The position numbers and the translations under genes were made by a program. From contig NZ_AONQ01000023.1 in assembly GCF_000342045.1 (NCBI RefSeq), positions 1 through 57,500 on the forward strand: DNA of 57,500 nucleotides, read 5' to 3'. Shown one piece after another: positions 1 to 57,500 of this stretch. The stretch comes from Paramagnetospirillum caucaseum (GTDB lineage Bacteria; Pseudomonadota; Alphaproteobacteria; Rhodospirillales; Magnetospirillaceae). Numbering within the stretch: the first letter of the stretch is position 1; each line of letters begins with the position of its first letter. The notes beneath the pieces are model-generated. The model did not search any database. It saw only the letters and a program-made list of their open reading frames with translations, and was not told the DNA's origin.

Positions 1-231
1 GTCACCCTGCGCCGGCGCTACGAGCGCCGCCTGATCGACATCCTCGACCAGGGCGAGGCGGCGGGACTGTTCCGCTGCGGCGATGCCCGCGTCGCCGCCT
101 ATGGCATCCTCAGCATGCTGACCGGCGTATGCACCTGGTTCCGGCCCCATGGCCGCCTGAGCAAGGAGCAGGTCATCGCCATCTATTCCGACCAGGTGCT
201 GGGCGGATTGCTGGGCCCCCGTGAGCCTTGA
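1..231 (+). CDS. TetR/AcrR-family transcriptional regulator, C-terminal fragment (5' end outside window)
   Basis: Reading frame 1 is open from the first base to a TGA at 229-231 (76 residues). The helical stretch containing AAYGILSMLTGVCTWFRP and a final YSDQVLGGLLG-type helix looks like the ligand-binding C-terminal domain of TetR repressors that control fatty-acid or aromatic catabolism. The DNA-binding N-terminus lies upstream of the window. The stop overlaps the GTG start of the next gene by 11 bases, so the two are probably co-transcribed. Family assignment rests only on the C-terminal pattern and is moderately secure; the regulated genes cannot be told. Confidence 0.6.
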   Translation, partial: VTLRRRYERRLIDILDQGEAAGLFRCGDARVAAYGILSMLTGVCTWFRPHGRLSKEQVIAIYSDQVLGGLLGPREP

Positions 232-1009
232 GATCCTGATCCGCGGCGCCGGCGAGATCGCCTCGGCCGTCGCCCATCTCCTGGTGCGGGGCGGCTGCCG
301 GGTGGCGCTGCAATCCTCGCGCCCGCCCATCGCCATCCGCCGGCGGATGGCCTTTTCCGACGCCTTCTTCGGCGGCGCGGCCGAACTGGAGGGCCTGCTG
401 GCCCGCCGCCTCGACCATCCCGGCGCCGTCGCGCAATCCTGGGCCTGCGGCGAGATTCCCCTGCTGGCCATGGAGTTTCCCACCGCCCTGGCCGCCCGCC
501 CCTGGGCGGTGCTGGTGGACGCCCGCATGAACAAGCAGCAGGCCCCGGAAAGCCAGCGGGGACTGGCCCCGCTGGTGGTCGGCATGGGGCCGGGCTGTAC
601 CGCCGGACTGAATGTCGACGTGGCGGTGGAAACCTCGTGGGATCAATTGGGCCGGGTGGTGCGCCGCGGCTCGACCCTGGAACTGGCCGGCGAGCCGCGG
701 GCCGTGCTGGGCCAGGCCCGCTCGCGCTTCCGCTATGCCCCGGTGGCGGGAATTCTGCGGGCCGAGGCGGCCATCGGCCAGCGGGTCCGGGCCGGCGAGG
801 TGGTGGCCCGCATCGGCGATACGGTGGTCGAGGCACCCTTCGACGGCATCGTGCGTGGCCTGACCCATGACGGGGTGCCGGTGGAGCAGGGCAACAAGAT
901 CGCCGAGATCGACCCCCGCCCCGGCGCGGTCAAGCTGGCCGGCATCGATGAACGCCCCCGCCGCATCGCCGAGGCGGTGGCGGCCATCGTCCTTCGCCCC
1001 GACGCTTGA
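221..1009 (+). CDS. YqeB/EF2563-like molybdenum-hydroxylase accessory protein
   Basis: A 262-residue protein starting at GTG 221, inside the end of the preceding regulator gene. It opens with a Rossmann-like glycine motif (IRGAGEIASAVAHLL, residues 6-20), has a central VVGMGPGCTAGLNVDVAVET segment, and ends in a biotinyl/lipoyl-like beta region (GQRVRAGEVVARIGDTVVEAPFDG). This order matches the EF2563/YqeB family linked to selenium-dependent molybdenum hydroxylase systems, often annotated as XdhC-like accessory proteins. No molybdopterin enzyme or selenium gene sits nearby, so the role here is inferred only from family. Translational coupling to the TetR gene is likely. The gene is followed after 14 bases by a multi-hairpin element. 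Confidence 0.6.
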   Translation: MSLEILIRGAGEIASAVAHLLVRGGCRVALQSSRPPIAIRRRMAFSDAFFGGAAELEGLLARRLDHPGAVAQSWACGEIPLLAMEFPTALAARPWAVLVDARMNKQQAPESQRGLAPLVVGMGPGCTAGLNVDVAVETSWDQLGRVVRRGSTLELAGEPRAVLGQARSRFRYAPVAGILRAEAAIGQRVRAGEVVARIGDTVVEAPFDGIVRGLTHDGVPVEQGNKIAEIDPRPGAVKLAGIDERPRRIAEAVAAIVLRPDA

Positions 1010-1023
1010 GGGCGAGATGGATC

Positions 1024-1121
1024 ACCAAATTCCATCATGGGATTTGGTTAGGCCCAAGGGGCCGCGCGCCTTTCGGCGCGGGAGCCAAGGGCGCACAGCG
1101 CCCGCCCGGTGCTTGAGGGCG
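1024..1121 (+). repeat. Multi-hairpin 3' element, copy A
   Basis: Begins 14 nt after the stop of the YqeB-like gene. Consecutive inverted repeats: H0 ACCAAAT/ATTTGGT (1024-1030 with 1042-1048); P0 GGCCC-AAG-GGGCC (1051-1063); P1 CGCGCC-TTTC-GGCGCG (1065-1080); joiner AGCCAAG; P2 GGGCGC-ACA-GCGCCC (1089-1103); P3 CGCCC/GGGCG (1103-1107 with 1117-1121). Copies B, C and D have the same order with different but still complementary stems. No T-tract follows, so it is not a classic Rho-independent terminator. Confidence 0.85.
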
Positions 1122-1128
1122 GGAGAAA

Positions 1129-1539
1129 TCAAGGAATCGCGTAGGTGGCGGTGACGTGGGCGACCAGGTCGTCGCTGCCCGCCGCGATCAGCTCCACCGC
1201 CCCCATGGCGAGGCGGCGGCCCAGCTTGAGCAGGCTGGCCTCGGCGATGATGTCGCAGCGCTCGGCCTTGCGCAGGAAGCTGATGTTGAGGTTGCTGGTC
1301 ACCGCCATTTCCTGCTGGCCGATGGCCGACAGCACGGCGGCGTAGAGCGCCACGTCGGCCAGAGTCATCAGGGCCGGGCCGCAGACCACGTCCACCGGCC
1401 GGGTCAGGTGCGGCCCGAACGGCATGATCAGGCGGGCGGTGCCCTTGCCGATGCTCTCGGCCCGGATGGCCAGGTCGCGGGCCATGGGCAGCTTTTCCAT
1501 CAGCAGGGCGTTGAACTGTTCGGCGGAGATGGCGGACAT
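1129..1539 (-). CDS. PaaI-family thioesterase (hotdog fold)
   Basis: A 136-residue protein. The central helix and following strands (GPALMTLADVALYAAVLSAIG, then AVTSNLNISFLRKAE) have the pattern of the PaaI/YbgC hotdog thioesterase group that hydrolyses aryl- or acyl-CoA esters in the cytoplasm. The usual acidic residue of the hotdog helix appears as Asp in LADVA. It is divergent from a crotonase-family gene at 1610 with 70 bp between the starts, which suggests a shared acyl-CoA context. ATG 1539 is preceded by a purine-rich stretch (GGGAGCCCC). Substrate is not predictable. Confidence 0.8.
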   Translation of the reverse strand: MSAISAEQFNALLMEKLPMARDLAIRAESIGKGTARLIMPFGPHLTRPVDVVCGPALMTLADVALYAAVLSAIGQQEMAVTSNLNISFLRKAERCDIIAEASLLKLGRRLAMGAVELIAAGSDDLVAHVTATYAIP

Positions 1540-1609
1540 TGGGGCTCCCGGCTAAAGTGGTCGGACCAGTGTCCGGGATTTTCGCCGGCTATGGCAAGGG
1601 AGGTTTGGT

Positions 1610-2395
1610 ATGTCCGAGGGCGAACCCATCCTGATGCGCCGCGACGAGGCGGGCGTCGCCACCCTGACCCTGAACCGTCCGGCGGCGCGCAACGCCCTGT
1701 CGGTGGCCCTGATGACCGAGCTGGAGGCGGCGCTTTCGGCCATTGCCGCCGATGCGTCCGTCAAGGTGGTGGTGCTGGCCGCCAACGGCCCGGCCTTCTG
1801 CGCCGGGCACGATCTCAAGGAGATGCGGGGGCTGGCCGGCCGCGAGGCGGTGGCGGCGGTATTCGCCCTGTGCTCGCGGGTGATGACGGCCATCGTGCGG
1901 CTGCCCCAGCCGGTGGTCGCCAAGGTCCATGCCATGGCGACGGCGGCCGGCTGCCAGCTGGTGGCCAGCTGCGATCTGGCCTATGCCTCGACCGGGGCGA
2001 AATTCGCCACGCCGGGGGTCAATATCGGATTGTTCTGCTCCACCCCCATGGTGGCGCTGTCCCGGGTGGTGGGGCGCAAGCAGGCCATGGAGATGCTGCT
2101 GTCCGGAGTGCCGGTCAACGCCGCGACGGCGGAGAGCTGGGGGCTGATCAACCACGCGGTGGACCCCGAGGTGCTGGACGGCGAGGTGGCGGCCATGGCG
2201 CGGCTGATCGCCGGCAAGTCCTCCCACACCGTCAAGGTGGGCAAGGAGGCGTTCTACCGCCAGCTGGAGATGGGCCTGGACGACGCCTATGCCCATGCCT
2301 CGCGGGTGATGACCGAGAACATGCTGGCCATGGATGCGGCGGAAGGTATCGACGCCTTCCTGGAAAAGCGCCCGCCGGTATGGCGGGGCTGCTGA
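1610..2395 (+). CDS. Enoyl-CoA hydratase/isomerase-family (crotonase fold) protein, ECHDC3-like, catalytic glutamates absent
   Basis: A 261-residue crotonase-fold protein with a clear ribosome site (AAGGGAGG) before ATG 1610. N-terminal LTLNRPAARNALS and the oxyanion motif FCAGHDLKEMRGL are typical of the ECHDC3 subgroup. In true crotonases one catalytic Glu sits in the GGGxELA helix and the other in the PEIxIG strand. Here these are AAGCQLVAS and TPGVNIGLF, so the positions appear to be Gln and Gly. That argues against simple hydratase activity; the CoA-binding fold is probably kept. It is divergent from the PaaI thioesterase and followed by hairpin element B. Confidence 0.85.
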   Translation: MSEGEPILMRRDEAGVATLTLNRPAARNALSVALMTELEAALSAIAADASVKVVVLAANGPAFCAGHDLKEMRGLAGREAVAAVFALCSRVMTAIVRLPQPVVAKVHAMATAAGCQLVASCDLAYASTGAKFATPGVNIGLFCSTPMVALSRVVGRKQAMEMLLSGVPVNAATAESWGLINHAVDPEVLDGEVAAMARLIAGKSSHTVKVGKEAFYRQLEMGLDDAYAHASRVMTENMLAMDAAEGIDAFLEKRPPVWRGC

Positions 2396-2404
2396 TGCCT
2401 TATG

Positions 2405-2507
2405 CCAGCGGTCGAAACATTCGACCGCTGGACGGCCACAAGGTGGCCGCGCCGCTTATGCGGCGGAAGCCAAGCGACCCGGAGGGCGCGCCCGGCGACT
2501 GAGGGCG
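2405..2507 (+). repeat. Multi-hairpin 3' element, copy B
   Basis: Starts 10 nt after the crotonase stop codon. H0 is a perfect 12-bp stem (2405-2416 with 2420-2431, loop ACA) unrelated in sequence to H0 of copies A, C and D. P0 is GGCCAC-AAG-GTGGCC (2434-2448), P1 CGCCGC-TTAT-GCGGCG (2450-2465), then joiner AGCCAAG, P2 GCG(A)CCC-GGA-GGGCGC (2474-2489, one bulged A), P3 CGCCC/GGGCG (2489-2493 with 2503-2507). Relative to the other copies P0 has a compensated extra pair, which is strong evidence that structure is selected. Confidence 0.85.
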
Positions 2508-2581
2508 CTGGAAAGGTGTCAACCTTTCCAGCCGTTGGTATTTTGCCAAATCCCGATGAGTTCCGGCTTGTCGGGATTTGG
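2508..2581 (+). repeat. Two further hairpins trailing element copy B
   Basis: Immediately after P3 lies a perfect 10-bp hairpin CTGGAAAGGT-GTCA-ACCTTTCCAG (2508-2531), then an 11-bp inverted repeat CCAAATCCCGA/TCGGGATTTGG (2546-2556 with 2571-2581). The second has nearly the same stem as H0 of copy C (34794-34830), so these are interchangeable modules of the same element family. The array fills the space between two convergent genes and may act as a bidirectional transcript end. Confidence 0.7.
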
Positions 2582-2583
2582 GC

Positions 2584-2886
2584 CTACCTGAACTCGAACA
2601 GGGTCTGGAAGGCGGCGCGGTCCAGGGCTTCGCGCACTGGGCCGGCGGCGCCCTTGATCACCACCTTGGTCCCGGCGGCGTTGGCGCTGTCATAGATGTG
2701 GACGAACAGGCTCATGCCGGTGGAATCGATGAAGGTCAGCTCGCCCAGGCGGATTTCCCACTGGGCCTTGCCGGCCTTGTCCAGTTCGGCCAGGACCTTG
2801 GGAAACATCGAGGCCTCGGCGAAGGTCAGCCGTCCCTTGATGTCGATTTCCGCCCCGCCGCCGACCGCCTTGATGATGTACTGCAT
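2584..2886 (-). CDS. STAS-domain protein (anti-sigma-factor antagonist type)
   Basis: A 100-residue single-domain protein. ATG at 2886 follows a GAGGG ribosome site; the long open frame further upstream is a shadow of the chemoreceptor gene. It shows the STAS core: beta strand IDIKGRLTF, and the phospho-acceptor loop FIDSTGMSLFVHI, where the Ser of DSTGM is the residue phosphorylated in SpoIIAA/RsbV-type proteins. It starts 11 bp after the chemoreceptor gene on the same strand, so the pair is an operon. It probably acts as a cytoplasmic phospho-switch partner in signalling. No matching anti-sigma kinase is in the window. Confidence 0.85.
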   Translation of the reverse strand: MQYIIKAVGGGAEIDIKGRLTFAEASMFPKVLAELDKAGKAQWEIRLGELTFIDSTGMSLFVHIYDSANAAGTKVVIKGAAGPVREALDRAAFQTLFEFR

Positions 2887-2897
2887 GGCCCTCTGTC

Positions 2898-4946
2898 CTA
2901 GGATGCGCGGATTGAAGTGAGGAAGGTGTCGACCCGGTCGCGCAGCTTGGTGGCGCGCTCGGAGACGTCCTGCGCCGTCTGCAGCACTTCGGCCGAGGCG
3001 TGCTTGGTGTCGTCGGCCGCCTGATTGACGCCGGTGACGTTGGCGCTGATCTCGGTGGTGGCGCTGGCCACCTGCTGCACGTTGGCGGCGATCTCGCCGG
3101 TGGCGGCGTCCTGGCCGCGCACCGCCTCGGCGATGCCGGTGGCCACATTGTGCACCTGTTCGATCACCGTGGTGATGGAGGTGATGGCCGAGACGGCGTC
3201 GCCGGTGACCCGCTGGACGGTGGAAATCTGCCCGGCAATCTCCTCGGTGGCCTTGGCGGTCTGGTTGGCCAGATGCTTGACCTCGTTGGCGACCACGGCG
3301 AAGCCCTTGCCCGCCTCGCCGGCCCGCGCCGCCTCGATGGTGGCGTTCAAGGCCAGCAGGTTGGTCTGGGCCGCGATGTCGTTGATCAGCGCCACCACGG
3401 CGCCGATCTTGTCCACCGCCGAGGCCAGGCCGTCGATCAGCTGGGTGGTGCGCCGCGCCTCGGCCGAGGCCTCCTCGCTGATGCGCACCGAATCCTGGAC
3501 CTTGAGGCTGATGTCCTCGCCCGAATGGGCCAACTGCTCGACGGAGCCGGCGGCGGTGCGCATGTTGACGGCGGTTTCCTCGATGCCGGCGGCGACGGCC
3601 GCCGCCTGGGCCGAGGCGTCCTCCGCCGTGGAGGACAGCGAGCGCGAGGTGGCTTCCAGTTCGGTGGCGGTGGAAGCCATGCCGGCCAGGGCGTCGGACA
3701 CCTCCTCGTTGAACTCGCGCAGCAGGTTGTCGATCACCCGGGCGCGCTTGTCCTTGGTCCATTCGGCCTCGCGCCGCTCCTCGTCCAACTGGTCGGCGCG
3801 GATCAGGCCTTCCTTGAACACCTCGACGGCGCGGGCCATGGCGCCGATCTCGTCCTGGCGGTCCAGGCCGTTGATGGGCACGGTCTTGTCGCCCTCGGCC
3901 AGCTTGGTCATGTCGACGGTCATCTCGGCCAGCGGGCGGGTGATGCCGCGGGCGATGACCCAGATCAGGATGACGCCCAGCGACAGGACGGCGCCGGTGG
4001 TCGCCAGATAGGCGTACAGGGCGCTGAGCGTCGCGTCGTGGCCCTTTTCCGCCATGGTGACCAGGGCGGTGGAGGCCTGGTCCTCCACCTGCTTCAGCAG
4101 GTCGATCTTCTTGGTGATGGTGTCAAACCACACCGGCGCCTCGATGCCGCCCAGGTCGTTGGTGAAGGGGGCGTCCAGCGCCACGGCGCGCATGCGGTCC
4201 ACCTCCTTGACCGCCGGGTCGGCCATGGCCTTCTCGAAGGCCTGGCGCAACTCGGGCTCGGCGTTCTTGGCGAAGGTATCGAAGAACACGTCCTGGCGGG
4301 CGATCAGCTGGGTGAAGCTGCGGTGCAGGGGTGGCTCGAACTTCTTGGCGCCGAAGCCGCCGCTGGCGGTGGCGCGCTCCTGCCCCGCCCGCTCCTTGCC
4401 CTGCAGCAACTGGACATAGGCGATGATCGCCTTGGTGACGCGGACGTCGCGGCTGACCACCGCCATTTCCTCGATCACCGCCAGTTGCCGGGCGATGGCG
4501 GCGGTGTAGTAGCCGGTGGCCTCGCCCAGGGGAATGGACAGGCCGGTGATGGCGGCGCGCTTGTCGGCCAGCCCCTTCATGGCGGAATCGGCGGCGTCCA
4601 GCTTGGTCTTGAATCCCGTGCCGTAATCGGTGGCGGGGAAGCGCCCGAGGGCCGCGTTCAGCGCCGCCAGCTTGTCGTCGGTCAGCTTGCGCTGCTCGGG
4701 CAGGCGGTCCTTGAACTTTTCGCCCTTGCTGCCGATGAAGCCGGCCGAGGTGCCGCGTTCCTTCTGCAGCTCATGGACCAGGGCGCTGATGGCCGGAGCG
4801 AGCCGGGCCAGTTCCTCTACCTGTTCCATCTCGTCGGCCTGCCGGTTCTTTTCGGACAGGGCCAGGCCGGAATAGACGACGACCGCCACCAGCGGAATGA
4901 TCAGCGCCAGAGCAAGCCTGACCGCGATCTTGAGATTGTTCAGCAT
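2898..4946 (-). CDS. Methyl-accepting chemotaxis protein with nitrate/nitrite-sensing (NIT) domain
   Basis: A 682-residue transmembrane chemoreceptor. Start taken at ATG 4946 ([15 protein letters not shown]), preceded by GAGG; a 24-residue longer frame lacks such a site. Order: first membrane helix (about 6-28), periplasmic helical region with the NIT signature [17 protein letters not shown] near residue 60, second membrane helix at about 305-330, HAMP linker, then the cytoplasmic coiled coil with the signalling tip [31 protein letters not shown] domains are proposed to bind nitrate or nitrite, which would suit denitrification-related taxis; the ligand is inferred. No C-terminal receptor pentapeptide for CheR docking is seen. 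Co-transcribed with the STAS gene. Confidence 0.92.
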
Positions 4947-5115
4947 GGGAGCCTCATGGGCGTTCGAGCGTGGACTCGGGAACAGCCGTAAATATGCAAT
5001 TGGACAATTGGGAGGCATGCCGAATTGGCGCCTCGCCCCTGTATGATATGGCGAAGGATTGTGACGGCCAATCCATAAATATCGGTTGAGGCTATTGGTT
5101 ACAAAATGTCAGGAA

Positions 5116-5133
5116 AGGTAAGCAATGTTACCT
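5116..5133 (-). terminator. Hairpin downstream of soxYZ, possible terminator
   Basis: AGGTAA (5116-5121) pairs with TTACCT (5128-5133), loop GCAATG. On the minus strand it lies 20 nt past the soxZ stop and is followed by TTTCC, a weak U-tract. The surrounding 4947-5152 gap is AT-rich and also has two CAATTG blocks (4997-5002, 5005-5010), which could belong to the chemoreceptor promoter region. Confidence 0.4.
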
Positions 5134-5152
5134 ATAATTAGATTGTGATCAC

Positions 5153-5482
5153 CTAGTCGACAAGGATGTCGTGGACATATTCGAAAATCTCGCCGTTCTC
5201 GTCGAACCAGGTCAGCTTGATCTTGCCGCTGGCCGAGGCCACCGCGAAGAAGCTGGAGAACGGATTGGCCGATACCGCCTGGTGCCAGTCGGCGCTGATC
5301 ACCGGCTCGCCGTTCCAGGTGCAGGTGAAGCGGGTGACGATGTGCCGGGGGATGGTCCGGCCGGCGGCATCCTTGCGCAGGCCGGTTTCCATGTCGTGGC
5401 TGAGCTGGGTCTTGATCTCGATGATCTCGCCCTTCTTCGCCTTGGGCGGGATGCGCACCTTGACGCGATCGGAATTGGCCAT
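5153..5482 (-). CDS. soxZ: Thiosulfate oxidation carrier subunit SoxZ
   Basis: A 109-residue protein beginning MANSDRVKVRIP at ATG 5482, with GAGG upstream. The immunoglobulin-like sequence, including KKGEIIEIKTQLSHDMETG, IPRHIVTRFTCTWNGE and a SSFFAVASASGKIKLTWFD segment, is characteristic of SoxZ. SoxZ forms the periplasmic heterodimer with SoxY that carries sulfur intermediates as a thioadduct. It lies 5 bp after soxY. No soxAX, soxB or soxCD is present in the window, so SoxYZ may work with enzymes encoded elsewhere or as a general sulfur carrier. Confidence 0.93.
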   Translation of the reverse strand: MANSDRVKVRIPPKAKKGEIIEIKTQLSHDMETGLRKDAAGRTIPRHIVTRFTCTWNGEPVISADWHQAVSANPFSSFFAVASASGKIKLTWFDENGEIFEYVHDILVD

Positions 5483-5487
5483 GTCCC

Positions 5488-5943
5488 TCAGCCTCCGCAG
5501 CCGCCGATGGTGACCGTGACCTCCTGGCGGGCGATCCACACCTCGCCGTCCGAGGTCACGGCGTAGGCCCGCACCGTCTGGGTCTTGGCCAGACGCATGC
5601 GGAAGCTGATCTCGGCCCGGCCCGAGCGGGGCGTCAGGTGCCAGGACGACACCACCGGATAGGGATTGCCTTCGGCCAGGACGTGGATGGCCTTGACGTG
5701 GTCGGCGGCGGTCATGGGAGAGTCCACCGACACGGTGATGGGCTCGGAAGCGCCGCTGGCCGCCACGTCGCGCATCTTCAGCCTGATCTTGCCGTCCTTG
5801 GCCTTGAACGGCCCCATCAGCGCGCGGGCCAGGGCGTCGGCCTCCTGCGCGGCGGCGGGCCGCGGCGCGGTCAAGCCCATCGTGGCGGCGGCGACCGTTC
5901 CTGCCAGCACGGCGCGGCGGTTCAGTTTCGCGGCTGTGTCCAC
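5488..5943 (-). CDS. soxY: Thiosulfate oxidation carrier protein SoxY
   Basis: A 151-residue protein. The GTG start at 5943 is supported by a very strong ribosome site (GGGGAGGAGAGG). The N-terminus has a twin-arginine-type signal (LNRRAVLAG followed by an Ala-rich stretch ending AAAQ), fitting export as the SoxYZ complex. The C-terminus ends IGGCGG, the swinging-arm motif whose cysteine carries the sulfur substrate. The mature part matches the SoxY fold (ITVSVDSPMTAADHVK, RAYAVTSDGEVW). Part of a yeeE-soxY-soxZ operon; an AT-rich palindrome lies 70-90 bp upstream. Confidence 0.94.
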   Translation of the reverse strand: MDTAAKLNRRAVLAGTVAAATMGLTAPRPAAAQEADALARALMGPFKAKDGKIRLKMRDVAASGASEPITVSVDSPMTAADHVKAIHVLAEGNPYPVVSSWHLTPRSGRAEISFRMRLAKTQTVRAYAVTSDGEVWIARQEVTVTIGGCGG

Positions 5944-6012
5944 GGACCTCTCCTCCCCGGAAATCTTTTTTCTTTCATGGTAGCGGAGGCGGGCAAGGGG
6001 GCGCAACCCATT

Positions 6013-6032
6013 ATATAATGATATTATTATAT
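6013..6032. promoter_or_regulatory. AT-rich palindrome upstream of soxY
   Basis: ATATAATGATATTATTATAT is nearly self-complementary (18 of 20 positions) in otherwise GC-rich DNA. It sits directly at the end of the yeeE-like gene and 70 bp before the soxY start. This could be an operator for a sulfur-responsive ArsR-type repressor (SoxR/BigR/SqrR families bind AT-rich dyads) or an internal promoter. No such regulator gene is in the window; the assignment is inference. Confidence 0.45.
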
Positions 6033-7130
6033 TCAGCGCCGCAGCAGGGCGCGCAGGCCGGGAAGCAGGCCGCCCTCCTCCAGGCTGCGCAGGCCCAGGA
6101 TGCCGCCCAGGATGATGGCGGCCAGGGCCAGGAACGAGGTGAGCGACAGGGTGGACAGGCCGCTCAGCCCCTGGCCGATGGTGCAGCCCATGGCCAGCAC
6201 GCCGCCGGTGCCCATCAGGGCGCCGCCGGCCAGATGGCGGAGCATGTCGTCGGCATCGGCGAAGCCTTCCACCGCGAAGCTTCCCGACAGGCGGGCCGCC
6301 AGGAACGATCCGGCGATGACGCCGCCGACCGCGGCGATACCGAAATTGATGGTCGATCCGGTATAGGTCATCAGGTAGATCAGCCCGTCGCCCATGGGGG
6401 CGATGAACGAGAACGAGGCCAACGCCACCGGGTCGAATTCGTCGGCGCCCAGGATGCCGGTGACCGCCCAGCCGGCCGGGATGCACAGGCCGATCACCAA
6501 TGCGCCGGCGATCTTGCCGCGGGCGGCGCGGAAATCGGCATCGCGCAGGCACCAGGCCAGGGCACCGCCGGCCAGGGCCAGCACGCACAGCAGGCGGGCG
6601 GCGGCCTCGGGCAGGCCGGTCCCGGCCAGCAGGGCGGGCAGGCCGGAATCGGCGGCGCCCAGCCGGGCGGGGGAGAGATTGGTGGCCTGCTCGAGGGCGA
6701 TGCGCTCCATGGCCAGCAGGCCCTTCAGGGTCATGGTGGCGAACAGCCCCACCACCAGCATCACCACCAGCGACTTGAGATTGCCGCCGCCCAGCCGCAC
6801 CAGGGTCTTGGCCCCGCAGCCGCCGGACAGGGTCATGCCGTAGCCGAACATCAGCCCGCCCAGGATGGCCCCGGCCCAGGGGATGGAGGGGCCGAGATAG
6901 ATGGACTTGCCGAGGTTCACCAGCCCGGCGGCCTGCAGCGCCTGCGATCCCAGCAGGGCCACCGCCATGGCCAGCACCCAGGCGCGCAGCCGCCGCCGGT
7001 CGCCCATCAACACCATGTCGGACAGCGCGCCCATGGTGCAGAATTCGCTGGCCCGCGCCGCCCAGCCGAACACCACGCCCACAGCGAAGGTGGCGGAACC
7101 GACGATGGTGGTCAGCGGGATTTCGGACAA
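6033..7130 (-). CDS. YeeE/YedE-family sulfur-compound transporter
   Basis: A 365-residue integral membrane protein with about ten hydrophobic helices. It contains the two internally related cysteine-containing motifs of the YeeE/YedE (TsuA-like) family: YGMTLSGGCGAKTLVRLGGG near residues 97-116, and MGTGGVLAMGCTIGQGLSGL near 305-325, plus ASEFCTMGALSD near the N-terminus. TsuA homologues import thiosulfate through conserved Cys residues. The neighbouring soxYZ genes and divergent tusA support a job in moving thiosulfate or another sulfane-sulfur compound across the inner membrane. ATG 7130; the divergent region to tusA is 142 bp. Confidence 0.88.
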   Translation of the reverse strand: MSEIPLTTIVGSATFAVGVVFGWAARASEFCTMGALSDMVLMGDRRRLRAWVLAMAVALLGSQALQAAGLVNLGKSIYLGPSIPWAGAILGGLMFGYGMTLSGGCGAKTLVRLGGGNLKSLVVMLVVGLFATMTLKGLLAMERIALEQATNLSPARLGAADSGLPALLAGTGLPEAAARLLCVLALAGGALAWCLRDADFRAARGKIAGALVIGLCIPAGWAVTGILGADEFDPVALASFSFIAPMGDGLIYLMTYTGSTINFGIAAVGGVIAGSFLAARLSGSFAVEGFADADDMLRHLAGGALMGTGGVLAMGCTIGQGLSGLSTLSLTSFLALAAIILGGILGLRSLEEGGLLPGLRALLRR

Positions 7131-7201
7131 GGGGGCTCTCCGTTCAGCTCCGTCGAGGCTAGCACCGGGGAGCCGGCGGCATCAATGGACTGTGATGGGC
7201 C

Positions 7202-7247
7202 TTAATATTAGTGTAGCCTTATATCAATGACGGCGGCCCGGCCGCCG
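7202..7247. promoter_or_regulatory. Divergent yeeE/tusA control region: AT-rich box and leader hairpin
   Basis: The 142-bp space between the divergent sulfur genes has an AT-rich patch (7202-7228, containing TTAATATTAG and CTTATATCAA), reminiscent of the AT-rich dyad near soxY. A perfect hairpin CGGCGGC-CCG-GCCGCCG (7231-7247) lies in the probable tusA 5' leader just before the GAGGGAGG ribosome site. Shared control of the two transcripts is likely; the protein involved is unknown. Confidence 0.4.
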
Positions 7248-7272
7248 CAACGGATGAGAGGGAGGACGAGGG

Positions 7273-7500
7273 ATGTCGAACACCGTTCTGGACGTGAAGG
7301 GCCTCAACTGCCCGCTGCCCATCCTGCGCGCCAAGAAGGCCATCAAGGACCTCACGGCCGGCGCGGTGCTGGAGGTGGTCGCCACCGATCCGGGCTCGGT
7401 CGCCGATTTCGACGCCTTCTGCCGCCAGACCGGCAACAAGCTGCTCAGCCAGCAGCAGGACGGCGGCGTCTATACGTTCAAGATCGAGAAGGGCGCCTGA
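7273..7500 (+). CDS. tusA: Sulfurtransferase TusA family protein
   Basis: A 75-residue protein with the complete TusA signature: LDVKGLNCPLPILRAKKAI, in which the Cys of the CPxP motif (residue 13) carries persulfide sulfur. ATG 7273 follows GAGGGAGGACGAGG. TusA proteins shuttle sulfane sulfur in the cytoplasm, either to tRNA thiolation or, when beside sulfur-oxidation genes, in dissimilatory sulfur metabolism. Divergence from yeeE-soxYZ supports the second role, with YeeE bringing in sulfur that TusA receives. The length is normal and no partner dsrE or rhodanese gene is adjacent. Confidence 0.93.
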   Translation: MSNTVLDVKGLNCPLPILRAKKAIKDLTAGAVLEVVATDPGSVADFDAFCRQTGNKLLSQQQDGGVYTFKIEKGA

Positions 7501-7509
7501 GGCGCCGAA

Positions 7510-7526
7510 GCGGGCGGGACGCCCGC
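7510..7526. repeat. Short palindrome (GCGGGCG family) between convergent genes
   Basis: GCGGGCG-GGA-CGCCCGC sits between the ends of tusA and the amidase gene. It is a half-copy of the dispersed palindrome also found at 19628-19649, 28147-28200 and 56250-56311. Its position would allow it to act as a bidirectional transcript end, although no T-tract follows. Confidence 0.6.
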
Positions 7527-7527
7527 C

Positions 7528-8208
7528 CTATCGCACGATCCGCAGAAGCGAGCGCAGGCGGCCGACGCTTTCCTCGTCGATCAACCCGTCTACCTTCCAG
7601 GGGCGGAAATGGCGCTGGAAGGCGGCGAGCGCCGCCTTGGGGTCGTGGATGTCGTAGCCCACATGGGCGAGGCCGGCCAGCAGCACGTGCTCGGGCGGCA
7701 GTGCGGTCGGCTCGCCGCACGGCCACAGGCCGATGAGGTGGCGCTCGGCCAGTTCGGCCCAAGGGAACAACTCGCCCGGGTCCTGCTTGCGGGTCGGCGC
7801 CACGTCGGAATGGCCGACCACGTTGCGGGCGGGAATGGGATGGCGTTCCAGAATCTCCCGGCACAGGCGGATCAGCGCCTCGATCTGGGCGCCGGGAAAG
7901 GCGCGGTAGCCGAATTCGTGGCCGGGATTGACCAGTTCGATGCCGATGGAGCGGGAATTGACGTCGGCGGCACCGCGCCAGGACGAGGCGCCGGCGTGCC
8001 AGGCCCGCATTTCTTCGGGCACCAGGGCGAAGACGCTTCCGTCCTCCTCGACGACGTAATGGGCGCTGACCTTGGATTCCGCGTCGCATAGCCGGGCCAG
8101 GGCGGCCTCGCCGCTCTCCATGCCGGTATAGTGCAGCACCAGGGTGTCGATGACCGTGCCGGCGGGGCGCGGCTCGAAATTGGGCGAGGGGCGAAGGGCG
8201 ATCGTCAT
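7528..8208 (-). CDS. N-acetylmuramoyl-L-alanine amidase (Amidase_2, AmiD-like)
   Basis: A 226-residue protein. Residues 20-150 form an amidase_2 zinc-peptidase domain: LVLHYTGM (first His ligand), a SAHYVVEEDGSVFALVPEEMRAWHAG segment, and VVGHSDVAPTRKQDPGELF with the last His and Asp. A C-terminal helical peptidoglycan-binding-like region follows (about 175-226). No signal peptide is seen, so it may recycle cell-wall fragments in the cytoplasm like AmpD, or be exported otherwise. ATG 8208 overlaps the stop of the EamA gene (ATGA), indicating translational coupling. Confidence 0.88.
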   Translation of the reverse strand: MTIALRPSPNFEPRPAGTVIDTLVLHYTGMESGEAALARLCDAESKVSAHYVVEEDGSVFALVPEEMRAWHAGASSWRGAADVNSRSIGIELVNPGHEFGYRAFPGAQIEALIRLCREILERHPIPARNVVGHSDVAPTRKQDPGELFPWAELAERHLIGLWPCGEPTALPPEHVLLAGLAHVGYDIHDPKAALAAFQRHFRPWKVDGLIDEESVGRLRSLLRIVR

Positions 8209-9104
8209 GTTCCGGGTTCCGGTTCGTCGGGCCGATGGATGGCGCGGCCGGGCAGCAGTTCCACCACGGCGACGCCCAGCACGGTGAGCGCGCCGCCCAC
8301 CAGCTTGTGCCAGGTCAGCGGCTCGCCCAGCAGCAGCACGCCGCCGGCCAGCCCCACCACCGGCCCCAGCAGGGTGAAGGGCACCACCCGGTTCATGGGA
8401 TGGCGGGCGATGAGGCGATACCACAAAGTATAGGCGATCAGGGTCGAGCCGATAATGGTATAGGCCACGCCGGCCCAGCCCTTGAGGCCGGTGGCGGCCA
8501 GGGCCTCGGCATGGCCGCTTTCGGTGGCCAGGGACAGGCCGAGCAGCATGGGCGCCGCCAGCATGGCCATCCAGCCGTTGAGGGCCAGGGGATTGACCGG
8601 ACCCAGGCGCTTGATCACCACGTTGGCCAGCGCCCAGGCGAAGCCCGAGGCCACCACCGCGACGAAGGGCGTCAGGCGGGGCAGGTGCGGCTCGCCGGCC
8701 AGCAGGGCGACGCCGGCGAAGGACACCATGAGCCCCAGGCTGCGCCAGACTCCCAACACCTCGCCGAAGAACGCCCAGGCCAGGATGGCCGAAAAGGGAA
8801 TGGACAGTTCGATGACGATGGCGGCGGTGGCGGCGTCCATGCCGGCGACGCCGAAGAACATCAGGCCGAAATGACCGACTCCCAGCAGCAGGGCCAGCAG
8901 GGCGATGCCCGGCAACTGGGCGCGGGTCGGGCGGAAGAACGGCGCCAGGACACAGGCGGTGCAGGCGAAACGCAAGGTGGTCAGCATGAAGGGCGGCAGG
9001 GTGGCCAGCGCCGTCTTCACCGCCACGAAGTTGAGGCCCCAGATGGTCACCACCAGGGTGGCCGACGCCCATTCCAGGGGTGTGAGGCGGCTGGGGGCGG
9101 TCAT
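8205..9104 (-). CDS. EamA/DMT-superfamily transporter
   Basis: A 299-residue inner-membrane protein with ten predicted helices in two EamA repeats (first about 12-140, second about 150-285). Recognisable repeat features are TIWGLNFVAVK near the N-terminus and the second-half entry FAWALANVVIKRLG. RhaT/YdcZ-like EamA proteins export amino acids or metabolites; the substrate is not predictable. Start taken at ATG 9104 because earlier residues encode part of the uup end in another frame. It overlaps the amidase gene by 4 bp and follows uup by 16 bp, so the three form one minus-strand operon. Confidence 0.87.
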   Translation of the reverse strand: MTAPSRLTPLEWASATLVVTIWGLNFVAVKTALATLPPFMLTTLRFACTACVLAPFFRPTRAQLPGIALLALLLGVGHFGLMFFGVAGMDAATAAIVIELSIPFSAILAWAFFGEVLGVWRSLGLMVSFAGVALLAGEPHLPRLTPFVAVVASGFAWALANVVIKRLGPVNPLALNGWMAMLAAPMLLGLSLATESGHAEALAATGLKGWAGVAYTIIGSTLIAYTLWYRLIARHPMNRVVPFTLLGPVVGLAGGVLLLGEPLTWHKLVGGALTVLGVAVVELLPGRAIHRPDEPEPGT

Positions 9105-9120
9105 GGTGATGCGGGCGGTG

Positions 9121-10935
9121 TCACTTCCCGCCCGCCTCTTCGCGCTTGGCCTCCAGTTCCAGCCAGCGCACCTCGGCATCGTCCAGTTCGGCCCTGGCCG
9201 TCTCGGCCCGCGAGGCCAGTTTCTGGAAGCGGGCGGCATCCTTGGCATAGAGGGTGGGGTCGGCGAGATCGACTTCCAGCCTGGCGATCTCATCGGTCAG
9301 TTTGTCGATGCGGCCGGGCAACTGGTCCAGTTCCCGCTGCTCGTTGTAGGACAGCTTGGTGCGGGCGGCTTGGGGCTTGGGTTGGGCCTGGGGCTTGGAC
9401 GGCGGCTTGGGGGCGGCGTTGGCCGGCGTCACGGGACGCTGGCGCAGATAGTCGGAATAGCCGCCCACATACTCGGCCACCTCGGCATCACCCTCCACGG
9501 CGATGACGCTGGTCACCAGCCGGTCGAGGAAGTCGCGGTCGTGGCTGACCACCAGCAGGGTGCCGTCGTAATCGGCCAGCACCTCTTCCAGCAGGTCCAG
9601 GGTGTCCATGTCGAGATCGTTGGTGGGCTCGTCGAGGATCAGCAGGTTGGTGGGCTTGGCCAGCAGCTTGGCCAGCAGCAGGCGGTTGCGCTCACCGCCC
9701 GACAGCGCCCGCACCGGGGTGCGGGCCTGGGCCTCGGAGAACAGGAAGTCCTTCATGTAGCCGACCACGTGCTGGGGGCGGCCGCGTACCCAGACATTGT
9801 CGCCGCGCCCGTCGGTCAGGGTGTCCCAGACGCTCTTGTCGGGATCGAGCGCGGTGCGGCGCTGGTCGAAATAGGCGGTTTCCAGGTTGGTGCCCAGGCG
9901 CACCACGCCGCCGTCGGGGGCCAACTCGCCGGTCAGCATGCGCAGCAGGGTGGTCTTGCCGGCGCCGTTGGGGCCGATCAGCCCGACCCGGTCGCCGCGC
10001 AGGATGCGGGTGGAGAAGTCCTGGCAGATGCGCTTGTCGCCGAACGACTTGCTGACGTTCTCCGCCTCGATCACCAGGCGGCCGGAAAGGTCGCCCGAAT
10101 CCGTGGCCAGATTGACCTGGCGGCCGGCGGCCAGCACCTGGGACTTGCGCTCGGCCCGCTCGGAACGCAGGCTCTGCAACGAACGCAGGCGGCCCATGTT
10201 GCGCTTGCGGCGCGCCGTGACGCCGCGGGCCAGCCAGTGCAGTTCCTGGCGCATGCGGGTGTCCATGCGGGCCAGTTCCGCCTCCTCGGCGGCGAAGACC
10301 TCGTCCTGCCAGGCGGGGAATTTGGCGAAGCCGAATTCGGCGCGCCGCACCACGCCCCGCTCCAGCCACAGGGTCTGCTTCGATACCGTTTCCAGGAAGC
10401 GGCGGTCGTGGCTGATCATCACCAGGGCGCCGCCATAGGCCGACAGCCACTCCTCCAGCCACAGGATGGTGGGCAGGTCCAGGTGGTTGGTGGGCTCGTC
10501 CAGCAGCAGGGCGTCGGGCTGGCCAACCAGGGCGCGGGCCAGGGCGGCGCGGCGGCCCTCGCCGCCCGACAGCGCCACCGGATCGCGCGAGCCGTCCATG
10601 CCCATGGCGTCCAGCACCGCCTCGACCCGGTAAAGCTGGTCGCGCTCGGCGGGGGGCAGGCCTTGCATCACGTAATCGGCGATGGTGGGGGCGAGGATGA
10701 TGGGGTCCTGGGGCAGCACGGCGATGGAGGTGCCGGGCTGGACGAAGCGCTCGCCGGAATCGGGGGCGATTTCGCCGGCCAGCACCTTGAGCAGGGTCGA
10801 CTTGCCCGAGCCGTTGCGGCCGACCAGACAGGTCTTGTCGCCCTTGGCGATCCAGGTGGTGACGCCTTCGAACAGCGGCGTGCCGCCGAAGGTCAGACGA
10901 ACGTCGCGCAGCGCGAGGAGGGGAGGAGGAGCCAT
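9121..10935 (-). CDS. uup: ABC-F family ATPase, Uup-like
   Basis: A 604-residue soluble protein with two ATP-binding cassettes and no membrane segments. First: Walker A GRNGSGKST (near residue 40), signature LSGGEGRRAALARAL, Walker [13 protein letters not shown]. Second: [37 protein letters not shown]. The linker carries the basic ABC-F arm region (WLARGVTARRKRNMGRL). After about residue 510 a Pro/Ala/Gln-rich stretch leads into a C-terminal coiled coil (LPGRIDKLTDEIARLEVDL), the feature separating Uup from EttA. Uup acts on ribosomes and influences precise transposon excision. Confidence 0.92.
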   Translation of the reverse strand: MAPPPLLALRDVRLTFGGTPLFEGVTTWIAKGDKTCLVGRNGSGKSTLLKVLAGEIAPDSGERFVQPGTSIAVLPQDPIILAPTIADYVMQGLPPAERDQLYRVEAVLDAMGMDGSRDPVALSGGEGRRAALARALVGQPDALLLDEPTNHLDLPTILWLEEWLSAYGGALVMISHDRRFLETVSKQTLWLERGVVRRAEFGFAKFPAWQDEVFAAEEAELARMDTRMRQELHWLARGVTARRKRNMGRLRSLQSLRSERAERKSQVLAAGRQVNLATDSGDLSGRLVIEAENVSKSFGDKRICQDFSTRILRGDRVGLIGPNGAGKTTLLRMLTGELAPDGGVVRLGTNLETAYFDQRRTALDPDKSVWDTLTDGRGDNVWVRGRPQHVVGYMKDFLFSEAQARTPVRALSGGERNRLLLAKLLAKPTNLLILDEPTNDLDMDTLDLLEEVLADYDGTLLVVSHDRDFLDRLVTSVIAVEGDAEVAEYVGGYSDYLRQRPVTPANAAPKPPSKPQAQPKPQAARTKLSYNEQRELDQLPGRIDKLTDEIARLEVDLADPTLYAKDAARFQKLASRAETARAELDDAEVRWLELEAKREEAGGK

Positions 10936-10966
10936 GCCCGATGGCTACACCCACGGAGCCGCGATG

Positions 10967-11443
10967 TCAAACCGGGGACGCGCCCCGGAACGGGAGCCAG
11001 CTCTGCGATGCCTCCGGCGTGCCGAGGCGGTGATAGCCTTCGCGGATCAGCGAGCCGACCAACTCGGTATCGTCCACCAGAAGATCGTGCATCAGCTCGA
11101 AATAGGCGTCGAGAAAGGCGGGCAGGCTTTCGAAGCCGGTGGGTAGATGTCCGGTCATCACCGTCTGGGCCTGCTTGATCAGGCGGGCATGGCCGCGGCA
11201 ATGCTCGTCCACATGGTCGCCGAAGCGGTCGCGCGGCAGCTTGCGCAGCAATTGCTCCTCGTAGAAGCAATGGGCGACCAGCAGGCGGAAGAAGTCGCGG
11301 CAGAGCGGCAGGATGTCCTCGACGCTGGCGGCCCTTTCCGCCTCGGCCTCGATGCGGGCGGACAGTTCGAGCAGGCGCCGGTGCTCACGGTCGATCCGCT
11401 CGTGCCCCAACGCGAAGTGTTCGGACCAGGCCAGGGTACGCAT
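10967..11443 (-). CDS. Bacteriohemerythrin, single-domain
   Basis: A 158-residue hemerythrin-like protein with the spaced diiron ligands expected for the fold: His21 (IDREHRRL), His58 and Glu62 (HCFYEE), His77/His81/His85 region (HVDEHCRGH), and His119 with Asp124 (MHDLLVDD). Hemerythrins bind O2 through an oxo-bridged diiron site and may serve in oxygen sensing, storage or delivery; such proteins are abundant in microaerophilic magnetotactic alphaproteobacteria. It stands alone with its own promoter region (11444-11648), ending 31 bp before the uup start on the same strand. Confidence 0.88.
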   Translation of the reverse strand: MRTLAWSEHFALGHERIDREHRRLLELSARIEAEAERAASVEDILPLCRDFFRLLVAHCFYEEQLLRKLPRDRFGDHVDEHCRGHARLIKQAQTVMTGHLPTGFESLPAFLDAYFELMHDLLVDDTELVGSLIREGYHRLGTPEASQSWLPFRGASPV

Positions 11444-11585
11444 GAAGCCCTCCTCGGTGTTCCGCGACGCTCCCCAACGCGCGGCCCATCCCTATGGTTT
11501 TCAGTGAAGCATTCCGCCGTCTCCCTGTCCGCCCACGCATTGAATCGTTCTGTAACCCTATCTTCCGCATAGGCATTTAGGCGGC

Positions 11586-11626
11586 GACCCGGGGCAAGGG
11601 ATGGGGTAGCCTGTGGCTACCGGGTC
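11586..11626. promoter_or_regulatory. Nested inverted repeat upstream of the 11649 gene
   Basis: GGTAGCC-TGT-GGCTACC (11605-11621) is a perfect 7-bp dyad nested inside GACCCGG.../...GGGTC arms (11586-11626). It lies 28 bp before the ATG of the small gene at 11649, so it could be an operator or a leader hairpin. No regulator can be named. Confidence 0.4.
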
Positions 11627-11648
11627 ATGGCTTTGAGGATAAGACGCG

Positions 11649-11993
11649 ATGCCCTATGTCAGCCGCGATGCCCAGGGGCGGGTGGTCGGGCTTTTCGAGC
11701 ATGCCGAGGAAACGGCGACGGAGAACCTGCCGGCCAGCCATCCCGACGTGCTGGACTTCCTGTTCCGCGATACCGGCGGCGAGCGCAATTCGGCCCGCTT
11801 CCTGGCCTCGGACCTGGCCTTCATCCGCGTGGTCGAGGATCTGGTGGCGGTGCTGGTGGAAAAGCGGGTGATCGCCTTCACCGACCTTCCCCCCGCCGCC
11901 CAGGACAAGTTGCTGGACCGCCGCTCCATGCGCTCCTACCTGTCGGGCGTGTCGGGGATGTTCTCCGCCGACGAGGAATCCAAGATCATCTGA
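11649..11993 (+). CDS. Conserved hypothetical protein (114 aa)
   Basis: A small cytoplasmic protein opening MPYVSRDAQGRVVGLFEHAEE, a segment seen in short proteobacterial proteins sometimes mislabelled 'tryptophan synthase beta-like'. Residues 40-110 are mostly helical and end DRRSMRSYLSGVSGMF. No catalytic motif, signal peptide or membrane segment is visible. The stop is 4 bp from the convergent end of the first kup gene. Composition matches the neighbours, so it is a native gene of unknown role. Confidence 0.7.
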   Translation: MPYVSRDAQGRVVGLFEHAEETATENLPASHPDVLDFLFRDTGGERNSARFLASDLAFIRVVEDLVAVLVEKRVIAFTDLPPAAQDKLLDRRSMRSYLSGVSGMFSADEESKII

Positions 11994-11997
11994 TCGT

Positions 11998-13890
11998 CTA
12001 CAGCTGGACCTGGATGCCCAGTTCCACCACCCGTCCGGCCGGGATGCGGAAGAAGTCGGTGGCCGCCACGGCGTTGCGGCTCATGATGACGAACAGGCGT
12101 TCGCGCCATTCCGGCATCTCGGGATGGGTGGAGGGCACCAGCGTCTCGCGGCCCAGGAAGAACGAGGTGTCCATCATCTCGAATTCCAGGCCGAACGCCT
12201 TGCACAGGCGCAGCACCTTGGGAATGTCAGGCTCCTGGAAGAAGCCGTAGCGCACCGTGATGCGGTAGAAGCCCTCGGCCAGTCCCTCGACCACCAGCCG
12301 GTCGCGGGCCGGGACGCGGGGGATGTCCTCGGTGATCACCGTCAGGAACACCACCCGCTGGTGCAGCACCTTGTTGTGCTTCAGGTTGTGCAGCAGGGCG
12401 ATAGGCACCGTGTCGGTGCCGCCGGTCATGAACACCGAGGTGCCGCGCACCCTGAGGATGTTGCTGGAATCCTTCTGCTGCTGCATGAACATGTCGAGCG
12501 GCATGGCGCCGTCGGCCAGCCGCCGCGCCAGGATTTCCCGGCCCTTGCGCCAGGTGGCCATCAGCAGCAGCATGCCGAAGCCCACCGCCAGCGGGAACCA
12601 GCCGCCATGGGTGACCTTCAGCAGGTTGGCGCCCAGGAAGCCCAGATCCACCGCCAGGAACACGGTGCCCAGCACGATGCACAGCCACAGCGGCCAGTTC
12701 CACGCGCGGCGGGCCACCACCAGCGCCAGGACGGTGGTGGCGGCCATGGTGCCGGTCACCGCGATGCCGTAGGCGGCGGCCAGATTGCTCGAACTCTTGA
12801 AGCCGACCACCAGGACGACGATGCCGAGCAGCAGGCCCCAATTGGCGCGCGGCACGTAAATCTGCCCCTCTTCCTCGTCGGACAGGTGGCGGATATCCAG
12901 GCGCGGCGAATAGCCCAGCTGCACCGCCTGGCGCGACAGGGAGAAGATGCCGGCGATCACCGCCTGCGACGCGATCACCGTGGCCAGGATGGACAGCAGC
13001 ACCATGGGATAGAGCGCCCAGCCCGGCGCCAGCAGGTAGAAGGGATTCCTCGCCGCTTCCGGGCTTTCCAGGATCAGCGCCGCCTGGCCGAAATAGTTCA
13101 GCACCAAGGCGGGCAGCACCAGGGTGAACCACGCCGCCTGGATGGGCCGCTTGCCGAAGCGGCCCATGTCGGCATAGAGCGCCTCGCCGCCGGTCACCGC
13201 CAGCACCACCACGCCCAGGACCATGACGCTCAGCCAGCCGTGGGTCGCCAGGAAGACGGCACCGCGGACCGGGTCGAAGGCCGCCAGGATGGCCGGATGC
13301 TCCATGATCTGGGCCAGGCCCAGCAGGCCGATGATCAGGAACCACGCCACCATCACCGGGCCGAACAGGCGGTCCATCAGCTCTGTGTTGCGGTTCTGGA
13401 TGGCGAACAGCGCCACCAGCACCACCAGGGTCAGGGGAACGACGAAGGGGGCGAAGGCCGGACTGCCCACCTCCAGTCCCTCCACCGCCGCCAGCACCGA
13501 TATCGCCGGGGTGATCATGCCGTCGCCGATGAACAGGGCGGCGCCGAATAGGCCGAGCGCCACCAGCGGCCCGACCATCCCCCGGTCGCCGCCGGTGGCG
13601 CGCACCGCCAGGGCCAGCAGGGCGAGGACGCCGCCCTCTCCCCGGTTGTCGGCCCGCATGACGAACAGCAGGTATTTGAGGGTGACCACCAGGATGATGG
13701 CCCAGAACACCAGCGACGCGATGCCGATGACGTTTTCGGGGGAGGACGGAATGCCGTGATTGGGGTCAAAGCATTCCTTCAGCGTGTAGAGCGGGCTGGT
13801 GCCGATATCACCGAACACCACGCCGATGGCGGCCAGCGACAGGCCGCCCAGACGTTTGAAATCGGTTTTTTCGGAGGGCGCGGCTTCCAT
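11998..13890 (-). CDS. kup: Kup-type potassium uptake transporter (downstream copy)
   Basis: A 630-residue protein with the KUP/HAK/KT family start GLSLAAIGVVFGDIGTSPLYTLKECF (residues 15-40), about twelve membrane helices to residue 430, and a C-terminal cytoplasmic region ending VVELGIQVQL, the usual family terminus. Kup proteins take up K+ with protons across the inner membrane. The start ATG 13890 lies 3 bp after the stop of a second kup gene, so the two form an operon with this one distal. Both copies look intact, so they may differ in affinity or form a mixed dimer. Confidence 0.93.
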   Translation of the reverse strand: MEAAPSEKTDFKRLGGLSLAAIGVVFGDIGTSPLYTLKECFDPNHGIPSSPENVIGIASLVFWAIILVVTLKYLLFVMRADNRGEGGVLALLALAVRATGGDRGMVGPLVALGLFGAALFIGDGMITPAISVLAAVEGLEVGSPAFAPFVVPLTLVVLVALFAIQNRNTELMDRLFGPVMVAWFLIIGLLGLAQIMEHPAILAAFDPVRGAVFLATHGWLSVMVLGVVVLAVTGGEALYADMGRFGKRPIQAAWFTLVLPALVLNYFGQAALILESPEAARNPFYLLAPGWALYPMVLLSILATVIASQAVIAGIFSLSRQAVQLGYSPRLDIRHLSDEEEGQIYVPRANWGLLLGIVVLVVGFKSSSNLAAAYGIAVTGTMAATTVLALVVARRAWNWPLWLCIVLGTVFLAVDLGFLGANLLKVTHGGWFPLAVGFGMLLLMATWRKGREILARRLADGAMPLDMFMQQQKDSSNILRVRGTSVFMTGGTDTVPIALLHNLKHNKVLHQRVVFLTVITEDIPRVPARDRLVVEGLAEGFYRITVRYGFFQEPDIPKVLRLCKAFGLEFEMMDTSFFLGRETLVPSTHPEMPEWRERLFVIMSRNAVAATDFFRIPAGRVVELGIQVQL

Positions 13891-13893
13891 CGT

Positions 13894-15783
13894 CTAGATC
13901 TCGATCTGGCTGCCCAGCTCGACGACGCGATTGCTGGGGAGATGGAAGAAGTCCATGGCGCTGGTGGCCATGCGCGCCAGGGTGGCGAACAGGGTGTCGC
14001 GCAGCCCCTTGAGGCCCGGTTTCTCGGTGGGCAACAGGGTTTCGCGCGAGACGAAATAGGACACCGACATGGGTTCGTAGAAGAAGCCCAACTGGTCGGT
14101 GCGGGCATGGGCCAGCGCCTTGGGGATGTTGGGGCTCTCCATGAAGCCGTAGCGCAGGAACACCCTGTGGAAGTTGGGCGCCAGCAGACGGTTTTCCAGC
14201 CGCTGGTCCTCGGGCACGAAGGGTACTTCCTCCACCACCACGGTCAGCAGCACCACGCGCTCGTGGACGATCTTGTTGTGCTTCATGTTGTGCAGGAGGG
14301 CGATGGGCACGCCCTCGGAGGTGCCGGTCAGGAACACGGCGGTTCCCGGCACGCGCGGCACCCGGTCCGACAGCGAGGCGAGGAAATCCTCCACCGGCAG
14401 GGCGTCGGCCTTCAGGCGGGCCATCAGCCGCTTGCGGCCGTCCTTCCAGGTGATCAGCAGGGTGAAGATCAGGCCGCCGATCACCAGCGGGAACCAGCCG
14501 CCGTCGGGAATCTTGACCGAATTGGCCAGGAAGAACGCCAGATCCACCACCAGGAAGCCGCCGACCATGATCTTGACCTTGCGGGGATTCCACTTCCAGA
14601 TCAGCAGCATCACCGTGCCGACCAGCAGGGCGTCGATGACCATGGTGCCGGTCACCGCCACGCCGTAGGCGGCGGCTAGGTTGCTCGACGTCTTGAAGCC
14701 CAGGACCAGGGCCATGACCATGACCATCAGCAGCCAGTTGACGAAGGGCAGGTAGATCTGGCCCATCTCCTCTTCCGAGGTGTGGATGATCTCCATGCGC
14801 GGCAGGAAGCCCAGCTGGATGGCCTGGCGGGTCACCGAGAAGGCGCCCGAGATCACCGCCTGCGAGGCGATCACCGTCGCCAGGGTGGCCAGGATCACCA
14901 GCGGCACGGCCATGGAGGCCGGGGCCATGTTGAAGAACGGGTTGGCGATGGCTTCGGGGTGGGCGATCAGCAGGGCGCCCTGGCCGAAATAGTTCAGGAT
15001 CAGGGCCGGCAGCACCAGCAGGTACCAGGCCAGCCGGATGGGCAGGCGGCCGAAATGGCCCATGTCGGTGTAAAGCGCCTCGGCCCCCGTCACCGCCAGC
15101 ACCACCGAGCCCAGCGCCAGGAAGGCGTGCCAGCCCTCGCGGAACAGGAACGAGATGGCGTAGTGGGGGGAAAGCGCCGCCAGCACGCTGGGCGCGTGCG
15201 CCATGTTGCGGATGCCCAGGATGGCCAGCGTCAGGAACCATACCAGCATGACCGGGCCGAACATCTTGCCCACCAGATCGGTGCCGTGGCTCTGGATGGC
15301 GAACAGGCTGAACAGGATGCCGAGCGTCAGGGGCACGATCCATTGCGACAGGTGGGGGGCGGCCACCTGGATACCCTCCATGGCCGACAGCACCGAGATG
15401 GCCGGGGTGATGATGGAATCGCCGTAGAACAGGGCGGCGGCGAAGATGCCGAGCGCGCTGACCATCAGGGACAGGCGGCGGTTCTTCTCGGCGGCGTGGC
15501 TGACCAGGGCCAGCAGGGCCAGCGAGCCGCCCTCGCCCCGGTTGTCGGCGCGCATGATGATGATGACGTACTTGAACGAGACGATGATGGTCACCGCCCA
15601 GAACACCAGGGACAGAACGCCCAGGATGTTGCCGCGATCCATGGCCAGGGCCGAGTGGCCGCCGAAGGTTTCCTTCATGGCATAGAGCGGGCTGGTGCCG
15701 ATGTCGCCGAACACCACCCCGACGGCGGCGAGCATCAGACCGGCGACGTTGCGGGACTTTCCGTCTCCGCCGTGGGCCGTCAT
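13894..15783 (-). CDS. kup: Kup-type potassium uptake transporter (upstream copy)
   Basis: A 629-residue paralogue of the adjacent protein. Start chosen at ATG 15783 (MTAHGGDGKSRNVAGL) behind an AAGGGGG ribosome site; the longer open frame upstream only shadows the sirtuin gene. It has the family motif LMLAAVGVVFGDIGTSPLYAMKE, twelve hydrophobic helices and the terminal VVELGSQIEI. The first gene of the kup pair; its promoter must lie in the 55 bp separating it from the end of the sirtuin gene or further upstream. An inverted TATCAG/CTGATA pair (around 15783-15826) is the only leader structure seen; nothing like a c-di-AMP riboswitch fits in that space. Confidence 0.93.
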   Translation of the reverse strand: MTAHGGDGKSRNVAGLMLAAVGVVFGDIGTSPLYAMKETFGGHSALAMDRGNILGVLSLVFWAVTIIVSFKYVIIIMRADNRGEGGSLALLALVSHAAEKNRRLSLMVSALGIFAAALFYGDSIITPAISVLSAMEGIQVAAPHLSQWIVPLTLGILFSLFAIQSHGTDLVGKMFGPVMLVWFLTLAILGIRNMAHAPSVLAALSPHYAISFLFREGWHAFLALGSVVLAVTGAEALYTDMGHFGRLPIRLAWYLLVLPALILNYFGQGALLIAHPEAIANPFFNMAPASMAVPLVILATLATVIASQAVISGAFSVTRQAIQLGFLPRMEIIHTSEEEMGQIYLPFVNWLLMVMVMALVLGFKTSSNLAAAYGVAVTGTMVIDALLVGTVMLLIWKWNPRKVKIMVGGFLVVDLAFFLANSVKIPDGGWFPLVIGGLIFTLLITWKDGRKRLMARLKADALPVEDFLASLSDRVPRVPGTAVFLTGTSEGVPIALLHNMKHNKIVHERVVLLTVVVEEVPFVPEDQRLENRLLAPNFHRVFLRYGFMESPNIPKALAHARTDQLGFFYEPMSVSYFVSRETLLPTEKPGLKGLRDTLFATLARMATSAMDFFHLPSNRVVELGSQIEI

Positions 15784-15838
15784 ATCAGGTGTCCCCCTTA
15801 GACATTGGGCCACATGGCTACTGATATCGCGCGCAGAG

Positions 15839-16561
15839 TCAAGAGCGGTCAGCGGACAGCAGCTCTTCCACAAAGGCAGGGACCAGCCGGGAGGCCGGTC
15901 CCAGGCGGGTTTCACGGAACAGGGAGGCGCCCTCCGAGGGCTCGAGATTGAGCTCTGCCGTGTGGGCGCGCCCCTGGGCGCGGACCGTCTGGACGAAGCC
16001 GGCCGCCGGGTAGACGTGGCCCGAGGTGCCGATGGAGACGAACAGGGCGCACGCCTCCAGCGCTTCGAAGATGCGCTCCATGTCCAGCGGCATCTCGCCG
16101 AACCACACCACATGGGGGCGGAGCGTGCCAAGGCGGTGGCAGTCGGGGCATTTGTCCCCGACCTCTACGTCAGCGGTCCAGGCGAAGGGCCGGGCACATT
16201 TCTGGCAGCGTATCTTCAGCAACTCGCCGTGCATGTGGATCAGGTTTTCCGACCCGGCCCGCTCGTGCAGGTCGTCGATGTTCTGGGTGACGATCAGCAC
16301 CTCGCCCGGCCATTCCCTTTCCAGCCGGGCCAGGGCGGCGTGGGCCGGGTTGGGACGGATGCCGCCTTCCACCAGGTTGCGCCGCCGGGTGTTGTAGAAG
16401 GCCTGGACCTTGGCCGGGTCGCGGCGGAAGGCGTCGGGGGTGGCCACGTCCTCGAGGCGCACCCTGGACCAGATACCGTCCTTGTCGCGGAAGGTGTCCA
16501 GGCCGAATTCCTTGGAAATCCCGGCCCCGGTCAGGATGACGATGCTTCCCTTTCCAGCCAT
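15839..16561 (-). CDS. cobB: NAD-dependent protein deacylase, sirtuin (CobB-like class III)
   Basis: A 240-residue Sir2 protein. Visible motifs: NAD-binding GAGISKEFGLDTFR near residue 12, TQNIDDLHERAG near 95, catalytic His in HMHGELLKIRC near 110, zinc Cys pairs (CQKC and CPDC), and GTSGHVYPAAGF for ribose binding. The FYNTRRRNL segment has the Tyr and Arg of the YxxR motif that marks class III sirtuins with desuccinylase/demalonylase preference. It removes acyl groups from protein lysines in the cytoplasm. Divergent from the phosphatase gene at 16610 with 48 bp between. Confidence 0.93.
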   Translation of the reverse strand: MAGKGSIVILTGAGISKEFGLDTFRDKDGIWSRVRLEDVATPDAFRRDPAKVQAFYNTRRRNLVEGGIRPNPAHAALARLEREWPGEVLIVTQNIDDLHERAGSENLIHMHGELLKIRCQKCARPFAWTADVEVGDKCPDCHRLGTLRPHVVWFGEMPLDMERIFEALEACALFVSIGTSGHVYPAAGFVQTVRAQGRAHTAELNLEPSEGASLFRETRLGPASRLVPAFVEELLSADRS

Positions 16562-16609
16562 GGCGCGATCCCTCTATAGTGCCGGTCAACGAAAAGCCAG
16601 GAAGCCGCC

Positions 16610-17083
16610 ATGGTCAAGGTTCTGTTCGTCTGCACCGGCAATATCTGCCGTTCGCCCACCGCCGACGGGGTGTTCCGCGCCCTGGTGGAGTCCGAGGGGC
16701 TGGGCGGGGAGATCGCCGTCGATTCCGCCGGCACCCACGCCTATCACGTGGGCGAGCCGCCGGACCGCCGCTCCACCGAGGCGGCGCGGCGGCGCGGCTT
16801 CGAACTGAAGCATCTGCGGGCCCGGCAGCTGAAGAAGGGCGACTTCGCCGAATTCGACCTGCTGCTGGCCATGGACCGCGGGCATCTGGACCTGATGGCG
16901 CGGGCCTGTCCGCCGGAATACCGGGAACGGCTGGCCCTGTTCCTGTCCTTCGCGCCGCAACTCGGGCTGCAGGACGTGCCCGACCCCTATTACGGGGCGG
17001 GCGACGGCTTCGAACGGGTGCTGGACATGATCGAGGCGGGGTCGGCGGGCCTGCTGGCCCATATCCGGGAAAGGCTGTTGTAG
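16610..17083 (+). CDS. Low-molecular-weight protein-tyrosine-phosphatase
   Basis: A 157-residue protein with the P-loop VLFVCTGNICRSP at residues 4-16 (Cys nucleophile in CTGNICRS) and the general-acid loop DVPDPYYG near residue 123, both diagnostic of LMW-PTPs (EC 3.1.3.48). Length is normal. These cytoplasmic enzymes act on phosphotyrosine and sometimes phosphoarginine; no tyrosine kinase or exopolysaccharide cluster is adjacent, so the target is unknown. The gene ends 7 bp from the convergent hypothetical gene at 17091. Confidence 0.92.
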   Translation: MVKVLFVCTGNICRSPTADGVFRALVESEGLGGEIAVDSAGTHAYHVGEPPDRRSTEAARRRGFELKHLRARQLKKGDFAEFDLLLAMDRGHLDLMARACPPEYRERLALFLSFAPQLGLQDVPDPYYGAGDGFERVLDMIEAGSAGLLAHIRERLL

Positions 17084-17090
17084 CCTGTTT

Positions 17091-17498
17091 TCATCCCAGG
17101 GCGTTGTTGATCAGGTACTGGGCGATGTCGGCCGGCTTGACCTTGATCTCCTTGGGTTCCTGGCCGGTTTCCAGCGCCTTCCTGATACGCATGGAATTCT
17201 CCACCTTGACCGGGTCCACCTTGACCAGTCCCCGTGCTCCCCGGATGCGGGGGTAGTAGGCGGGGTCGACCAGCTTTTCCTTGCGGCCCAGGCGTTCCAG
17301 CAGGGCGGCCTCGTCGGTGTCCCCGGCGGCTTGGGCCTTGACCAGGACCCAATCCTTCTCGCCCGCCAGCCCGGCGGCCAGAGTATCCTCCGGGGTACCG
17401 TCCTCCACATAGCCGATGGCGTAGAGATTCTTGCCCAGGCCGACATCGGCCCCCCAGCTCTGCAGGCCCTTGCTCCTGGCGACATAGATGGTACCCAC
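17091..17498 (-). CDS. Hypothetical protein, faint GIY-YIG/T5orf172-like pattern
   Basis: A 135-residue protein; GTG 17498 is chosen because of the strong AGGGAGGA site just upstream, whereas the longer frame has none. It begins with a beta strand (TIYVARSKGLQSWG), then NLYAIGYVEDGTPEDTLAAGL, KDWVLVKAQ and a C-terminal KVKPADIAQYLINNAL helix. The strand-(K/Y)xIGY-helix order loosely recalls T5orf172/GIY-YIG domains, but the catalytic Arg and Glu are not evident, so this is only a hint. No membrane segment. Function unknown. Confidence 0.6.
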   Translation of the reverse strand: MGTIYVARSKGLQSWGADVGLGKNLYAIGYVEDGTPEDTLAAGLAGEKDWVLVKAQAAGDTDEAALLERLGRKEKLVDPAYYPRIRGARGLVKVDPVKVENSMRIRKALETGQEPKEIKVKPADIAQYLINNALG

Positions 17499-17624
17499 CG
17501 TTTCCTCCCTCTGGTTTTCCGCCAAGGACCAGGGTACACGCCCGTCCCGGCGGCGCAAGGGGCTCGCTTTCCATAAATACTGGTAATAGATGGTGGATAT
17601 ATTCTTGCGCCATATCCGTCCTGC

Positions 17625-17644
17625 TTCAGGTATGGACCCGATTG
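17625..17644 (+). repeat. 20-bp motif TTCAGGTATGGACCCGATTG, copy 1
   Basis: Identical at 19 of 20 positions to TTCAGGTGTGGACCCGATTG at 19346-19365. Both copies are intergenic, in the same orientation, one on each side of the hemerythrin-fusion gene. May be a shared regulatory site or a trace of duplication. Confidence 0.6.
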
Positions 17645-17727
17645 TCGCGGCTATCACAACTTGCTACATGAAGACCCGATAAAGAACATTATCGCTGCCC
17701 ATTCATTGGTATGGGGGTAAAACTCCT

Positions 17728-17743
17728 ACATACCATGGTATGT
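17728..17743. promoter_or_regulatory. 16-bp perfect palindrome upstream of the hemerythrin-fusion gene
   Basis: ACATACCATGGTATGT is fully self-complementary and lies 78 bp before ATG 17821. Size and symmetry fit a dimeric repressor or activator site. No matching regulator is identified in the window. Confidence 0.5.
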
Positions 17744-17820
17744 CCTGATCGTGCCTTGTTTATGAGGCGCCACGGGGCATACGGCGTCTTGCGCGTGACT
17801 TTGACGATAGGGGCAAGGAG

Positions 17821-19278
17821 ATGGCCATTCAATGGCAGGACGCCATGTCCATTGGCGTTCCCGACCTGGATGCCGATCATCGGGCACTGGTCGAACTGAT
17901 CAACGATTTCGAGGCCAACCTGGAATCCGGGGACGAGGGCGGGACCGGCAATGCCATGCGCGACCTGGTCGGGCTGATCGCCGACCATTTCAGCCGCGAG
18001 GAAAACCTGCTGTCGGGCATCGGCTGTCCCAGCTTCTACGCCCATCGCGACAGCCACGACGCGGTGGCCGACCGTATCCACCTGTTGCGGCGGCGCTATC
18101 TGGTCGCCACCGAGGCCTCCGTCCGGCACGACATCGCCGCGACCCTTCTGGGGTTCATCCGTACCTCGCTGATGGACCATATCCTGACCGAGGACAGCGC
18201 CATGGGCCGGCGGATGGCCCCCGTCGCCGGCACGCGGTCCTTGCCGCCGGAGCCGTCGGAGCCGGCCTCCGCCGTGGCGGCCAGGGCGCCGGAATCCCGG
18301 GACGTGGAATACAGCCTGCCGCCCCATCTGGCCCATCTGCTGACCCGCCTGAACTACACCCAGGCGGAACTGCCGCGGCCGCGGAGCGGCTTCGACTCGT
18401 TCGAGGCCCTGTGCGTCGAGGCGGTAACCCGGCGCATCGACGAGGTGTTGGTGGTGTTCCACAAGGACAATCCCTCGGTCCGCCGCCTGCTGCCGCCGTC
18501 CTTCGTCCTGTCGCCGGACTTCGCGCCGCGTTTCCGCCGGGCGGTCGAGCACCTGATCATGCCGGAACTGCTGAAAAGCCGCCTGCTGCGCCAGATGACC
18601 GCCCGCTGCGACTGGCAGGCGGCGGACGGCGACAGCTTCTGGGAGCATGTGGACAATGCCCTGGCCGACGACATGCTGGAGCGTTGGCGGCTGGCCTGGG
18701 ACGACCTGAAGCTGGTGGAGCGCGTCAAGGACGACGGCAGCCGCGTCTTCCAGGTCAAGGAGAGCACAAGGGCGCTGCGCGACCTGCTGCAGCCGCCCTC
18801 GCCCGAGGCCTACGACCTGCCGCGCATCGGCAATGCCGAGATCGAGACGCTGAAATCCCTGTTCGACCCCACCCGCGACCTGGCCGGCGCCCTGCATGCC
18901 GCCTGGCAGCGCTGCCACGATCTCTACGAGCAGGAGATGGAACCCCGGGTATTCCAGCAGAAGGCCCGCGAAGGGGCGCTGCGCGACTATCTGCTGCTTG
19001 CCCACCGGCAATATGCCGGCAATTGGGGCGAGTTCCTGACGCTGACCGCCCACCGGGTGTTCGGCCGGGTCACCACCCATTTCCTCGAACGCTTCAGCAC
19101 CAACCTGGGGCGCACCGAGCAGGAGCGGGCCGGCCACATGCCCTATCTCATGCGCACCCTGCACCAGGTCCGCGACCGGCCGGAAATCCGCCGCCAGGAG
19201 CGGGAGGAGGAAGCCGAATGGCAGGCTCAGCGCCGGGAATTGCAGAATTTCCTCAAGGGCATTACCGCCGCAGCGTGA
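17821..19278 (+). CDS. Hemerythrin domain fused to a large uncharacterised C-terminal region
   Basis: A 485-residue protein. Residues 1-130 are a hemerythrin domain with all expected diiron ligands: His20 (DADHRAL), His56 and Glu60 (HFSREE), His75 and His79 (HRDSH), His120 and Asp125 (MDHILTED). A Pro/Ala-rich linker (about 135-155) leads to about 330 residues that are mostly helical, charged and free of membrane segments, ending in a Glu/Arg/Gln-rich coiled-coil-like tail (QEREEEAEWQAQRREL). I recognise no catalytic motif there. The architecture suggests O2 or redox sensing coupled to an unknown effector. ATG 17821 follows AAGGAG. Composition is like the rest of the window. Confidence 0.85.
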   Translation: MAIQWQDAMSIGVPDLDADHRALVELINDFEANLESGDEGGTGNAMRDLVGLIADHFSREENLLSGIGCPSFYAHRDSHDAVADRIHLLRRRYLVATEASVRHDIAATLLGFIRTSLMDHILTEDSAMGRRMAPVAGTRSLPPEPSEPASAVAARAPESRDVEYSLPPHLAHLLTRLNYTQAELPRPRSGFDSFEALCVEAVTRRIDEVLVVFHKDNPSVRRLLPPSFVLSPDFAPRFRRAVEHLIMPELLKSRLLRQMTARCDWQAADGDSFWEHVDNALADDMLERWRLAWDDLKLVERVKDDGSRVFQVKESTRALRDLLQPPSPEAYDLPRIGNAEIETLKSLFDPTRDLAGALHAAWQRCHDLYEQEMEPRVFQQKAREGALRDYLLLAHRQYAGNWGEFLTLTAHRVFGRVTTHFLERFSTNLGRTEQERAGHMPYLMRTLHQVRDRPEIRRQEREEEAEWQAQRRELQNFLKGITAAA

Positions 19279-19345
19279 CCAATGTGAATTGGTTCACGGA
19301 AAGGCCGGGCGGCGCAAAGGTATAAGGGCGGAAAATAGCGCCCGT

Positions 19346-19365
19346 TTCAGGTGTGGACCCGATTG
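19346..19365 (+). repeat. 20-bp motif TTCAGGTGTGGACCCGATTG, copy 2
   Basis: Second copy of the motif at 17625-17644, one mismatch. It lies 55 bp before the small cysteine-rich gene at 19420. Upstream, 19290-19303 also holds GTGAA-TTGG-TTCAC, a short inverted repeat just after the hemerythrin-fusion stop codon. Confidence 0.6.
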
Positions 19366-19419
19366 AGCGGAACCACCGCCTGAGGTAAATCATCGGGCGT
19401 CACAGGGGGAACTACGTAG

Positions 19420-19611
19420 ATGCTTGCCACCACGGCCCTCGCAGCCCGGCCCTTCGTCGCCATCCGCTGCCATGCCTGCCGCTACTTCACGCTGGAGCGC
19501 TGCTGCAACGCCTCGGCCCGGCTGGAAGGCCAGGACGACCGGGACGGCGAATGCCCGCATTTCCGCTTCGGGCTGTCTTCCGGCCCGGCGCCCGAATGGC
19601 AGGTGCGCTGA
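19420..19611 (+). CDS. Small cysteine-rich protein (63 aa)
   Basis: ATG 19420 follows a GGGGGAAC purine run. The protein has Cys17-x2-Cys20-x7-Cys28-Cys29 and a further Cys in DGECPHFRFG, with an adjoining His in each cluster. This arrangement would suit a structural zinc site or small Fe-S site. There is no signal peptide and no recognised family. The preceding gene on the same strand encodes the hemerythrin fusion, 141 bp away; a functional link is possible but unproven. Confidence 0.55.
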   Translation: MLATTALAARPFVAIRCHACRYFTLERCCNASARLEGQDDRDGECPHFRFGLSSGPAPEWQVR

Positions 19612-19627
19612 AGGCGCAGGCGGGATT

Positions 19628-19649
19628 GCGGCCGGGACGGCCGCGCTCC
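19628..19649 (+). repeat. Dispersed palindrome GCGGCCGGGACGGCCGCGCTCC
   Basis: Palindromic core GCGGCCG-GGA-CGGCCGC (arms swapped GC for CG relative to the 28147 copy, still self-complementary) followed by the conserved GCTCC tail. It lies 16 nt after the small Cys-rich gene. See also 7510, 28147 and 56250. Confidence 0.65.
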
Positions 19650-19695
19650 GGGAAAAGCCGCAGGTCGGACATCTCGCCCGTACCCTTGGATGGCC

Positions 19696-20136
19696 TCAAC
19701 GTCCGGCCATCACGTAGTCGCGCAGGGATTCCGCTTCCATCTTGGTTTCGTCCAGCCGGGACTTCACCACGTCGCCGATGGTGACGATGCCGGCCACGTC
19801 GCCGTTGGCGTTCACCACCGGCAGGTGGCGGATGCGCTTGGCGGTCATGATCTCCATCAGGCGCTCGACGGTGTCGTCCTCGTGGCAGACGAAGACCTCG
19901 GCGGTCATCAGATCCTTGACCCTGGCGGTGATGCAGACATCCACGGCGTCGGCCAGGCCGCGCACGATGTCGCGCTCCGACAGGATGCCGGCGACCCGGT
20001 CGCCGTTCATGACCAGCACGGCGCCGATCTTGTGGGTGGCCAGCAGGCGGGCGGCGTCGCCGACGCTGGCGTCGGGGGGGACCGAGATGATGCCCGCGCC
20101 GCGGGCCTTGGATTTCAGGATGGTCTTGACGATCAT
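19696..20136 (-). CDS. CBS-domain-pair protein
   Basis: A 146-residue protein made of two CBS domains (about 10-65 and 75-130). The start is ATG 20136 (MIVKTILKSK), with AAGGGAGG upstream; a longer frame is unlikely. Signature pieces are KIGAVLVMNGDRVAGILSERDIVRGL and RIRHLPVVNANGDVAGIVTIGDVVK. Stand-alone CBS pairs bind adenine nucleotides and regulate partners or act as energy sensors in the cytoplasm. A second protein of this type is encoded at 29921. The target is unknown. Confidence 0.9.
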   Translation of the reverse strand: MIVKTILKSKARGAGIISVPPDASVGDAARLLATHKIGAVLVMNGDRVAGILSERDIVRGLADAVDVCITARVKDLMTAEVFVCHEDDTVERLMEIMTAKRIRHLPVVNANGDVAGIVTIGDVVKSRLDETKMEAESLRDYVMAGR

Positions 20137-20220
20137 GGGCACCCTCCCTTGGGCTCGAGTCTCAGGTCTCTCCCCTTGATACGTTGGGCCGGGCCCGAGT
20201 CCCTTCAAGGGATGGGGGCA

Positions 20221-21183
20221 TCAGTATAAGAGCTTGACGGCCTGGGTCCGGTCGGCGGGCGGCAGGGACTGGTTACCCAGCAGGTAATGCAGCGCGGTGC
20301 GGCCGCGGGCGTCGGCCCGGTGGGGATCGGCCCCGGCCTTCAGGGCCTTTTCCATGTCGGCCAGGCTGCCCTTGGCGGCGGCGGTCATCAGCGGGGTCTT
20401 GAGGTCGCGCGGCAGCGGGCCATGGCCGTTGGCGGCCGAGGTCAGCGCGCCGGCCGGGTCGCGGGCGATGCGCTCCAGCAGGGCGAAGTCGGTGTCGCGG
20501 CCCTGGGGCGTCGGACAGTCGGTCAGCGGTCCGCCCCGCAACTGGCCCAGGCGTTTGGCGGCCTCCTCCAGCAGGGCGCGGTGGCTGACGGCCATGCGGC
20601 AGGGAAAGCGCAGGTTCATGCCGTCGAACACCGACGGGGCGGGCTCGGACCTGCGGGCCACCAGATCGTAGCCCTTGATGGCGGGCATGGTCTCGGCCAG
20701 CAGCACCGCCTCGATCCGGCGGAGCGTCAGGGCGTAGCGGACGAAGACATAGGTGTCGGCCTTGATCCCCTTGCCCTGGGGGGCGTCGGGCAGCAATTCG
20801 AAATAGCTGATCAGCCATTCCTCCTTGTCGGCCAGCAGCGGGTCGGCGGCCACCTGCTCGGCGGTGGGCACCCGCAATTCGATCTCGGCATCGATGTCGT
20901 CGAGCATGTGGGACGCCTTGACCGTGTTGCCGGCCAGGAACTCGCGCAACGCACCGCCGATAGCTTCCAGGCGGTCGGCGTTGGCGTCGGCGGGAAGCGC
21001 CGGCTTGCCGGCCCCGGCGCGGTTCATCTCGGTCTGGATACGGGCGAAGGTGACCAGGCCGTCGCCCGGCACCGCCGCCAGTTCGTCGCCCCCCGAGGCG
21101 GGGACGTTGTCCGACAGGAACCAGGCGCCCGCCGCCGCCGCCAGCAGCAGGGCGGCGGCGGCGGTGACCGTATGCTTCGACAT
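20221..21183 (-). CDS. Exported or membrane-anchored ankyrin-repeat protein
   Basis: A 320-residue protein with an N-terminal hydrophobic segment (AAALLLAAAAGAWFL, residues 8-22) acting as signal anchor or signal peptide. Residues 40-230 are a region of unknown fold. The C-terminal about 70 residues hold ankyrin-type repeats (LKTPLMTAAAKGSLADMEKALKAGADPHRADARGRTALHYLL). It most likely works in the periplasm through protein-protein contacts. It follows ettA by 10 bp on the same strand and is probably co-transcribed with it. No enzymatic motif is seen. Confidence 0.75.
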   Translation of the reverse strand: MSKHTVTAAAALLLAAAAGAWFLSDNVPASGGDELAAVPGDGLVTFARIQTEMNRAGAGKPALPADANADRLEAIGGALREFLAGNTVKASHMLDDIDAEIELRVPTAEQVAADPLLADKEEWLISYFELLPDAPQGKGIKADTYVFVRYALTLRRIEAVLLAETMPAIKGYDLVARRSEPAPSVFDGMNLRFPCRMAVSHRALLEEAAKRLGQLRGGPLTDCPTPQGRDTDFALLERIARDPAGALTSAANGHGPLPRDLKTPLMTAAAKGSLADMEKALKAGADPHRADARGRTALHYLLGNQSLPPADRTQAVKLLY

Positions 21184-21193
21184 GCCGTTCCGC

Positions 21194-22873
<1,680 letters not shown>

Positions 22874-22950
22874 AGGGGGCTCTCCGCTGGGGCGTGGTCG
22901 ATTTGGGAGATTGAGTAGACGGGCGGGGCCGCCCCGTCAAGGTTTGCGGA

Positions 22951-23352
22951 TCAGCGCGAGACGATCAGGTGGGATACGCCCGGCAGTTCGGTCAGCAGTT
23001 CGTCGGCCAGCAGGCGCGACCACGAGCGGCCCCGCTCGTCGGTGAACGAGGATTGCAGCGCCGCGTCGCAGCGCATCTGCCAGTCGTCCATGGGGAACAG
23101 GGCGACCCATTCGATGCCGTCGTCGAAGGTCAGCACCGGAAACAGCACGTCGCGGGTCATGCGCCAGGGGGTATCGGCGTCGAGGCAGCGGCCGCTGTTC
23201 TGCAGCAGGCAGCGTGGGCCGTCGGCGCCATAGGTCAGGACGGCGTGGCGGCCGTGGCCGGTCTCGCCGCAGATGGCGGCGGTAAAGCGCCGGAAGGTGG
23301 AATCGGCGTCGGAATCGTTCAGGTTGATGCGGAAGATCTCGGGCTTGGCCAT
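22951..23352 (-). CDS. Conserved hypothetical protein (133 aa)
   Basis: A soluble protein starting MAKPEIFRINLNDSDADSTFRRF at ATG 23352 with GGAG upstream. It has several Cys (CGETGHGRHAV, CLLQNSGRCLD, RCDAALQ) and a Trp/Asp-rich middle (VLTFDDGIEWVALFPMDDWQ). No signal peptide, membrane segment or catalytic motif is recognised. It is divergent from rnr, with an FNR-like palindrome between them. Function unknown. Confidence 0.65.
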   Translation of the reverse strand: MAKPEIFRINLNDSDADSTFRRFTAAICGETGHGRHAVLTYGADGPRCLLQNSGRCLDADTPWRMTRDVLFPVLTFDDGIEWVALFPMDDWQMRCDAALQSSFTDERGRSWSRLLADELLTELPGVSHLIVSR

Positions 23353-23400
23353 GGGTGTCTCCTCAAGGCGTCATCAGAGCATGGGGGGCTTTGACGCCCC

Positions 23401-23414
23401 TTGATGCCCGTCAA
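23401..23414. promoter_or_regulatory. FNR-like box TTGATGCCCGTCAA
   Basis: Matches the FNR/FnrL consensus TTGAT-N4-ATCAA at 9 of 10 specified positions. It lies in the divergent space, 47 bp before the rnr start and 49 bp before the start of the 22951-23352 gene. It could make either gene respond to oxygen, or NO through a Dnr-type regulator. Site assignment is from consensus only. Confidence 0.5.
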
Positions 23415-23460
23415 GGGCGGCTCCCTTGCCCCCGGCCCCGCCGGCCTATAGGCTGGAGGC

Positions 23461-25689
23461 ATGAAAAAGCCCAAGATCGTCCCCATTCCGTCCAAGCAGG
23501 AAATCCTCGACTTCATCCGCGCCCAGCCCGGGCGGGTCGGCAAGCGCGAACTGGCGCGGGCCTTCAACCTGAGGGGCAGCGACAAGATCGACCTCAAGGC
23601 GATCCTCAAGGAACTCGAGCGCGAAGGCGAGGTGGAACGCGGCCAGAAACGGCGCTTCGCCCGGCCTGGCGCCCTGCCCGATGTGGGCGTGGTGGAGATC
23701 ATCGGCACCGACAGCGACGGCGAATTGCTGGCGCGGCCCTTGAACTACGAGGGCGAGGGCCGCCCGCCGCGCATCTTCATGGCGCCCTTCCGCCCCGGCG
23801 AGGCGGCGGTGGGTGTCGGCGACCGGGTGCTGGCCAAGCTGAAGCGGGTGCGGGGCGAGGACGTCTACGAGGCCCGGCCCATCCGCATCATCGGCGAGGC
23901 CCGCGCCCGGGTGCTGGGCGTGTTCGAGCCCAATCCCGATGGCTCGGGACGCCTGCGTCCCACCTCGCGCAAGGAGAAGGCCGAGTACATCGTGCCGAGG
24001 GGCGAGACCGGCGACGCCAAGGCGGGCGAGCTGGTGCTGGCCGACATCATGCCCGGCCGCCTCTACGGCATGCGCACCGTCTCGGTGAAGGAACGCATGG
24101 GGATGCTGGGCGCGCCGCGCTCGGTCAGCCTGGTGGCCATCCATACCAACGACATTCCCTTCGAGTTCCCCGAGGCCGCCCTGAAACAGGCGGCGGCCGA
24201 GGGACCGGCGCCTTTGGGCGACCGTACCGATCTGCGTTCCATCCCGCTGGTCACCATCGACGGCGAGGATGCGCGGGACTTCGACGACGCGGTGTTCGCC
24301 GAGCCCGACGCGGACCCGAAGAATCCCGGCGGCTGGCACTGCATCGTCGCCATCGCCGACGTCTCCTGGTACGTGCGCCCCGGCGACGCCCTGGACAAGG
24401 AAGCGTTCAAGCGTGGCAACTCGGTCTATTTCCCCGACCGGGTGGTGCCCATGCTGCCCGAGGAGCTGTCCAACGGCTGGTGCTCGCTCAAGCCCGACGA
24501 GGACCGCCCCTGCATGGCGGTGCATTTCTGGCTGGACGCGCTGGGCAACAAGCTACGGCATCGTTTCGTGCGGGCAATGATGCGTTCGGTGGCGCGCTTC
24601 ACCTACACCCAGGTGCAGGCGGCCAAGGACGGGCGGCCCGACGACAAGATCGGGCCGCTGCTGCCCCAGGTGATCGAGCCGCTGTACGGCGCCTGGGCGG
24701 CCTTGTTCCGCGAGCGCAAGGAACGCGGCGTCCTGGAACTGGACATCCCCGAGCGCAAGGTGACCATTACCCCCGAGGGCAAGGTGGAAGCCATCACCGA
24801 GCGGGAACGCTTCGACAGCCACCGGCTGATCGAGGATTTCATGATCATGGCCAATGTCTGCGCCGCCGAGACCCTGGAGAAGGTCCACAAGCCCTGCATG
24901 TACCGCATCCACGACCTGCCCAGCCAGGAGAAGCTGGAGGGTTTGCGGGAGTTCCTGTCGTCCCTGGACTTGAAGCTGGCCAAGGGCCAGGTGCTGCGCC
25001 CCGCCCATTTCAACCGCGTCCTGGAGGCGGTGGCCGACACCGTCAATTCCCATCTGGTCAGCCAGGTGATCCTGCGCTCCCAGGCCCAGGCCCAGTACAG
25101 TCCGGAGAATATCGGCCATTTCGGCCTGGGGCTGGCCCGCTACGCCCACTTCACCTCGCCCATCCGCCGCTATGCCGACCTGCTGGTCCATCGGGCGTTG
25201 ATCGCCGGCCTGCACCTGGGCGAGGGGGCGCTGCCTGCGGATGCAGTCGCAGAGTTCGCCGAATGGGGTGAGCACATTTCGGTGACGGAACGGCGCGCGG
25301 CGGTCGCCGAGCGCGAAGCGGTGGACCGCTACGTCACCGCCTTCCTGGTGGACCGGGTGGGGGCCTCGTTCAGCGGCAAGGTGTCGGGGGTGACCCGCTT
25401 CGGCCTGTTCGTCACCCTGGACCAGACCGGGGCCGACGGGCTGGTGCCCATCTCGACCCTGCCCGAGGATTTCTACGTCCACGACGAGGTCCATCACTGC
25501 CTGGTGGGCAAGCGCACCAGAAAGACCTTCCAGTTGGGGCAGACGCTGGAGGTGGAACTGGCCGAGGCCAACACGCTGACCGGCTCCATGGTCTTCCGCC
25601 TGGGCGGCGGGTCCGAGCGTCCGCCCCGTCCCCCCCGCCCCGGCGCCAAGCCGTTCCGGCCCGGGGCCAAGCGGCACAAAGGGCGCTGA
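23461..25689 (+). CDS. rnr: Ribonuclease R
   Basis: A 742-residue 3'-5' exoribonuclease. Order: N-terminal winged-helix (residues 10-65), cold-shock domains (about 75-230), RNB catalytic domain from about 250 with the metal-binding motif TIDGEDARDFDDAVFAE, the ARYAHFTSPIRRYADLLVHR segment near residue 560, an S1 domain (about 625-710, VSGVTRFGLFVTLDQTGADGLVPIS) and a short basic tail. RNase R degrades structured RNA such as rRNA fragments and takes part in tmRNA-linked quality control. Start ATG 23461. A peptidase gene begins within 50 bp, suggesting an operon. Confidence 0.95.
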   Translation: MKKPKIVPIPSKQEILDFIRAQPGRVGKRELARAFNLRGSDKIDLKAILKELEREGEVERGQKRRFARPGALPDVGVVEIIGTDSDGELLARPLNYEGEGRPPRIFMAPFRPGEAAVGVGDRVLAKLKRVRGEDVYEARPIRIIGEARARVLGVFEPNPDGSGRLRPTSRKEKAEYIVPRGETGDAKAGELVLADIMPGRLYGMRTVSVKERMGMLGAPRSVSLVAIHTNDIPFEFPEAALKQAAAEGPAPLGDRTDLRSIPLVTIDGEDARDFDDAVFAEPDADPKNPGGWHCIVAIADVSWYVRPGDALDKEAFKRGNSVYFPDRVVPMLPEELSNGWCSLKPDEDRPCMAVHFWLDALGNKLRHRFVRAMMRSVARFTYTQVQAAKDGRPDDKIGPLLPQVIEPLYGAWAALFRERKERGVLELDIPERKVTITPEGKVEAITERERFDSHRLIEDFMIMANVCAAETLEKVHKPCMYRIHDLPSQEKLEGLREFLSSLDLKLAKGQVLRPAHFNRVLEAVADTVNSHLVSQVILRSQAQAQYSPENIGHFGLGLARYAHFTSPIRRYADLLVHRALIAGLHLGEGALPADAVAEFAEWGEHISVTERRAAVAEREAVDRYVTAFLVDRVGASFSGKVSGVTRFGLFVTLDQTGADGLVPISTLPEDFYVHDEVHHCLVGKRTRKTFQLGQTLEVELAEANTLTGSMVFRLGGGSERPPRPPRPGAKPFRPGAKRHKGR

Positions 25690-25732
25690 AAATCCTGTAC
25701 CCCCGAGGGTGGCCTTGCGCATAATCGCCGGG

Positions 25733-27307
25733 ATGATCCGATCCACGCCCATGGGAGCCGGGTTCGCCCTGGCGCTTTGCCTCCTGTCCCACCCCGCCGC
25801 CGCCGGCTGGGTGGCGGGCGAGGCCGAACGCACCATCGCCTTCGGCTTCGACGCCATCGTCGAGCGCCACCTGCAGCCGGTGACCGCCCAGACCATCGCG
25901 CTGGACGGGCTGCGCGGCCTGGCCGAGATCGATCCGCAACTGGCGGTGGCCCTGGAGCAGGGGCGGCTGCGCCTGTCCACCACTGAAAAGGTGGTGGCCG
26001 ATTATCCCGCCGCCCCGCCCGACGACGCGGTGGGGTGGGCGCGCATCACCGTCAACGCGGCGCTGGAGGCCTCGCAGGTGTCCGGGCGCCTGCGGGAGGC
26101 CGATTCCGAACGCCTCTATCAGGCGGTGTTCGAAGGCGCGCTGGGCAAGGCCGACCTGTTCTCCCGTTATGCCGGGGCCAGGGAGGCCAGGGAACACCGT
26201 TCCAACCGTTCGGGCTTCGGCGGCATCGGCATCAAGTTCGACCTGATCGACGGCGATGCCCGCATCGTCGAGGTGGTCGATGACGGTCCCGCCGCCAAGC
26301 TGGGCTTGCGGGCCGGCGACGTCATCACCGCCATCGACGGAGAACCCGTCAAGGGGCTGGACCGCGGCGAATTGTCCGCCCGCCTGCGCGGCGCCGTCGC
26401 CACCGAGGTCCTGGTGGCGCTGCGCCGCGACAGCCAGATGCTGCAATTCACCCTGCGCCGCTCGCTGATCGTGCCCCAGACGGTGACCACCGCCATCAAC
26501 GGCGGCATCGCCCATTTCAAGATCACCAGCTTCAACCAGCGTACCGCCTACAGCCTGGAGAACCAGTTGAAGGACGTCCGCACCCGGCTGGGGGCCGGCT
26601 TGCAGGGCGTGGTGCTCGACCTGCGTGGCAATCCCGGCGGATTACTGGACAAGGCGGTGGCGGTGGTCGACCTGTTTCTGGCCGAGGGCACCATCATCTC
26701 GACCCGGGGCCGCCATCCCGCCGCCGCCAACAGCTTCGAGGCCAAGCCCGGCGATATCGGCGAGGACCTGCCCCTGGTGGTGCTGGTGGACGGGCGTTCG
26801 GCCTCGGCGGCCGAAATCGTCGCCTCCGCCCTGCAGGATTCCGGGCGCGCCGTGGTGATCGGCACCAATTCCTACGGCAAGGGCACCGTCCAGACCGTGG
26901 TGCGCCTGCCCAACGACGGCGAGATCACCCTGACCTGGTCGCGCTTTCACGCGCCGTCGGGCTATGCCCTGCACGGGCTGGGCGTGCTGCCGGCGCTGTG
27001 CTCGGGCGGAACCACCCAATCGGCGGCCCAGATGGTCGAGGGCGCCGGGCGCGGAATCCTGCCGGGCAAGCCGGCCGAGACCCTGGCGGTGTGGCGCGGC
27101 ACCGGCATCGACGACATCGAACTGCGCCACCGCCTGCGCGAGACCTGCCCGCCATCCCGGCGGGTCGACGGCAAGCTGGAGATGGATCTGGCCGACCGGC
27201 TGCTGGCCAACCGCTCCGCCCATGCCCGCGCCCTGGCGGCCTCGGCCCCCAGCAGGGGGCTGGAGGCGCTGCAGACCCGTCCGTCACCGGAAACAGGCTC
27301 CCACTGA
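25733..27307 (+). CDS. S41-family carboxy-terminal processing protease with PDZ domain
   Basis: About 524 residues from ATG 25733; GTG 25709 in frame is an alternative start. A signal peptide (GAGFALALCLLSHPAAAG) directs export. A PDZ domain occupies about residues 165-235 (GIGIKFDLIDGDARIVEVVDDGPAAKLGLRAGDVITAIDG), followed by the S41 core with VVLDLRGNPGGLLDKAV, catalytic Ser in VDGRSASAAEIVASALQD and Lys in SYGKGTVQT. It should be a periplasmic Ser/Lys protease related to CtpA/Prc. The about 140-residue N-terminal helical extension is longer than in CtpA. The stop is 2 bp before the MaoC-type gene. Confidence 0.9.
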   Translation: MIRSTPMGAGFALALCLLSHPAAAGWVAGEAERTIAFGFDAIVERHLQPVTAQTIALDGLRGLAEIDPQLAVALEQGRLRLSTTEKVVADYPAAPPDDAVGWARITVNAALEASQVSGRLREADSERLYQAVFEGALGKADLFSRYAGAREAREHRSNRSGFGGIGIKFDLIDGDARIVEVVDDGPAAKLGLRAGDVITAIDGEPVKGLDRGELSARLRGAVATEVLVALRRDSQMLQFTLRRSLIVPQTVTTAINGGIAHFKITSFNQRTAYSLENQLKDVRTRLGAGLQGVVLDLRGNPGGLLDKAVAVVDLFLAEGTIISTRGRHPAAANSFEAKPGDIGEDLPLVVLVDGRSASAAEIVASALQDSGRAVVIGTNSYGKGTVQTVVRLPNDGEITLTWSRFHAPSGYALHGLGVLPALCSGGTTQSAAQMVEGAGRGILPGKPAETLAVWRGTGIDDIELRHRLRETCPPSRRVDGKLEMDLADRLLANRSAHARALAASAPSRGLEALQTRPSPETGSH

Positions 27308-27309
27308 TC

Positions 27310-28140
27310 ATGAACCTTGCCGACTGGATCGGGCGGACCGAGATTCTTCACGACCTGGCGGCGCCGGCGCCGCTCGGCGGTCTCGCCGCCACCCTGGACC
27401 ATGCCGAGCCGCCGTGGACGGCGGGCGAGGTGCCGCCGCTCGGCCACTGGCTCTATTTCCTGCCCCGCGCGCTGCAGCGCGACATCGCCGCCGACGGCCA
27501 CCCCCACAAGGGCGGCTTCCTGCCGCCGGTGGAATTGCCCCGGCGCATGTGGGCGGGCGGCGAGTTCACCTTTACCGTGCCCATTCCGGTGGGGGCGGCC
27601 ATCACCCGGCGCTCGACCATCGCCGACGTGACGGAAAAAACCGGACGCTCCGGCCCCATGGTGTTCGTCCGGGTCGAGCACGAGATTTCCACCGGGAGCG
27701 GGTCGGCGCTGACCGAGACGCACCACATCGTCTACCGCGCGGCGCCCCGGCCGGGCGACGCGCCGCCGCCGCCGGAAGCCGCTCCGGCCGGGGCGGCGTG
27801 GCGACGGACGGTTCGGCCGGACATCGTGCTGCTGTTCCGCTATTCGGCGCTGACCTTCAACGGCCACCGCATCCACTACGACCGCGATTATTGCCGCGAC
27901 GTGGAAGGCTATCCCGGCCTGATCGTCCATGGGCCGCTGATCGCCACCCTGCTGATGGATTTGTTCCTGCGCCACAATTCCGGCGCCCGGGTCACCGGCT
28001 TCCGCTTCCGGGCGAAACGCCCGCTGTTCGACATCCACCCGTTCGAGGTTTGTGGGCGCCCGGTGCCGGGCGGAGCCGAACTGTGGGCGGTGGACCACCA
28101 GGGCGATCTGGCCATGAGTGCCGAGGTGGAGGCCGCTTGA
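27310..28140 (+). CDS. MaoC-like/FAS1-type hydratase, 3-methylfumaryl-CoA (mesaconyl-C4-CoA) hydratase-like
   Basis: A 276-residue double-hotdog protein. The N-terminal half (WLYFLPRALQRDIAADGHPHKGGFLPPVELPRRMWAGG) has the substrate-side pattern of the Chloroflexus mesaconyl-C4-CoA hydratase family. The C-terminal MaoC half contains FNGHRIHYDRDYCRDVEGYPGLIVHGPLIATL, with the catalytic Asp and His of the hydratase-2 motif. It would hydrate an enoyl-CoA in the cytoplasm, possibly in C5 dicarboxylate or itaconate metabolism; the substrate is inferred. Third gene of rnr-S41-hydratase, with 2 bp spacing. Confidence 0.8.
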   Translation: MNLADWIGRTEILHDLAAPAPLGGLAATLDHAEPPWTAGEVPPLGHWLYFLPRALQRDIAADGHPHKGGFLPPVELPRRMWAGGEFTFTVPIPVGAAITRRSTIADVTEKTGRSGPMVFVRVEHEISTGSGSALTETHHIVYRAAPRPGDAPPPPEAAPAGAAWRRTVRPDIVLLFRYSALTFNGHRIHYDRDYCRDVEGYPGLIVHGPLIATLLMDLFLRHNSGARVTGFRFRAKRPLFDIHPFEVCGRPVPGGAELWAVDHQGDLAMSAEVEAA

Positions 28141-28146
28141 CGTCAT

Positions 28147-28200
28147 GCGGGCGGGACGCCCGCGCTCCGGCCCATTGCCAGGAGCACGGACGTCCCGCCC
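28147..28200 (+). repeat. Dispersed palindrome, double copy (GCGGGCGGGACGCCCGCGCTCC plus inverted partner)
   Basis: A palindrome with GCTCC tail (28147-28168) is followed after 12 bp by GGAGCACGGACGTCCCGCCC (28181-28200). The CGCTCC and GGAGC blocks are complementary, so the whole 54 bp can fold into a cloverleaf-like structure. Located between convergent ends of the hydratase and the SDR gene. Same layout at 56250-56311. Confidence 0.7.
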
Positions 28201-28214
28201 ACCAACGTTTTAAC

Positions 28215-28967
28215 TCAGCCGATGGTGTAGCCGCCGTCGACGACGATTTCCTGGCCCCAGATGTTCTTGGCCCCGTCCGAGCACAGGAAGGCGGCGGTGG
28301 CGGCGATATCGCCGGGCTCGCCGAAGGCGCCGGGCATGAGCCGCGCCGTCACCTGGGTGGCCACCGCCTGCAGCACGTCGGCCGGCAGGCCGATGCCGCC
28401 CCAGATGGGGGTGGCGATGGGGCCGGGGGCGACGGAGTTGACCCGGATGCCCTTGGGGGCCAGTTCGGCGGCCAGGGTCTGGGAGAACGACTTCAGCGCC
28501 GCCTTGCTGGCGCTGTAGATGGCCAGGCCGGGGAAGCCCACCTGGGTTAGGAAGGTGGTGACGAACAGCACCGAGCCGCCCTTGCGGATATGGGGCAGGA
28601 AGCCGCGCACCGTCTGCACCGCACCGGTGAAGTTGACGCCGAACTGGTGGTCGATGGCCGCCGCGTCGCTCTGCTCGAAGGGCACCACCTTGGCGATGCC
28701 GGCATTGGGCACTACGATGTCGATGCCGCCGAAGCGCTTGACGGTCTCGGTCACCAGCCGGTCCAGGTCGGCCTGGCTGGTGACGTCGCCGGTCACCACC
28801 AGCACGGAATCCTCGCGGCCCTTGGCGATCTCGGCCAGGGCGGCGGCGTTGCGGGCGAACACGGCGACCTTGGCGCCTTCGGCCAGGAAGCGTTCGGCGA
28901 TGGACAGGCCGATGCCGCTGCTGGCGCCGGTGACGACGGCGATCTTGCCGTCGAGGGAGTTGGTCAT
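28215..28967 (-). CDS. Short-chain dehydrogenase/reductase (classical SDR)
   Basis: A 250-residue oxidoreductase with the cofactor motif VVTGASSGIGLSIAE (TGxxxGxG) near residue 12, NAG at VPNAGIAK, and the YSASK active site (Tyr/Lys). The residue 13 positions before Tyr, normally the catalytic Ser, appears as Thr in VTTFLTQ. C-terminal RVNSVAPGPIATP and GQEIVVDGGYTIG are typical. An Arg after the dinucleotide strand (VAVFARNAAAL) suggests NADP preference. Substrate unknown. The upstream gene at 29020 is 52 bp away on the same strand. Confidence 0.9.
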   Translation of the reverse strand: MTNSLDGKIAVVTGASSGIGLSIAERFLAEGAKVAVFARNAAALAEIAKGREDSVLVVTGDVTSQADLDRLVTETVKRFGGIDIVVPNAGIAKVVPFEQSDAAAIDHQFGVNFTGAVQTVRGFLPHIRKGGSVLFVTTFLTQVGFPGLAIYSASKAALKSFSQTLAAELAPKGIRVNSVAPGPIATPIWGGIGLPADVLQAVATQVTARLMPGAFGEPGDIAATAAFLCSDGAKNIWGQEIVVDGGYTIG

Positions 28968-29019
28968 GGGGGTATTCCTTATGGGGGGAAGGGTGCCCCC
29001 AGAAGGTCATAATTGGCCC

Positions 29020-29727
29020 TCAGGAACCTTGAGGCCGGTCAAGGCCGTAGAGGTAGCGCAATTCCGCCAGTGCGTCGTTCATCACATAGGGAACCGCCTG
29101 GGCGAAGATGTCGAGGATGACGATGGCGTTGACCACGGCGTCCTTGGTGAAGGCGGCGCGGATGCGGTCGGCCATGCCGTGGTTGACCTTCTCGGCGGCG
29201 GCGCTGTGCTCGCGCAGGCCGGCTACGTCCAGGCCGATCATCCCGTTGCCGCCGGCCTCCAGATAGCGGCCCAGCAGGAAGGTGGAGAAGATGCGGAACA
29301 GCGTCTCCTCCTCGCTGGCGAAGGGCAGGTGGAAGCGGGCCATGGGCCGGAAGAAGGCCAGGCGGGGGCAGCCCGAGACCGCGCCGGCCAGCCCGACCAG
29401 CGAGGCCATGCCCTGCTGCAGGGACCGGCGCGACGTGACGGTCCGCAGCGGCGAGATCACCTCCACGTCGGCCATCTGGAACGAGTCATAGCGGTCGAAG
29501 CGCCCGATGAAGCCGGACAGCACGCCGGCGAAGGGGCAGATCGCGCCCTCATCGGGGGGCAGGGGGCAATCCTTGCAGGGATGGAACGCCAGGGCCGTCC
29601 AGTGGGGAAGCGGCTGTTCTGATGGCTCGATGGTGAAGTCGGCCTGCCGCATGGTCAGGGACACCGTTTCCGTCGTGCCGCCGTCGATGGTGAAGCGGTA
29701 GGTGATGGTGGTGGCGTCGGTATCCAT
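29020..29727 (-). CDS. Conserved hypothetical protein, DUF6901-like
   Basis: About 235 residues from ATG 29727 (MDTDATTITYRFTIDGG); a 29-residue longer frame exists but no strong ribosome site supports either. It resembles small proteobacterial proteins with an ITYRFTxDGG start, an LPHWTALAFHPCKDCPLP segment and a CPFAGVLSGFIGRFDRYDSFQ block. The Cys-x2-Cys and nearby Cys could bind a metal. Residues 110-235 are helical. No membrane segment. A GC-rich TTGA-N6-TCAA sequence (29029-29042) is within its last codons. Function unknown. Confidence 0.6.
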   Translation of the reverse strand: MDTDATTITYRFTIDGGTTETVSLTMRQADFTIEPSEQPLPHWTALAFHPCKDCPLPPDEGAICPFAGVLSGFIGRFDRYDSFQMADVEVISPLRTVTSRRSLQQGMASLVGLAGAVSGCPRLAFFRPMARFHLPFASEEETLFRIFSTFLLGRYLEAGGNGMIGLDVAGLREHSAAAEKVNHGMADRIRAAFTKDAVVNAIVILDIFAQAVPYVMNDALAELRYLYGLDRPQGS

Positions 29728-29920
29728 GGCCTGACCATTTCCGGGCTCTGTCGACCCATGATGATCCTTAACGGCCGAATTCTCCACCTTCGGATGGAGA
29801 GGCGGCATTCGCACTTTGTTAGCAGGCTGGATACGGCCTATTACCTATCTCAGGATAATCCATTCGTATCGGACTGCTATGTCTGGGGGCTGGACAAGAG
29901 GCCTGGAAAGAGAGGGGATG

Positions 29921-30310
29921 ATGCGGATTTCCGATGTGCTGGCCGACAAGGGGCGCACGATCCATCAGATTGCGCCCAGCGTCGCCCTGCGTGAAGCGGC
30001 GGCTGTGCTGCTGGAGAAGAACATCGGAGCGCTGATCTGCGCCGATCGAGTCGGCGGCATCGTCGGCATCCTGTCCGAACGCGACGTCGCCCGGGCTTTC
30101 GCCCGGATGGGGGCCGATCTCGTCACCATGTCGGTGGGCGACGCCATGAGCCGCGACGTGGTCGCCTGCGCCGCCGGCGACAGCGTCGAGGAAATCCTCG
30201 ACATCATGACCGAGACCCGCTGCCGTCACATTCCCGTGGTCAAGGACGGCGAAGTGCTGGGCCTGGTATCCATCGGCGATCTGGTCAAGGCCATGAAGCG
30301 GGGGGCCTAA
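29921..30310 (+). CDS. CBS-domain-pair protein
   Basis: A 129-residue protein. ATG 29921 fits the GAGAGGGG ribosome site best (ATG 29918 immediately before is possible). It has two CBS domains: LEKNIGALICADRVGGIVGILSERDVARAFA and CRHIPVVKDGEVLGLVSIGDLVKAM. Closely similar in plan to the protein at 19696-20136, so it is likely an adenylate-binding regulatory module. It stands alone between divergent and convergent genes, with a strong G/C hairpin overlapping its stop codon. Confidence 0.88.
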   Translation: MRISDVLADKGRTIHQIAPSVALREAAAVLLEKNIGALICADRVGGIVGILSERDVARAFARMGADLVTMSVGDAMSRDVVACAAGDSVEEILDIMTETRCRHIPVVKDGEVLGLVSIGDLVKAMKRGA

Positions 30311-30317
30311 GCCCCCC
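30300..30317 (+). terminator. GC hairpin at the end of the CBS gene
   Basis: GGGGGGC-CTAA-GCCCCCC, with the stop codon TAA in the loop, followed by AATTCCC. A strong 7-bp stem between convergent genes could end both transcripts, but no proper T-tract follows on either strand. Confidence 0.45.
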
Positions 30318-30333
30318 AATTCCCGGCCGGAAA

Positions 30334-31254
30334 CTACTTCTTCACGGCGATCAGGTCGGCGTCGCCCTTGTCGAGCATCAGCGAGTGCTCCAGCGACACG
30401 TAGTGGAAACGCCGCGCCGTATGGCCGGCATGGATGGCGAAGCCGACATTGTAGGTCTTGCCGGCCTCGATGGCCTTGAACGGCGCCGAGGCGGCGAGCG
30501 GGCGCGACAGTGTCACCGTCCAGGTGTCGCCGGCCAGGGAGGCTTCGGCGGTGACCGGCGAGGGCTTGACCTCGGTCCGCTTGTCGAAAATGGTCCCGCC
30601 GGCCGCCTGGGCGGCGGCGCCCGGCTTCAGGCGGGCCTGCCAGTATTCCATCAGCTGGCCGGAGGCCTGCATCTTCTCCAGATCGGCGGCGGCCACCAGT
30701 TCGTCGCCGGCCCCCTGGCGGCCCGGCTTGGCGCGGGTGCGGTTCAGGTATTTGGTGCGGTCGGCGCCGCCGCCGGCCGGCATCTTGGCGGCGTCCTCGT
30801 GGCAGGTGCCCCAGCAGCCGGCCTGCGCCGCCTCGGGCAGCTTGCCGTCGTCGAGCATCAGGGTGACCTTGGTGGCGAAGTCGGGGTCCATCTTGGAATT
30901 GGGCTGGGCGCCCTCCTTGAATTCCAGGCGGACGTGCAGCTTGCCGCCCTCCTGGGCCACCTTGACCCCCGCGGTGATGGCGGCGGGCTTGGCCGGAATG
31001 ACGGCGGGTTCGTTCTTGGAGCCGGACACCAGGGTGGCGCCCATGTCCTTTTCCTCGCCCAGGTGGCATTCCTTGCAGGCCTTGCCGCTCTTCACCTTGC
31101 CCGATCCGCCGTGATCGCCCGACAGCACCCATTCCAGCGACGACTGGCCGGGGTAGAACAGCACCACCTCCTTGGCCGGGACGCCGGCCCAGTCGAGGGC
31201 CAGGGCGGGGGTGGCGGCAAGAACCATCAGGACGGAAAGGGCGGTGCGTTGCAT
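30334..31254 (-). CDS. Periplasmic c-type cytochrome with ethylbenzene-dehydrogenase-type heme-binding domain
   Basis: A 306-residue exported protein; ATG 31254 behind AGGAAG gives a signal peptide (MQRTALSVLMVLAATPALA). Heme-c motif CKECH lies near residue 60. A second site, GCWGTCHED near residue 145, is CxxxCH rather than CxxCH. The rest (VRLEFKEGA, KVTLMLDDGKLPEAAQAG, YNVGFAIHAGHTARRFHYVSLEHSL) fits the PF09459-type domain found in heme subunits of DMSO-reductase-like enzymes and related periplasmic cytochromes. Likely an electron carrier for anaerobic respiration. Divergent from a diheme cytochrome with an FNR-like box between. Confidence 0.8.
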   Translation of the reverse strand: MQRTALSVLMVLAATPALALDWAGVPAKEVVLFYPGQSSLEWVLSGDHGGSGKVKSGKACKECHLGEEKDMGATLVSGSKNEPAVIPAKPAAITAGVKVAQEGGKLHVRLEFKEGAQPNSKMDPDFATKVTLMLDDGKLPEAAQAGCWGTCHEDAAKMPAGGGADRTKYLNRTRAKPGRQGAGDELVAAADLEKMQASGQLMEYWQARLKPGAAAQAAGGTIFDKRTEVKPSPVTAEASLAGDTWTVTLSRPLAASAPFKAIEAGKTYNVGFAIHAGHTARRFHYVSLEHSLMLDKGDADLIAVKK

Positions 31255-31310
31255 GGCGGTCTTCCTGGTCAAAGGGGAGGGGACCTAACCACAGGGTGAA
31301 GGCCGGTGAC

Positions 31311-31324
31311 TTGACCTTGCTCAA
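31311..31324. promoter_or_regulatory. FNR-like box TTGACCTTGCTCAA between divergent cytochrome genes
   Basis: Matches TTGA-N6-TCAA, the FnrL/FNR half-site arrangement. It is centred about 63 bp from the 31254 start and 70 bp from the 31388 start, so it could activate both. Oxygen- or NO-dependent control would fit the cytochrome products. Confidence 0.55.
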
Positions 31325-31387
31325 TGCAAAGCCGGTCCGGCACACGTAACCAGTGCCCGAGCGGCATGATTTCGGAGGATGGGCGCC

Positions 31388-32080
31388 ATGAGGATCGGGT
31401 TGGGCAAGGGATTGGCCGCAGTGGTGGTGGCCGGGCTCGTCGCGCTGTCCGCCGCCGCCCAGGCCCAGCAGGCGCCGATCATGATCAAGGGCCAGCCCTA
31501 CGAATACGACAAGGACAACGCCCAGGACGTCATGCGCATTTGCGCCGGTTGCCACGGCGAACTGGGCAACGGCGGCGGTGGCGGCGCCTATCCCCGTCTG
31601 GGCGGACTGAACGCCGATTATCTGGCCGAGCAGATGCGCAAGTTCAAGAGCCGCGAGCGCGAGAACATTCCCATGATCCCCTTCGCGGTGGACCGCGAAC
31701 TGTCCGAGCGCGACGTGCTGGACGTCACCCGCTATCTGTCCGAGATCAAGCTGGACACCAAGCCGCCGGCCAACATGCCCGCCGACGGCTACGCCCGCCT
31801 GCAGATCATGAAGAAGGTGCTGCAGATCCCGCGCGAGCCGGGTGACGCCGAGGCTGGCAAGGCCTTCTATGCCGCCGATTGCGGCCCCTGCCACGGCAAC
31901 AAGGGCCAGGGCCGTCTGAAGAAGCCGGCCCTGGCGCCGCAGTTCATCCCCTACCTCAAGACCCAGGTGGACAGCTTCCTCAGCGGCAAGCGCCAGCATG
32001 ACGATATCGAGATCATGAAGGCCAGGAGTCCCGAGGAGTGGAAAAACCTCTGGGCCTTCCTGTCCAGCCTGCAGGATTGA
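31388..32080 (+). CDS. Diheme cytochrome c (cytochrome c4-like)
   Basis: A 230-residue exported protein. ATG 31388 is preferred over ATG 31379 because the GGAGG site lies 9 nt upstream of the former. Signal peptide to about residue 26 (ends AAAQAQ). Two cytochrome c domains: CAGCH near residue 52 and CGPCH near 160, each followed by a helix containing the Met ligand region (MIPFAVDRELSERDVLDVTRYLS in the first half). This is the c4/c553-type tandem fold, which carries electrons in the periplasm to terminal oxidases or reductases. Confidence 0.9.
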   Translation: MRIGLGKGLAAVVVAGLVALSAAAQAQQAPIMIKGQPYEYDKDNAQDVMRICAGCHGELGNGGGGGAYPRLGGLNADYLAEQMRKFKSRERENIPMIPFAVDRELSERDVLDVTRYLSEIKLDTKPPANMPADGYARLQIMKKVLQIPREPGDAEAGKAFYAADCGPCHGNKGQGRLKKPALAPQFIPYLKTQVDSFLSGKRQHDDIEIMKARSPEEWKNLWAFLSSLQD

Positions 32081-32127
32081 CGCGTCCGGGCTTGCGCTCG
32101 GGCCCCGGCCGGAATATCTGAATTGGT

Positions 32128-32700
32128 ATGACTACACAGAAGACCACCGGCTATCTGGCCGGCCAGATCCTTATCGCCATGCCGCAGATGGAAGACCCGC
32201 GCTTCGCCCGCTCCGTCGTCTATCTCTGCGCCCACAACGCCGACGGGGCCATGGGCATCGTCGTCAACAAGCTGTTCGGCGGGCTGACCTTCCCGCAATT
32301 GCTGGAGCAGCTGGACATTTTCCCCACGCCGGCCTGCGAGCGGACCCGCATCCATTTCGGCGGGCCGGTGGAAAGCGGACGCGGCTTCGTGCTGCATTCC
32401 GCCGATTACCAGCACGAGAACACCATGATCGTCGAAGGCGACGTGGCGCTGACCGCCACGGTGGACGTGCTGCGCGCCATGGCCGATGGCTGCGGCCCGC
32501 GCGAAAGCCTGCTGGCGCTGGGCTATGCCGGCTGGGGCTCGGGGCAGCTGGATTCGGAAATCCGCGAGAACGCCTGGCTGACCGTGCCCGCCGATCCGGT
32601 CCTGCTGTTCGGCCGCGACCTCGAGCACAAATACGAGCGGGCCATCCACAAGCTGGGCATCGATGTCGGCCTGCTGTCCTCGGACGCCGGCCACGCCTGA
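32128..32700 (+). CDS. YqgE/AlgH family protein
   Basis: A 190-residue cytoplasmic protein with the family start YLAGQILIAMPQMEDPRFARSVVYLCAHNADGAMGIVVNK and the HFGGPVESGRGFVLHS and GYAGWGSGQLDSEI motifs. YqgE/AlgH proteins are widely conserved; the exact biochemical role is unsettled, although AlgH was linked to alginate regulation in Pseudomonas. Own promoter probable in 32081-32127. Confidence 0.92.
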   Translation: MTTQKTTGYLAGQILIAMPQMEDPRFARSVVYLCAHNADGAMGIVVNKLFGGLTFPQLLEQLDIFPTPACERTRIHFGGPVESGRGFVLHSADYQHENTMIVEGDVALTATVDVLRAMADGCGPRESLLALGYAGWGSGQLDSEIRENAWLTVPADPVLLFGRDLEHKYERAIHKLGIDVGLLSSDAGHA

Positions 32701-32704
32701 AGGT

Positions 32705-32719
32705 GGTTCAGCCTGAACC
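32705..32719. terminator. Small hairpin between convergent genes
   Basis: GGTTCA-GCC-TGAACC (extended 7-bp dyad) lies 4 nt after the yqgE-like stop and 10 nt before the CDF stop codon. Position suggests a shared transcript end, but the stem is short and no T-tract is present. Confidence 0.35.
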
Positions 32720-32728
32720 GGACAGGGT

Positions 32729-33634
32729 CTACTTGAACTCCGTCCGGTTCTCCCGGATGCCGACCGGGTCCTCGTGGATGATCACGTCGAAGCCGGGGAA
32801 TTCGGCCAGGAGGGCCTTTTCCACCTCGTCGGAGATGCGGTGGGCCTCGATCAGCGCCAGGTCGCCGGGCAGTTCGAGATGGAGCTGGATGAAGCCCTGG
32901 CGGCCCGAGGTGCGGGTGCGCAGGTCGTGGTGGTCCTGCACGCCGGGATGGGTGGCGACGATGGCGCGGATACGCTCGCGGTCGGCTTCCGGCATCTCCT
33001 TGTCCATCAGGGTGTCGAGCGACAGCCGGGCGATCTGCCAGGCGTTGATCATCAGCCAGCCGGCGATGCCGATGGCGAACAGCGGGTCGGCCAGCGGCCA
33101 GCCGGTCCCCGCCGCCAGCAGCAGCGAGACGATGACGCTGGCGTTGATCAAGAGGTCGCCGGTGTAGTGCAGCGAATCGGCGGAGATGGCCAGGGACCCG
33201 GTGCGCTTGGCCACCATGCGCTGAAAGCCCACCAGGGCCAGGGTGGCGAGGATGGAGAACACCATCACCGCGATGCCCCATTCGCCGTGGCTGACGGGCT
33301 GGGGATGGATCATGCGGCTGCCGGCCTCGGCCAGCAGGAAGCCGCCCGAGCCCACCACGAAGGCCGCCTGGCCCAGCCCGGCCAGGGCCTCGGCCTTGCC
33401 GTGGCCGAAGCGGTGGTCGTCGTCGGCCGGCACCAGGGCGTGGCGCACCGCCATCAGGTTGAGCGCCGAGGCCGCCAGGTCCAGGGTGGAATCGATCAGG
33501 GTGGAGAGCAGAGCCACCGAGCCGGTGGCCACCCAGGCGGCCAGCTTGACGGCGATCAGTACGGCGGCGGTGGCGGTCGAGGCGTAGGTGGCCAGCCGCA
33601 TCAGCCGTTCATGGTCGCGGGGCGCGCCGCTCAT
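32729..33634 (-). CDS. Cation diffusion facilitator (FieF/YiiP-like) transporter
   Basis: A 301-residue inner-membrane protein with six helices and a cytoplasmic C-terminal domain. The transport-site residues are present: Asp48 and Asp52 in [13 protein letters not shown], and His/Asp in [14 protein letters not shown], matching the DD-HD site of YiiP. A cytoplasmic His-rich loop ([17 protein letters not shown]) is conserved in family members. It exports Zn2+, Fe2+ or related ions with proton antiport. MamB/MamM of magnetosomes belong to the same superfamily, but this gene lies in a housekeeping setting. Overlaps pdxH by 4 bp. Confidence 0.9.
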
Positions 33635-34218
33635 GGGTAGAGGTGCTCCAACCGCCAGCCGTCCTCCCCCCGCACATAGGCGAAGCGGTCGTGCAGGCGG
33701 AACGGCCGGTCGTGCCAGAACTCGATGCGCCGGGGCGCCAGCCGGAAGCCCGACCAGTGGGGCGGGCGCGGCACCTTGCCCAGGCCGAATTTGGCGGCGA
33801 ACTCGCCGACCCGCTTCTCCAGTTCGAACCGGCCGGTGAGCGGCCGCGACTGGATGGAAGCCCAGGCGCCGATCTGGCTGGCCCGCGCCCGGGTGGCGAA
33901 GTAGGAATCCGCCTCTTCGTCCGAGACCCGGGTGATGGCGCCCTCGGCACGGATCTGGCGCCGCAGGCTCTTCCAGTGGATGCACAAGGCGGCGTTGGGG
34001 TTGGCCGCCAGGTCCTGGCCCTTGCGGCTTTCCAGGTTGGTGAAGAACACGAAGCCGGCCGCGTCGGCGCCCTTCAGCAGCACCATGCGCACGCTGGGCC
34101 TTCCTTCCGCGTCGGCGGTGGCCAGGGCCATGGCGTTGGGGTCGTTGGGCTCGGCCTTCTCGGCCTCTTCCATCCACTTGTGGAACAGGACCAGGGGATC
34201 GGCTTCGGGTGTGGACAT
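33631..34218 (-). CDS. pdxH: Pyridoxamine 5'-phosphate oxidase
   Basis: A 195-residue FMN enzyme making pyridoxal 5'-phosphate (EC 1.4.3.5). Motifs: [27 protein letters not shown] for FMN and substrate binding, [15 protein letters not shown], and the C-terminal family signature region [14 protein letters not shown] followed by WRLEHLYP. Start ATG 34218 ([16 protein letters not shown]); the longer frame lacks support. The stop overlaps the CDF start (ATGA), so the two are translationally coupled. Confidence 0.95.
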
Positions 34219-34318
34219 TCTTTCACCGGCGGGTGTTGACGCGTCGCCCTCAAAATGCCCAGATTCAGGGGCATATGGTAGACGTTTCGTCGCATACCCC
34301 CTTTTCAGCGAGAGCCCC

Positions 34319-34792
34319 ATGCGCCCCCTTGCTCCCAAGATCGTTTCCGCCCTCCTCGCCCTGTCGCTGCTGGGGGCCTGCGAGAACGCCAAGGTCGGCC
34401 AGACCACCGGCGCCATCCTGGGCGGCGTCGGCGGCGGCCTGCTGGGCTCGCAGTTCGGCGGCGGTACCGGCCGGCTGTTGATGACCGCCCTGGGCGCGGC
34501 GCTGGGCGCCTATGCCGGCTCGGAACTGGGCAAGACCCTGGACAAGGCCGACAAGGAAGAGGTGATGAAGGCCGAGGAGAAGGCCGCCGACGCCCCGGTG
34601 GGGGAGACCGTCGCCTGGAGCAATCCCCAATCGGGCAAGTCCGGCACGGTGACGCCGGTGAGCGAAACCAGGGATGCCCAGGGGCGCACCTGCCGCGACT
34701 TCAAGTCGACCATCCTGGTGGACGGCAAGGAAGAGGTGGTCAACGGCACCGCCTGCAAGCAACCCGACGGTTCGTGGAGCGCGGTGAACTAA
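34319..34792 (+). CDS. Glycine-zipper surface lipoprotein (17-kDa antigen-like)
   Basis: A 157-residue lipoprotein: signal sequence with lipobox LLGAC (Cys21), then a glycine-zipper segment ([25 protein letters not shown], about 30-55, and [14 protein letters not shown]), as in Rickettsia 17-kDa antigen and RT0821/Lpp0805 proteins. The C-terminal part ([40 protein letters not shown]) is the small outer-membrane domain typical of that family, with two Cys possibly forming a disulfide. Likely anchored in the outer membrane. Followed after 1 nt by hairpin element C. Confidence 0.85.
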
Positions 34793-34793
34793 T

Positions 34794-34928
34794 ACCAAAT
34801 CCCAATGAGCCGAACTCATCGGGATTTGGTCAGGCCCAAGGGGCCGCGCGGCTTCTGCCGCGGAAGGCAAGGGTTTCGGAGAAACCCGCCCGCCGCTGAG
34901 GGCGCCGCTGATCGGTTTCGATCAGCGG
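34794..34928 (+). repeat. Multi-hairpin 3' element, copy C
   Basis: Starts 2 nt after the lipoprotein stop. H0 ACCAAATCCC/GGGATTTGGT (34794-34803 with 34821-34830); P0 GGCCC-AAG-GGGCC (34833-34845); P1 CGCGGC-TTCT-GCCGCG (34847-34862); P2 GGGTTTC-GGA-GAAACCC (34871-34887); P3 CGCCC/GGGCG (34887-34891 with 34900-34904); trailing perfect 10-bp hairpin CCGCTGATCG-GTTT-CGATCAGCGG (34905-34928). The P2 stem differs from copies A and D at most positions yet pairs perfectly. Confidence 0.88.
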
Positions 34929-35024
34929 GATATGGTATAAGTCACGCTTCCTTAACCGGAAAGACGGCATGGTCACGGGTTGGCGGTGCCGCCCATTTTC
35001 CATTGCAGCCGGGATGACGACGCG

Positions 35025-35939
35025 GTGAAGGACCCTTATCTGGTGCTGGGCGTGGCCCGCACCGCTTCCGACGACGAGATCAAGAAGACCTACCGTGCCC
35101 TGGCGCGCGAGCTTCATCCCGACCTCAATCCCGGCGATTCCAAGGCTGAGTCGCGGTTCAAGGACATCTCCGCCGCCTACGACTTCCTGTCGGACCCGGC
35201 CAAGCGCGCCCAGTTCGATTCCGGCGAGATCGACGCCTCGGGCTCGCCGAAGCGCGGCGCCTGGCGTTCGCGCTCCGGCCCCCGGGCGGGAGCGGGCGAC
35301 CCCCGGGCGGGCTTCGGCGGCTTCGGCGACAACGTGGACGACATCCTGGCCGAGCTGTTCCGCCGCAAGCAGAAGGGCCAGTCCCAGGCGCACGCCAAGG
35401 CCAGGACAAGGGGTGGCGATGTGCGCCATACCCTGACCGTGCCGTTCCAGGAGGCGGCGGCAGGCGGCACCAAGCGGGTGACCCTGATGTCGGGCCGCAC
35501 CGTCGAGGTGCGCATTCCGCCGGGCAGTACCGATGGCCAGACGCTGCGCCTCAAGGGCCAGGGCCACGGCGCCGACGACGGCGCGCTGCCGGGCGATGCC
35601 TTCATCGAACTGAAGGTGGAGGAACACCCCTATTTCAAGCGCCGCGACCTCGACGTGCTGCTCGACCTGCCGGTGACGGTGCAAGAAGCGGTGATGGGCG
35701 GCAAGGTGCCGGTGCCGACCATCGACGGCAAGGTGATGGTGACGGTGCCGCCCGGCTCCAACACCGGCGCGGTGCTGCGCCTCAAGGGCAAGGGCATCGC
35801 CGGTCCCCACGGGACGCGCGGCGACCAGCTGGTCACCCTGTCGGTGGTGCTGCCCGACGATGCCGATTTCCGCCAGCTGGTGGAGAAATGGGGGCCGCGC
35901 CACGGCTACGACCCCCGCGCCAAGGCGGGGATCGTCTGA
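35025..35939 (+). CDS. DnaJ C-terminal-domain co-chaperone (CbpA-like)
   Basis: A 304-residue protein. GTG 35025 gives the normal J-domain start (KDPYLVLGVARTASDDEIKK); the frame is open further upstream without a better start. J-domain residues 1-65 contain LHPDLNPG, the HPD motif that stimulates DnaK. A Gly/Arg-rich linker with DILAELFRRK follows, then two beta-rich substrate-binding domains (about 130-290) without the zinc-finger repeats of DnaJ. This is the CbpA/DjlA-type layout of a nucleoid- or stress-linked DnaK partner. Confidence 0.88.
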   Translation: MKDPYLVLGVARTASDDEIKKTYRALARELHPDLNPGDSKAESRFKDISAAYDFLSDPAKRAQFDSGEIDASGSPKRGAWRSRSGPRAGAGDPRAGFGGFGDNVDDILAELFRRKQKGQSQAHAKARTRGGDVRHTLTVPFQEAAAGGTKRVTLMSGRTVEVRIPPGSTDGQTLRLKGQGHGADDGALPGDAFIELKVEEHPYFKRRDLDVLLDLPVTVQEAVMGGKVPVPTIDGKVMVTVPPGSNTGAVLRLKGKGIAGPHGTRGDQLVTLSVVLPDDADFRQLVEKWGPRHGYDPRAKAGIV

Positions 35940-35961
35940 GAGCCGGTGCTTGAAAAGGCTT

Positions 35962-36067
35962 GTCATCCCGAGGCACGAGCCGAGGGATCTCCGCCTGGAA
36001 TGCTGGTCCCAAGCCGGGAAAACCGGATCAGAACGAGATTCCTCCGCCCGATGGTCGTCGGAATGAC
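35962..36067 (+). repeat. GTCATCC-ended dispersed repeat, copy 1
   Basis: A 106-bp element beginning GTCATCCCGAGGCACGAG and ending CGTCGGAATGAC, so its ends are inverted repeats. The left third (GAGGGATCTCCGCC) and right third (ACGAGATTCCTCCGCCCG) match the reverse complement of the copy at 38097-38199. Related GTCATCC...GGATGAC repeats are common in many genomes. It lies between the dnaJ-like gene and chaN ends. Confidence 0.7.
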
Positions 36068-36099
36068 GGATCAAATGAAAGATCGGGCGTTATATCCTT

Positions 36100-37101
36100 C
36101 TACTTCCCGGCCTCCTCCTTCTTCTTCATGTGCTTTTCCAGCAGGGCGCACTGGTCGTCCCGCCGGGCGCGGCCGGTGAACCAGACGATGTCGAAGGGCG
36201 GCGTTCCGGTGCCGAAGGCTTCGCCATAGGCGGCGGGTCTGGTCTTGCCGGCCTCCACCTCCAGGAAGGCGATGGCCAGCATGGGAATGCCGGGCACCAT
36301 GGCGTGCAGGCGGGCGGGGACGCCCCGGTCGGCGCGGGCGTGGACGGCGCCGGCGATCAGCACCGCCGGCCCGGTTTCGGGCCGTGACGCCTGATCGGCC
36401 ATCACCTCGGCCATGGCGGCGTCGCGGGCGCGCTGGACGCGGACCATGGGGGCCACCGCCTTTTCCGGCAGCATGTTGCAATGGCCCTCGCGGATGTCGG
36501 CGGCCAGGGTCTTCTCCTCGGCGGCGGGCAAAGGCTGGTCCAGGCCGAAGCGGCCATCCGTTTCGGCGCCCTGCTCGCCCCTGGCGATGCGCCGGGTCAG
36601 GTCCTGGGGCAGGTTGGCGGCCTTGATCTCGCCGCGCGCCGCCAGCGCCGCCTCGACGATGGGGCGGTACAGCGCCCAGTCAGGCCAGCCGCGCTTTTCC
36701 CAGTCCAGCGCCGCGCCCAGGCCGGCGGAATCGCCGACGCCCTGGTCGATGGCGGCCTGCCGGTCGGTGTCCACCATCTCCAGCGCCACCACCGGCCGGC
36801 GGCCGGCGGCGGCCAACTCCCGCACCACCCAGGCCTGCAGGGCGTGGTGGTCGGCATTGTCGTGGGTCTCGCCCAGCAGCACGATGCCGGCTCCCCGCGC
36901 CGCCTCCGCCACGTCCTCGGGGCTCAGCCATCTGGACGAGGCGGGGGCCCAGATCCTGCCGGCCAGCGGATGGCCGCCGGGCAGGGTGGGTGGCGGTGGC
37001 GGTTCGGCCCAGGCGGGCGCCGCCCAGGCCAGGGCGAGAACGGCGAATCGAACGAGCGTTCGGGTCATCTGGTCAAGGCGGAGGGGTTGCGCTATGGTCA
37101 T
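36100..37101 (-). CDS. ChaN-family heme-binding/iron-regulated protein
   Basis: A 333-residue exported protein. Start at ATG 37101, with AGAAGGG upstream; signal peptide follows (TLVRFAVLALAWAAPAWAE). Family motifs: GIVLLGETHDNADHHALQ near residue 85, VVALEMVDTDRQAAID, and the late VLIAGAVHARADRGVPARL. ChaN of Campylobacter binds heme as a dimer at the outer membrane; no lipobox is seen here, so it may be soluble in the periplasm. C-terminus is lysine-rich. Divergent from the TAXI binding-protein gene (43 bp). Confidence 0.82.
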   Translation of the reverse strand: MTIAQPLRLDQMTRTLVRFAVLALAWAAPAWAEPPPPPTLPGGHPLAGRIWAPASSRWLSPEDVAEAARGAGIVLLGETHDNADHHALQAWVVRELAAAGRRPVVALEMVDTDRQAAIDQGVGDSAGLGAALDWEKRGWPDWALYRPIVEAALAARGEIKAANLPQDLTRRIARGEQGAETDGRFGLDQPLPAAEEKTLAADIREGHCNMLPEKAVAPMVRVQRARDAAMAEVMADQASRPETGPAVLIAGAVHARADRGVPARLHAMVPGIPMLAIAFLEVEAGKTRPAAYGEAFGTGTPPFDIVWFTGRARRDDQCALLEKHMKKKEEAGK

Positions 37102-37144
37102 ACCAAACCCTTCTAATAGAACAGCCAATACCTTGGGAGGCATC

Positions 37145-38083
37145 ATGAAGAGGGTCATCGTGGGGGCCGTGCTGGCCTCGTTCCTGGCGTTGCCGGCCTT
37201 GGCCGCCGACCAGTTCCTCAACATTCTCACCGGCGGCACCAGCGGCGTCTACTACCCGCTGGGCAACGCCCTGTCGTCCATCTACGGCAAGACCCTGCCC
37301 GGTGCCCGGGTCACCGTCCAGGCCACCAAGGCCTCGGTGGAGAATCTGAACCTGCTGCAGGCGGGACGGGGCGAACTGGCCTTCACCCTGGGCGATTCCC
37401 TGACCCAGGCCTGGGAGGGCGTCGAGGAGGCCGGCTACAAGACGCCGCTGAAGAAGCTGCGGACCATGGCGGCCATCTATCCCAACTACATCCAGATCGT
37501 CGCCACCGCCGATTCGGGCATCAAGACCCTGGCCGACCTCAAGGGCAAGCGGGTGTCGGTGGGAGCCCCCAAATCGGGCACCGAGCTTAACGCGCGGGCC
37601 ATCTTCAAGGCGGCGGGGCTGTCCTATGCCGATATGAAGGTGCAGTACCTGCCGTTTGGGGAATCGGTGGAGCTGATGAAGAACAAGCAGCTGGACGCCA
37701 CCCTGCAATCGGCCGGGCTGGGCGTTTCCTCGCTGCGCGACCTCGCCACCAACGACGACATCGTCATCGTGCCGATTCCGGTCGAGACCGTCGCCAAGAC
37801 CGGCGATTCGGCCTACATCGCCTCGGCGGTGCCGGCCAACACCTATCGCGGCCAGACCGCCGACGTGCCCACCGCGGCGGTGCGCAACTTCCTGGTCACC
37901 CACGAGGGCGTGCCCGCCGATCTGGTCTACGGCATGACCAAGTCCATGTTCGCCAACATGCCCGACATGCTGGCCGCCCATTCGGCGGCGCGCGACATCG
38001 TGCCGGAGGCCGCGGCCAAATCGCCCATCCCGCTGCATCCCGGCGCGGAGAAGTACTACCGCGAGGCCGGCTTGCTGAAGTGA
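37145..38083 (+). CDS. TAXI-family TRAP transporter solute-binding protein
   Basis: A 312-residue periplasmic protein with signal peptide (VIVGAVLASFLALPALA). It starts with NILTGGTSGVYYPLGNALSSIY, the hallmark of TAXI binding proteins, and contains LADLKGKRVSVGAPKSGTELNAR and KNKQLDATLQSAGLG. It delivers a substrate to the fused TRAP permease encoded at 38228, from which it is separated only by a GTCATCC repeat. Known TAXI ligands include glutamate-type acids and alpha-ketoglutarate; substrate here is undetermined. Confidence 0.92.
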   Translation: MKRVIVGAVLASFLALPALAADQFLNILTGGTSGVYYPLGNALSSIYGKTLPGARVTVQATKASVENLNLLQAGRGELAFTLGDSLTQAWEGVEEAGYKTPLKKLRTMAAIYPNYIQIVATADSGIKTLADLKGKRVSVGAPKSGTELNARAIFKAAGLSYADMKVQYLPFGESVELMKNKQLDATLQSAGLGVSSLRDLATNDDIVIVPIPVETVAKTGDSAYIASAVPANTYRGQTADVPTAAVRNFLVTHEGVPADLVYGMTKSMFANMPDMLAAHSAARDIVPEAAAKSPIPLHPGAEKYYREAGLLK

Positions 38084-38096
38084 GGTCGCCACACTC

Positions 38097-38199
38097 GTCA
38101 TCCTGACGACCATCGGGAGGAGGGATCTCGTTTCGACGCGCCGTGTCCCATGCGGATGCGGTGGTGCCGGCGGAGATTCCTCGCCATGCTCGGGATGAC
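38097..38199 (-). repeat. GTCATCC-ended dispersed repeat, copy 2 (inverted)
   Basis: 103 bp running from GTCATCCTGACGACCATCGG to TGCTCGGGATGAC. Its reverse complement lines up with 35962-36067 at both ends, the middle being divergent. Together the copies bracket the chaN/TAXI pair in opposite orientation. The repeat splits the binding-protein gene from its permease gene. Confidence 0.7.
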
Positions 38200-38227
38200 A
38201 CTAGTCTGACGGTGAAGGGGGATGGCG

Positions 38228-40285
38228 ATGAGCCAGAACAACGGAACCGGTATCGATCCCTCCGAGATCGACACCAAGGGTGAGGTGTTCGGCCACGGCA
38301 TCGAGTCCAGGCCGATCTTCTGGATCGCCATCGTCTTCTCCACCTTCCAGATCGTCACGGCGGCCTATTCGCCGCTGTCGTCGCTGCCGGTGCGGTCCAT
38401 CCATGTGGGTTTCCTGCTGCTGATGGTCTTCGCTCTCTACGCCACCATGGACCGGGGCAATCCGGTCAAAGCCGCCGCCACCTGGATTCTGGGAGGGGTG
38501 TCCTTCGTCCTGTCGCTCTACCATCTGGTCTACGAGGGCGATCTGGTGCAGCGCTCGGGCGATCCCTCCGCCACCGATCTGGTGGTGGGCACCATCATGG
38601 TGGCCATGGTGTTCGAGGCTGCGCGGCGCCTGATGGGGTGGGCCCTGCCGCTGCTCTGCCTGGGCTTCGTCGCCTATGTGGCGTTCGGCGAGCATCTGCC
38701 GGCGCCGCTCGGCCATCGCGGCTACGGCTTCGACCAGATCGTCAACCAGTACTTCCTGGGGACCGAGGGCATCTTCGGCATCCCCTGCTATGTCTCGTCC
38801 ACCTATATCTTCCTGTTCATCCTGTTCGGCAGCTTCCTCGAACAGGCGGGGATGATCCGCCTGTTCACCGACGTGGCGCTGGGCACGGTGGGCCATTCCC
38901 AGGGTGGGCCGGCCAAGGTGGCGGTCATCTCCTCGGGCCTGATGGGCACCATCAACGGTTCGGGGGTGGCCAACGTAGTGACCACCGGCCAGTTCACCAT
39001 CCCTCTGATGAAGAGATTCGGCTACCGCCCGGAATTCGCGGCGGCCGTCGAGGCCACCTCGTCCATGGGCGGGCAGATCATGCCGCCGGTGATGGGGGCG
39101 GTGGCCTTCATCATGGCCGAAACCCTGAACGTCAGCTATTTCGAGGTATGCAAGGCCGCCGCCGTGCCCGCCATCCTCTATTACCTGACCGCCTTCTGGA
39201 TGGTTCACCTCGAGGCGGGCAAGCGCAAGCTGCTCGGCCTGCCCAAGGAGGATTGCCCCAGCGCCTGGGGGGCCTTCAAGCGGCAATGGTTCCTGGTGGT
39301 GCCGCTGGCGGTGCTGGTCTATCTGCTGCTGTCGGGCTACACGCCCATGTTCTCGGGCACCATCGGGCTGGCCGGAACCGCCGTGGTGATCCTGGGCAAT
39401 CCGCTGTCGGCCCGCCTGCCCGGCCTGGCCTACCGCTGCCTGTTCTGGGTGCTGCTGGCCCTGGTGTCGTCGTCGTTCTTCACCTACGGCATCGATGCCG
39501 TGGTGGCGGTGCTCGCCCTGCTGGTGGCGGCCAACGCCCTGTTCAAGGGGCATCACGCCACATTGCGGCTGTGCGTCAACTCGCTGAGCGAGGGGGCCCG
39601 GTCGGCGGTGCCGGTGGGCGTCGCCTGCGCCCTGGTGGGAGTCATCATCGGCACCATGACGCTGACCGGCGTGGCGGGTACCGTCACCCAGGGTATCGTC
39701 TCCCTGGCCGGCGACAGCCTGTTCCTGACCCTGGTGCTCACCATGCTGGCCTGTCTGGTACTGGGCATGGGCATTCCCACCATTCCCAACTACATCATCA
39801 CCTCGTCGCTGGTGGCGCCCATCCTGCTGAAGATGGGGGTACCGCTGATCGTCTCGCACATGTTCGTGTTCTATTTCGGCATCATGGCCGACCTGACGCC
39901 GCCGGTCGCCCTGGCCGCCTTCGCCGCCGCCACGGTGGCGCGCTGCTCGTTCATGAAGACCGGTTTCCATGCGGTGCGTATCGCCGTCGCCGGTTTCGTC
40001 GTCCCCTACATGGCGGTCTACGATCACGCGCTGATGCTGCAGACCGGCGACTGGTCCGATGCGGCCTATGTGATCGCCAAGGCGGTGCTGGCCATCTTCC
40101 TGTGGGGGGCGGCGGCCATCGGCCATCTGTTCGTGCCCCTGAGTTGGGCCGAGCGCCTGCTGGCCACCGCCTCGGCCTTTTCCCTGGTGGTGGCGCTGCC
40201 CGTCACCGACGAGGCGGGTGCGGCGGGCGCCGCCGTGTTCGTGGGCTGGCACTGGCTCCGCTCGCGCAAGGCGGCCATGGCGTGA
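38228..40285 (+). CDS. TRAP transporter permease, fused 4TM/12TM (TAXI-type)
   Basis: About 685 residues, with some 18 hydrophobic helices. ATG 38228 is 7 nt from the AAGGGGG site; ATG 38222 is an alternative. It has the large-subunit signature of TAXI-TRAP fusions: GTINGSGVANVVTTGQFTIPLMKRFGY and SSMGGQIMPPVMGAVAFIMAE in the first half, and MGIPTIPNYIITSSLVAPILLKMG plus ADLTPPVALAAFAAATVA in the second. It drives sodium- or proton-coupled uptake of the ligand caught by the 37145 protein. It overlaps the next gene (GTGA). Confidence 0.93.
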   Translation: MSQNNGTGIDPSEIDTKGEVFGHGIESRPIFWIAIVFSTFQIVTAAYSPLSSLPVRSIHVGFLLLMVFALYATMDRGNPVKAAATWILGGVSFVLSLYHLVYEGDLVQRSGDPSATDLVVGTIMVAMVFEAARRLMGWALPLLCLGFVAYVAFGEHLPAPLGHRGYGFDQIVNQYFLGTEGIFGIPCYVSSTYIFLFILFGSFLEQAGMIRLFTDVALGTVGHSQGGPAKVAVISSGLMGTINGSGVANVVTTGQFTIPLMKRFGYRPEFAAAVEATSSMGGQIMPPVMGAVAFIMAETLNVSYFEVCKAAAVPAILYYLTAFWMVHLEAGKRKLLGLPKEDCPSAWGAFKRQWFLVVPLAVLVYLLLSGYTPMFSGTIGLAGTAVVILGNPLSARLPGLAYRCLFWVLLALVSSSFFTYGIDAVVAVLALLVAANALFKGHHATLRLCVNSLSEGARSAVPVGVACALVGVIIGTMTLTGVAGTVTQGIVSLAGDSLFLTLVLTMLACLVLGMGIPTIPNYIITSSLVAPILLKMGVPLIVSHMFVFYFGIMADLTPPVALAAFAAATVARCSFMKTGFHAVRIAVAGFVVPYMAVYDHALMLQTGDWSDAAYVIAKAVLAIFLWGAAAIGHLFVPLSWAERLLATASAFSLVVALPVTDEAGAAGAAVFVGWHWLRSRKAAMA

Positions 40286-40638
40286 GCGGATTGTGTGCCG
40301 TCGCGGCGGCCGGCCTGCTGCTGCTGACCCCGTCGGATCACTTCACCCTGGCCTGGACCCATTCGGTGGAGAAGGTGGAGTGGCGCGAGGACTGGCAGGC
40401 CGTCTCCGGCCGCCTGATCCTCCGCCAGGCCTCGGTCCTGGGCAGCGCCGCCGGCATGGAGCCGCCGCCCCAGGCGGTGCTGAGGGACGGACGCTGGGTC
40501 TGGAACCCGGGGATCGTGATGGAGGAGATCGTCCTGGCCCGCTCGGATTTCACCGCCGACTGGCGGCTGTGCGTCGCGGGGCGCTGCCGGGACCTGGACA
40601 AGGAAAAGGGGCAGACCCGGTTGCGGGCCTGCCCCTGA
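40282..40638 (+). CDS. DUF1850 protein associated with TAXI-TRAP transporters
   Basis: A 118-residue protein starting at GTG 40282, whose GTGA overlaps the permease stop. Short hydrophobic N-terminus (GLCAVAAAGLLLL), then the DUF1850 pattern FTLAWTHSVEKVEWREDWQ, with GMEPPPQAVLRDGRWVW and a C-terminal pair of Cys (RLCVAGRCRDL). DUF1850 genes regularly accompany TAXI-TRAP permeases; the protein probably sits at the membrane or periplasm as an accessory. Coupled translation supports that. Confidence 0.82.
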   Translation: MSGLCAVAAAGLLLLTPSDHFTLAWTHSVEKVEWREDWQAVSGRLILRQASVLGSAAGMEPPPQAVLRDGRWVWNPGIVMEEIVLARSDFTADWRLCVAGRCRDLDKEKGQTRLRACP

Positions 40639-40649
40639 AGTTCTGTTTG

Positions 40650-40761
40650 CCCCTCAGTCGCCGGGCGGGTCGTCTGCGCCGACCCTTGGCTTTCGCGGCC
40701 TAAGCCGCGCGGCCCCTGGGGCCTAGCCAAGCCTCGATGAGGTTCGCTCCTCGAGGCTTGG
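40650..40761 (-). repeat. Multi-hairpin 3' element, copy D
   Basis: On the minus strand it starts 11 nt after the dctM stop. H0 CCAAGCCTCGA/TCGAGGCTTGG (40761-40751 with 40737-40727); P0 GGCCC-CAG-GGGCC (40723-40711); P1 CGCGGC-TTAG-GCCGCG (40709-40694); joiner AGCCAAG; P2 GGGTCG-(7 nt)-CGACCC (40685-40667); P3 near 40668-40650 is slightly imperfect. Same order and orientation relative to the upstream gene as copies A-C. Confidence 0.85.
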
Positions 40762-40771
40762 AAAAAGGGGG

Positions 40772-42055
40772 CTACATCACCCCCAGCGCCTTGGGCAGCC
40801 AGATGGACAGCGGCGGCCAGTAGGTCACCACCACCAGGAAGCCCAGCATGGCCAGCAGCCACGGCCACACCGCCACGGTCAGCTCGGTGATGCCCATCTT
40901 GGTGATGCCCGACGCCACGTAGAGATTGAGGCCCACCGGGGGATGGCACATGCCGACCTCCATGTTGACCACCATCATGATGCCGAAATGCACCGGGTCG
41001 ATGCCCAGCTTCATGGCCACCGGGAACAGGATGGGGGCCATGATCAGCACGATGGACGACGGCTCCATGAAGTTGCCGGCCATCAGCAGCAGGACGTTGA
41101 CCACCAGCAGGAAGGCGATGACGCCCAGTTCCTTGCCGACGATCCAATCGGCGATGGCGTGGGGAATGTTCTCGTTGGCCAGCACGAAGCTGAACAGCAC
41201 CGCATTGGTGATGATGTACAGCAGCATGGCCGACATGGAGGCCGAGGACAGCAGGATCTTGCCCACTCCCTTGAGCGGCATGTCCCGGTAGACGAACACC
41301 GCGATGACGAAGGCGTAGACCGCGCTCATGGCCGCCGCCTCGGTGGGGGTGAAGATGCCGGTATAGATGCCGCCGATGACGATGACGATCAGCGCCAGAC
41401 CCCAGACGGCTTCGCGCAGGGTGCGCAGGCGCTCGGCCCAACTGGCGACCGGAAGACGGGGATAGTCGTTCTTCCAGGCGATGTACCAGGTGACCACGCC
41501 CAGCACGGTGGCCAGCATCAGGCCGGGAATGACGCCCGCCATGAACAGGGCGCCCACCGAGGTGTTGGTGGCCACCGCGTACATGACCATCACCAGCGAC
41601 GGCGGGATCAGGATGCCCAGCGCGCCCGAAGTGGTGATGACGCCGGCGCCGAAGCGGTTGGGGAAGCCTTGGCGGACCATGGCCGGCAGGATGATGGAGC
41701 CGATGGCCACCACGGTGGCGGGGCTCGATCCCGACACGGCGGCGAACAGGGCGCAGGCCAGCACGCCGGCCAGGCCGAGGCCGCCGTGCCAGTGGCCGAC
41801 CATGGCGGTGGCGAAGTTGATCATGCGCCGCGCCACGCCGCCATGGGTGAGGAAGTTGCCGGCCAGGATGAAGAACGGGATCGCCATGATCTCGAACTTC
41901 TCGATGCCGGTGAACAGCTTCAGCGCCACGGATTCGATGGGAACCTGGGTGAAGGCGAACAGGAAGGTGAGGACGGTGAGGCCCAGCGAGATGGAGATGG
42001 GCATGCCGGTCAGCATCAGCGTGATCAGCAGCCCGAAGATGATGGCGGAATTCAT
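40772..42055 (-). CDS. dctM: TRAP transporter large permease (DctM)
   Basis: A 427-residue membrane protein with about twelve helices and DctM features: TGMPISISLGLTVLTFLFAF at the start, FFILAGNFLTHGGVARRMINFA, AAVSGSSPATVVAIGSIILPAM, and LMAGNFMEPSSIVLIMAPILFPVAMKLGIDPVHFGIMMVVNMEVG. It forms the C4-dicarboxylate-type TRAP importer with DctQ and DctP. ATG 42055 overlaps the dctQ stop by 4 bp. Confidence 0.95.
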   Translation of the reverse strand: MNSAIIFGLLITLMLTGMPISISLGLTVLTFLFAFTQVPIESVALKLFTGIEKFEIMAIPFFILAGNFLTHGGVARRMINFATAMVGHWHGGLGLAGVLACALFAAVSGSSPATVVAIGSIILPAMVRQGFPNRFGAGVITTSGALGILIPPSLVMVMYAVATNTSVGALFMAGVIPGLMLATVLGVVTWYIAWKNDYPRLPVASWAERLRTLREAVWGLALIVIVIGGIYTGIFTPTEAAAMSAVYAFVIAVFVYRDMPLKGVGKILLSSASMSAMLLYIITNAVLFSFVLANENIPHAIADWIVGKELGVIAFLLVVNVLLLMAGNFMEPSSIVLIMAPILFPVAMKLGIDPVHFGIMMVVNMEVGMCHPPVGLNLYVASGITKMGITELTVAVWPWLLAMLGFLVVVTYWPPLSIWLPKALGVM

Positions 42056-42753
42056 GGCCGCTTCTCCCCGTCGGCATCACCCTTGTCGTCGGCGACGCCC
42101 TTGGGGTGCAGGTTGTCCTTCATCTCGAACCAGTTGATGTCCTGGGCGGCCCGTTGCGGATCGGTCTTGTCTTCTTCCAGGCCTTCCACATGACCGTGGT
42201 CGTGATGGGGCAGTTCGCCGGTCTTGATGAAGCTGACGCAGACCTGCAGGAAGCGGAAGCACATCAGGGCCGAGCCCAGCGGGATGGCCGAATAGACGAT
42301 CCAGGTGGGCATCTCCATGTCCGGGGTGATGGGCCCCTCGTAGAGGTCGCCGACCGGCAGGCCGAAGGCGCTGACGAAGGCGTAATGGGCGCCGTTCTCC
42401 ATGACGAAGTGGCCGCCCATCACCGAGATGATGCCGGTGAAGGTGGCGCCGGCCAGCAGGCCGAACACGATGAACTTGGACCGCCATTGGGGGTTCAGGC
42501 GGTTGATCACCACGTCGACGCCCACATGGATGCCGGTGCGCACGCCGTAGGCGGCGCCGAACTTGGCCATCCAGACGAACATGATGATGCACAATTCCTG
42601 GGCCCAGGCGAAATCCAGGTGCCCGACGATGGGGTATAGCAGGGAGGTGCCTGCCGCGTAGCGTTGCATGACGGCGACGAAGATGATCAGCGTCGCCGTG
42701 CCCATGAGAAAGGCGATCAGCCATTCCTCTAGGTGATCGAGGGCTCTCAGCAT
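42052..42753 (-). CDS. dctQ: TRAP transporter small permease (DctQ) with His/Asp-rich tail
   Basis: A 233-residue protein; ATG 42753 follows GGGAGG. Four membrane helices carry DctQ motifs (WLIAFLMGTATLIIFVAVMQRY, WAQELCIIMFVWMAKFGAAYGVRTGIHVGVDVV). After the last helix comes a cytoplasmic tail of about 50 residues, ELPHHDHGHVEGLEEDK and onward, acidic and His-rich, longer than usual for DctQ. The tail might bind metal or be dispensable. Middle gene of dctP-dctQ-dctM. Confidence 0.9.
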   Translation of the reverse strand: MLRALDHLEEWLIAFLMGTATLIIFVAVMQRYAAGTSLLYPIVGHLDFAWAQELCIIMFVWMAKFGAAYGVRTGIHVGVDVVINRLNPQWRSKFIVFGLLAGATFTGIISVMGGHFVMENGAHYAFVSAFGLPVGDLYEGPITPDMEMPTWIVYSAIPLGSALMCFRFLQVCVSFIKTGELPHHDHGHVEGLEEDKTDPQRAAQDINWFEMKDNLHPKGVADDKGDADGEKRP

Positions 42754-42835
42754 GGGGCCTCCCACGAAAGCCGGATGGATGGAAAGGGTGGAGGGAATGG
42801 GACGCCCCGGCGGGCGCCCCATTCAAGTCAGGTGA

Positions 42836-43849
42836 TCAGTTCTTGAAGCCGAACTTGGCGGCTTCCTTGTAGAAGGAGTCGATCAGGTCCTTGCCGACGC
42901 GGCCTTCCATATCCTTGTGCACGGGCAGCAGGGCCTTGCGCCAGGCGTCGATCTCGGCGGCCGAGGGGTCGTGGAAGGCGGTCTTGCCCGAGGCCTTCAT
43001 GGCCTTCACGGCGTCGTCGTTCTCGGTCTGGGCGATGGCGTTGGCGAACACGGTGGATTCGCTCATGGCGCCTTCCAGGGTGGCGCGGATGTCGGCCGGC
43101 AGGCCTTCCCAGAACTTCTTGTTCACGATCACCGCATAGCCGAGATAGCCATGGTTGGTCATGGTGGCGTGCTTCTGCACTTCGTGCATCTTCTGGGTGT
43201 ACATGTTGCTGGGCGGGTTCTCGGTGCCGTCGACCACGCCGGTCTGCAGCGCCTGGTAGACTTCCGAGAAGGCCATGACCTGGGGCAGGGCGCCCAGGGC
43301 GCGCATCTCGGCGTCCAGCACCTTGGAGGACTGGATGCGCATCTTGACGCCCTTGAGGTCGGCCGGCGACATCAGGGGCTTGTTGGCGCTCAGGATCTTG
43401 AAGCCGTTATCCCAGTAGGCCAGGCCGATGATGCCCTTGCCTTCCAGCTTCTTCAGCAGGCTGGCGCCCAGGGGGCCGCCGGTCACCGAGCGCAGCACGT
43501 CCTTGCTCGGGAAGATGTAGGGCAGGTCGAAGACCTCGAATTCCTTGACGCCCAGCGGGCCGAACTTGGCCAGGGAGGGCGCGAGCATCTGGACGGCGCC
43601 CAGCTGCAGGGCCTCCATCTCTTCCTTGTCCTTGTAGAGCTGGCTGTTGGGATAGACCTCGACCTTGACGCGGCCCTTGGTGCGCTCCTCGGCCAGCTTC
43701 TTGAAGTATTCGGCACCCTTGCCCTTGGGCGTGTCGGGGGCGACCACGTGGCTGAACTTGATGACGATCGGCTGGGCCTGCTGGGCCATGGCGGTGCCGC
43801 CCAGCATGCAGGCGGCGATGGCCCCCGCGATCAGGGTTCCCAACTTCAT
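42836..43849 (-). CDS. dctP: TRAP transporter solute-binding protein (DctP)
   Basis: A 337-residue periplasmic protein; ATG 43849 has a strong GGGAGGAA site. Signal peptide AGAIAACMLGGTAMAQ. DctP features: VIKFSHVVAPDTPKGKGAEYFKKLAEERTKGRVKVEVYPNSQL, KMRIQSSKVLDAEMRALGALPQVMAFSEVYQALQTGVVDGTENPPSN, including the Arg that binds a carboxylate. Likely ligand is succinate, malate or fumarate. First gene of the dctPQM operon, divergent from the histidine kinase at 43952. Confidence 0.95.
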   Translation of the reverse strand: MKLGTLIAGAIAACMLGGTAMAQQAQPIVIKFSHVVAPDTPKGKGAEYFKKLAEERTKGRVKVEVYPNSQLYKDKEEMEALQLGAVQMLAPSLAKFGPLGVKEFEVFDLPYIFPSKDVLRSVTGGPLGASLLKKLEGKGIIGLAYWDNGFKILSANKPLMSPADLKGVKMRIQSSKVLDAEMRALGALPQVMAFSEVYQALQTGVVDGTENPPSNMYTQKMHEVQKHATMTNHGYLGYAVIVNKKFWEGLPADIRATLEGAMSESTVFANAIAQTENDDAVKAMKASGKTAFHDPSAAEIDAWRKALLPVHKDMEGRVGKDLIDSFYKEAAKFGFKN

Positions 43850-43867
43850 GATATTTCCTCCCAAGAT

Positions 43868-43882
43868 GTCCGTGGTACGGAC
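43868..43882. promoter_or_regulatory. Dyad GTCCGTGGTACGGAC near the dctP start
   Basis: Perfect 6-bp arms around GGT, 19 bp upstream of dctP's ATG and in the divergent dctP/kinase spacer. Plausible operator for the FixJ-type regulator encoded next to the kinase; only the symmetry is seen. Confidence 0.45.
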
Positions 43883-43922
43883 TATTCGACACCACTATAG
43901 GAATCCGGCCGCAGCTCGGCCA

Positions 43923-43938
43923 TTGTGGTGATCCACAA
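43923..43938. promoter_or_regulatory. Dyad TTGTGGTGATCCACAA upstream of the histidine-kinase gene
   Basis: Perfect 6-bp arms (TTGTGG/CCACAA) around TGAT, 13 bp before ATG 43952. It overlaps the expected promoter or leader of the kinase operon and may allow autoregulation. Confidence 0.45.
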
Positions 43939-43951
43939 GCGGAAAGGACCC

Positions 43952-45922
43952 ATGAGCCCCCGGAAAGCCCTGCGAGACCGCCACGCCATCCAGGCCATGC
44001 CCGTGGTCGCCATGGGGTTGGTGGTCATGCTGCTGGGCGTGCTGCTGTGGCTGCTGCACCGCAACGAGGTGGAGGAGGAGAAGCGGGTCCTCATCCAGGA
44101 CATCCTGTGGGTGGAGCAGAACCTGCATTTCCACCTGTCCTCGGGGGTCGAGCGGCTGGAGCAGCTGGCCGACCTGGCGGGACGCGACGGCGGCCCCCAT
44201 TCCGGCGAGTTCGGCCTGCAGGGCCGCGCCCTGATCGCCACCTCGCCCGAGATCGAGCGGATCATCGTCCGCGACGCGGACGGCGCCGTCCTCCACGCGC
44301 TGCCGCCGAGCGAAGCGGGCGGGGCGGCGGGCGGCGATCCCCAATGGCCGGCCAGCCACGCGCTGGCCCGGTTGTCGGGCCGCCCGGTCTATGGGCCGCC
44401 CTTCACGGTGGAGGGCAAGGGGGCGCGCTTCGAGGTGGAGGTGCCGGTCTTCCGCGGCGGGCATTTCGCCGGGACGGTGGCGGGGGTGTTCTCGCTGGAT
44501 TCCATGCTGGCCCGCCATGTGCCGTGGTGGTTCGCCCAGGCCTACCGGCTGGAGATCATCGACGCCAACGGCGCCCTGGTGGCCGCCAAGTCGCAATTAT
44601 CGCCCTCGGAGCCCGGCGCCAGCTACAGCCTGCGCTTCGAGCCGCCCGGCCACGGCCTGGAACTGGTGGCCATCGCCTATCACAGCGACCCGCAATTGCT
44701 GCGCAACGTGCTGGCGGCGGCGATCTTCATCCTGTCGATCCTGTCGCTGTCGAGTCTGTGGGCGCTCCGGCGCCACGTCCGGCGGCGGCTGGCGGCCGAG
44801 CAGGCGCTCAGGACCGAGCATTCCTTCAGAAAGGCCATGGAGGATTCGCTGACCGTCGGCATGCGGGCCCGCGACCTGGAGGGACGCATCACCTACGTCA
44901 ACCCGGCCTTCTGCCACATGGTGGGCTGGACCGCCGAGGAACTGGTGGGCACCGTGCCGCCCATGCTCTATTGGGTGCCCGAGGACCTGGAGCACACCTA
45001 CGAGCTGCACCGGGCGGTGCTGCGCGGCGAGGCCCCGGTCGAAGGCTTCGAACTGGTGTTCCGGCGCAAGAACGGTGAGCGCTTCAACGCCCTGATCTAC
45101 GAGGCGCCGCTGATCGATTCCGAGGGGCGGCACACCGGCTGGATGGCCTCGGTCCTCGATGTCACCGAGCGCAAGCGGGCCGAGGAGCTGTCGCGCCAGC
45201 ATCAGGAAAAGCTGCAGCACACGGCGCGCCTGATCACCATGGGCGAGATGGCCTCGACCCTGGCCCACGAACTGAACCAGCCGCTGTCGGCCATCGCCTC
45301 CTATGCCGCCGGCTGCCTCAACCGCCTGTCGGCCGGCGACGCCAGGGCCGAGGAACTGGTGCCGCCGCTCACCAAACTGGGGGCGCAGGCCCAGCGGGCC
45401 GGCCAGATCATCCGCCGCATCCACGACTTCGTGCGCAAGAGCGAGCCGATGGTGGTGCCCTGCTTCCTCGACGAGATCATCGAAGGGGCGGTGGGCTTCC
45501 TCGAGCCCGACGCCCGCAAGCGCGGCATCCGCATCGACCTCGACCTGGCCCTGGAGCCGAAGACGGCGCGTCCCCGGGTGGAGGCCGACCACATCCTGAT
45601 CGAGCAGGTGATCCTCAACCTGGTGCGCAACGCCATGGAAGCCATGGGGCAGACCCCCCGGGCCCAGCGCATCCTGTCCATCTCGCTGCAAAGCCGGGAC
45701 GGCCAGGCCCGGCTCCGCGTCGCCGACCGCGGCTCGGGCATTGCCCCCGAGGTGGCGTCCAACCTGTTCAGCCCGTTCTTCACCACCAAGGAGGCGGGCA
45801 TGGGAATGGGCTTGAACATCTGCCGCTCCATCGTTGAAGCTCATCGCGGCCATCTGTGGTTCGAACCGAACCCCGAGGGCGGCAGCATCTTTCTCTTCAC
45901 CTTGCCGGAGATGGCCGGATGA
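43952..45922 (+). CDS. Sensor histidine kinase, membrane-bound, PAS-containing (DctB/FixL-like)
   Basis: 656 residues from ATG 43952 (GGAAAGGA upstream). Helices at about 16-36 and 240-262 enclose a periplasmic sensor region. A cytoplasmic PAS domain follows (about 285-400, ITYVNPAFCHMVGWTAEELVG, ending VLDVTERKRAEE). HisKA has the phospho-His in STLAHELNQPLSAIASYAAG, and the ATPase domain shows NLVRNAMEAMG, DRGSGIAP and FFTTKEAGMGMGLNICRSIV. It probably senses dicarboxylates and phosphorylates the overlapping response regulator. Divergent from dctPQM, which it likely controls. Confidence 0.9.
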   Translation: MSPRKALRDRHAIQAMPVVAMGLVVMLLGVLLWLLHRNEVEEEKRVLIQDILWVEQNLHFHLSSGVERLEQLADLAGRDGGPHSGEFGLQGRALIATSPEIERIIVRDADGAVLHALPPSEAGGAAGGDPQWPASHALARLSGRPVYGPPFTVEGKGARFEVEVPVFRGGHFAGTVAGVFSLDSMLARHVPWWFAQAYRLEIIDANGALVAAKSQLSPSEPGASYSLRFEPPGHGLELVAIAYHSDPQLLRNVLAAAIFILSILSLSSLWALRRHVRRRLAAEQALRTEHSFRKAMEDSLTVGMRARDLEGRITYVNPAFCHMVGWTAEELVGTVPPMLYWVPEDLEHTYELHRAVLRGEAPVEGFELVFRRKNGERFNALIYEAPLIDSEGRHTGWMASVLDVTERKRAEELSRQHQEKLQHTARLITMGEMASTLAHELNQPLSAIASYAAGCLNRLSAGDARAEELVPPLTKLGAQAQRAGQIIRRIHDFVRKSEPMVVPCFLDEIIEGAVGFLEPDARKRGIRIDLDLALEPKTARPRVEADHILIEQVILNLVRNAMEAMGQTPRAQRILSISLQSRDGQARLRVADRGSGIAPEVASNLFSPFFTTKEAGMGMGLNICRSIVEAHRGHLWFEPNPEGGSIFLFTLPEMAG

Positions 45923-46521
45923 CCAAGGGCGTGGTCTATATCGTCGATGACGACGAAGCGATTCGGGATGCGTTGGGATGGCTGTTCCAGTCCCGCGGCG
46001 TCGCCGCCGAGTGTTTCGTCTCGGCCGAGGATTTCCTGGCGGCCTGGAGCCTCCGCAGTAGCGGCTGTCTGGTGCTGGACATCCGCATGGGCGGCATGAC
46101 CGGGCTGGAACTGTTCGACCGCCTGTGCGAGATGGGCGCCAAGCTGCCGGTGATCTTCCTCACCGGTCACGGCGACGTGCCCATGGCGGTGTCCGCGCTG
46201 AAGAAAGGTGCCCGCGATTTCGTCGAAAAGCCGTTCAACGACAACGAACTGGTGGACAAGGTGATCGAGGCCCTGGCCTGGGAGGCCGAGCGGCAGGCCA
46301 GCGACGCCGACGCCGCCTCGCTGGCCCAGCGCCTGGAAAACCTGACGCTGCGCGAACGGCAGGTGATGGAAAAGGTGCTGGCCGGCAAGCTCAACAAGGT
46401 CATCGCCGACGATCTGGGAATCACCATGCGCACCGTCGAGGTCCACCGTGCCCATCTTTTCGAGAAGATGGGAGTGAAGACGGCGGTTGAACTGGCCCAG
46501 ATTCTTTCCGCACGCCGCTGA
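45919..46521 (+). CDS. FixJ-family response regulator (receiver plus LuxR HTH)
   Basis: A 200-residue regulator whose ATG overlaps the kinase stop (ATGA). Receiver domain: acidic pocket VDDDEA, phospho-acceptor Asp54 in LVLDIRMGG, Thr in FLTGHGD and Lys in VEKPF. The LuxR/FixJ helix-turn-helix (LTLRERQVMEKVLAGKLNKVIADDLGITMRTVEVHRAHLFEKMG) binds DNA. It should be the cognate partner of the 43952 kinase and control dctPQM from the dyads in the divergent spacer. Confidence 0.93.
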   Translation: MTKGVVYIVDDDEAIRDALGWLFQSRGVAAECFVSAEDFLAAWSLRSSGCLVLDIRMGGMTGLELFDRLCEMGAKLPVIFLTGHGDVPMAVSALKKGARDFVEKPFNDNELVDKVIEALAWEAERQASDADAASLAQRLENLTLRERQVMEKVLAGKLNKVIADDLGITMRTVEVHRAHLFEKMGVKTAVELAQILSARR

Positions 46522-46623
46522 AGCCTCTCCGGGTTTACAAGACGCCTGTCGTGGTTCATCTTCTCAGCAGGCGAAATCACGCCTTATCATTGGTGGAACT
46601 TCTTCCATGAGGAATGGTCGGTC

Positions 46624-47274
46624 ATGACTGCGGCCCCCGAGATTCATGTGGTGGATGACGATCCCGCGGTGCGCGATTCCCTGCGCATGCTGCTCGAGGC
46701 CTCCGGGCATGTGGTTCGCGCCTATCCCGATGCCGAAAGCTTCATCGCCGAGGGTATGAAGGGCACCGGCCCCGGCTGTGTGGTCACCGATGTCCGTATG
46801 CCGGGCCTGAGCGGGCTGGACCTGCTGCGCATCCTGCAGGACCGCAATATCGATCTGCCGATGATCGTCATCACCGGCCATGCCGATGTCAGCATGGCGG
46901 TCCAGGCCCTCAAGGAGGGCGCCACCGATTTCATCGAGAAGCCTTTCGACGAAGCGGTCTTCCTGGCCGCGGTGACCAAGGCGCTGGCCCGCAGCGAACG
47001 CGACTGGGTCGAGCGCCGGCGTCTGGATGGCATCGAGGAGCGCGCCAATTCCCTGACGCCCCGCGAGTACGAGGTGATGGTGCTGGTCGCCCAGGGCCTG
47101 TCCAACAAGGCCGCCGCCGTCGAGTTGGGCATCAGCGTGCGCACCGTCGAGATCCATCGGGCCCGCGTCATGGAGAAGATGGCCGCCGACAGTCTGTCGG
47201 CCCTGGTCCGGATGGTGCTGGAGCTGGAGGAATCGGGGCGGCTGATCCACGACGACGAGGCGGCGGGGGACTGA
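46624..47274 (+). CDS. FixJ-family response regulator, second copy
   Basis: 216 residues, same design as the preceding regulator: VDDDPAVRDSL, phospho-acceptor Asp56 in VVTDVRMPG, VITGHAD, IEKPFDE, and a LuxR-type HTH (LTPREYEVMVLVAQGLSNKAAAVELGISVRTVEIHRARVMEKM). ATG 46624 lies 103 bp after the previous gene, and no second kinase is adjacent. The two regulators may both take phosphate from the 43952 kinase or this one may have a distant partner. A terminator follows. Confidence 0.92.
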   Translation: MTAAPEIHVVDDDPAVRDSLRMLLEASGHVVRAYPDAESFIAEGMKGTGPGCVVTDVRMPGLSGLDLLRILQDRNIDLPMIVITGHADVSMAVQALKEGATDFIEKPFDEAVFLAAVTKALARSERDWVERRRLDGIEERANSLTPREYEVMVLVAQGLSNKAAAVELGISVRTVEIHRARVMEKMAADSLSALVRMVLELEESGRLIHDDEAAGD

Positions 47275-47306
47275 GCCGCGTTCTTTGCGTCAATACTCAA
47301 ATGAAA

Positions 47307-47339
47307 GGGGCGCCGGTTGTGACCGGCGCCCCTTCGTTT
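47307..47339 (+). terminator. Rho-independent terminator after the second regulator
   Basis: GGGGCGCCGGT-TGTG-ACCGGCGCCCC (47307-47332), a perfect 11-bp stem, followed by TTCGTTT. Located 32 nt after the regulator stop codon. Ends the kinase-regulator transcript. Confidence 0.85.
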
Positions 47340-47768
47340 GACCAGAAAGCGGAAGCGTTACACTGTGCGGTTACGCTTCCCTGCCGAGGAGGGTGGGGAT
47401 GGGCGGGAAGGCCCCCCAAGGCAGTATCTCCGGTTCTGGCCTTCGGAGGCTTTCGCCCCTGTCCAGCTCACAGTCATGACTCTACCAAAGTACTCGCAAG
47501 TTGAAAACAGGAAAATCACCCCTTCAATTTGCAACAATAGTTAAGATAACTATATCTATATTTAAAAGCGCATTTGGATAAAATTTTATTCAAAGGCATG
47601 GGGCCGTTGGAAACCATGTCGTTGCGATGCCGCGATCCTTGCCCGGCAGGGTGGGGCGGTGGGGATCGAGGTGGGGGACGGGGATAAGGCTATAGGTATT
47701 ATATCCTGCATTGCCTCGGCGGACGCGGCGAGGCACCATGGGGCGATCGGTTGGCATGGGGGGATGGC
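47340..47768. other. Long intergenic region with an AT-rich patch
   Basis: No convincing gene is seen; short open frames here lack ribosome sites and family resemblance. 47340-47480 is ordinary GC-rich DNA. 47490-47600 is unusually AT-rich (runs such as AAGATAACTATATCTATATTTAAAAG and AAAATTTTATTC), standing out in the window and probably foreign or a promoter/nucleoid-protein-bound stretch. The promoter of the DUF192 gene should lie at its right end. Confidence 0.6.
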
Positions 47769-48233
47769 ATGTTTCGAGCCTTTGCGGCAATAATCGTTGT
47801 CCTGCTGGGTGTCTCGGCGGCGGCGGCGGCGGAGTCCGTGACCTTCGGCGCGTCGCGGGTCGAGGTGGTCGCCGAGGACGGCAAGCGCTATGCCTTCGCC
47901 GTCGAGATGGCGGTAACGCCCGAGCAATTGTCCCAGGGCCTGATGTTCCGTCGCGACCTGCCGGCCGGCACGGGGATGCTGTTCGATTTCGGCTCGGTCC
48001 GCCAGGTGTCCATGTGGATGAAGAACACCCTGATTCCCCTGGACATGCTGTTCATGGACCGGAGCGGACGGGTGATCCATGCGGAGCAGTACGCGGTGCC
48101 GGGCAGCCTTGAACCGCGCGGTCCGGCCGGGCTGGTGCTGGGCGTGCTGGAAGTTCCCGCCGGCACCATTCGGCGGCTGGGCCTGAAGCCCGGCGACCGG
48201 GTTGTCCATCCCATGTTCGAGCGGGGGCGTTGA
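47769..48233 (+). CDS. DUF192-family exported protein
   Basis: 154 residues; ATG 47769 gives a signal peptide (RAFAAIIVVLLGVSAAAAAES). The DUF192 core is clear: AVEMAVTPEQLSQGLMFRRDLPAGTGMLFDF, VSMWMKNTLIPLDMLFMDRSGRVIH, and the C-terminal GVLEVPAGTIRRLGLKPGDRVVH. The fold is conserved in bacteria and archaea and its function is not established. Located just before the tRNA-Pro gene on the same strand. Confidence 0.9.
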   Translation: MFRAFAAIIVVLLGVSAAAAAESVTFGASRVEVVAEDGKRYAFAVEMAVTPEQLSQGLMFRRDLPAGTGMLFDFGSVRQVSMWMKNTLIPLDMLFMDRSGRVIHAEQYAVPGSLEPRGPAGLVLGVLEVPAGTIRRLGLKPGDRVVHPMFERGR

Positions 48234-48276
48234 GCCGCCTTGCGCTCGGCAGGCAAACCCCTTATTTTCCGCCCGT

Positions 48277-48353
48277 CGGGGCGTAGCTCAGCCTGGTAGA
48301 GCGCGTGCTTTGGGAGCATGAGGCCGGAGGTTCGAATCCTCTCGCCCCGACCA
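48277..48353 (+). tRNA. tRNA-Pro (anticodon TGG)
   Basis: A 77-nt cloverleaf: acceptor CGGGGCG with CGCCCCG, D-arm GCTC/GAGC, anticodon arm CGTGC-TTTGGGA-GCATG with TGG at positions 34-36, variable AGGCC, T-arm GGAGG-TTCGAAT-CCTCT, and encoded CCA end. It reads CCN/CCA proline codons. Confidence 0.97.
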
Positions 48354-48423
48354 TTTCGAACATGATCCGTGTTTTATGCGCCATGCCCTGACTCGGCGCC
48401 GAGTTTATGGGGGGCGGTTCAGG

Positions 48424-50748
48424 CTATTTCGTGCTGGCCGTGGAAATCGTGAAGTCGAGGCCGCTGGAAAATATCATGGGCCAGTGGCGGTATTCCGCGT
48501 ATTTCGTGCTCAGCTTCGGCACTTCCGTTTCAACGAATTGAGCCAGTTCATAGATGGTGACCTTGCCGTCCAGGGGATTCCTGTCGGCCTTTCCCGACAG
48601 GGCGTTGATCAGGCTGTAGCTGAACACGCCATGGCCGAGTTGAGGCAGTTCCACGGCGAGCTGGTCCTTGGCGGTGGCTGAGATGATGTGAAGCCCCACC
48701 GCCGCCCCCAGGCGATGGAGCGCCCGGCGGGAGACCTGTTCCTGCACGGCGGCGACGGCGGCGCCCGATTTGCAGGCATCGATCAGCAAGGTGACGCGCT
48801 GGGCCGGAATCCGCAGCAGGGCGTCGCGGATACGCTCGAACGACAGGGCGCTTTCGGCGAGGCGGGTCCGGCTTGGCGGGTAGGGGAAGTCCGCCGGAAG
48901 GAGGAAGTAGCTGTCGCCATCGCTGGTGCCGTGGCTGGCGAAGTAAATCACCACCACGTCTTCCGGATCGGACGCCGCCAGGGAGGCCAGCGCCGTTTCG
49001 ATGCCGGCGGCATTGGCCTGGCTGTCGAACAGGGCGAGCAGTCTGATATTGTCGAACAACCCCACCGTCGAACTCTGCAGGGTCTTCAGGATGCCTTCCG
49101 CATCCGGGCGGGCGTAATCCAGATTGTATTCGGCCGCCCCGTAGCGGTTGATGCCGACCGCCAGCACATGCAGCGTCGGCTTGCGGAACGGCAGGTTCAC
49201 CTCGATCTGGTCGCGGACGGCGGCGCCCAGGACCCGTTCGGAACTGGTCGCCGCGACGACGATGCCGTTCCGCCCGGCGACGGCCGGGATACGGACGTCG
49301 TAGCGGCGGCTGGTCGGCGTGGCGGCGGCGGCGACCATGCTTGCCGGAACCACGGCCTTGCCGTTGTGGTAGACGCGGACGGCATCGATGCCGCCGCCCT
49401 GATCCTCGATGGCCACGGCGAAGGTCAGCGATCCGTCGGGCTGCACATTCAGGCCCTCGATGGCGCTGGAGGGCGGCGGCAGGATGCCTTGGGCAAAGTT
49501 CTCGATGCCGGCGGTCAGCAGATCGATGTTTCCCAGCCGCTTCTTGCTGAGAAGCCCCGGTTCGAACTGGCTTTCGGAAAAGCTGCTGAGCGGCAGGGAC
49601 AGGGTGTCCGAAAGCCATTTCACCGCCTGCAACGCCTGTTGCGAGCCATCGAAGCGGCCATCCCGGTCAAGGACGGCCCAGCTTTCGCCGGTCGACACCA
49701 GGGTGACGACGGTCTCGCCCGAGCCGATATCGATGACGCGGGTGAGGCCGTCTTCGGCCGAGGCGAAAACCCGGCGGGATTCCACGTCGTAGCGGACGGC
49801 GGTCGCCTTGTGCCCCGGGATCTGGCGACGGAGGGCGCCCTTGCCGTCAAGCGGCACCAGGACGACGGCGCCATCGACGATCATCGCCACCGCCGAGGCG
49901 TCCTTGGACAGGTCGAAATCGGAGGTCATGGCCCCATCGACCGCGTGGCGGAAGGCCGGCGTTTCCCCCGGCCCGCGCCACAGGGAGAGGCCGCGCGGGT
50001 CCATGGTGAGGACCTCGGTCTCGTCGGCGGCGAACCGCACCGCCGTCACCGCCCCCTCGGCATTGCGCCACTGCCGGACCGCGGTGCCGGAATTGGCTTC
50101 CCAGACCCGGATGTCGCCCTGGCGGTCCGCCGATACCAGGAACTGCCCGGATGGGCCGAAGGCCATGGCCGCCGGGGGAGCGGCATGGCCCTTCAGCACC
50201 GCCACCGGTTCGGCCCGGCCGCGCCGCAACAAGACGATGCGGCCATCCTCGGCCGAATAGGCCAGCAGGGTTCCGTCGGGGGACAGCGCCACCCCGGTGG
50301 CTCCGGCCGCCGAGGTGACCCGCTGGCGCAGATCCTGGGTGGCGAGATCCCAGACCGTGACCTCGCCGCTTTCGGTCAGCACGACCAGGGCGGAGCCGTC
50401 ATGGGCGAACATCATCCGGCGCGGCGGGGACGACAGCGGAGGGAAGGGGGGCAACTGACGGCCGGCTTCCAGGTCCCAGACGCGGGGGCGCCTGTCGTCG
50501 CTGATCTGCGCCAGATAGCGGCCATCGGGCGAGCGGTCGAGCAGGAGGATCGCGCCCAGCCGGTCATCGATCTGGAGGGCCAGCTGGAGGCGGGCGATGC
50601 CGGTTCGGATGTTACGGTCGGTGGACCGCCGCCAGACCTGCGCGTCGGCGTTCGCCGACGCGCCGATGGCGAGAACCATCGCCACAAGGCCCAGGGCCGC
50701 ACGAAGGCGGGTGCTCCAGGATCCTCCGGACTGGGGATTGGAGCTCAT
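48424..50748 (-). CDS. Exported WD40-repeat/caspase-like (peptidase C14) protein
   Basis: 774 residues with a signal peptide (LRAALGLVAMVLAIGASANADA). Residues 55-370 form WD40-like blades (SPDGRYLAQISDDRRPRVWDLEAG, LSPDGTLLAYSAEDGRIVLLRRG and others). After a linker, a caspase p20-like domain begins near residue 545 (LHVLAVGINRYG) with the catalytic His606 in YFASHGTSDGDSYFLL and Cys659 in TLLIDACKSGAA, spaced as in metacaspases. WD40-caspase proteins are known in complex bacteria but are usually cytoplasmic; here export is predicted. Start ATG 50748, 12 bp after a beta-barrel gene, so the two are co-transcribed. Confidence 0.88.
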   Translation of the reverse strand: MSSNPQSGGSWSTRLRAALGLVAMVLAIGASANADAQVWRRSTDRNIRTGIARLQLALQIDDRLGAILLLDRSPDGRYLAQISDDRRPRVWDLEAGRQLPPFPPLSSPPRRMMFAHDGSALVVLTESGEVTVWDLATQDLRQRVTSAAGATGVALSPDGTLLAYSAEDGRIVLLRRGRAEPVAVLKGHAAPPAAMAFGPSGQFLVSADRQGDIRVWEANSGTAVRQWRNAEGAVTAVRFAADETEVLTMDPRGLSLWRGPGETPAFRHAVDGAMTSDFDLSKDASAVAMIVDGAVVLVPLDGKGALRRQIPGHKATAVRYDVESRRVFASAEDGLTRVIDIGSGETVVTLVSTGESWAVLDRDGRFDGSQQALQAVKWLSDTLSLPLSSFSESQFEPGLLSKKRLGNIDLLTAGIENFAQGILPPPSSAIEGLNVQPDGSLTFAVAIEDQGGGIDAVRVYHNGKAVVPASMVAAAATPTSRRYDVRIPAVAGRNGIVVAATSSERVLGAAVRDQIEVNLPFRKPTLHVLAVGINRYGAAEYNLDYARPDAEGILKTLQSSTVGLFDNIRLLALFDSQANAAGIETALASLAASDPEDVVVIYFASHGTSDGDSYFLLPADFPYPPSRTRLAESALSFERIRDALLRIPAQRVTLLIDACKSGAAVAAVQEQVSRRALHRLGAAVGLHIISATAKDQLAVELPQLGHGVFSYSLINALSGKADRNPLDGKVTIYELAQFVETEVPKLSTKYAEYRHWPMIFSSGLDFTISTASTK

Positions 50749-50760
50749 CGCCGGTCACCG

Positions 50761-51717
50761 TCAGAAGCGGGCTTTGAGGCTGAGCATCACGTCGACGGAA
50801 CGGTTGTTCGCGTTGTCCAGCAAGGTATTGCCGGCCAAGGACACGACGACGGGGTCGAGGTCGACGTCGAGACCCGCTCCCACAAGCCATCCGGTTCCGT
50901 CCGTCCGCTTGTCCGTGATGCCGTCGCGAACCGGATTGAGCACCCATTCGTATCCGGCCATGACCAGCGGATGGAACCTGCCGATGGTGTAGCCCACGTC
51001 CCCGGTCAGGGACAGCTTGTGCTGGATGGTGCCGCGTTCCGCCGTCCGCGCGCCGGTGCTGTCGGCGTAAGCCTCGGTCGTGATCTGGATCATGTGGTAG
51101 TCGGCCTTGAGGCCGAAATCGTAGTCGCCGTAGAGGTGGGTGTAGGTGGCACCCATGTTGCCGGCCCAGCCGGTCAGGTCCTTCTTGGAGCTGACGCCGT
51201 TGTTCTGCCGTTCGTCCTGGTCCAGCCACATGCGCTGCACCATCAGGTCCAGCAGCAGGGACGGGGTGGGGAGGTATCCGCCGTAAAGCGCCACGACCTT
51301 GGCCATGGTGTCGTTGTCGGTGATGCTGGTGTTGGCCTTCTGGCGGACCTTGGTATCGACCCAGCCGTGGGCCAGGCCGCCGCCGATGATGTAGCGCTCA
51401 TCAATCATGGCGCCGCCGCCGAGGATGGCCAGACTCATGTTCTGATCCATTCGTTCGGCGCGGTCGGAGAACCTGTTCTTGGAGTAGCTGCCCGAAAGCC
51501 AGGCTTCGTACTGGATCGGAGCGGCGCCGGGGGCGCCGGCCTTGGTGATGGTCTTTTCCGACGCGGAGCGGGCGCTGCTGCCCATGGCGTCACCGAAGCC
51601 TTCGGCCGTGCCGCGGTTGGCGACATCACTGCTCGCGGCCAGGGCCTCGCCAGCGGCAAGGCCGGCGCAAGCGATGAAAAGTCCCGCGAAACGCGACGTC
51701 CACGACCAAGCAGCCAT
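50761..51717 (-). CDS. Outer-membrane beta-barrel protein (autotransporter beta-domain-like)
   Basis: 318 residues; ATG 51717 is preferred to a TTG 18 bp upstream. Signal peptide (FAGLFIACAGLAAGEALA) followed by about 60 residues, then alternating amphipathic strands (YEAWLSGSYSKNRF, YIIGGGLAHGWVDTKV, AGYEWVLNPVRDG) ending in the aromatic SLKARF, the BAM-recognised C-terminal Phe. It looks like an autotransporter-type barrel with almost no passenger. The barrel gene precedes the exported WD40-caspase gene, suggesting that the two form a cell-envelope pair. Confidence 0.82.
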   Translation of the reverse strand: MAAWSWTSRFAGLFIACAGLAAGEALAASSDVANRGTAEGFGDAMGSSARSASEKTITKAGAPGAAPIQYEAWLSGSYSKNRFSDRAERMDQNMSLAILGGGAMIDERYIIGGGLAHGWVDTKVRQKANTSITDNDTMAKVVALYGGYLPTPSLLLDLMVQRMWLDQDERQNNGVSSKKDLTGWAGNMGATYTHLYGDYDFGLKADYHMIQITTEAYADSTGARTAERGTIQHKLSLTGDVGYTIGRFHPLVMAGYEWVLNPVRDGITDKRTDGTGWLVGAGLDVDLDPVVVSLAGNTLLDNANNRSVDVMLSLKARF

Positions 51718-51865
51718 TTCGGCTTCCCCCTGCAATGAGTAAATTAATTTTGCACTTTATGTCGATCCTATGGCGCGAATCAATGTCGGATCGCGGGTAA
51801 TTTAGATCGGAAGAAATACATGCCCAGGAACGATCGCCATAGAAACGGCCGAAATTCCGCCGGTT

Positions 51866-53671
51866 TCAGCGCATCAGCACGTACAGGCCGGGGGCATCCA
51901 TCAGGGGGGCGGCTGCTTCGCCGCCCATGGGCGGCGGCGGCATCCGGGGGCCGGAGCGTTCGGCCAGCCACGCCTGCCACGCCTCCCACCACGATCCTTC
52001 GCGGCGGGGCGTGACCTGCTCCCAGCTGTCGGCGTCCACATAGTGGTCGAGGTCCTTGTGGGTCGAGATCTGATAGGACCGCCCCGCATGCCCCGGTTCG
52101 GAGATGATGCCGGCGTTGTGGCCGCCCTTGGCCAGGATGAAGGTGACGTCGGTATCGGTCAGCAGGCCGATCTTGTAGACTGACCGCCACGGCGCCACGT
52201 GGTCCTTGGTGGTGCCGACGGCGCAGATGGGGGCGCGGATATCGGTCAGGGCCACCGGCCTTCCGTCCACGGTATAGCGTCCCTTGGCCAGTTCATTGCG
52301 CAGGAACAGGCGTTGCAGGTACTCGGTATGCATGCGATAGGGCATGCGGGTGGCATCGGCGTTCCAGGCCATCAGGTCGTTGCCGTGGGGGGTCTCGCCC
52401 AGCAGGAAGCGGCGGACCATCTGGGACCAGATCAGGTCGTTGGAGCGCAGCAGTTGGAAGGCCCCGGCCATCTGCTTGGTATCCAGATAACCCTGGTTCC
52501 ACATCATGTCTTCCAGATAGGTGACCTGGCTTTCGTCGATGAACAGCAGGATCTCGCCGGCATCCTCGAAATCGGTCTGGGCGGCCAGCAGGGTGAGGCT
52601 GGCCAGGCGGTGGTCGCCGTCCTTGGCCATGCCGGCGGCGGCGATGGACAGCAAGGTTCCGCCCAGGCAATAGCCGGCGGCGTGGATGCCCACGCCGGGG
52701 ACGATGGCCGAGATGGCGTCGAGCGCGGCCATCACCCCCAGGCGGCGATAATCGGACATGCCGAGGTCGCGGTCCTCGGCGTCCGGATTCTTCCACGAGA
52801 TCATGAAGACGGTGTGGCCCCGCTCCACCAGCCAGCGGACCAGGGAGTTACAGGGCGACAGGTCCAGAATATAGTACTTCATGATCCAGGCCGGCACGAT
52901 CAGGACCGGCTCGGGGTGGACGGCGCCGGTGGCGGGCGCGTACTGGATCAGCTCGATCAGGCGGTTGCGCAGCACCACCTTGCCGGGGGTGCAGGCCACG
53001 TCGCGGCCGACCACGAAGCCGTCGGCCGACGGCTTGGCCTCCGGGCCGCCCATCTGGCGATGGAGGAGGTCGAGGAAGTTCTCCATGCCGCGCGCCAGAT
53101 TCTGGCCGCCCTGCTCCACGGTGGCCTTCAGCACGTCGGGATTGGTGCCTAAGAAATTGCTGGGCGACATCATGTCGAGCAACTGGCGGGCGGCGAACTC
53201 CACCACCGCCTCGTGGTGGCGCGACACGCCCCTGACGCCGGTGGTGGCGTAGTGCCACCACTGCTCGGCATAGAGGAAGGACTGGTGCAGGACATCGAAG
53301 GGGAAGGTCTGCCATTGGGGGCTGGCGAAGCGGGAATCGTGGGCCAGGGGCTCGATGAAGGGATCGATGCCGCGCAAGCCGAGGGCCGAGGATTGGGCAT
53401 AGCGGAGCAGCGGCAGGCTCTTGGCGGCGGCGTTCTGGACCAGTTCGCCCATCTTGCCGGGCGAGTTCGCCAGATGCACCAGCCAATCGAGATAGGCGAG
53501 AACCATCGAGGCCGGAGAGACGCCGTTGGTCAAGCGGCCCTGCATGGCATGGACCAGCCGGTCGGCGCTTTCGGTGAAGATGGGGAACGGCGCCGTCGCC
53601 GGCGCGTCGAGGCGGACATGGGCCAGGGGGGCCGGGGACGCCACTTTCGGATTGGCATGAAGCTCATTCAT
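51866..53671 (-). CDS. phaC: Class I poly(3-hydroxyalkanoate) synthase PhaC
   Basis: 601 residues. The lipase-like box is GYCLGG with Cys335 as nucleophile, with Asp490 (TTKDHVAPW) and His518 (KGGHNAG) completing the triad. N-terminal region carries the conserved class I motifs FIYAEQWW-like (SFLYAEQWWHYA) and VSRHHEAVVEFAARQLLDMMSPSNF. It polymerises 3-hydroxyacyl-CoA into carbon-storage granules. C-terminal SWWEAWQAWLAERSG is typical. No phaA/B/R is adjacent. Terminator hairpin at 53797 separates it from the gene upstream. Confidence 0.95.
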   Translation of the reverse strand: MNELHANPKVASPAPLAHVRLDAPATAPFPIFTESADRLVHAMQGRLTNGVSPASMVLAYLDWLVHLANSPGKMGELVQNAAAKSLPLLRYAQSSALGLRGIDPFIEPLAHDSRFASPQWQTFPFDVLHQSFLYAEQWWHYATTGVRGVSRHHEAVVEFAARQLLDMMSPSNFLGTNPDVLKATVEQGGQNLARGMENFLDLLHRQMGGPEAKPSADGFVVGRDVACTPGKVVLRNRLIELIQYAPATGAVHPEPVLIVPAWIMKYYILDLSPCNSLVRWLVERGHTVFMISWKNPDAEDRDLGMSDYRRLGVMAALDAISAIVPGVGIHAAGYCLGGTLLSIAAAGMAKDGDHRLASLTLLAAQTDFEDAGEILLFIDESQVTYLEDMMWNQGYLDTKQMAGAFQLLRSNDLIWSQMVRRFLLGETPHGNDLMAWNADATRMPYRMHTEYLQRLFLRNELAKGRYTVDGRPVALTDIRAPICAVGTTKDHVAPWRSVYKIGLLTDTDVTFILAKGGHNAGIISEPGHAGRSYQISTHKDLDHYVDADSWEQVTPRREGSWWEAWQAWLAERSGPRMPPPPMGGEAAAPLMDAPGLYVLMR

Positions 53672-53796
53672 GGCCCGCTCCCTTCGGAAGCCGGCGGAAG
53701 GCCGTTCAGGCCGTCCTGCCCGAAAAGGGCATCATAGCCCCGGGCTTTCGTTCCGAGACATGCGGATTGCGCAGTGCAGCAGACCCGTCAAATATA

Positions 53797-53824
53797 AAGT
53801 GCCGCCAACATGGTGGCGGCACTT
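53797..53824 (-). terminator. Rho-independent terminator (minus strand)
   Basis: AAGTGCCGCC (53797-53806) pairs with GGCGGCACTT (53815-53824). Read on the minus strand the stem is followed by TATATTTG. It ends the transcript of the small gene at 53854-54063, 30 nt after its stop codon. Confidence 0.75.
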
Positions 53825-53853
53825 GCGGGAGGGGTGGAGGGGAGGGTGTTGAG

Positions 53854-54063
53854 TCAGAGCCGCTCCACGTCCACATCGTGGTGACGATGGCCATAATGGT
53901 CGCACAGGCCCGCATCATCCAGGCAAATGGGGCGGTCCGGGTGCGGAGCCTCGGCGGGGCCGTGACGGGCATCGGGAGCCTTGGAAGGCGCGATCACCTC
54001 CAGGATGTCCTTGGCGAGATGGCTGCCGACCACCAGGGCGGCGACGTTCGGGTTTTCCAACAT
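53854..54063 (-). CDS. Small protein with His/Asp-rich C-terminus (69 aa)
   Basis: ATG 54063 has a good AGAGGAG site. The N-terminus is hydrophobic-amphipathic (NVAALVVGSHLAKDILEVI), followed by a Pro/Ala/His stretch and a tail CDHYGHRHHDVDVERL with clustered His, Asp and Cys that could bind a metal. No family is recognised. It follows the degenerate EAL-type gene by 112 bp and ends in a terminator, which supports a real transcript. Confidence 0.6.
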   Translation of the reverse strand: MLENPNVAALVVGSHLAKDILEVIAPSKAPDARHGPAEAPHPDRPICLDDAGLCDHYGHRHHDVDVERL

Positions 54064-54175
54064 CTTGCGCTCCTCTCTTCAATCAGAGCTGAGAGATTGT
54101 AGCGCAACAGCTGATGAGGGGAATGCGCCGTCCCTGCATGGGAGGCTCCCGCGAAGCACAGCAGCATTGCCGGCG

Positions 54176-55330
54176 CTACAGGAAGACCTTGTCGACCGGC
54201 CAGCCCGCCGGCTGGACCATGCCCGGCCGGCTGGCGCCGAAGGAGGCGCCTGAGAACAGGCTGAAGCCGAGCGATACCGCCCGCTTGATGTCCTGGCCCG
54301 AGCTGGTGTTCCACAGGGCGAGCCCCAGGCCGGCACCCCGGACCTCGTGGGCCACCACCGCCAGCAGGGCATAGAGGGCCGAGTGGGTGAAGGCCGCCTG
54401 CTTGGCCTGGGCCTCGTTGAAGCACAGATGGCTGACGCCGCAATCCTTGAGGAATTTCGCCATCTCCGGTTCGGGGAAGATGCGCACGCCCACCGAGGCT
54501 CCCCCGGCCATGATGGCGTGGATGACGTCGCGCAGCCGGCCCCGGCTGGCGGAATTCACCGCGCCGGTCAGCTCGACCATCAGCCCGTCGGGGCAAAAGG
54601 TCATCAGATGGTGGATGCCGGTGGTGATCTCGCGGCAATTGGTCATGGTGTGGTCGTTCAGCGCCTGGGGCATGATCACCAGCCCGTGATTGCCCGGCGA
54701 CGCCGCCACGGCGCGCAGCAGATGGGCGTTGCGCTCACGGGCCAGCGGGTCCTGCTCGCCGGCCAGCTGGACGGCGTCGTCCAGCAGTTCGTGGCCCTGG
54801 AAATGGCGCCGGGTCATGGCCCGGTTGCCGATCACCGCCTGGCGGGTGACGTCCCAGACCGGCTGGAAGACCACCTGGAGATTGACGGCGGTGTGGCGCT
54901 CGTGGGTTTCCAGCACGCTGTCCATGGCGGGCAGCGCCGCCGCCGCCGGGCGGTGTTTCAGCCGTTCCAGCGGCAGGACCTGAACGGAGACGTGGATATG
55001 TCCGGCGGACTGGCCGAACAGGCGCTCCTTGATCTCGCGCGAGATGGCGGTGGCCTTGATCATGCCCTCGGTGTCGCTCAGGCCGGGAAAGACCAGCATG
55101 TACTTGCCCTGCTCCAGGGGCACGCAGGCATCCTCGGGCGACAGGCGGCGCTGGATGATATGCTCGGCGATGGACAGCGCCTTGGGCAGGGTCGCCCCGA
55201 GCGAGGCGCCCTCGGCGTCGGGCAGCACGCTGACCAGATGGATGCGGCCGAAACTGCCCTGGCCGCCGCGCTCCAGCATGGCGCGGACGATAGTTTCGAA
55301 GGCTTCACGGTCGGTGAAGTGTTCCGTCAT
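54176..55330 (-). CDS. Degenerate GGDEF/EAL-like regulatory protein
   Basis: 384 residues. The N-terminal ~130 residues resemble a GGDEF-type fold lacking the GGDEF motif (ITEHIIQRRLSPEDACVPLEQGKYMLVFPGLSD). Residues 145-380 recall an EAL domain at its entry (LQVVFQPVWDVTRQAVIGNRAMTRR), where the EALLR catalytic motif has become AMTRR, and the other catalytic acids are not seen. It is probably enzymatically dead and may sense c-di-GMP or work through protein contacts. Stands as the first gene of a short transcript with the 53854 gene. Confidence 0.7.
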   Translation of the reverse strand: MTEHFTDREAFETIVRAMLERGGQGSFGRIHLVSVLPDAEGASLGATLPKALSIAEHIIQRRLSPEDACVPLEQGKYMLVFPGLSDTEGMIKATAISREIKERLFGQSAGHIHVSVQVLPLERLKHRPAAAALPAMDSVLETHERHTAVNLQVVFQPVWDVTRQAVIGNRAMTRRHFQGHELLDDAVQLAGEQDPLARERNAHLLRAVAASPGNHGLVIMPQALNDHTMTNCREITTGIHHLMTFCPDGLMVELTGAVNSASRGRLRDVIHAIMAGGASVGVRIFPEPEMAKFLKDCGVSHLCFNEAQAKQAAFTHSALYALLAVVAHEVRGAGLGLALWNTSSGQDIKRAVSLGFSLFSGASFGASRPGMVQPAGWPVDKVFL

Positions 55331-55505
55331 GGTTGTACGATATACGCTCCGGTCCGAATGTATAGGGGATGCTTGTGGACTGGGCAGCCCCTGCCCATGA
55401 AATGGGCGCCGGGATGATTTACGACAAGGAAATCCCGCCGGGCGCGGTGGCCCGCCTTTTGCGACGGGCGCCCCGCCGATGGGGAAACAAGGGGAGGGCG
55501 GACAG

Positions 55506-56240
55506 GTGAGCTATTGTCTGGGCATGCGGCTGAAGGCCGGTCTGGTGTTCGTCTCTGATTCACGCACCAATGCCGGGGTGGACAGCGTCGCCACCTTCAG
55601 GAAATCCTTCGTGTTCGACGGGGCCGAGGACCGGGTGGTGGTCATCCTTACCGCCGGCAACCTGGCCATCACCCAATCGGTGATCAGCCTGCTGGAGGAG
55701 CGGCTGAACAGCCCCGACCGCTCGCGCTCGCTCTACGGCGTCAAGTCCATGTACGAGGTGGCCCGCCTGGTGGGCGATGCCCTGCGCGAGGTTCACGCCA
55801 TCGACGGGGCGCATCTGAAATCCCACGGCGCCGATTTCGTCGCCTCGCTGATCGTCGGCGGGCAGGTCCGCGGGCGGCGCATGCGGCTGTTCAACGTCTA
55901 CGCCGCCGGCAACTTCATCGAGGCCTCTGACGAGACGCCCTATTTCCAGATCGGCGAGACCAAGTACGGCAAGCCGATCATCGAACGGGTGATCACCGCC
56001 GACACTTCGCTGGAGGAGGCGGTCAAATGCGCCCTGGTCTCCTTCGACTCGACCATCAAGAGCAACATCTCGGTGGCGCCGCCGCTGGACGTGACCCTGG
56101 TTCCCGCCGACGGTTGCCGCGCCTCGGTACGCTATCGCGTCGCCGACAACGATCCCTATTTCCTGGCGCTGCGCCGGGGCTGGGGCGAGGGATTGCGCAA
56201 GCTGTTCACCCAGTTGCCCGATCCCGACTGGGCGGGGTGA
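55506..56240 (+). CDS. Anbu-type proteasome-like hydrolase with N-terminal Ser
   Basis: 244 residues. GTG 55506 is placed by a GGGGAGGG site and by homology: after initiator removal the mature chain would start with Ser, where Anbu proteins normally have Thr1. The next residues (YCLGMRLKAGLVFVSDSRTNAGVDSVATFRK) are the Anbu signature, including the Asp17 and Lys32 equivalents. Anbu subunits form helical or ring-like assemblies of NTN hydrolases. The customary neighbours (transglutaminase-like protease, ATP-grasp protein, alpha-E protein) are absent. Its start overlaps the stop of a 31-codon upstream frame. Confidence 0.85.
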   Translation: MSYCLGMRLKAGLVFVSDSRTNAGVDSVATFRKSFVFDGAEDRVVVILTAGNLAITQSVISLLEERLNSPDRSRSLYGVKSMYEVARLVGDALREVHAIDGAHLKSHGADFVASLIVGGQVRGRRMRLFNVYAAGNFIEASDETPYFQIGETKYGKPIIERVITADTSLEEAVKCALVSFDSTIKSNISVAPPLDVTLVPADGCRASVRYRVADNDPYFLALRRGWGEGLRKLFTQLPDPDWAG

Positions 56241-56249
56241 GGGTGGGAT

Positions 56250-56311
56250 GCGGCCGAGGCGGCCGCGCTCCATGAGTGTGCAGATTGTTGGAGTGCGGGC
56301 ATCTTGCCCGC
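56250..56311 (+). repeat. Dispersed palindrome, double copy
   Basis: GCGGCCGAGGCGGCCGCGCTCC (56250-56271), an 18-bp gap, then GGAGTGCGGGCATCTTGCCCGC (56290-56311). The CGCTCC/GGAG blocks can pair and each half is itself a hairpin, as at 28147-28200. It lies between the convergent ends of the Anbu and M23 genes. Confidence 0.7.
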
Positions 56312-56330
56312 ATGGTTCCGCCCAAATCCC

Positions 56331-57500
56331 CTAATTGGCCCGGGTCTGGATCGGCTTGCCGGGGGAAAGCGCGATGTGCGAGCCCGACGGGATCTGGGCC
56401 ATCAGCAGATCGGTGCTGCGCTTGTGGGCCTGATAGCGGTCCAGGTCGCGCCCGGCCAGCTTGATGCCGGTCGGCACCTTGATGGACAGCGGGTTGACCT
56501 GGTTGTTGCCCTGCATCACCTCGTAATGCAGGTGCGGGCCGGTGGAGCGCCCGGTCGAGCCGACGAAGCCGATGATCTGGCCCTGCATGACGCGCCGTCC
56601 GGTGTGGATGCCCTGGGCGATGCGCTGCATGTGGGCATAGGCGGTGGCGAAGCCGTTGCCGTGGCGGATGCGCACGTAATTGCCATAGGCGCCGTTGGGG
56701 CCGGCCATCTCCACCGAGCCATCGCCGGCCGCCATGATGGGGGTGCCGGGCGGCACGCCGAAATCGACGCCCTTGTGCATCTTGGAGAAGCCGAGGATGG
56801 GATGGTGGCGCAGGCCGAAGCCCGAGGTGATCTTGGCGCCGTCCACCGGAGTCTTCAGCAGGGCCTTCTTGGCGCTTTCGCCCTTGCCGTTGAAGAAGTC
56901 CGAGGCGCCCGAACCGTCCTCGAAGCGGTAGAGGGTGACCTCGGCCCCCGACAGGTCGAGTCCGGCATAGAGCACCTCGCCGCTCTTCACCAGCTTGCCC
57001 TTGGTGTCGTACCAGCCCTCGAACAGCACCTCGAAGCTGTCGCCCGGCTGGATGTCGCGCTGGAAGTCCACGTCGTAACTGAGCACCCGGATCATGTTGA
57101 TGATCACCTGGGCCGGCACCCCGGCGCTGGTGGCGCTCTCGAACAGGCTCGACTTGATCTTGCCCGAGTAATGGGCCACCTGCCGGCTGACCTGACGTTT
57201 CTCCTCGCGGCCGGCGAAGCCACCCTTGGGATTGCGCCGCACCTGGATCTCGCGGATCGGGTCGGCGGCCAGCCCCACCTGGGCGAAGCTGCCCTGGCCG
57301 AAGCCCCAGGGCGCCGGATCGAAGGTGACGGTGACCTTCTGCCCGGCCTTGAGGTCGCGGGGGTCGAACACCTTGATCAGGGCGTCGATCACCTGGGAGG
57401 CCTCGGCCGAGGCGATTCCGGCCCGGCCCAGCAGGCTCATCAGCGTCTCGCCCGAATTCACCTGCAATATATGGTCGATGGGGCGCCGCGAACGGTCCTC
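56331..57500 (-). CDS. M23-family metallopeptidase (murein endopeptidase), 5' end outside window
   Basis: The frame runs unbroken from 57500 to a TAG at 56331 (389 residues seen). The visible start has a LysM/SecDF-like region (VNSGETLMSLLGRAGI), a long middle module (VAHYSGKIKSSLFESATSAGV), and the C-terminal M23 (lysostaphin-type) domain: GFGLRHHPILGFSKMHKGVDFGVPPGTPI, with the zinc His in HKGVDFG, and HLHYEV. This matches YebA/MepM-like DD-endopeptidases that cut peptidoglycan cross-links in the periplasm. The signal region lies upstream of the window. Confidence 0.9.
   Translation of the reverse strand, partial: EDRSRRPIDHILQVNSGETLMSLLGRAGIASAEASQVIDALIKVFDPRDLKAGQKVTVTFDPAPWGFGQGSFAQVGLAADPIREIQVRRNPKGGFAGREEKRQVSRQVAHYSGKIKSSLFESATSAGVPAQVIINMIRVLSYDVDFQRDIQPGDSFEVLFEGWYDTKGKLVKSGEVLYAGLDLSGAEVTLYRFEDGSGASDFFNGKGESAKKALLKTPVDGAKITSGFGLRHHPILGFSKMHKGVDFGVPPGTPIMAAGDGSVEMAGPNGAYGNYVRIRHGNGFATAYAHMQRIAQGIHTGRRVMQGQIIGFVGSTGRSTGPHLHYEVMQGNNQVNPLSIKVPTGIKLAGRDLDRYQAHKRSTDLLMAQIPSGSHIALSPGKPIQTRAN

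What the first reader, a model, noticed from the sequence alone, without database searches (positions are those of the whole stretch)
1024..40761. Modular multi-hairpin 3' element: four copies with covarying stems
Elements at 1024-1121, 2405-2507, 34794-34928 and 40761-40650 (minus) share the order H0-P0-P1-AGCCAAG-P2-P3. Stems covary: P2 is GGGCGC/GCGCCC, GCGCCC-type with one bulge, GGGTTTC/GAAACCC, and GGGTCG/CGACCC. P1 is CGCGCC, CGCCGC, CGCGGC and CGCGGC with matching partners. P0 keeps an AAG/CAG loop and one copy has a compensated extra pair. Each begins 2-15 nt after a stop codon on the same strand. No T-tract follows. This points to selection on structure, as RNA or as a mobile palindromic unit, and I do not recognise the family.
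Basis: seen in the sequence. Interest (0 to 1): 0.85.

Follow-up and report, generated by a model that had tools for sequence, protein, structure and literature searches.

The report
Jumping DNA carrying a folded RNA
Four copies of a small mobile DNA element, present in dozens of copies in some alphaproteobacterial genomes, sit beside stop codons and carry a knotted RNA-like fold that evolution has kept by compensating mutations; the libraries searched hold no description of it.

Summary
Four copies share P0-P1-GCCAAG-P2-P3, and the stems covary far beyond controls.

(1) GCC of the linker pairs with GGC in the P3 loop, and the pair flips to GGC/GCC in one subtype: an H-type pseudoknot with P2 in its loop.

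(2) The complete unit is a 138-160 bp miniature transposon with ends TACCAA...TTGGTA, each inside a hairpin, and a 3-bp target duplication TNA. Of 22 core-bearing stretches with exact ends, 19 have identical TNA flanks. Of 15 called core-less, one does, itself a member with a changed linker. Every TNA reads TAA or TGA on one strand, which explains the place behind stop codons. Copy e3 is complete (TAA/TAA).

(3) The family is large: 47 hits at E<=1e-5 here (73 at E<=0.01), 42 of 60 genomes (own included), patchy over Alphaproteobacteria. Some orthologous sites are empty.

No Rfam match. It is neither a RAYT-driven REP nor a CIR. The transposase was not found. Best reading: a mobile element with a conserved RNA domain acting in 3' regions, like ERIC or NEMIS but with a pseudoknot. 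RNA function is inferred.

The parts
1025..1120 (+). copy e1: H0 1025-1047, P0 1051-1063, P1 1065-1080, AGCCAAG 1083-1089, P2 1089-1103, P3 1104-1120; 5' end CACCAA (1023-1028), no recognisable 3' terminal repeat
   Evidence: stop TGA at 1007-1009
2403..2540 (+). copy e2, full length: 5' end TGCCAGCGG, H0 2404-2431, P0 2434-2448 (extra pair), P1 2450-2465, AGCCAAG 2468-2474, P2 2474-2489, P3 2490-2506, 3' hairpin H4 2507-2532, 3' end CCGTTGGTA 2532-2540; flanks TTA (2400-2402) / TTT (2541-2543), a target duplication with one mismatch
   Evidence: orthologous site holds only 11-12 bp in two relatives
34793..34937 (+). copy e3, complete 145-bp miniature transposon of subtype B (GGC/GCC pseudoknot): H0 34793-34830, P0 34833-34845, P1 34847-34862, AGGCAAG 34865-34871, P2 34871-34887, P3 34888-34903, H4 34905-34928, 3' end GGGATATGGTA 34927-34937
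   Evidence: three near-identical copies elsewhere in the genome (L005-L007); its orthologous site was not searched
34790..34792 (+). left target-site duplication TAA, also the stop codon of the upstream frame 33932-34792
   Evidence: one search takes this frame as the gene, preferred an overlapping frame on the other strand
34938..34940 (+). right target-site duplication TAA
40649..40761 (-). copy e4: H0 40727-40761, P0 40711-40723, P1 40694-40709, AGCCAAG 40685-40691, P2 40667-40685, P3 40649-40666; no recognisable 3' terminal repeat
   Evidence: orthologous site holds only 5-22 bp in three relatives
2544..2581 (+). solitary palindrome TGCCAAATCCC...GGGATTTGG resembling H0 without a core, directly behind e2

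Best explanation
It is a miniature non-autonomous transposon (MITE-like) superfamily of Alphaproteobacteria whose inside is a conserved structured RNA. Shown by sequence: a complete unit is 138-160 bp, begins TACCAA and ends TTGGTA or close to it (each end inside its own hairpin, H0 and H4), and duplicates a 3-bp TNA target. TNA is always a TAA or TGA stop on one strand, so an insertion that duplicates a stop codon leaves the gene intact; that explains the place just behind genes. Shown by covariation: the core is a hairpin P1, then an H-type pseudoknot (stem 1 GCC:GGC, stem 2 CCC:GGG) with the freely varying hairpin P2 in its first loop, usually with a further hairpin P0 before it. Inferred: a transposase supplied in trans moves it, and the strand read together with the upstream gene folds as RNA in the 3' region of the transcript, where it is recognised or blocks decay, so that the insertion is tolerated or useful. 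That selection acts on one strand is suggested by G-T outnumbering A-C in P2 and by an about 2:1 bias for the sense orientation.
For: Terminal repeats and target duplication: of 22 core-bearing stretches with exact TACCAA/TTGGTA ends among fetched loci, 19 have identical 3-bp flanks, all TNA. Of 15 called core-less, 14 have different flanks; the one match, L416, carries P0, P1 and a changed linker in its listed sequence. A looser detection gave 26 identical of 51, all 26 TNA. Genome G024 has 25 exact-ended matches against 1 for the reversed pattern. Empty sites: e4 in G009, G013 and G016, e2 in G005 and G009, flanks 79-95% identical except one at 74%. Structure: 61 copies, 98.8% of cells paired, 199 double-change cells; slid controls 38-52% and 17-49 cells. 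Pseudoknot: 140 GCC/GGC, 14 GGC/GCC, 5 mismatched of 159 distinct; both states occur in the G024 family. Strand: G-T 23 against A-C 8 in P2 (p 0.011, or 0.029 against composition). Orientation between co-directional genes 46 sense to 23 antisense (p 0.008). None of 88 elements lies inside a called gene.
Against: No autonomous partner was found: none seen in the own genome, none in 36 genomes, and none of 26 DUF4096 matches has such a pair of ends, two of them lying at contig ends. The end patterns are not enriched everywhere: the exact TACCAA/TTGGTA pattern has 0 matches in the own genome against 2 for the reversed control, and controls exceed matches in many of the 60 genomes; the one-mismatch pattern has 17 sites against 16 control sites. 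Many copies, e1 and e4 included, lack the 3' end and clear duplications. Tandem arrays are not explained by cut-and-paste. No clean empty site was obtained for e1 (94 bp in G009, 334 bp in G005). Stops hit in sense against antisense are 17:9 (loose) and 11:8 (strict), so the bias is modest; the two parts of the 46:23 count give p 0.04 and 0.11 alone. One covariation measure (further pair types) is reached by 10 of 500 shuffles. The G-T excess rests on 31 cells from related sequences, with 6 of 152 P2 left out; G-T is also tolerated in single-stranded DNA. No expression data were seen.
Confidence: 0.72

Rival explanations
1. Purely selfish DNA: the folded core is what the mobilising enzyme (or a replication or recombination step) recognises as a hairpin in single-stranded or cruciform DNA; no RNA function exists and the 3' position only reflects the TNA target and selection against promoter insertions.
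For: Convergent spacers outnumber divergent ones 18:2 in the own genome and 21:10 in named genomes (p 0.07); both orientations occur; presence/absence between relatives; tandem arrays of locus-specific units.
Against: The ends already carry the inverted repeats and the target duplication, so an ordinary transposase would not be expected to need a 58-nt internal pseudoknot (inference); G-T outnumbers A-C in P2, which strand-symmetric DNA selection does not predict; many copies without the 3' end keep paired core stems.
Confidence: 0.25
2. A cis-regulatory RNA of operons: the GGG of TGAGGG is the Shine-Dalgarno sequence of the next gene and is hidden in P3, so the element controls translation of the downstream gene.
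For: Coding starts pile up exactly 9 nt behind TGAGG[GA] (9 starts; 13 at 8-10 nt) among 255 distinct elements, against 0-4 at each other offset up to 31.
Against: Only 13 of 255 elements have a coding start at 8-10 nt; many lie between convergent genes with no start downstream.
Confidence: 0.15
3. REP elements spread by RAYT (Y1) transposases.
For: Palindromic, high copy, extragenic, arranged in arrays.
Against: A Y1_Tnp (PF01797) match at E<=1e-5 is found in only 3 of 17 genomes of the genus although all 17 carry the element.
Confidence: 0.03
4. Intrinsic terminators or mere terminator hairpins.
For: Strong hairpins behind stop codons.
Against: No T run follows P3 in the window; base counts after TGAGG[GA] are A-rich at positions 3-9; behind e4 a separate hairpin with TTTT stands further downstream and its start is conserved in relatives without the element.
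Confidence: 0.05

Closest known systems
ERIC/IRU (enterobacteria) and Correia/NEMIS (Neisseria) miniature elements
   Same: About 100-200 bp, non-autonomous, terminal inverted repeats, mostly intergenic, many copies, transcripts fold; ERIC at the 3' end of Yersinia genes alters transcript level through an RNase E site, Correia/NEMIS transcripts are cut by RNase III (passages of PMC10969869 and PMC2229807).
   Different: [quoted passage not shown] Here separate hairpins and a covarying pseudoknot form the core, the target duplication is TNA, and the ends are TACCAA.
CIR (Caulobacter CcrM-associated intergenic repeats)
   Same: Alphaproteobacterial, about 110 bp, intergenic, RNA model with two arms joined by a linker (PMC2229807 section 7).
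   Different: CIR carries a conserved GANTC; here GANTC occurs in 81 of 264 stretches of about element length and in 7 of 264 cores. No CIR sequence was at hand for direct comparison.
RIME, AB, C and Sm repeats of Rhizobium
   Same: Alphaproteobacterial intergenic repeats of unknown function with sequence and secondary-structure conservation (passages of PMC2573895).
   Different: Their sequences could not be compared here (the original RIME paper is not held); membership is open.
REP/BIME with RAYT
   Same: Extragenic palindromes in high copy number, composite arrays (abstract of PMC2817692).
   Different: That abstract calls RAYT obligately associated with REPs; a Y1_Tnp match occurs in only 3 of 17 genus genomes here.
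MITEs of IS5-like (IS1031/ISL2) insertion sequences
   Same: 3-bp TNA target duplication (recalled from general knowledge; one paper seen in passages, PMC4482050, gives ANT for bacterial IS5).
   Different: 26 IS5-like (DUF4096) matches in 8 of 10 genomes show no pair of TACCAA-type ends, so the parent is unknown.

Membership tests
MITE (general class) | short non-coding unit with terminal inverted repeats | tested here: met
   TACCAA...TTGGTA ends, 144-160 bp in the strict set; e2 and e3 in the window with near-matching ends
MITE (general class) | target-site duplication | tested here: met
   19 of 22 strict complete copies with identical TNA flanks against 1 of 15 called core-less (that one is a member); not visible in 3'-truncated copies
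MITE (general class) | insertion polymorphism (empty sites) | tested here: met
   e4 empty in 3 relatives, e2 in 2; no clean empty site for e1; e3 not searched
MITE (general class) | shared ends with an autonomous insertion sequence | tested here: inconclusive
   none found; the search covered only relatives, one transposase family and fixed end patterns
REP/RAYT | Y1 transposase (RAYT) in genomes with many copies | tested here: not met
   PF01797 in 3 of 17 genus genomes, element in all 17
CIR | conserved GANTC motif | tested here: not met
   81 of 264 stretches, 7 of 264 cores
RIME | sequence match to RIME1/RIME2 | not testable with these tools
   source paper not held; no RIME sequence at hand
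Any Rfam 15 family | score above gathering threshold | tested here: not met
   window and 8 loci at gathering: no hit on the element; e2 and one Niveispirillum copy at permissive E-values: best E 0.8 and 0.12, all far below gathering
ERIC/NEMIS-type RNA-folding MITEs | folding in transcripts alters mRNA stability | not testable with these tools
   needs transcript data

The most novel reading that the evidence does not exclude
A miniature transposon carries an active or protein-binding pseudoknotted RNA domain of a kind not yet described. It spreads a functional RNA module into the 3' ends of dozens of genes per genome across a bacterial class, with the stop-codon target as its way of doing no harm; the RNA might cut itself, be cut, or shield the upstream message.
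Probability: 0.25. Interest if true: 0.85.

Novelty: new variant of a known kind. Interest (0 to 1): 0.66.

Why it matters
A family without an Rfam entry occurs in dozens of copies per genome in Magnetospirillum kin, and also in Azospirillum kin, Acetobacteraceae and some Sphingomonadales. It shows a mobile element whose target preference makes stop codons a safe harbour, and one with a covarying pseudoknot. That makes the old question whether such repeats act as RNA directly testable: many natural copies with compensated stems, plus empty sites in relatives, form a ready-made experiment. It would also help genome annotation and explain some contig breaks.

Tried and rejected
Rfam at gathering and permissive thresholds: nothing on the element. 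Alternative stem GGCT:AGCC around P0-P1: 71% of cells pair and no double changes; rejected for the GCC:GGC pseudoknot. REP/RAYT and an IS5-type parent: not supported. Terminator reading: rejected, see rivals. Plasmid collection, one Niveispirillum query: two Niveispirillum records, 13 places. Ten literature searches (listings of open PMC papers): no paper describing this family was recognised. Beyond listings I saw passages of PMC2573895, PMC4482050, PMC2267715, PMC2229807 (also its sections 4 and 7) and PMC10969869, and the abstract and outline of PMC2817692. Subscription journals and supplements are not covered. One search used a wrong core pattern and was replaced. One search includes badly placed ends (ordinary coding sequence caught by the loose pattern); one search is cleaner.

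Limits and dropped rows. Genome searches score only a limited number of first-look candidates per genome (150 own; 79; 14; 18), so presence and copy numbers are lower bounds; the weakest of the 73 hits at E<=0.01 were not checked, and one R1 hit at E 3.2e-4 (L045) was judged a non-member. How many of the 299 genomes lie outside the class is not shown. Of 63 R1 hits, 37 were parsed and 27 aligned; 8 were dropped before the context count. Of 115 rows, 61 were chosen by hand; P1 rows were pre-selected as fully paired, and named loci were fetched with GCCAAG, GGC and TGAGGG fixed; P2 was not pre-selected. One search made 118 loci (L135-L252), 80 of them listed there; the context count used those 80, later scripts all. 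Unnamed and named genomes overlap (equal contig lengths: G001 with Terasakiella sp. PR1, G008 with VK2_bin-0414); scripts removed identical sequences. Gene context used a home-made codon-usage gene caller, and tandem copies count singly. Exact-ended stretches come from loci fetched partly for the core and partly by the end pattern, so they are no random sample.
Full report
Observation. The four elements are real. A 32-nt core pattern finds exactly these four in the window with up to 3 mismatches and none in 100 shuffles. P3 alone and the H0 motif alone are not beyond chance there. Folding z-scores are -5.2, -7.8, -6.1 and -3.9. Rfam 15 sees only a tRNA in the whole window.

A genome-wide family. 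A 41-position model of P0-P1-GCCAAG (R1) built from the four gives 63 hits at E<=1 in the 4.86-Mb genome. A 78-position model (R2, 27 copies) gives 81 at E<=1, 73 at E<=0.01 and 47 at E<=1e-5, with 150 of 10,908 candidates scored. R2 hits 42 of 60 genomes searched as relatives, own genome included: all 17 of the genus and several other families of the order. A 58-position model (R3, 61 copies) hits 38 of 387 genomes of the class and 13 of 299 in a phylum-wide draw, all 13 in the same class (the list does not show how many of the 299 lie outside the class).

Fold. On 27 own copies, 92.8% of cells pair; slid controls reach at most 48%. RNAalifold proposed GCC (linker) with GGC (just behind the CCC of P3), a pairing that crosses P3. 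On 61 diverse copies with this pseudoknot written in, 98.8% of cells pair and 199 cells carry changes on both sides; slid controls reach 52% and 49 cells; one measure, further pair types, is reached by 10 of 500 shuffles. Over the loci then held, 140 distinct combinations are GCC/GGC, 14 GGC/GCC and 5 mismatched (Fisher p 2e-15, which ignores relatedness). The double change occurs within the G024 transposon family (most of L341-L353 against L354) and in another genome, G413 (L371), so it arose or was exchanged more than once. Layout: stem 1 5' (GCC), AA, hairpin P2, G, stem 2 5' (CCC), stem 1 3' (GGC), loop GNNTGA, stem 2 3' (GGG): an H-type pseudoknot with P2 in its first loop. P2 takes very many paired sequences; linker and loop TGA hardly change, though in the named loci they were partly fixed by the search pattern.

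Strand. Among 146 distinct P2 hairpins (6 of 152 left out for too few pairs), mismatches that are wobble on the element strand (G-T, 23) outnumber those that would be wobble on the other strand (A-C, 8); other mismatches 18. Two-sided p is 0.011, or 0.029 against the re-paired composition. This suggests that the element strand itself folds, as RNA or as one strand of DNA.

Mobility. e3 is 145 bp, TACCAAATCCC...GGGATATGGTA, flanked by TAA/TAA; e2 is 138 bp with TTA/TTT flanks. In G024 the pattern TACCAA...TTGGTA has 25 matches against 1 for the reversed control, and the 14 regions fetched from it carry related, mostly near-identical elements. Elsewhere that exact pattern is often no commoner than its control, and it has no match in the own genome, whose copies end in TGGTA or other variants. 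Among fetched stretches with exact ends and readable flanks, 19 of 22 with the core have identical 3-bp flanks, all TNA (TAA, TGA, TCA, TTA); of 15 called core-less, 1 has, and that one (L416) shows P0, P1 and a changed linker in its listed sequence. Outside the genus, TNA duplications with such ends occur in Azospirillum RU38E (L162, L189) and an Acetobacteraceae genome (L212), and with a GACCAA start in Falsiroseomonas stagni (L151). Some orthologous spacers are empty: e4 in G016, G013 and G009 (5-22 bp between the flanks), e2 in G009 and G005 (11-12 bp). G013 holds 55 bp at the e2 site, and G010 and G016 hold other palindromic repeats at such spots. For e1 no clean empty site was seen; in G013 the place in front of the same downstream gene holds two tandem copies with a different, again paired, P2.

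Context. Around 55 own-genome loci the order is gene+ element gene+ 21, convergent 18, antisense 9, divergent 2, incomplete 5. Around 88 elements in 80 named loci it is 25, 21, 14, 10, incomplete 18, and none lies inside a called gene. Sense against antisense between co-directional genes is 46:23 (p 0.008; 21:9 and 25:14 alone give 0.04 and 0.11). In 13 of 255 distinct elements a coding start follows TGAGG[GA] at 8-10 nt, 9 of them at exactly 9 nt: there the P3 3' strand may serve as ribosome-binding site.

Arrays. In several genomes identical or nearly identical units of about 87-134 bp stand in tandem; units are alike within a locus and differ between loci, sometimes preceded by a lone P3. 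Simple cut-and-paste transposition does not explain this; local duplication is the likely reason.

What drives it. A Y1 transposase match (PF01797) is found in 3 of 17 genus genomes. No element with such ends and room for a gene was seen among the listed sites of the own genome or of 36 genomes, judged by eye from site lists. 26 DUF4096 transposase matches in 8 of 10 genomes show no pair of such ends. The mobilising enzyme is therefore unknown; an IS5-like enzyme is a lead from the TNA duplication (recalled; PMC4482050, passages, gives ANT for bacterial IS5).

Comparison. ERIC and NEMIS are the closest in way of working: MITEs whose transcripts fold and change mRNA decay (PMC2229807 and PMC10969869, passages and two sections). 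CIR and RIME are the closest in lineage: CIR's GANTC is not conserved here (81 of 264), and RIME could not be compared. A survey of stem-loop repeat families (PMC2267715, passages) lists ERIC, NEMIS and others; I did not see this element in those passages. None of the passages seen mentions a pseudoknot. I file it as a new variant of RNA-folding MITEs.

What is shown and what is not. Shown: family, fold by covariation, ends, target duplication, some empty sites, intergenic place. Suggested: strand-specific selection. Inferred: a transposase in trans, and a role of the folded RNA at transcript 3' ends. Not found: the transposase, or any expression evidence.

Noticed in passing
window 2544-2581: A solitary H0-like palindrome without a core stands directly behind e2.
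   Followed up: partly
L285, L256 and L264 (orthologous sites of e4 and e2 in G010 and G016): Other palindromic repeats (GTCATCCTGAGC...CTCAGGGTGACA type) occupy the spacer where the own genome has this element.
   Followed up: no
L123-L128, L130, L131, L140, L171, L187, L188, L207, L348, L367, L368: Tandem copies, alike within a locus; in G008 several contigs end near a copy, so the element may break assemblies.
   Followed up: partly
L029, L038, L043: P1 is extended by roughly 45 nt that can form two further hairpins, a modular insertion kept inside a closed P1 stem.
   Followed up: no
L021, L033, L137, L152, L161, L167, L206, L230, L248, L337: The TGAGGG of P3 sits 9 nt (8 in L033) before a coding start, as if it were the ribosome-binding site of the next gene.
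   Followed up: partly
window around 40600-40640 (minus strand): A hairpin followed by TTTT, whose start is conserved in relatives without e4, is probably the terminator of the neighbouring convergent genes.
   Followed up: partly
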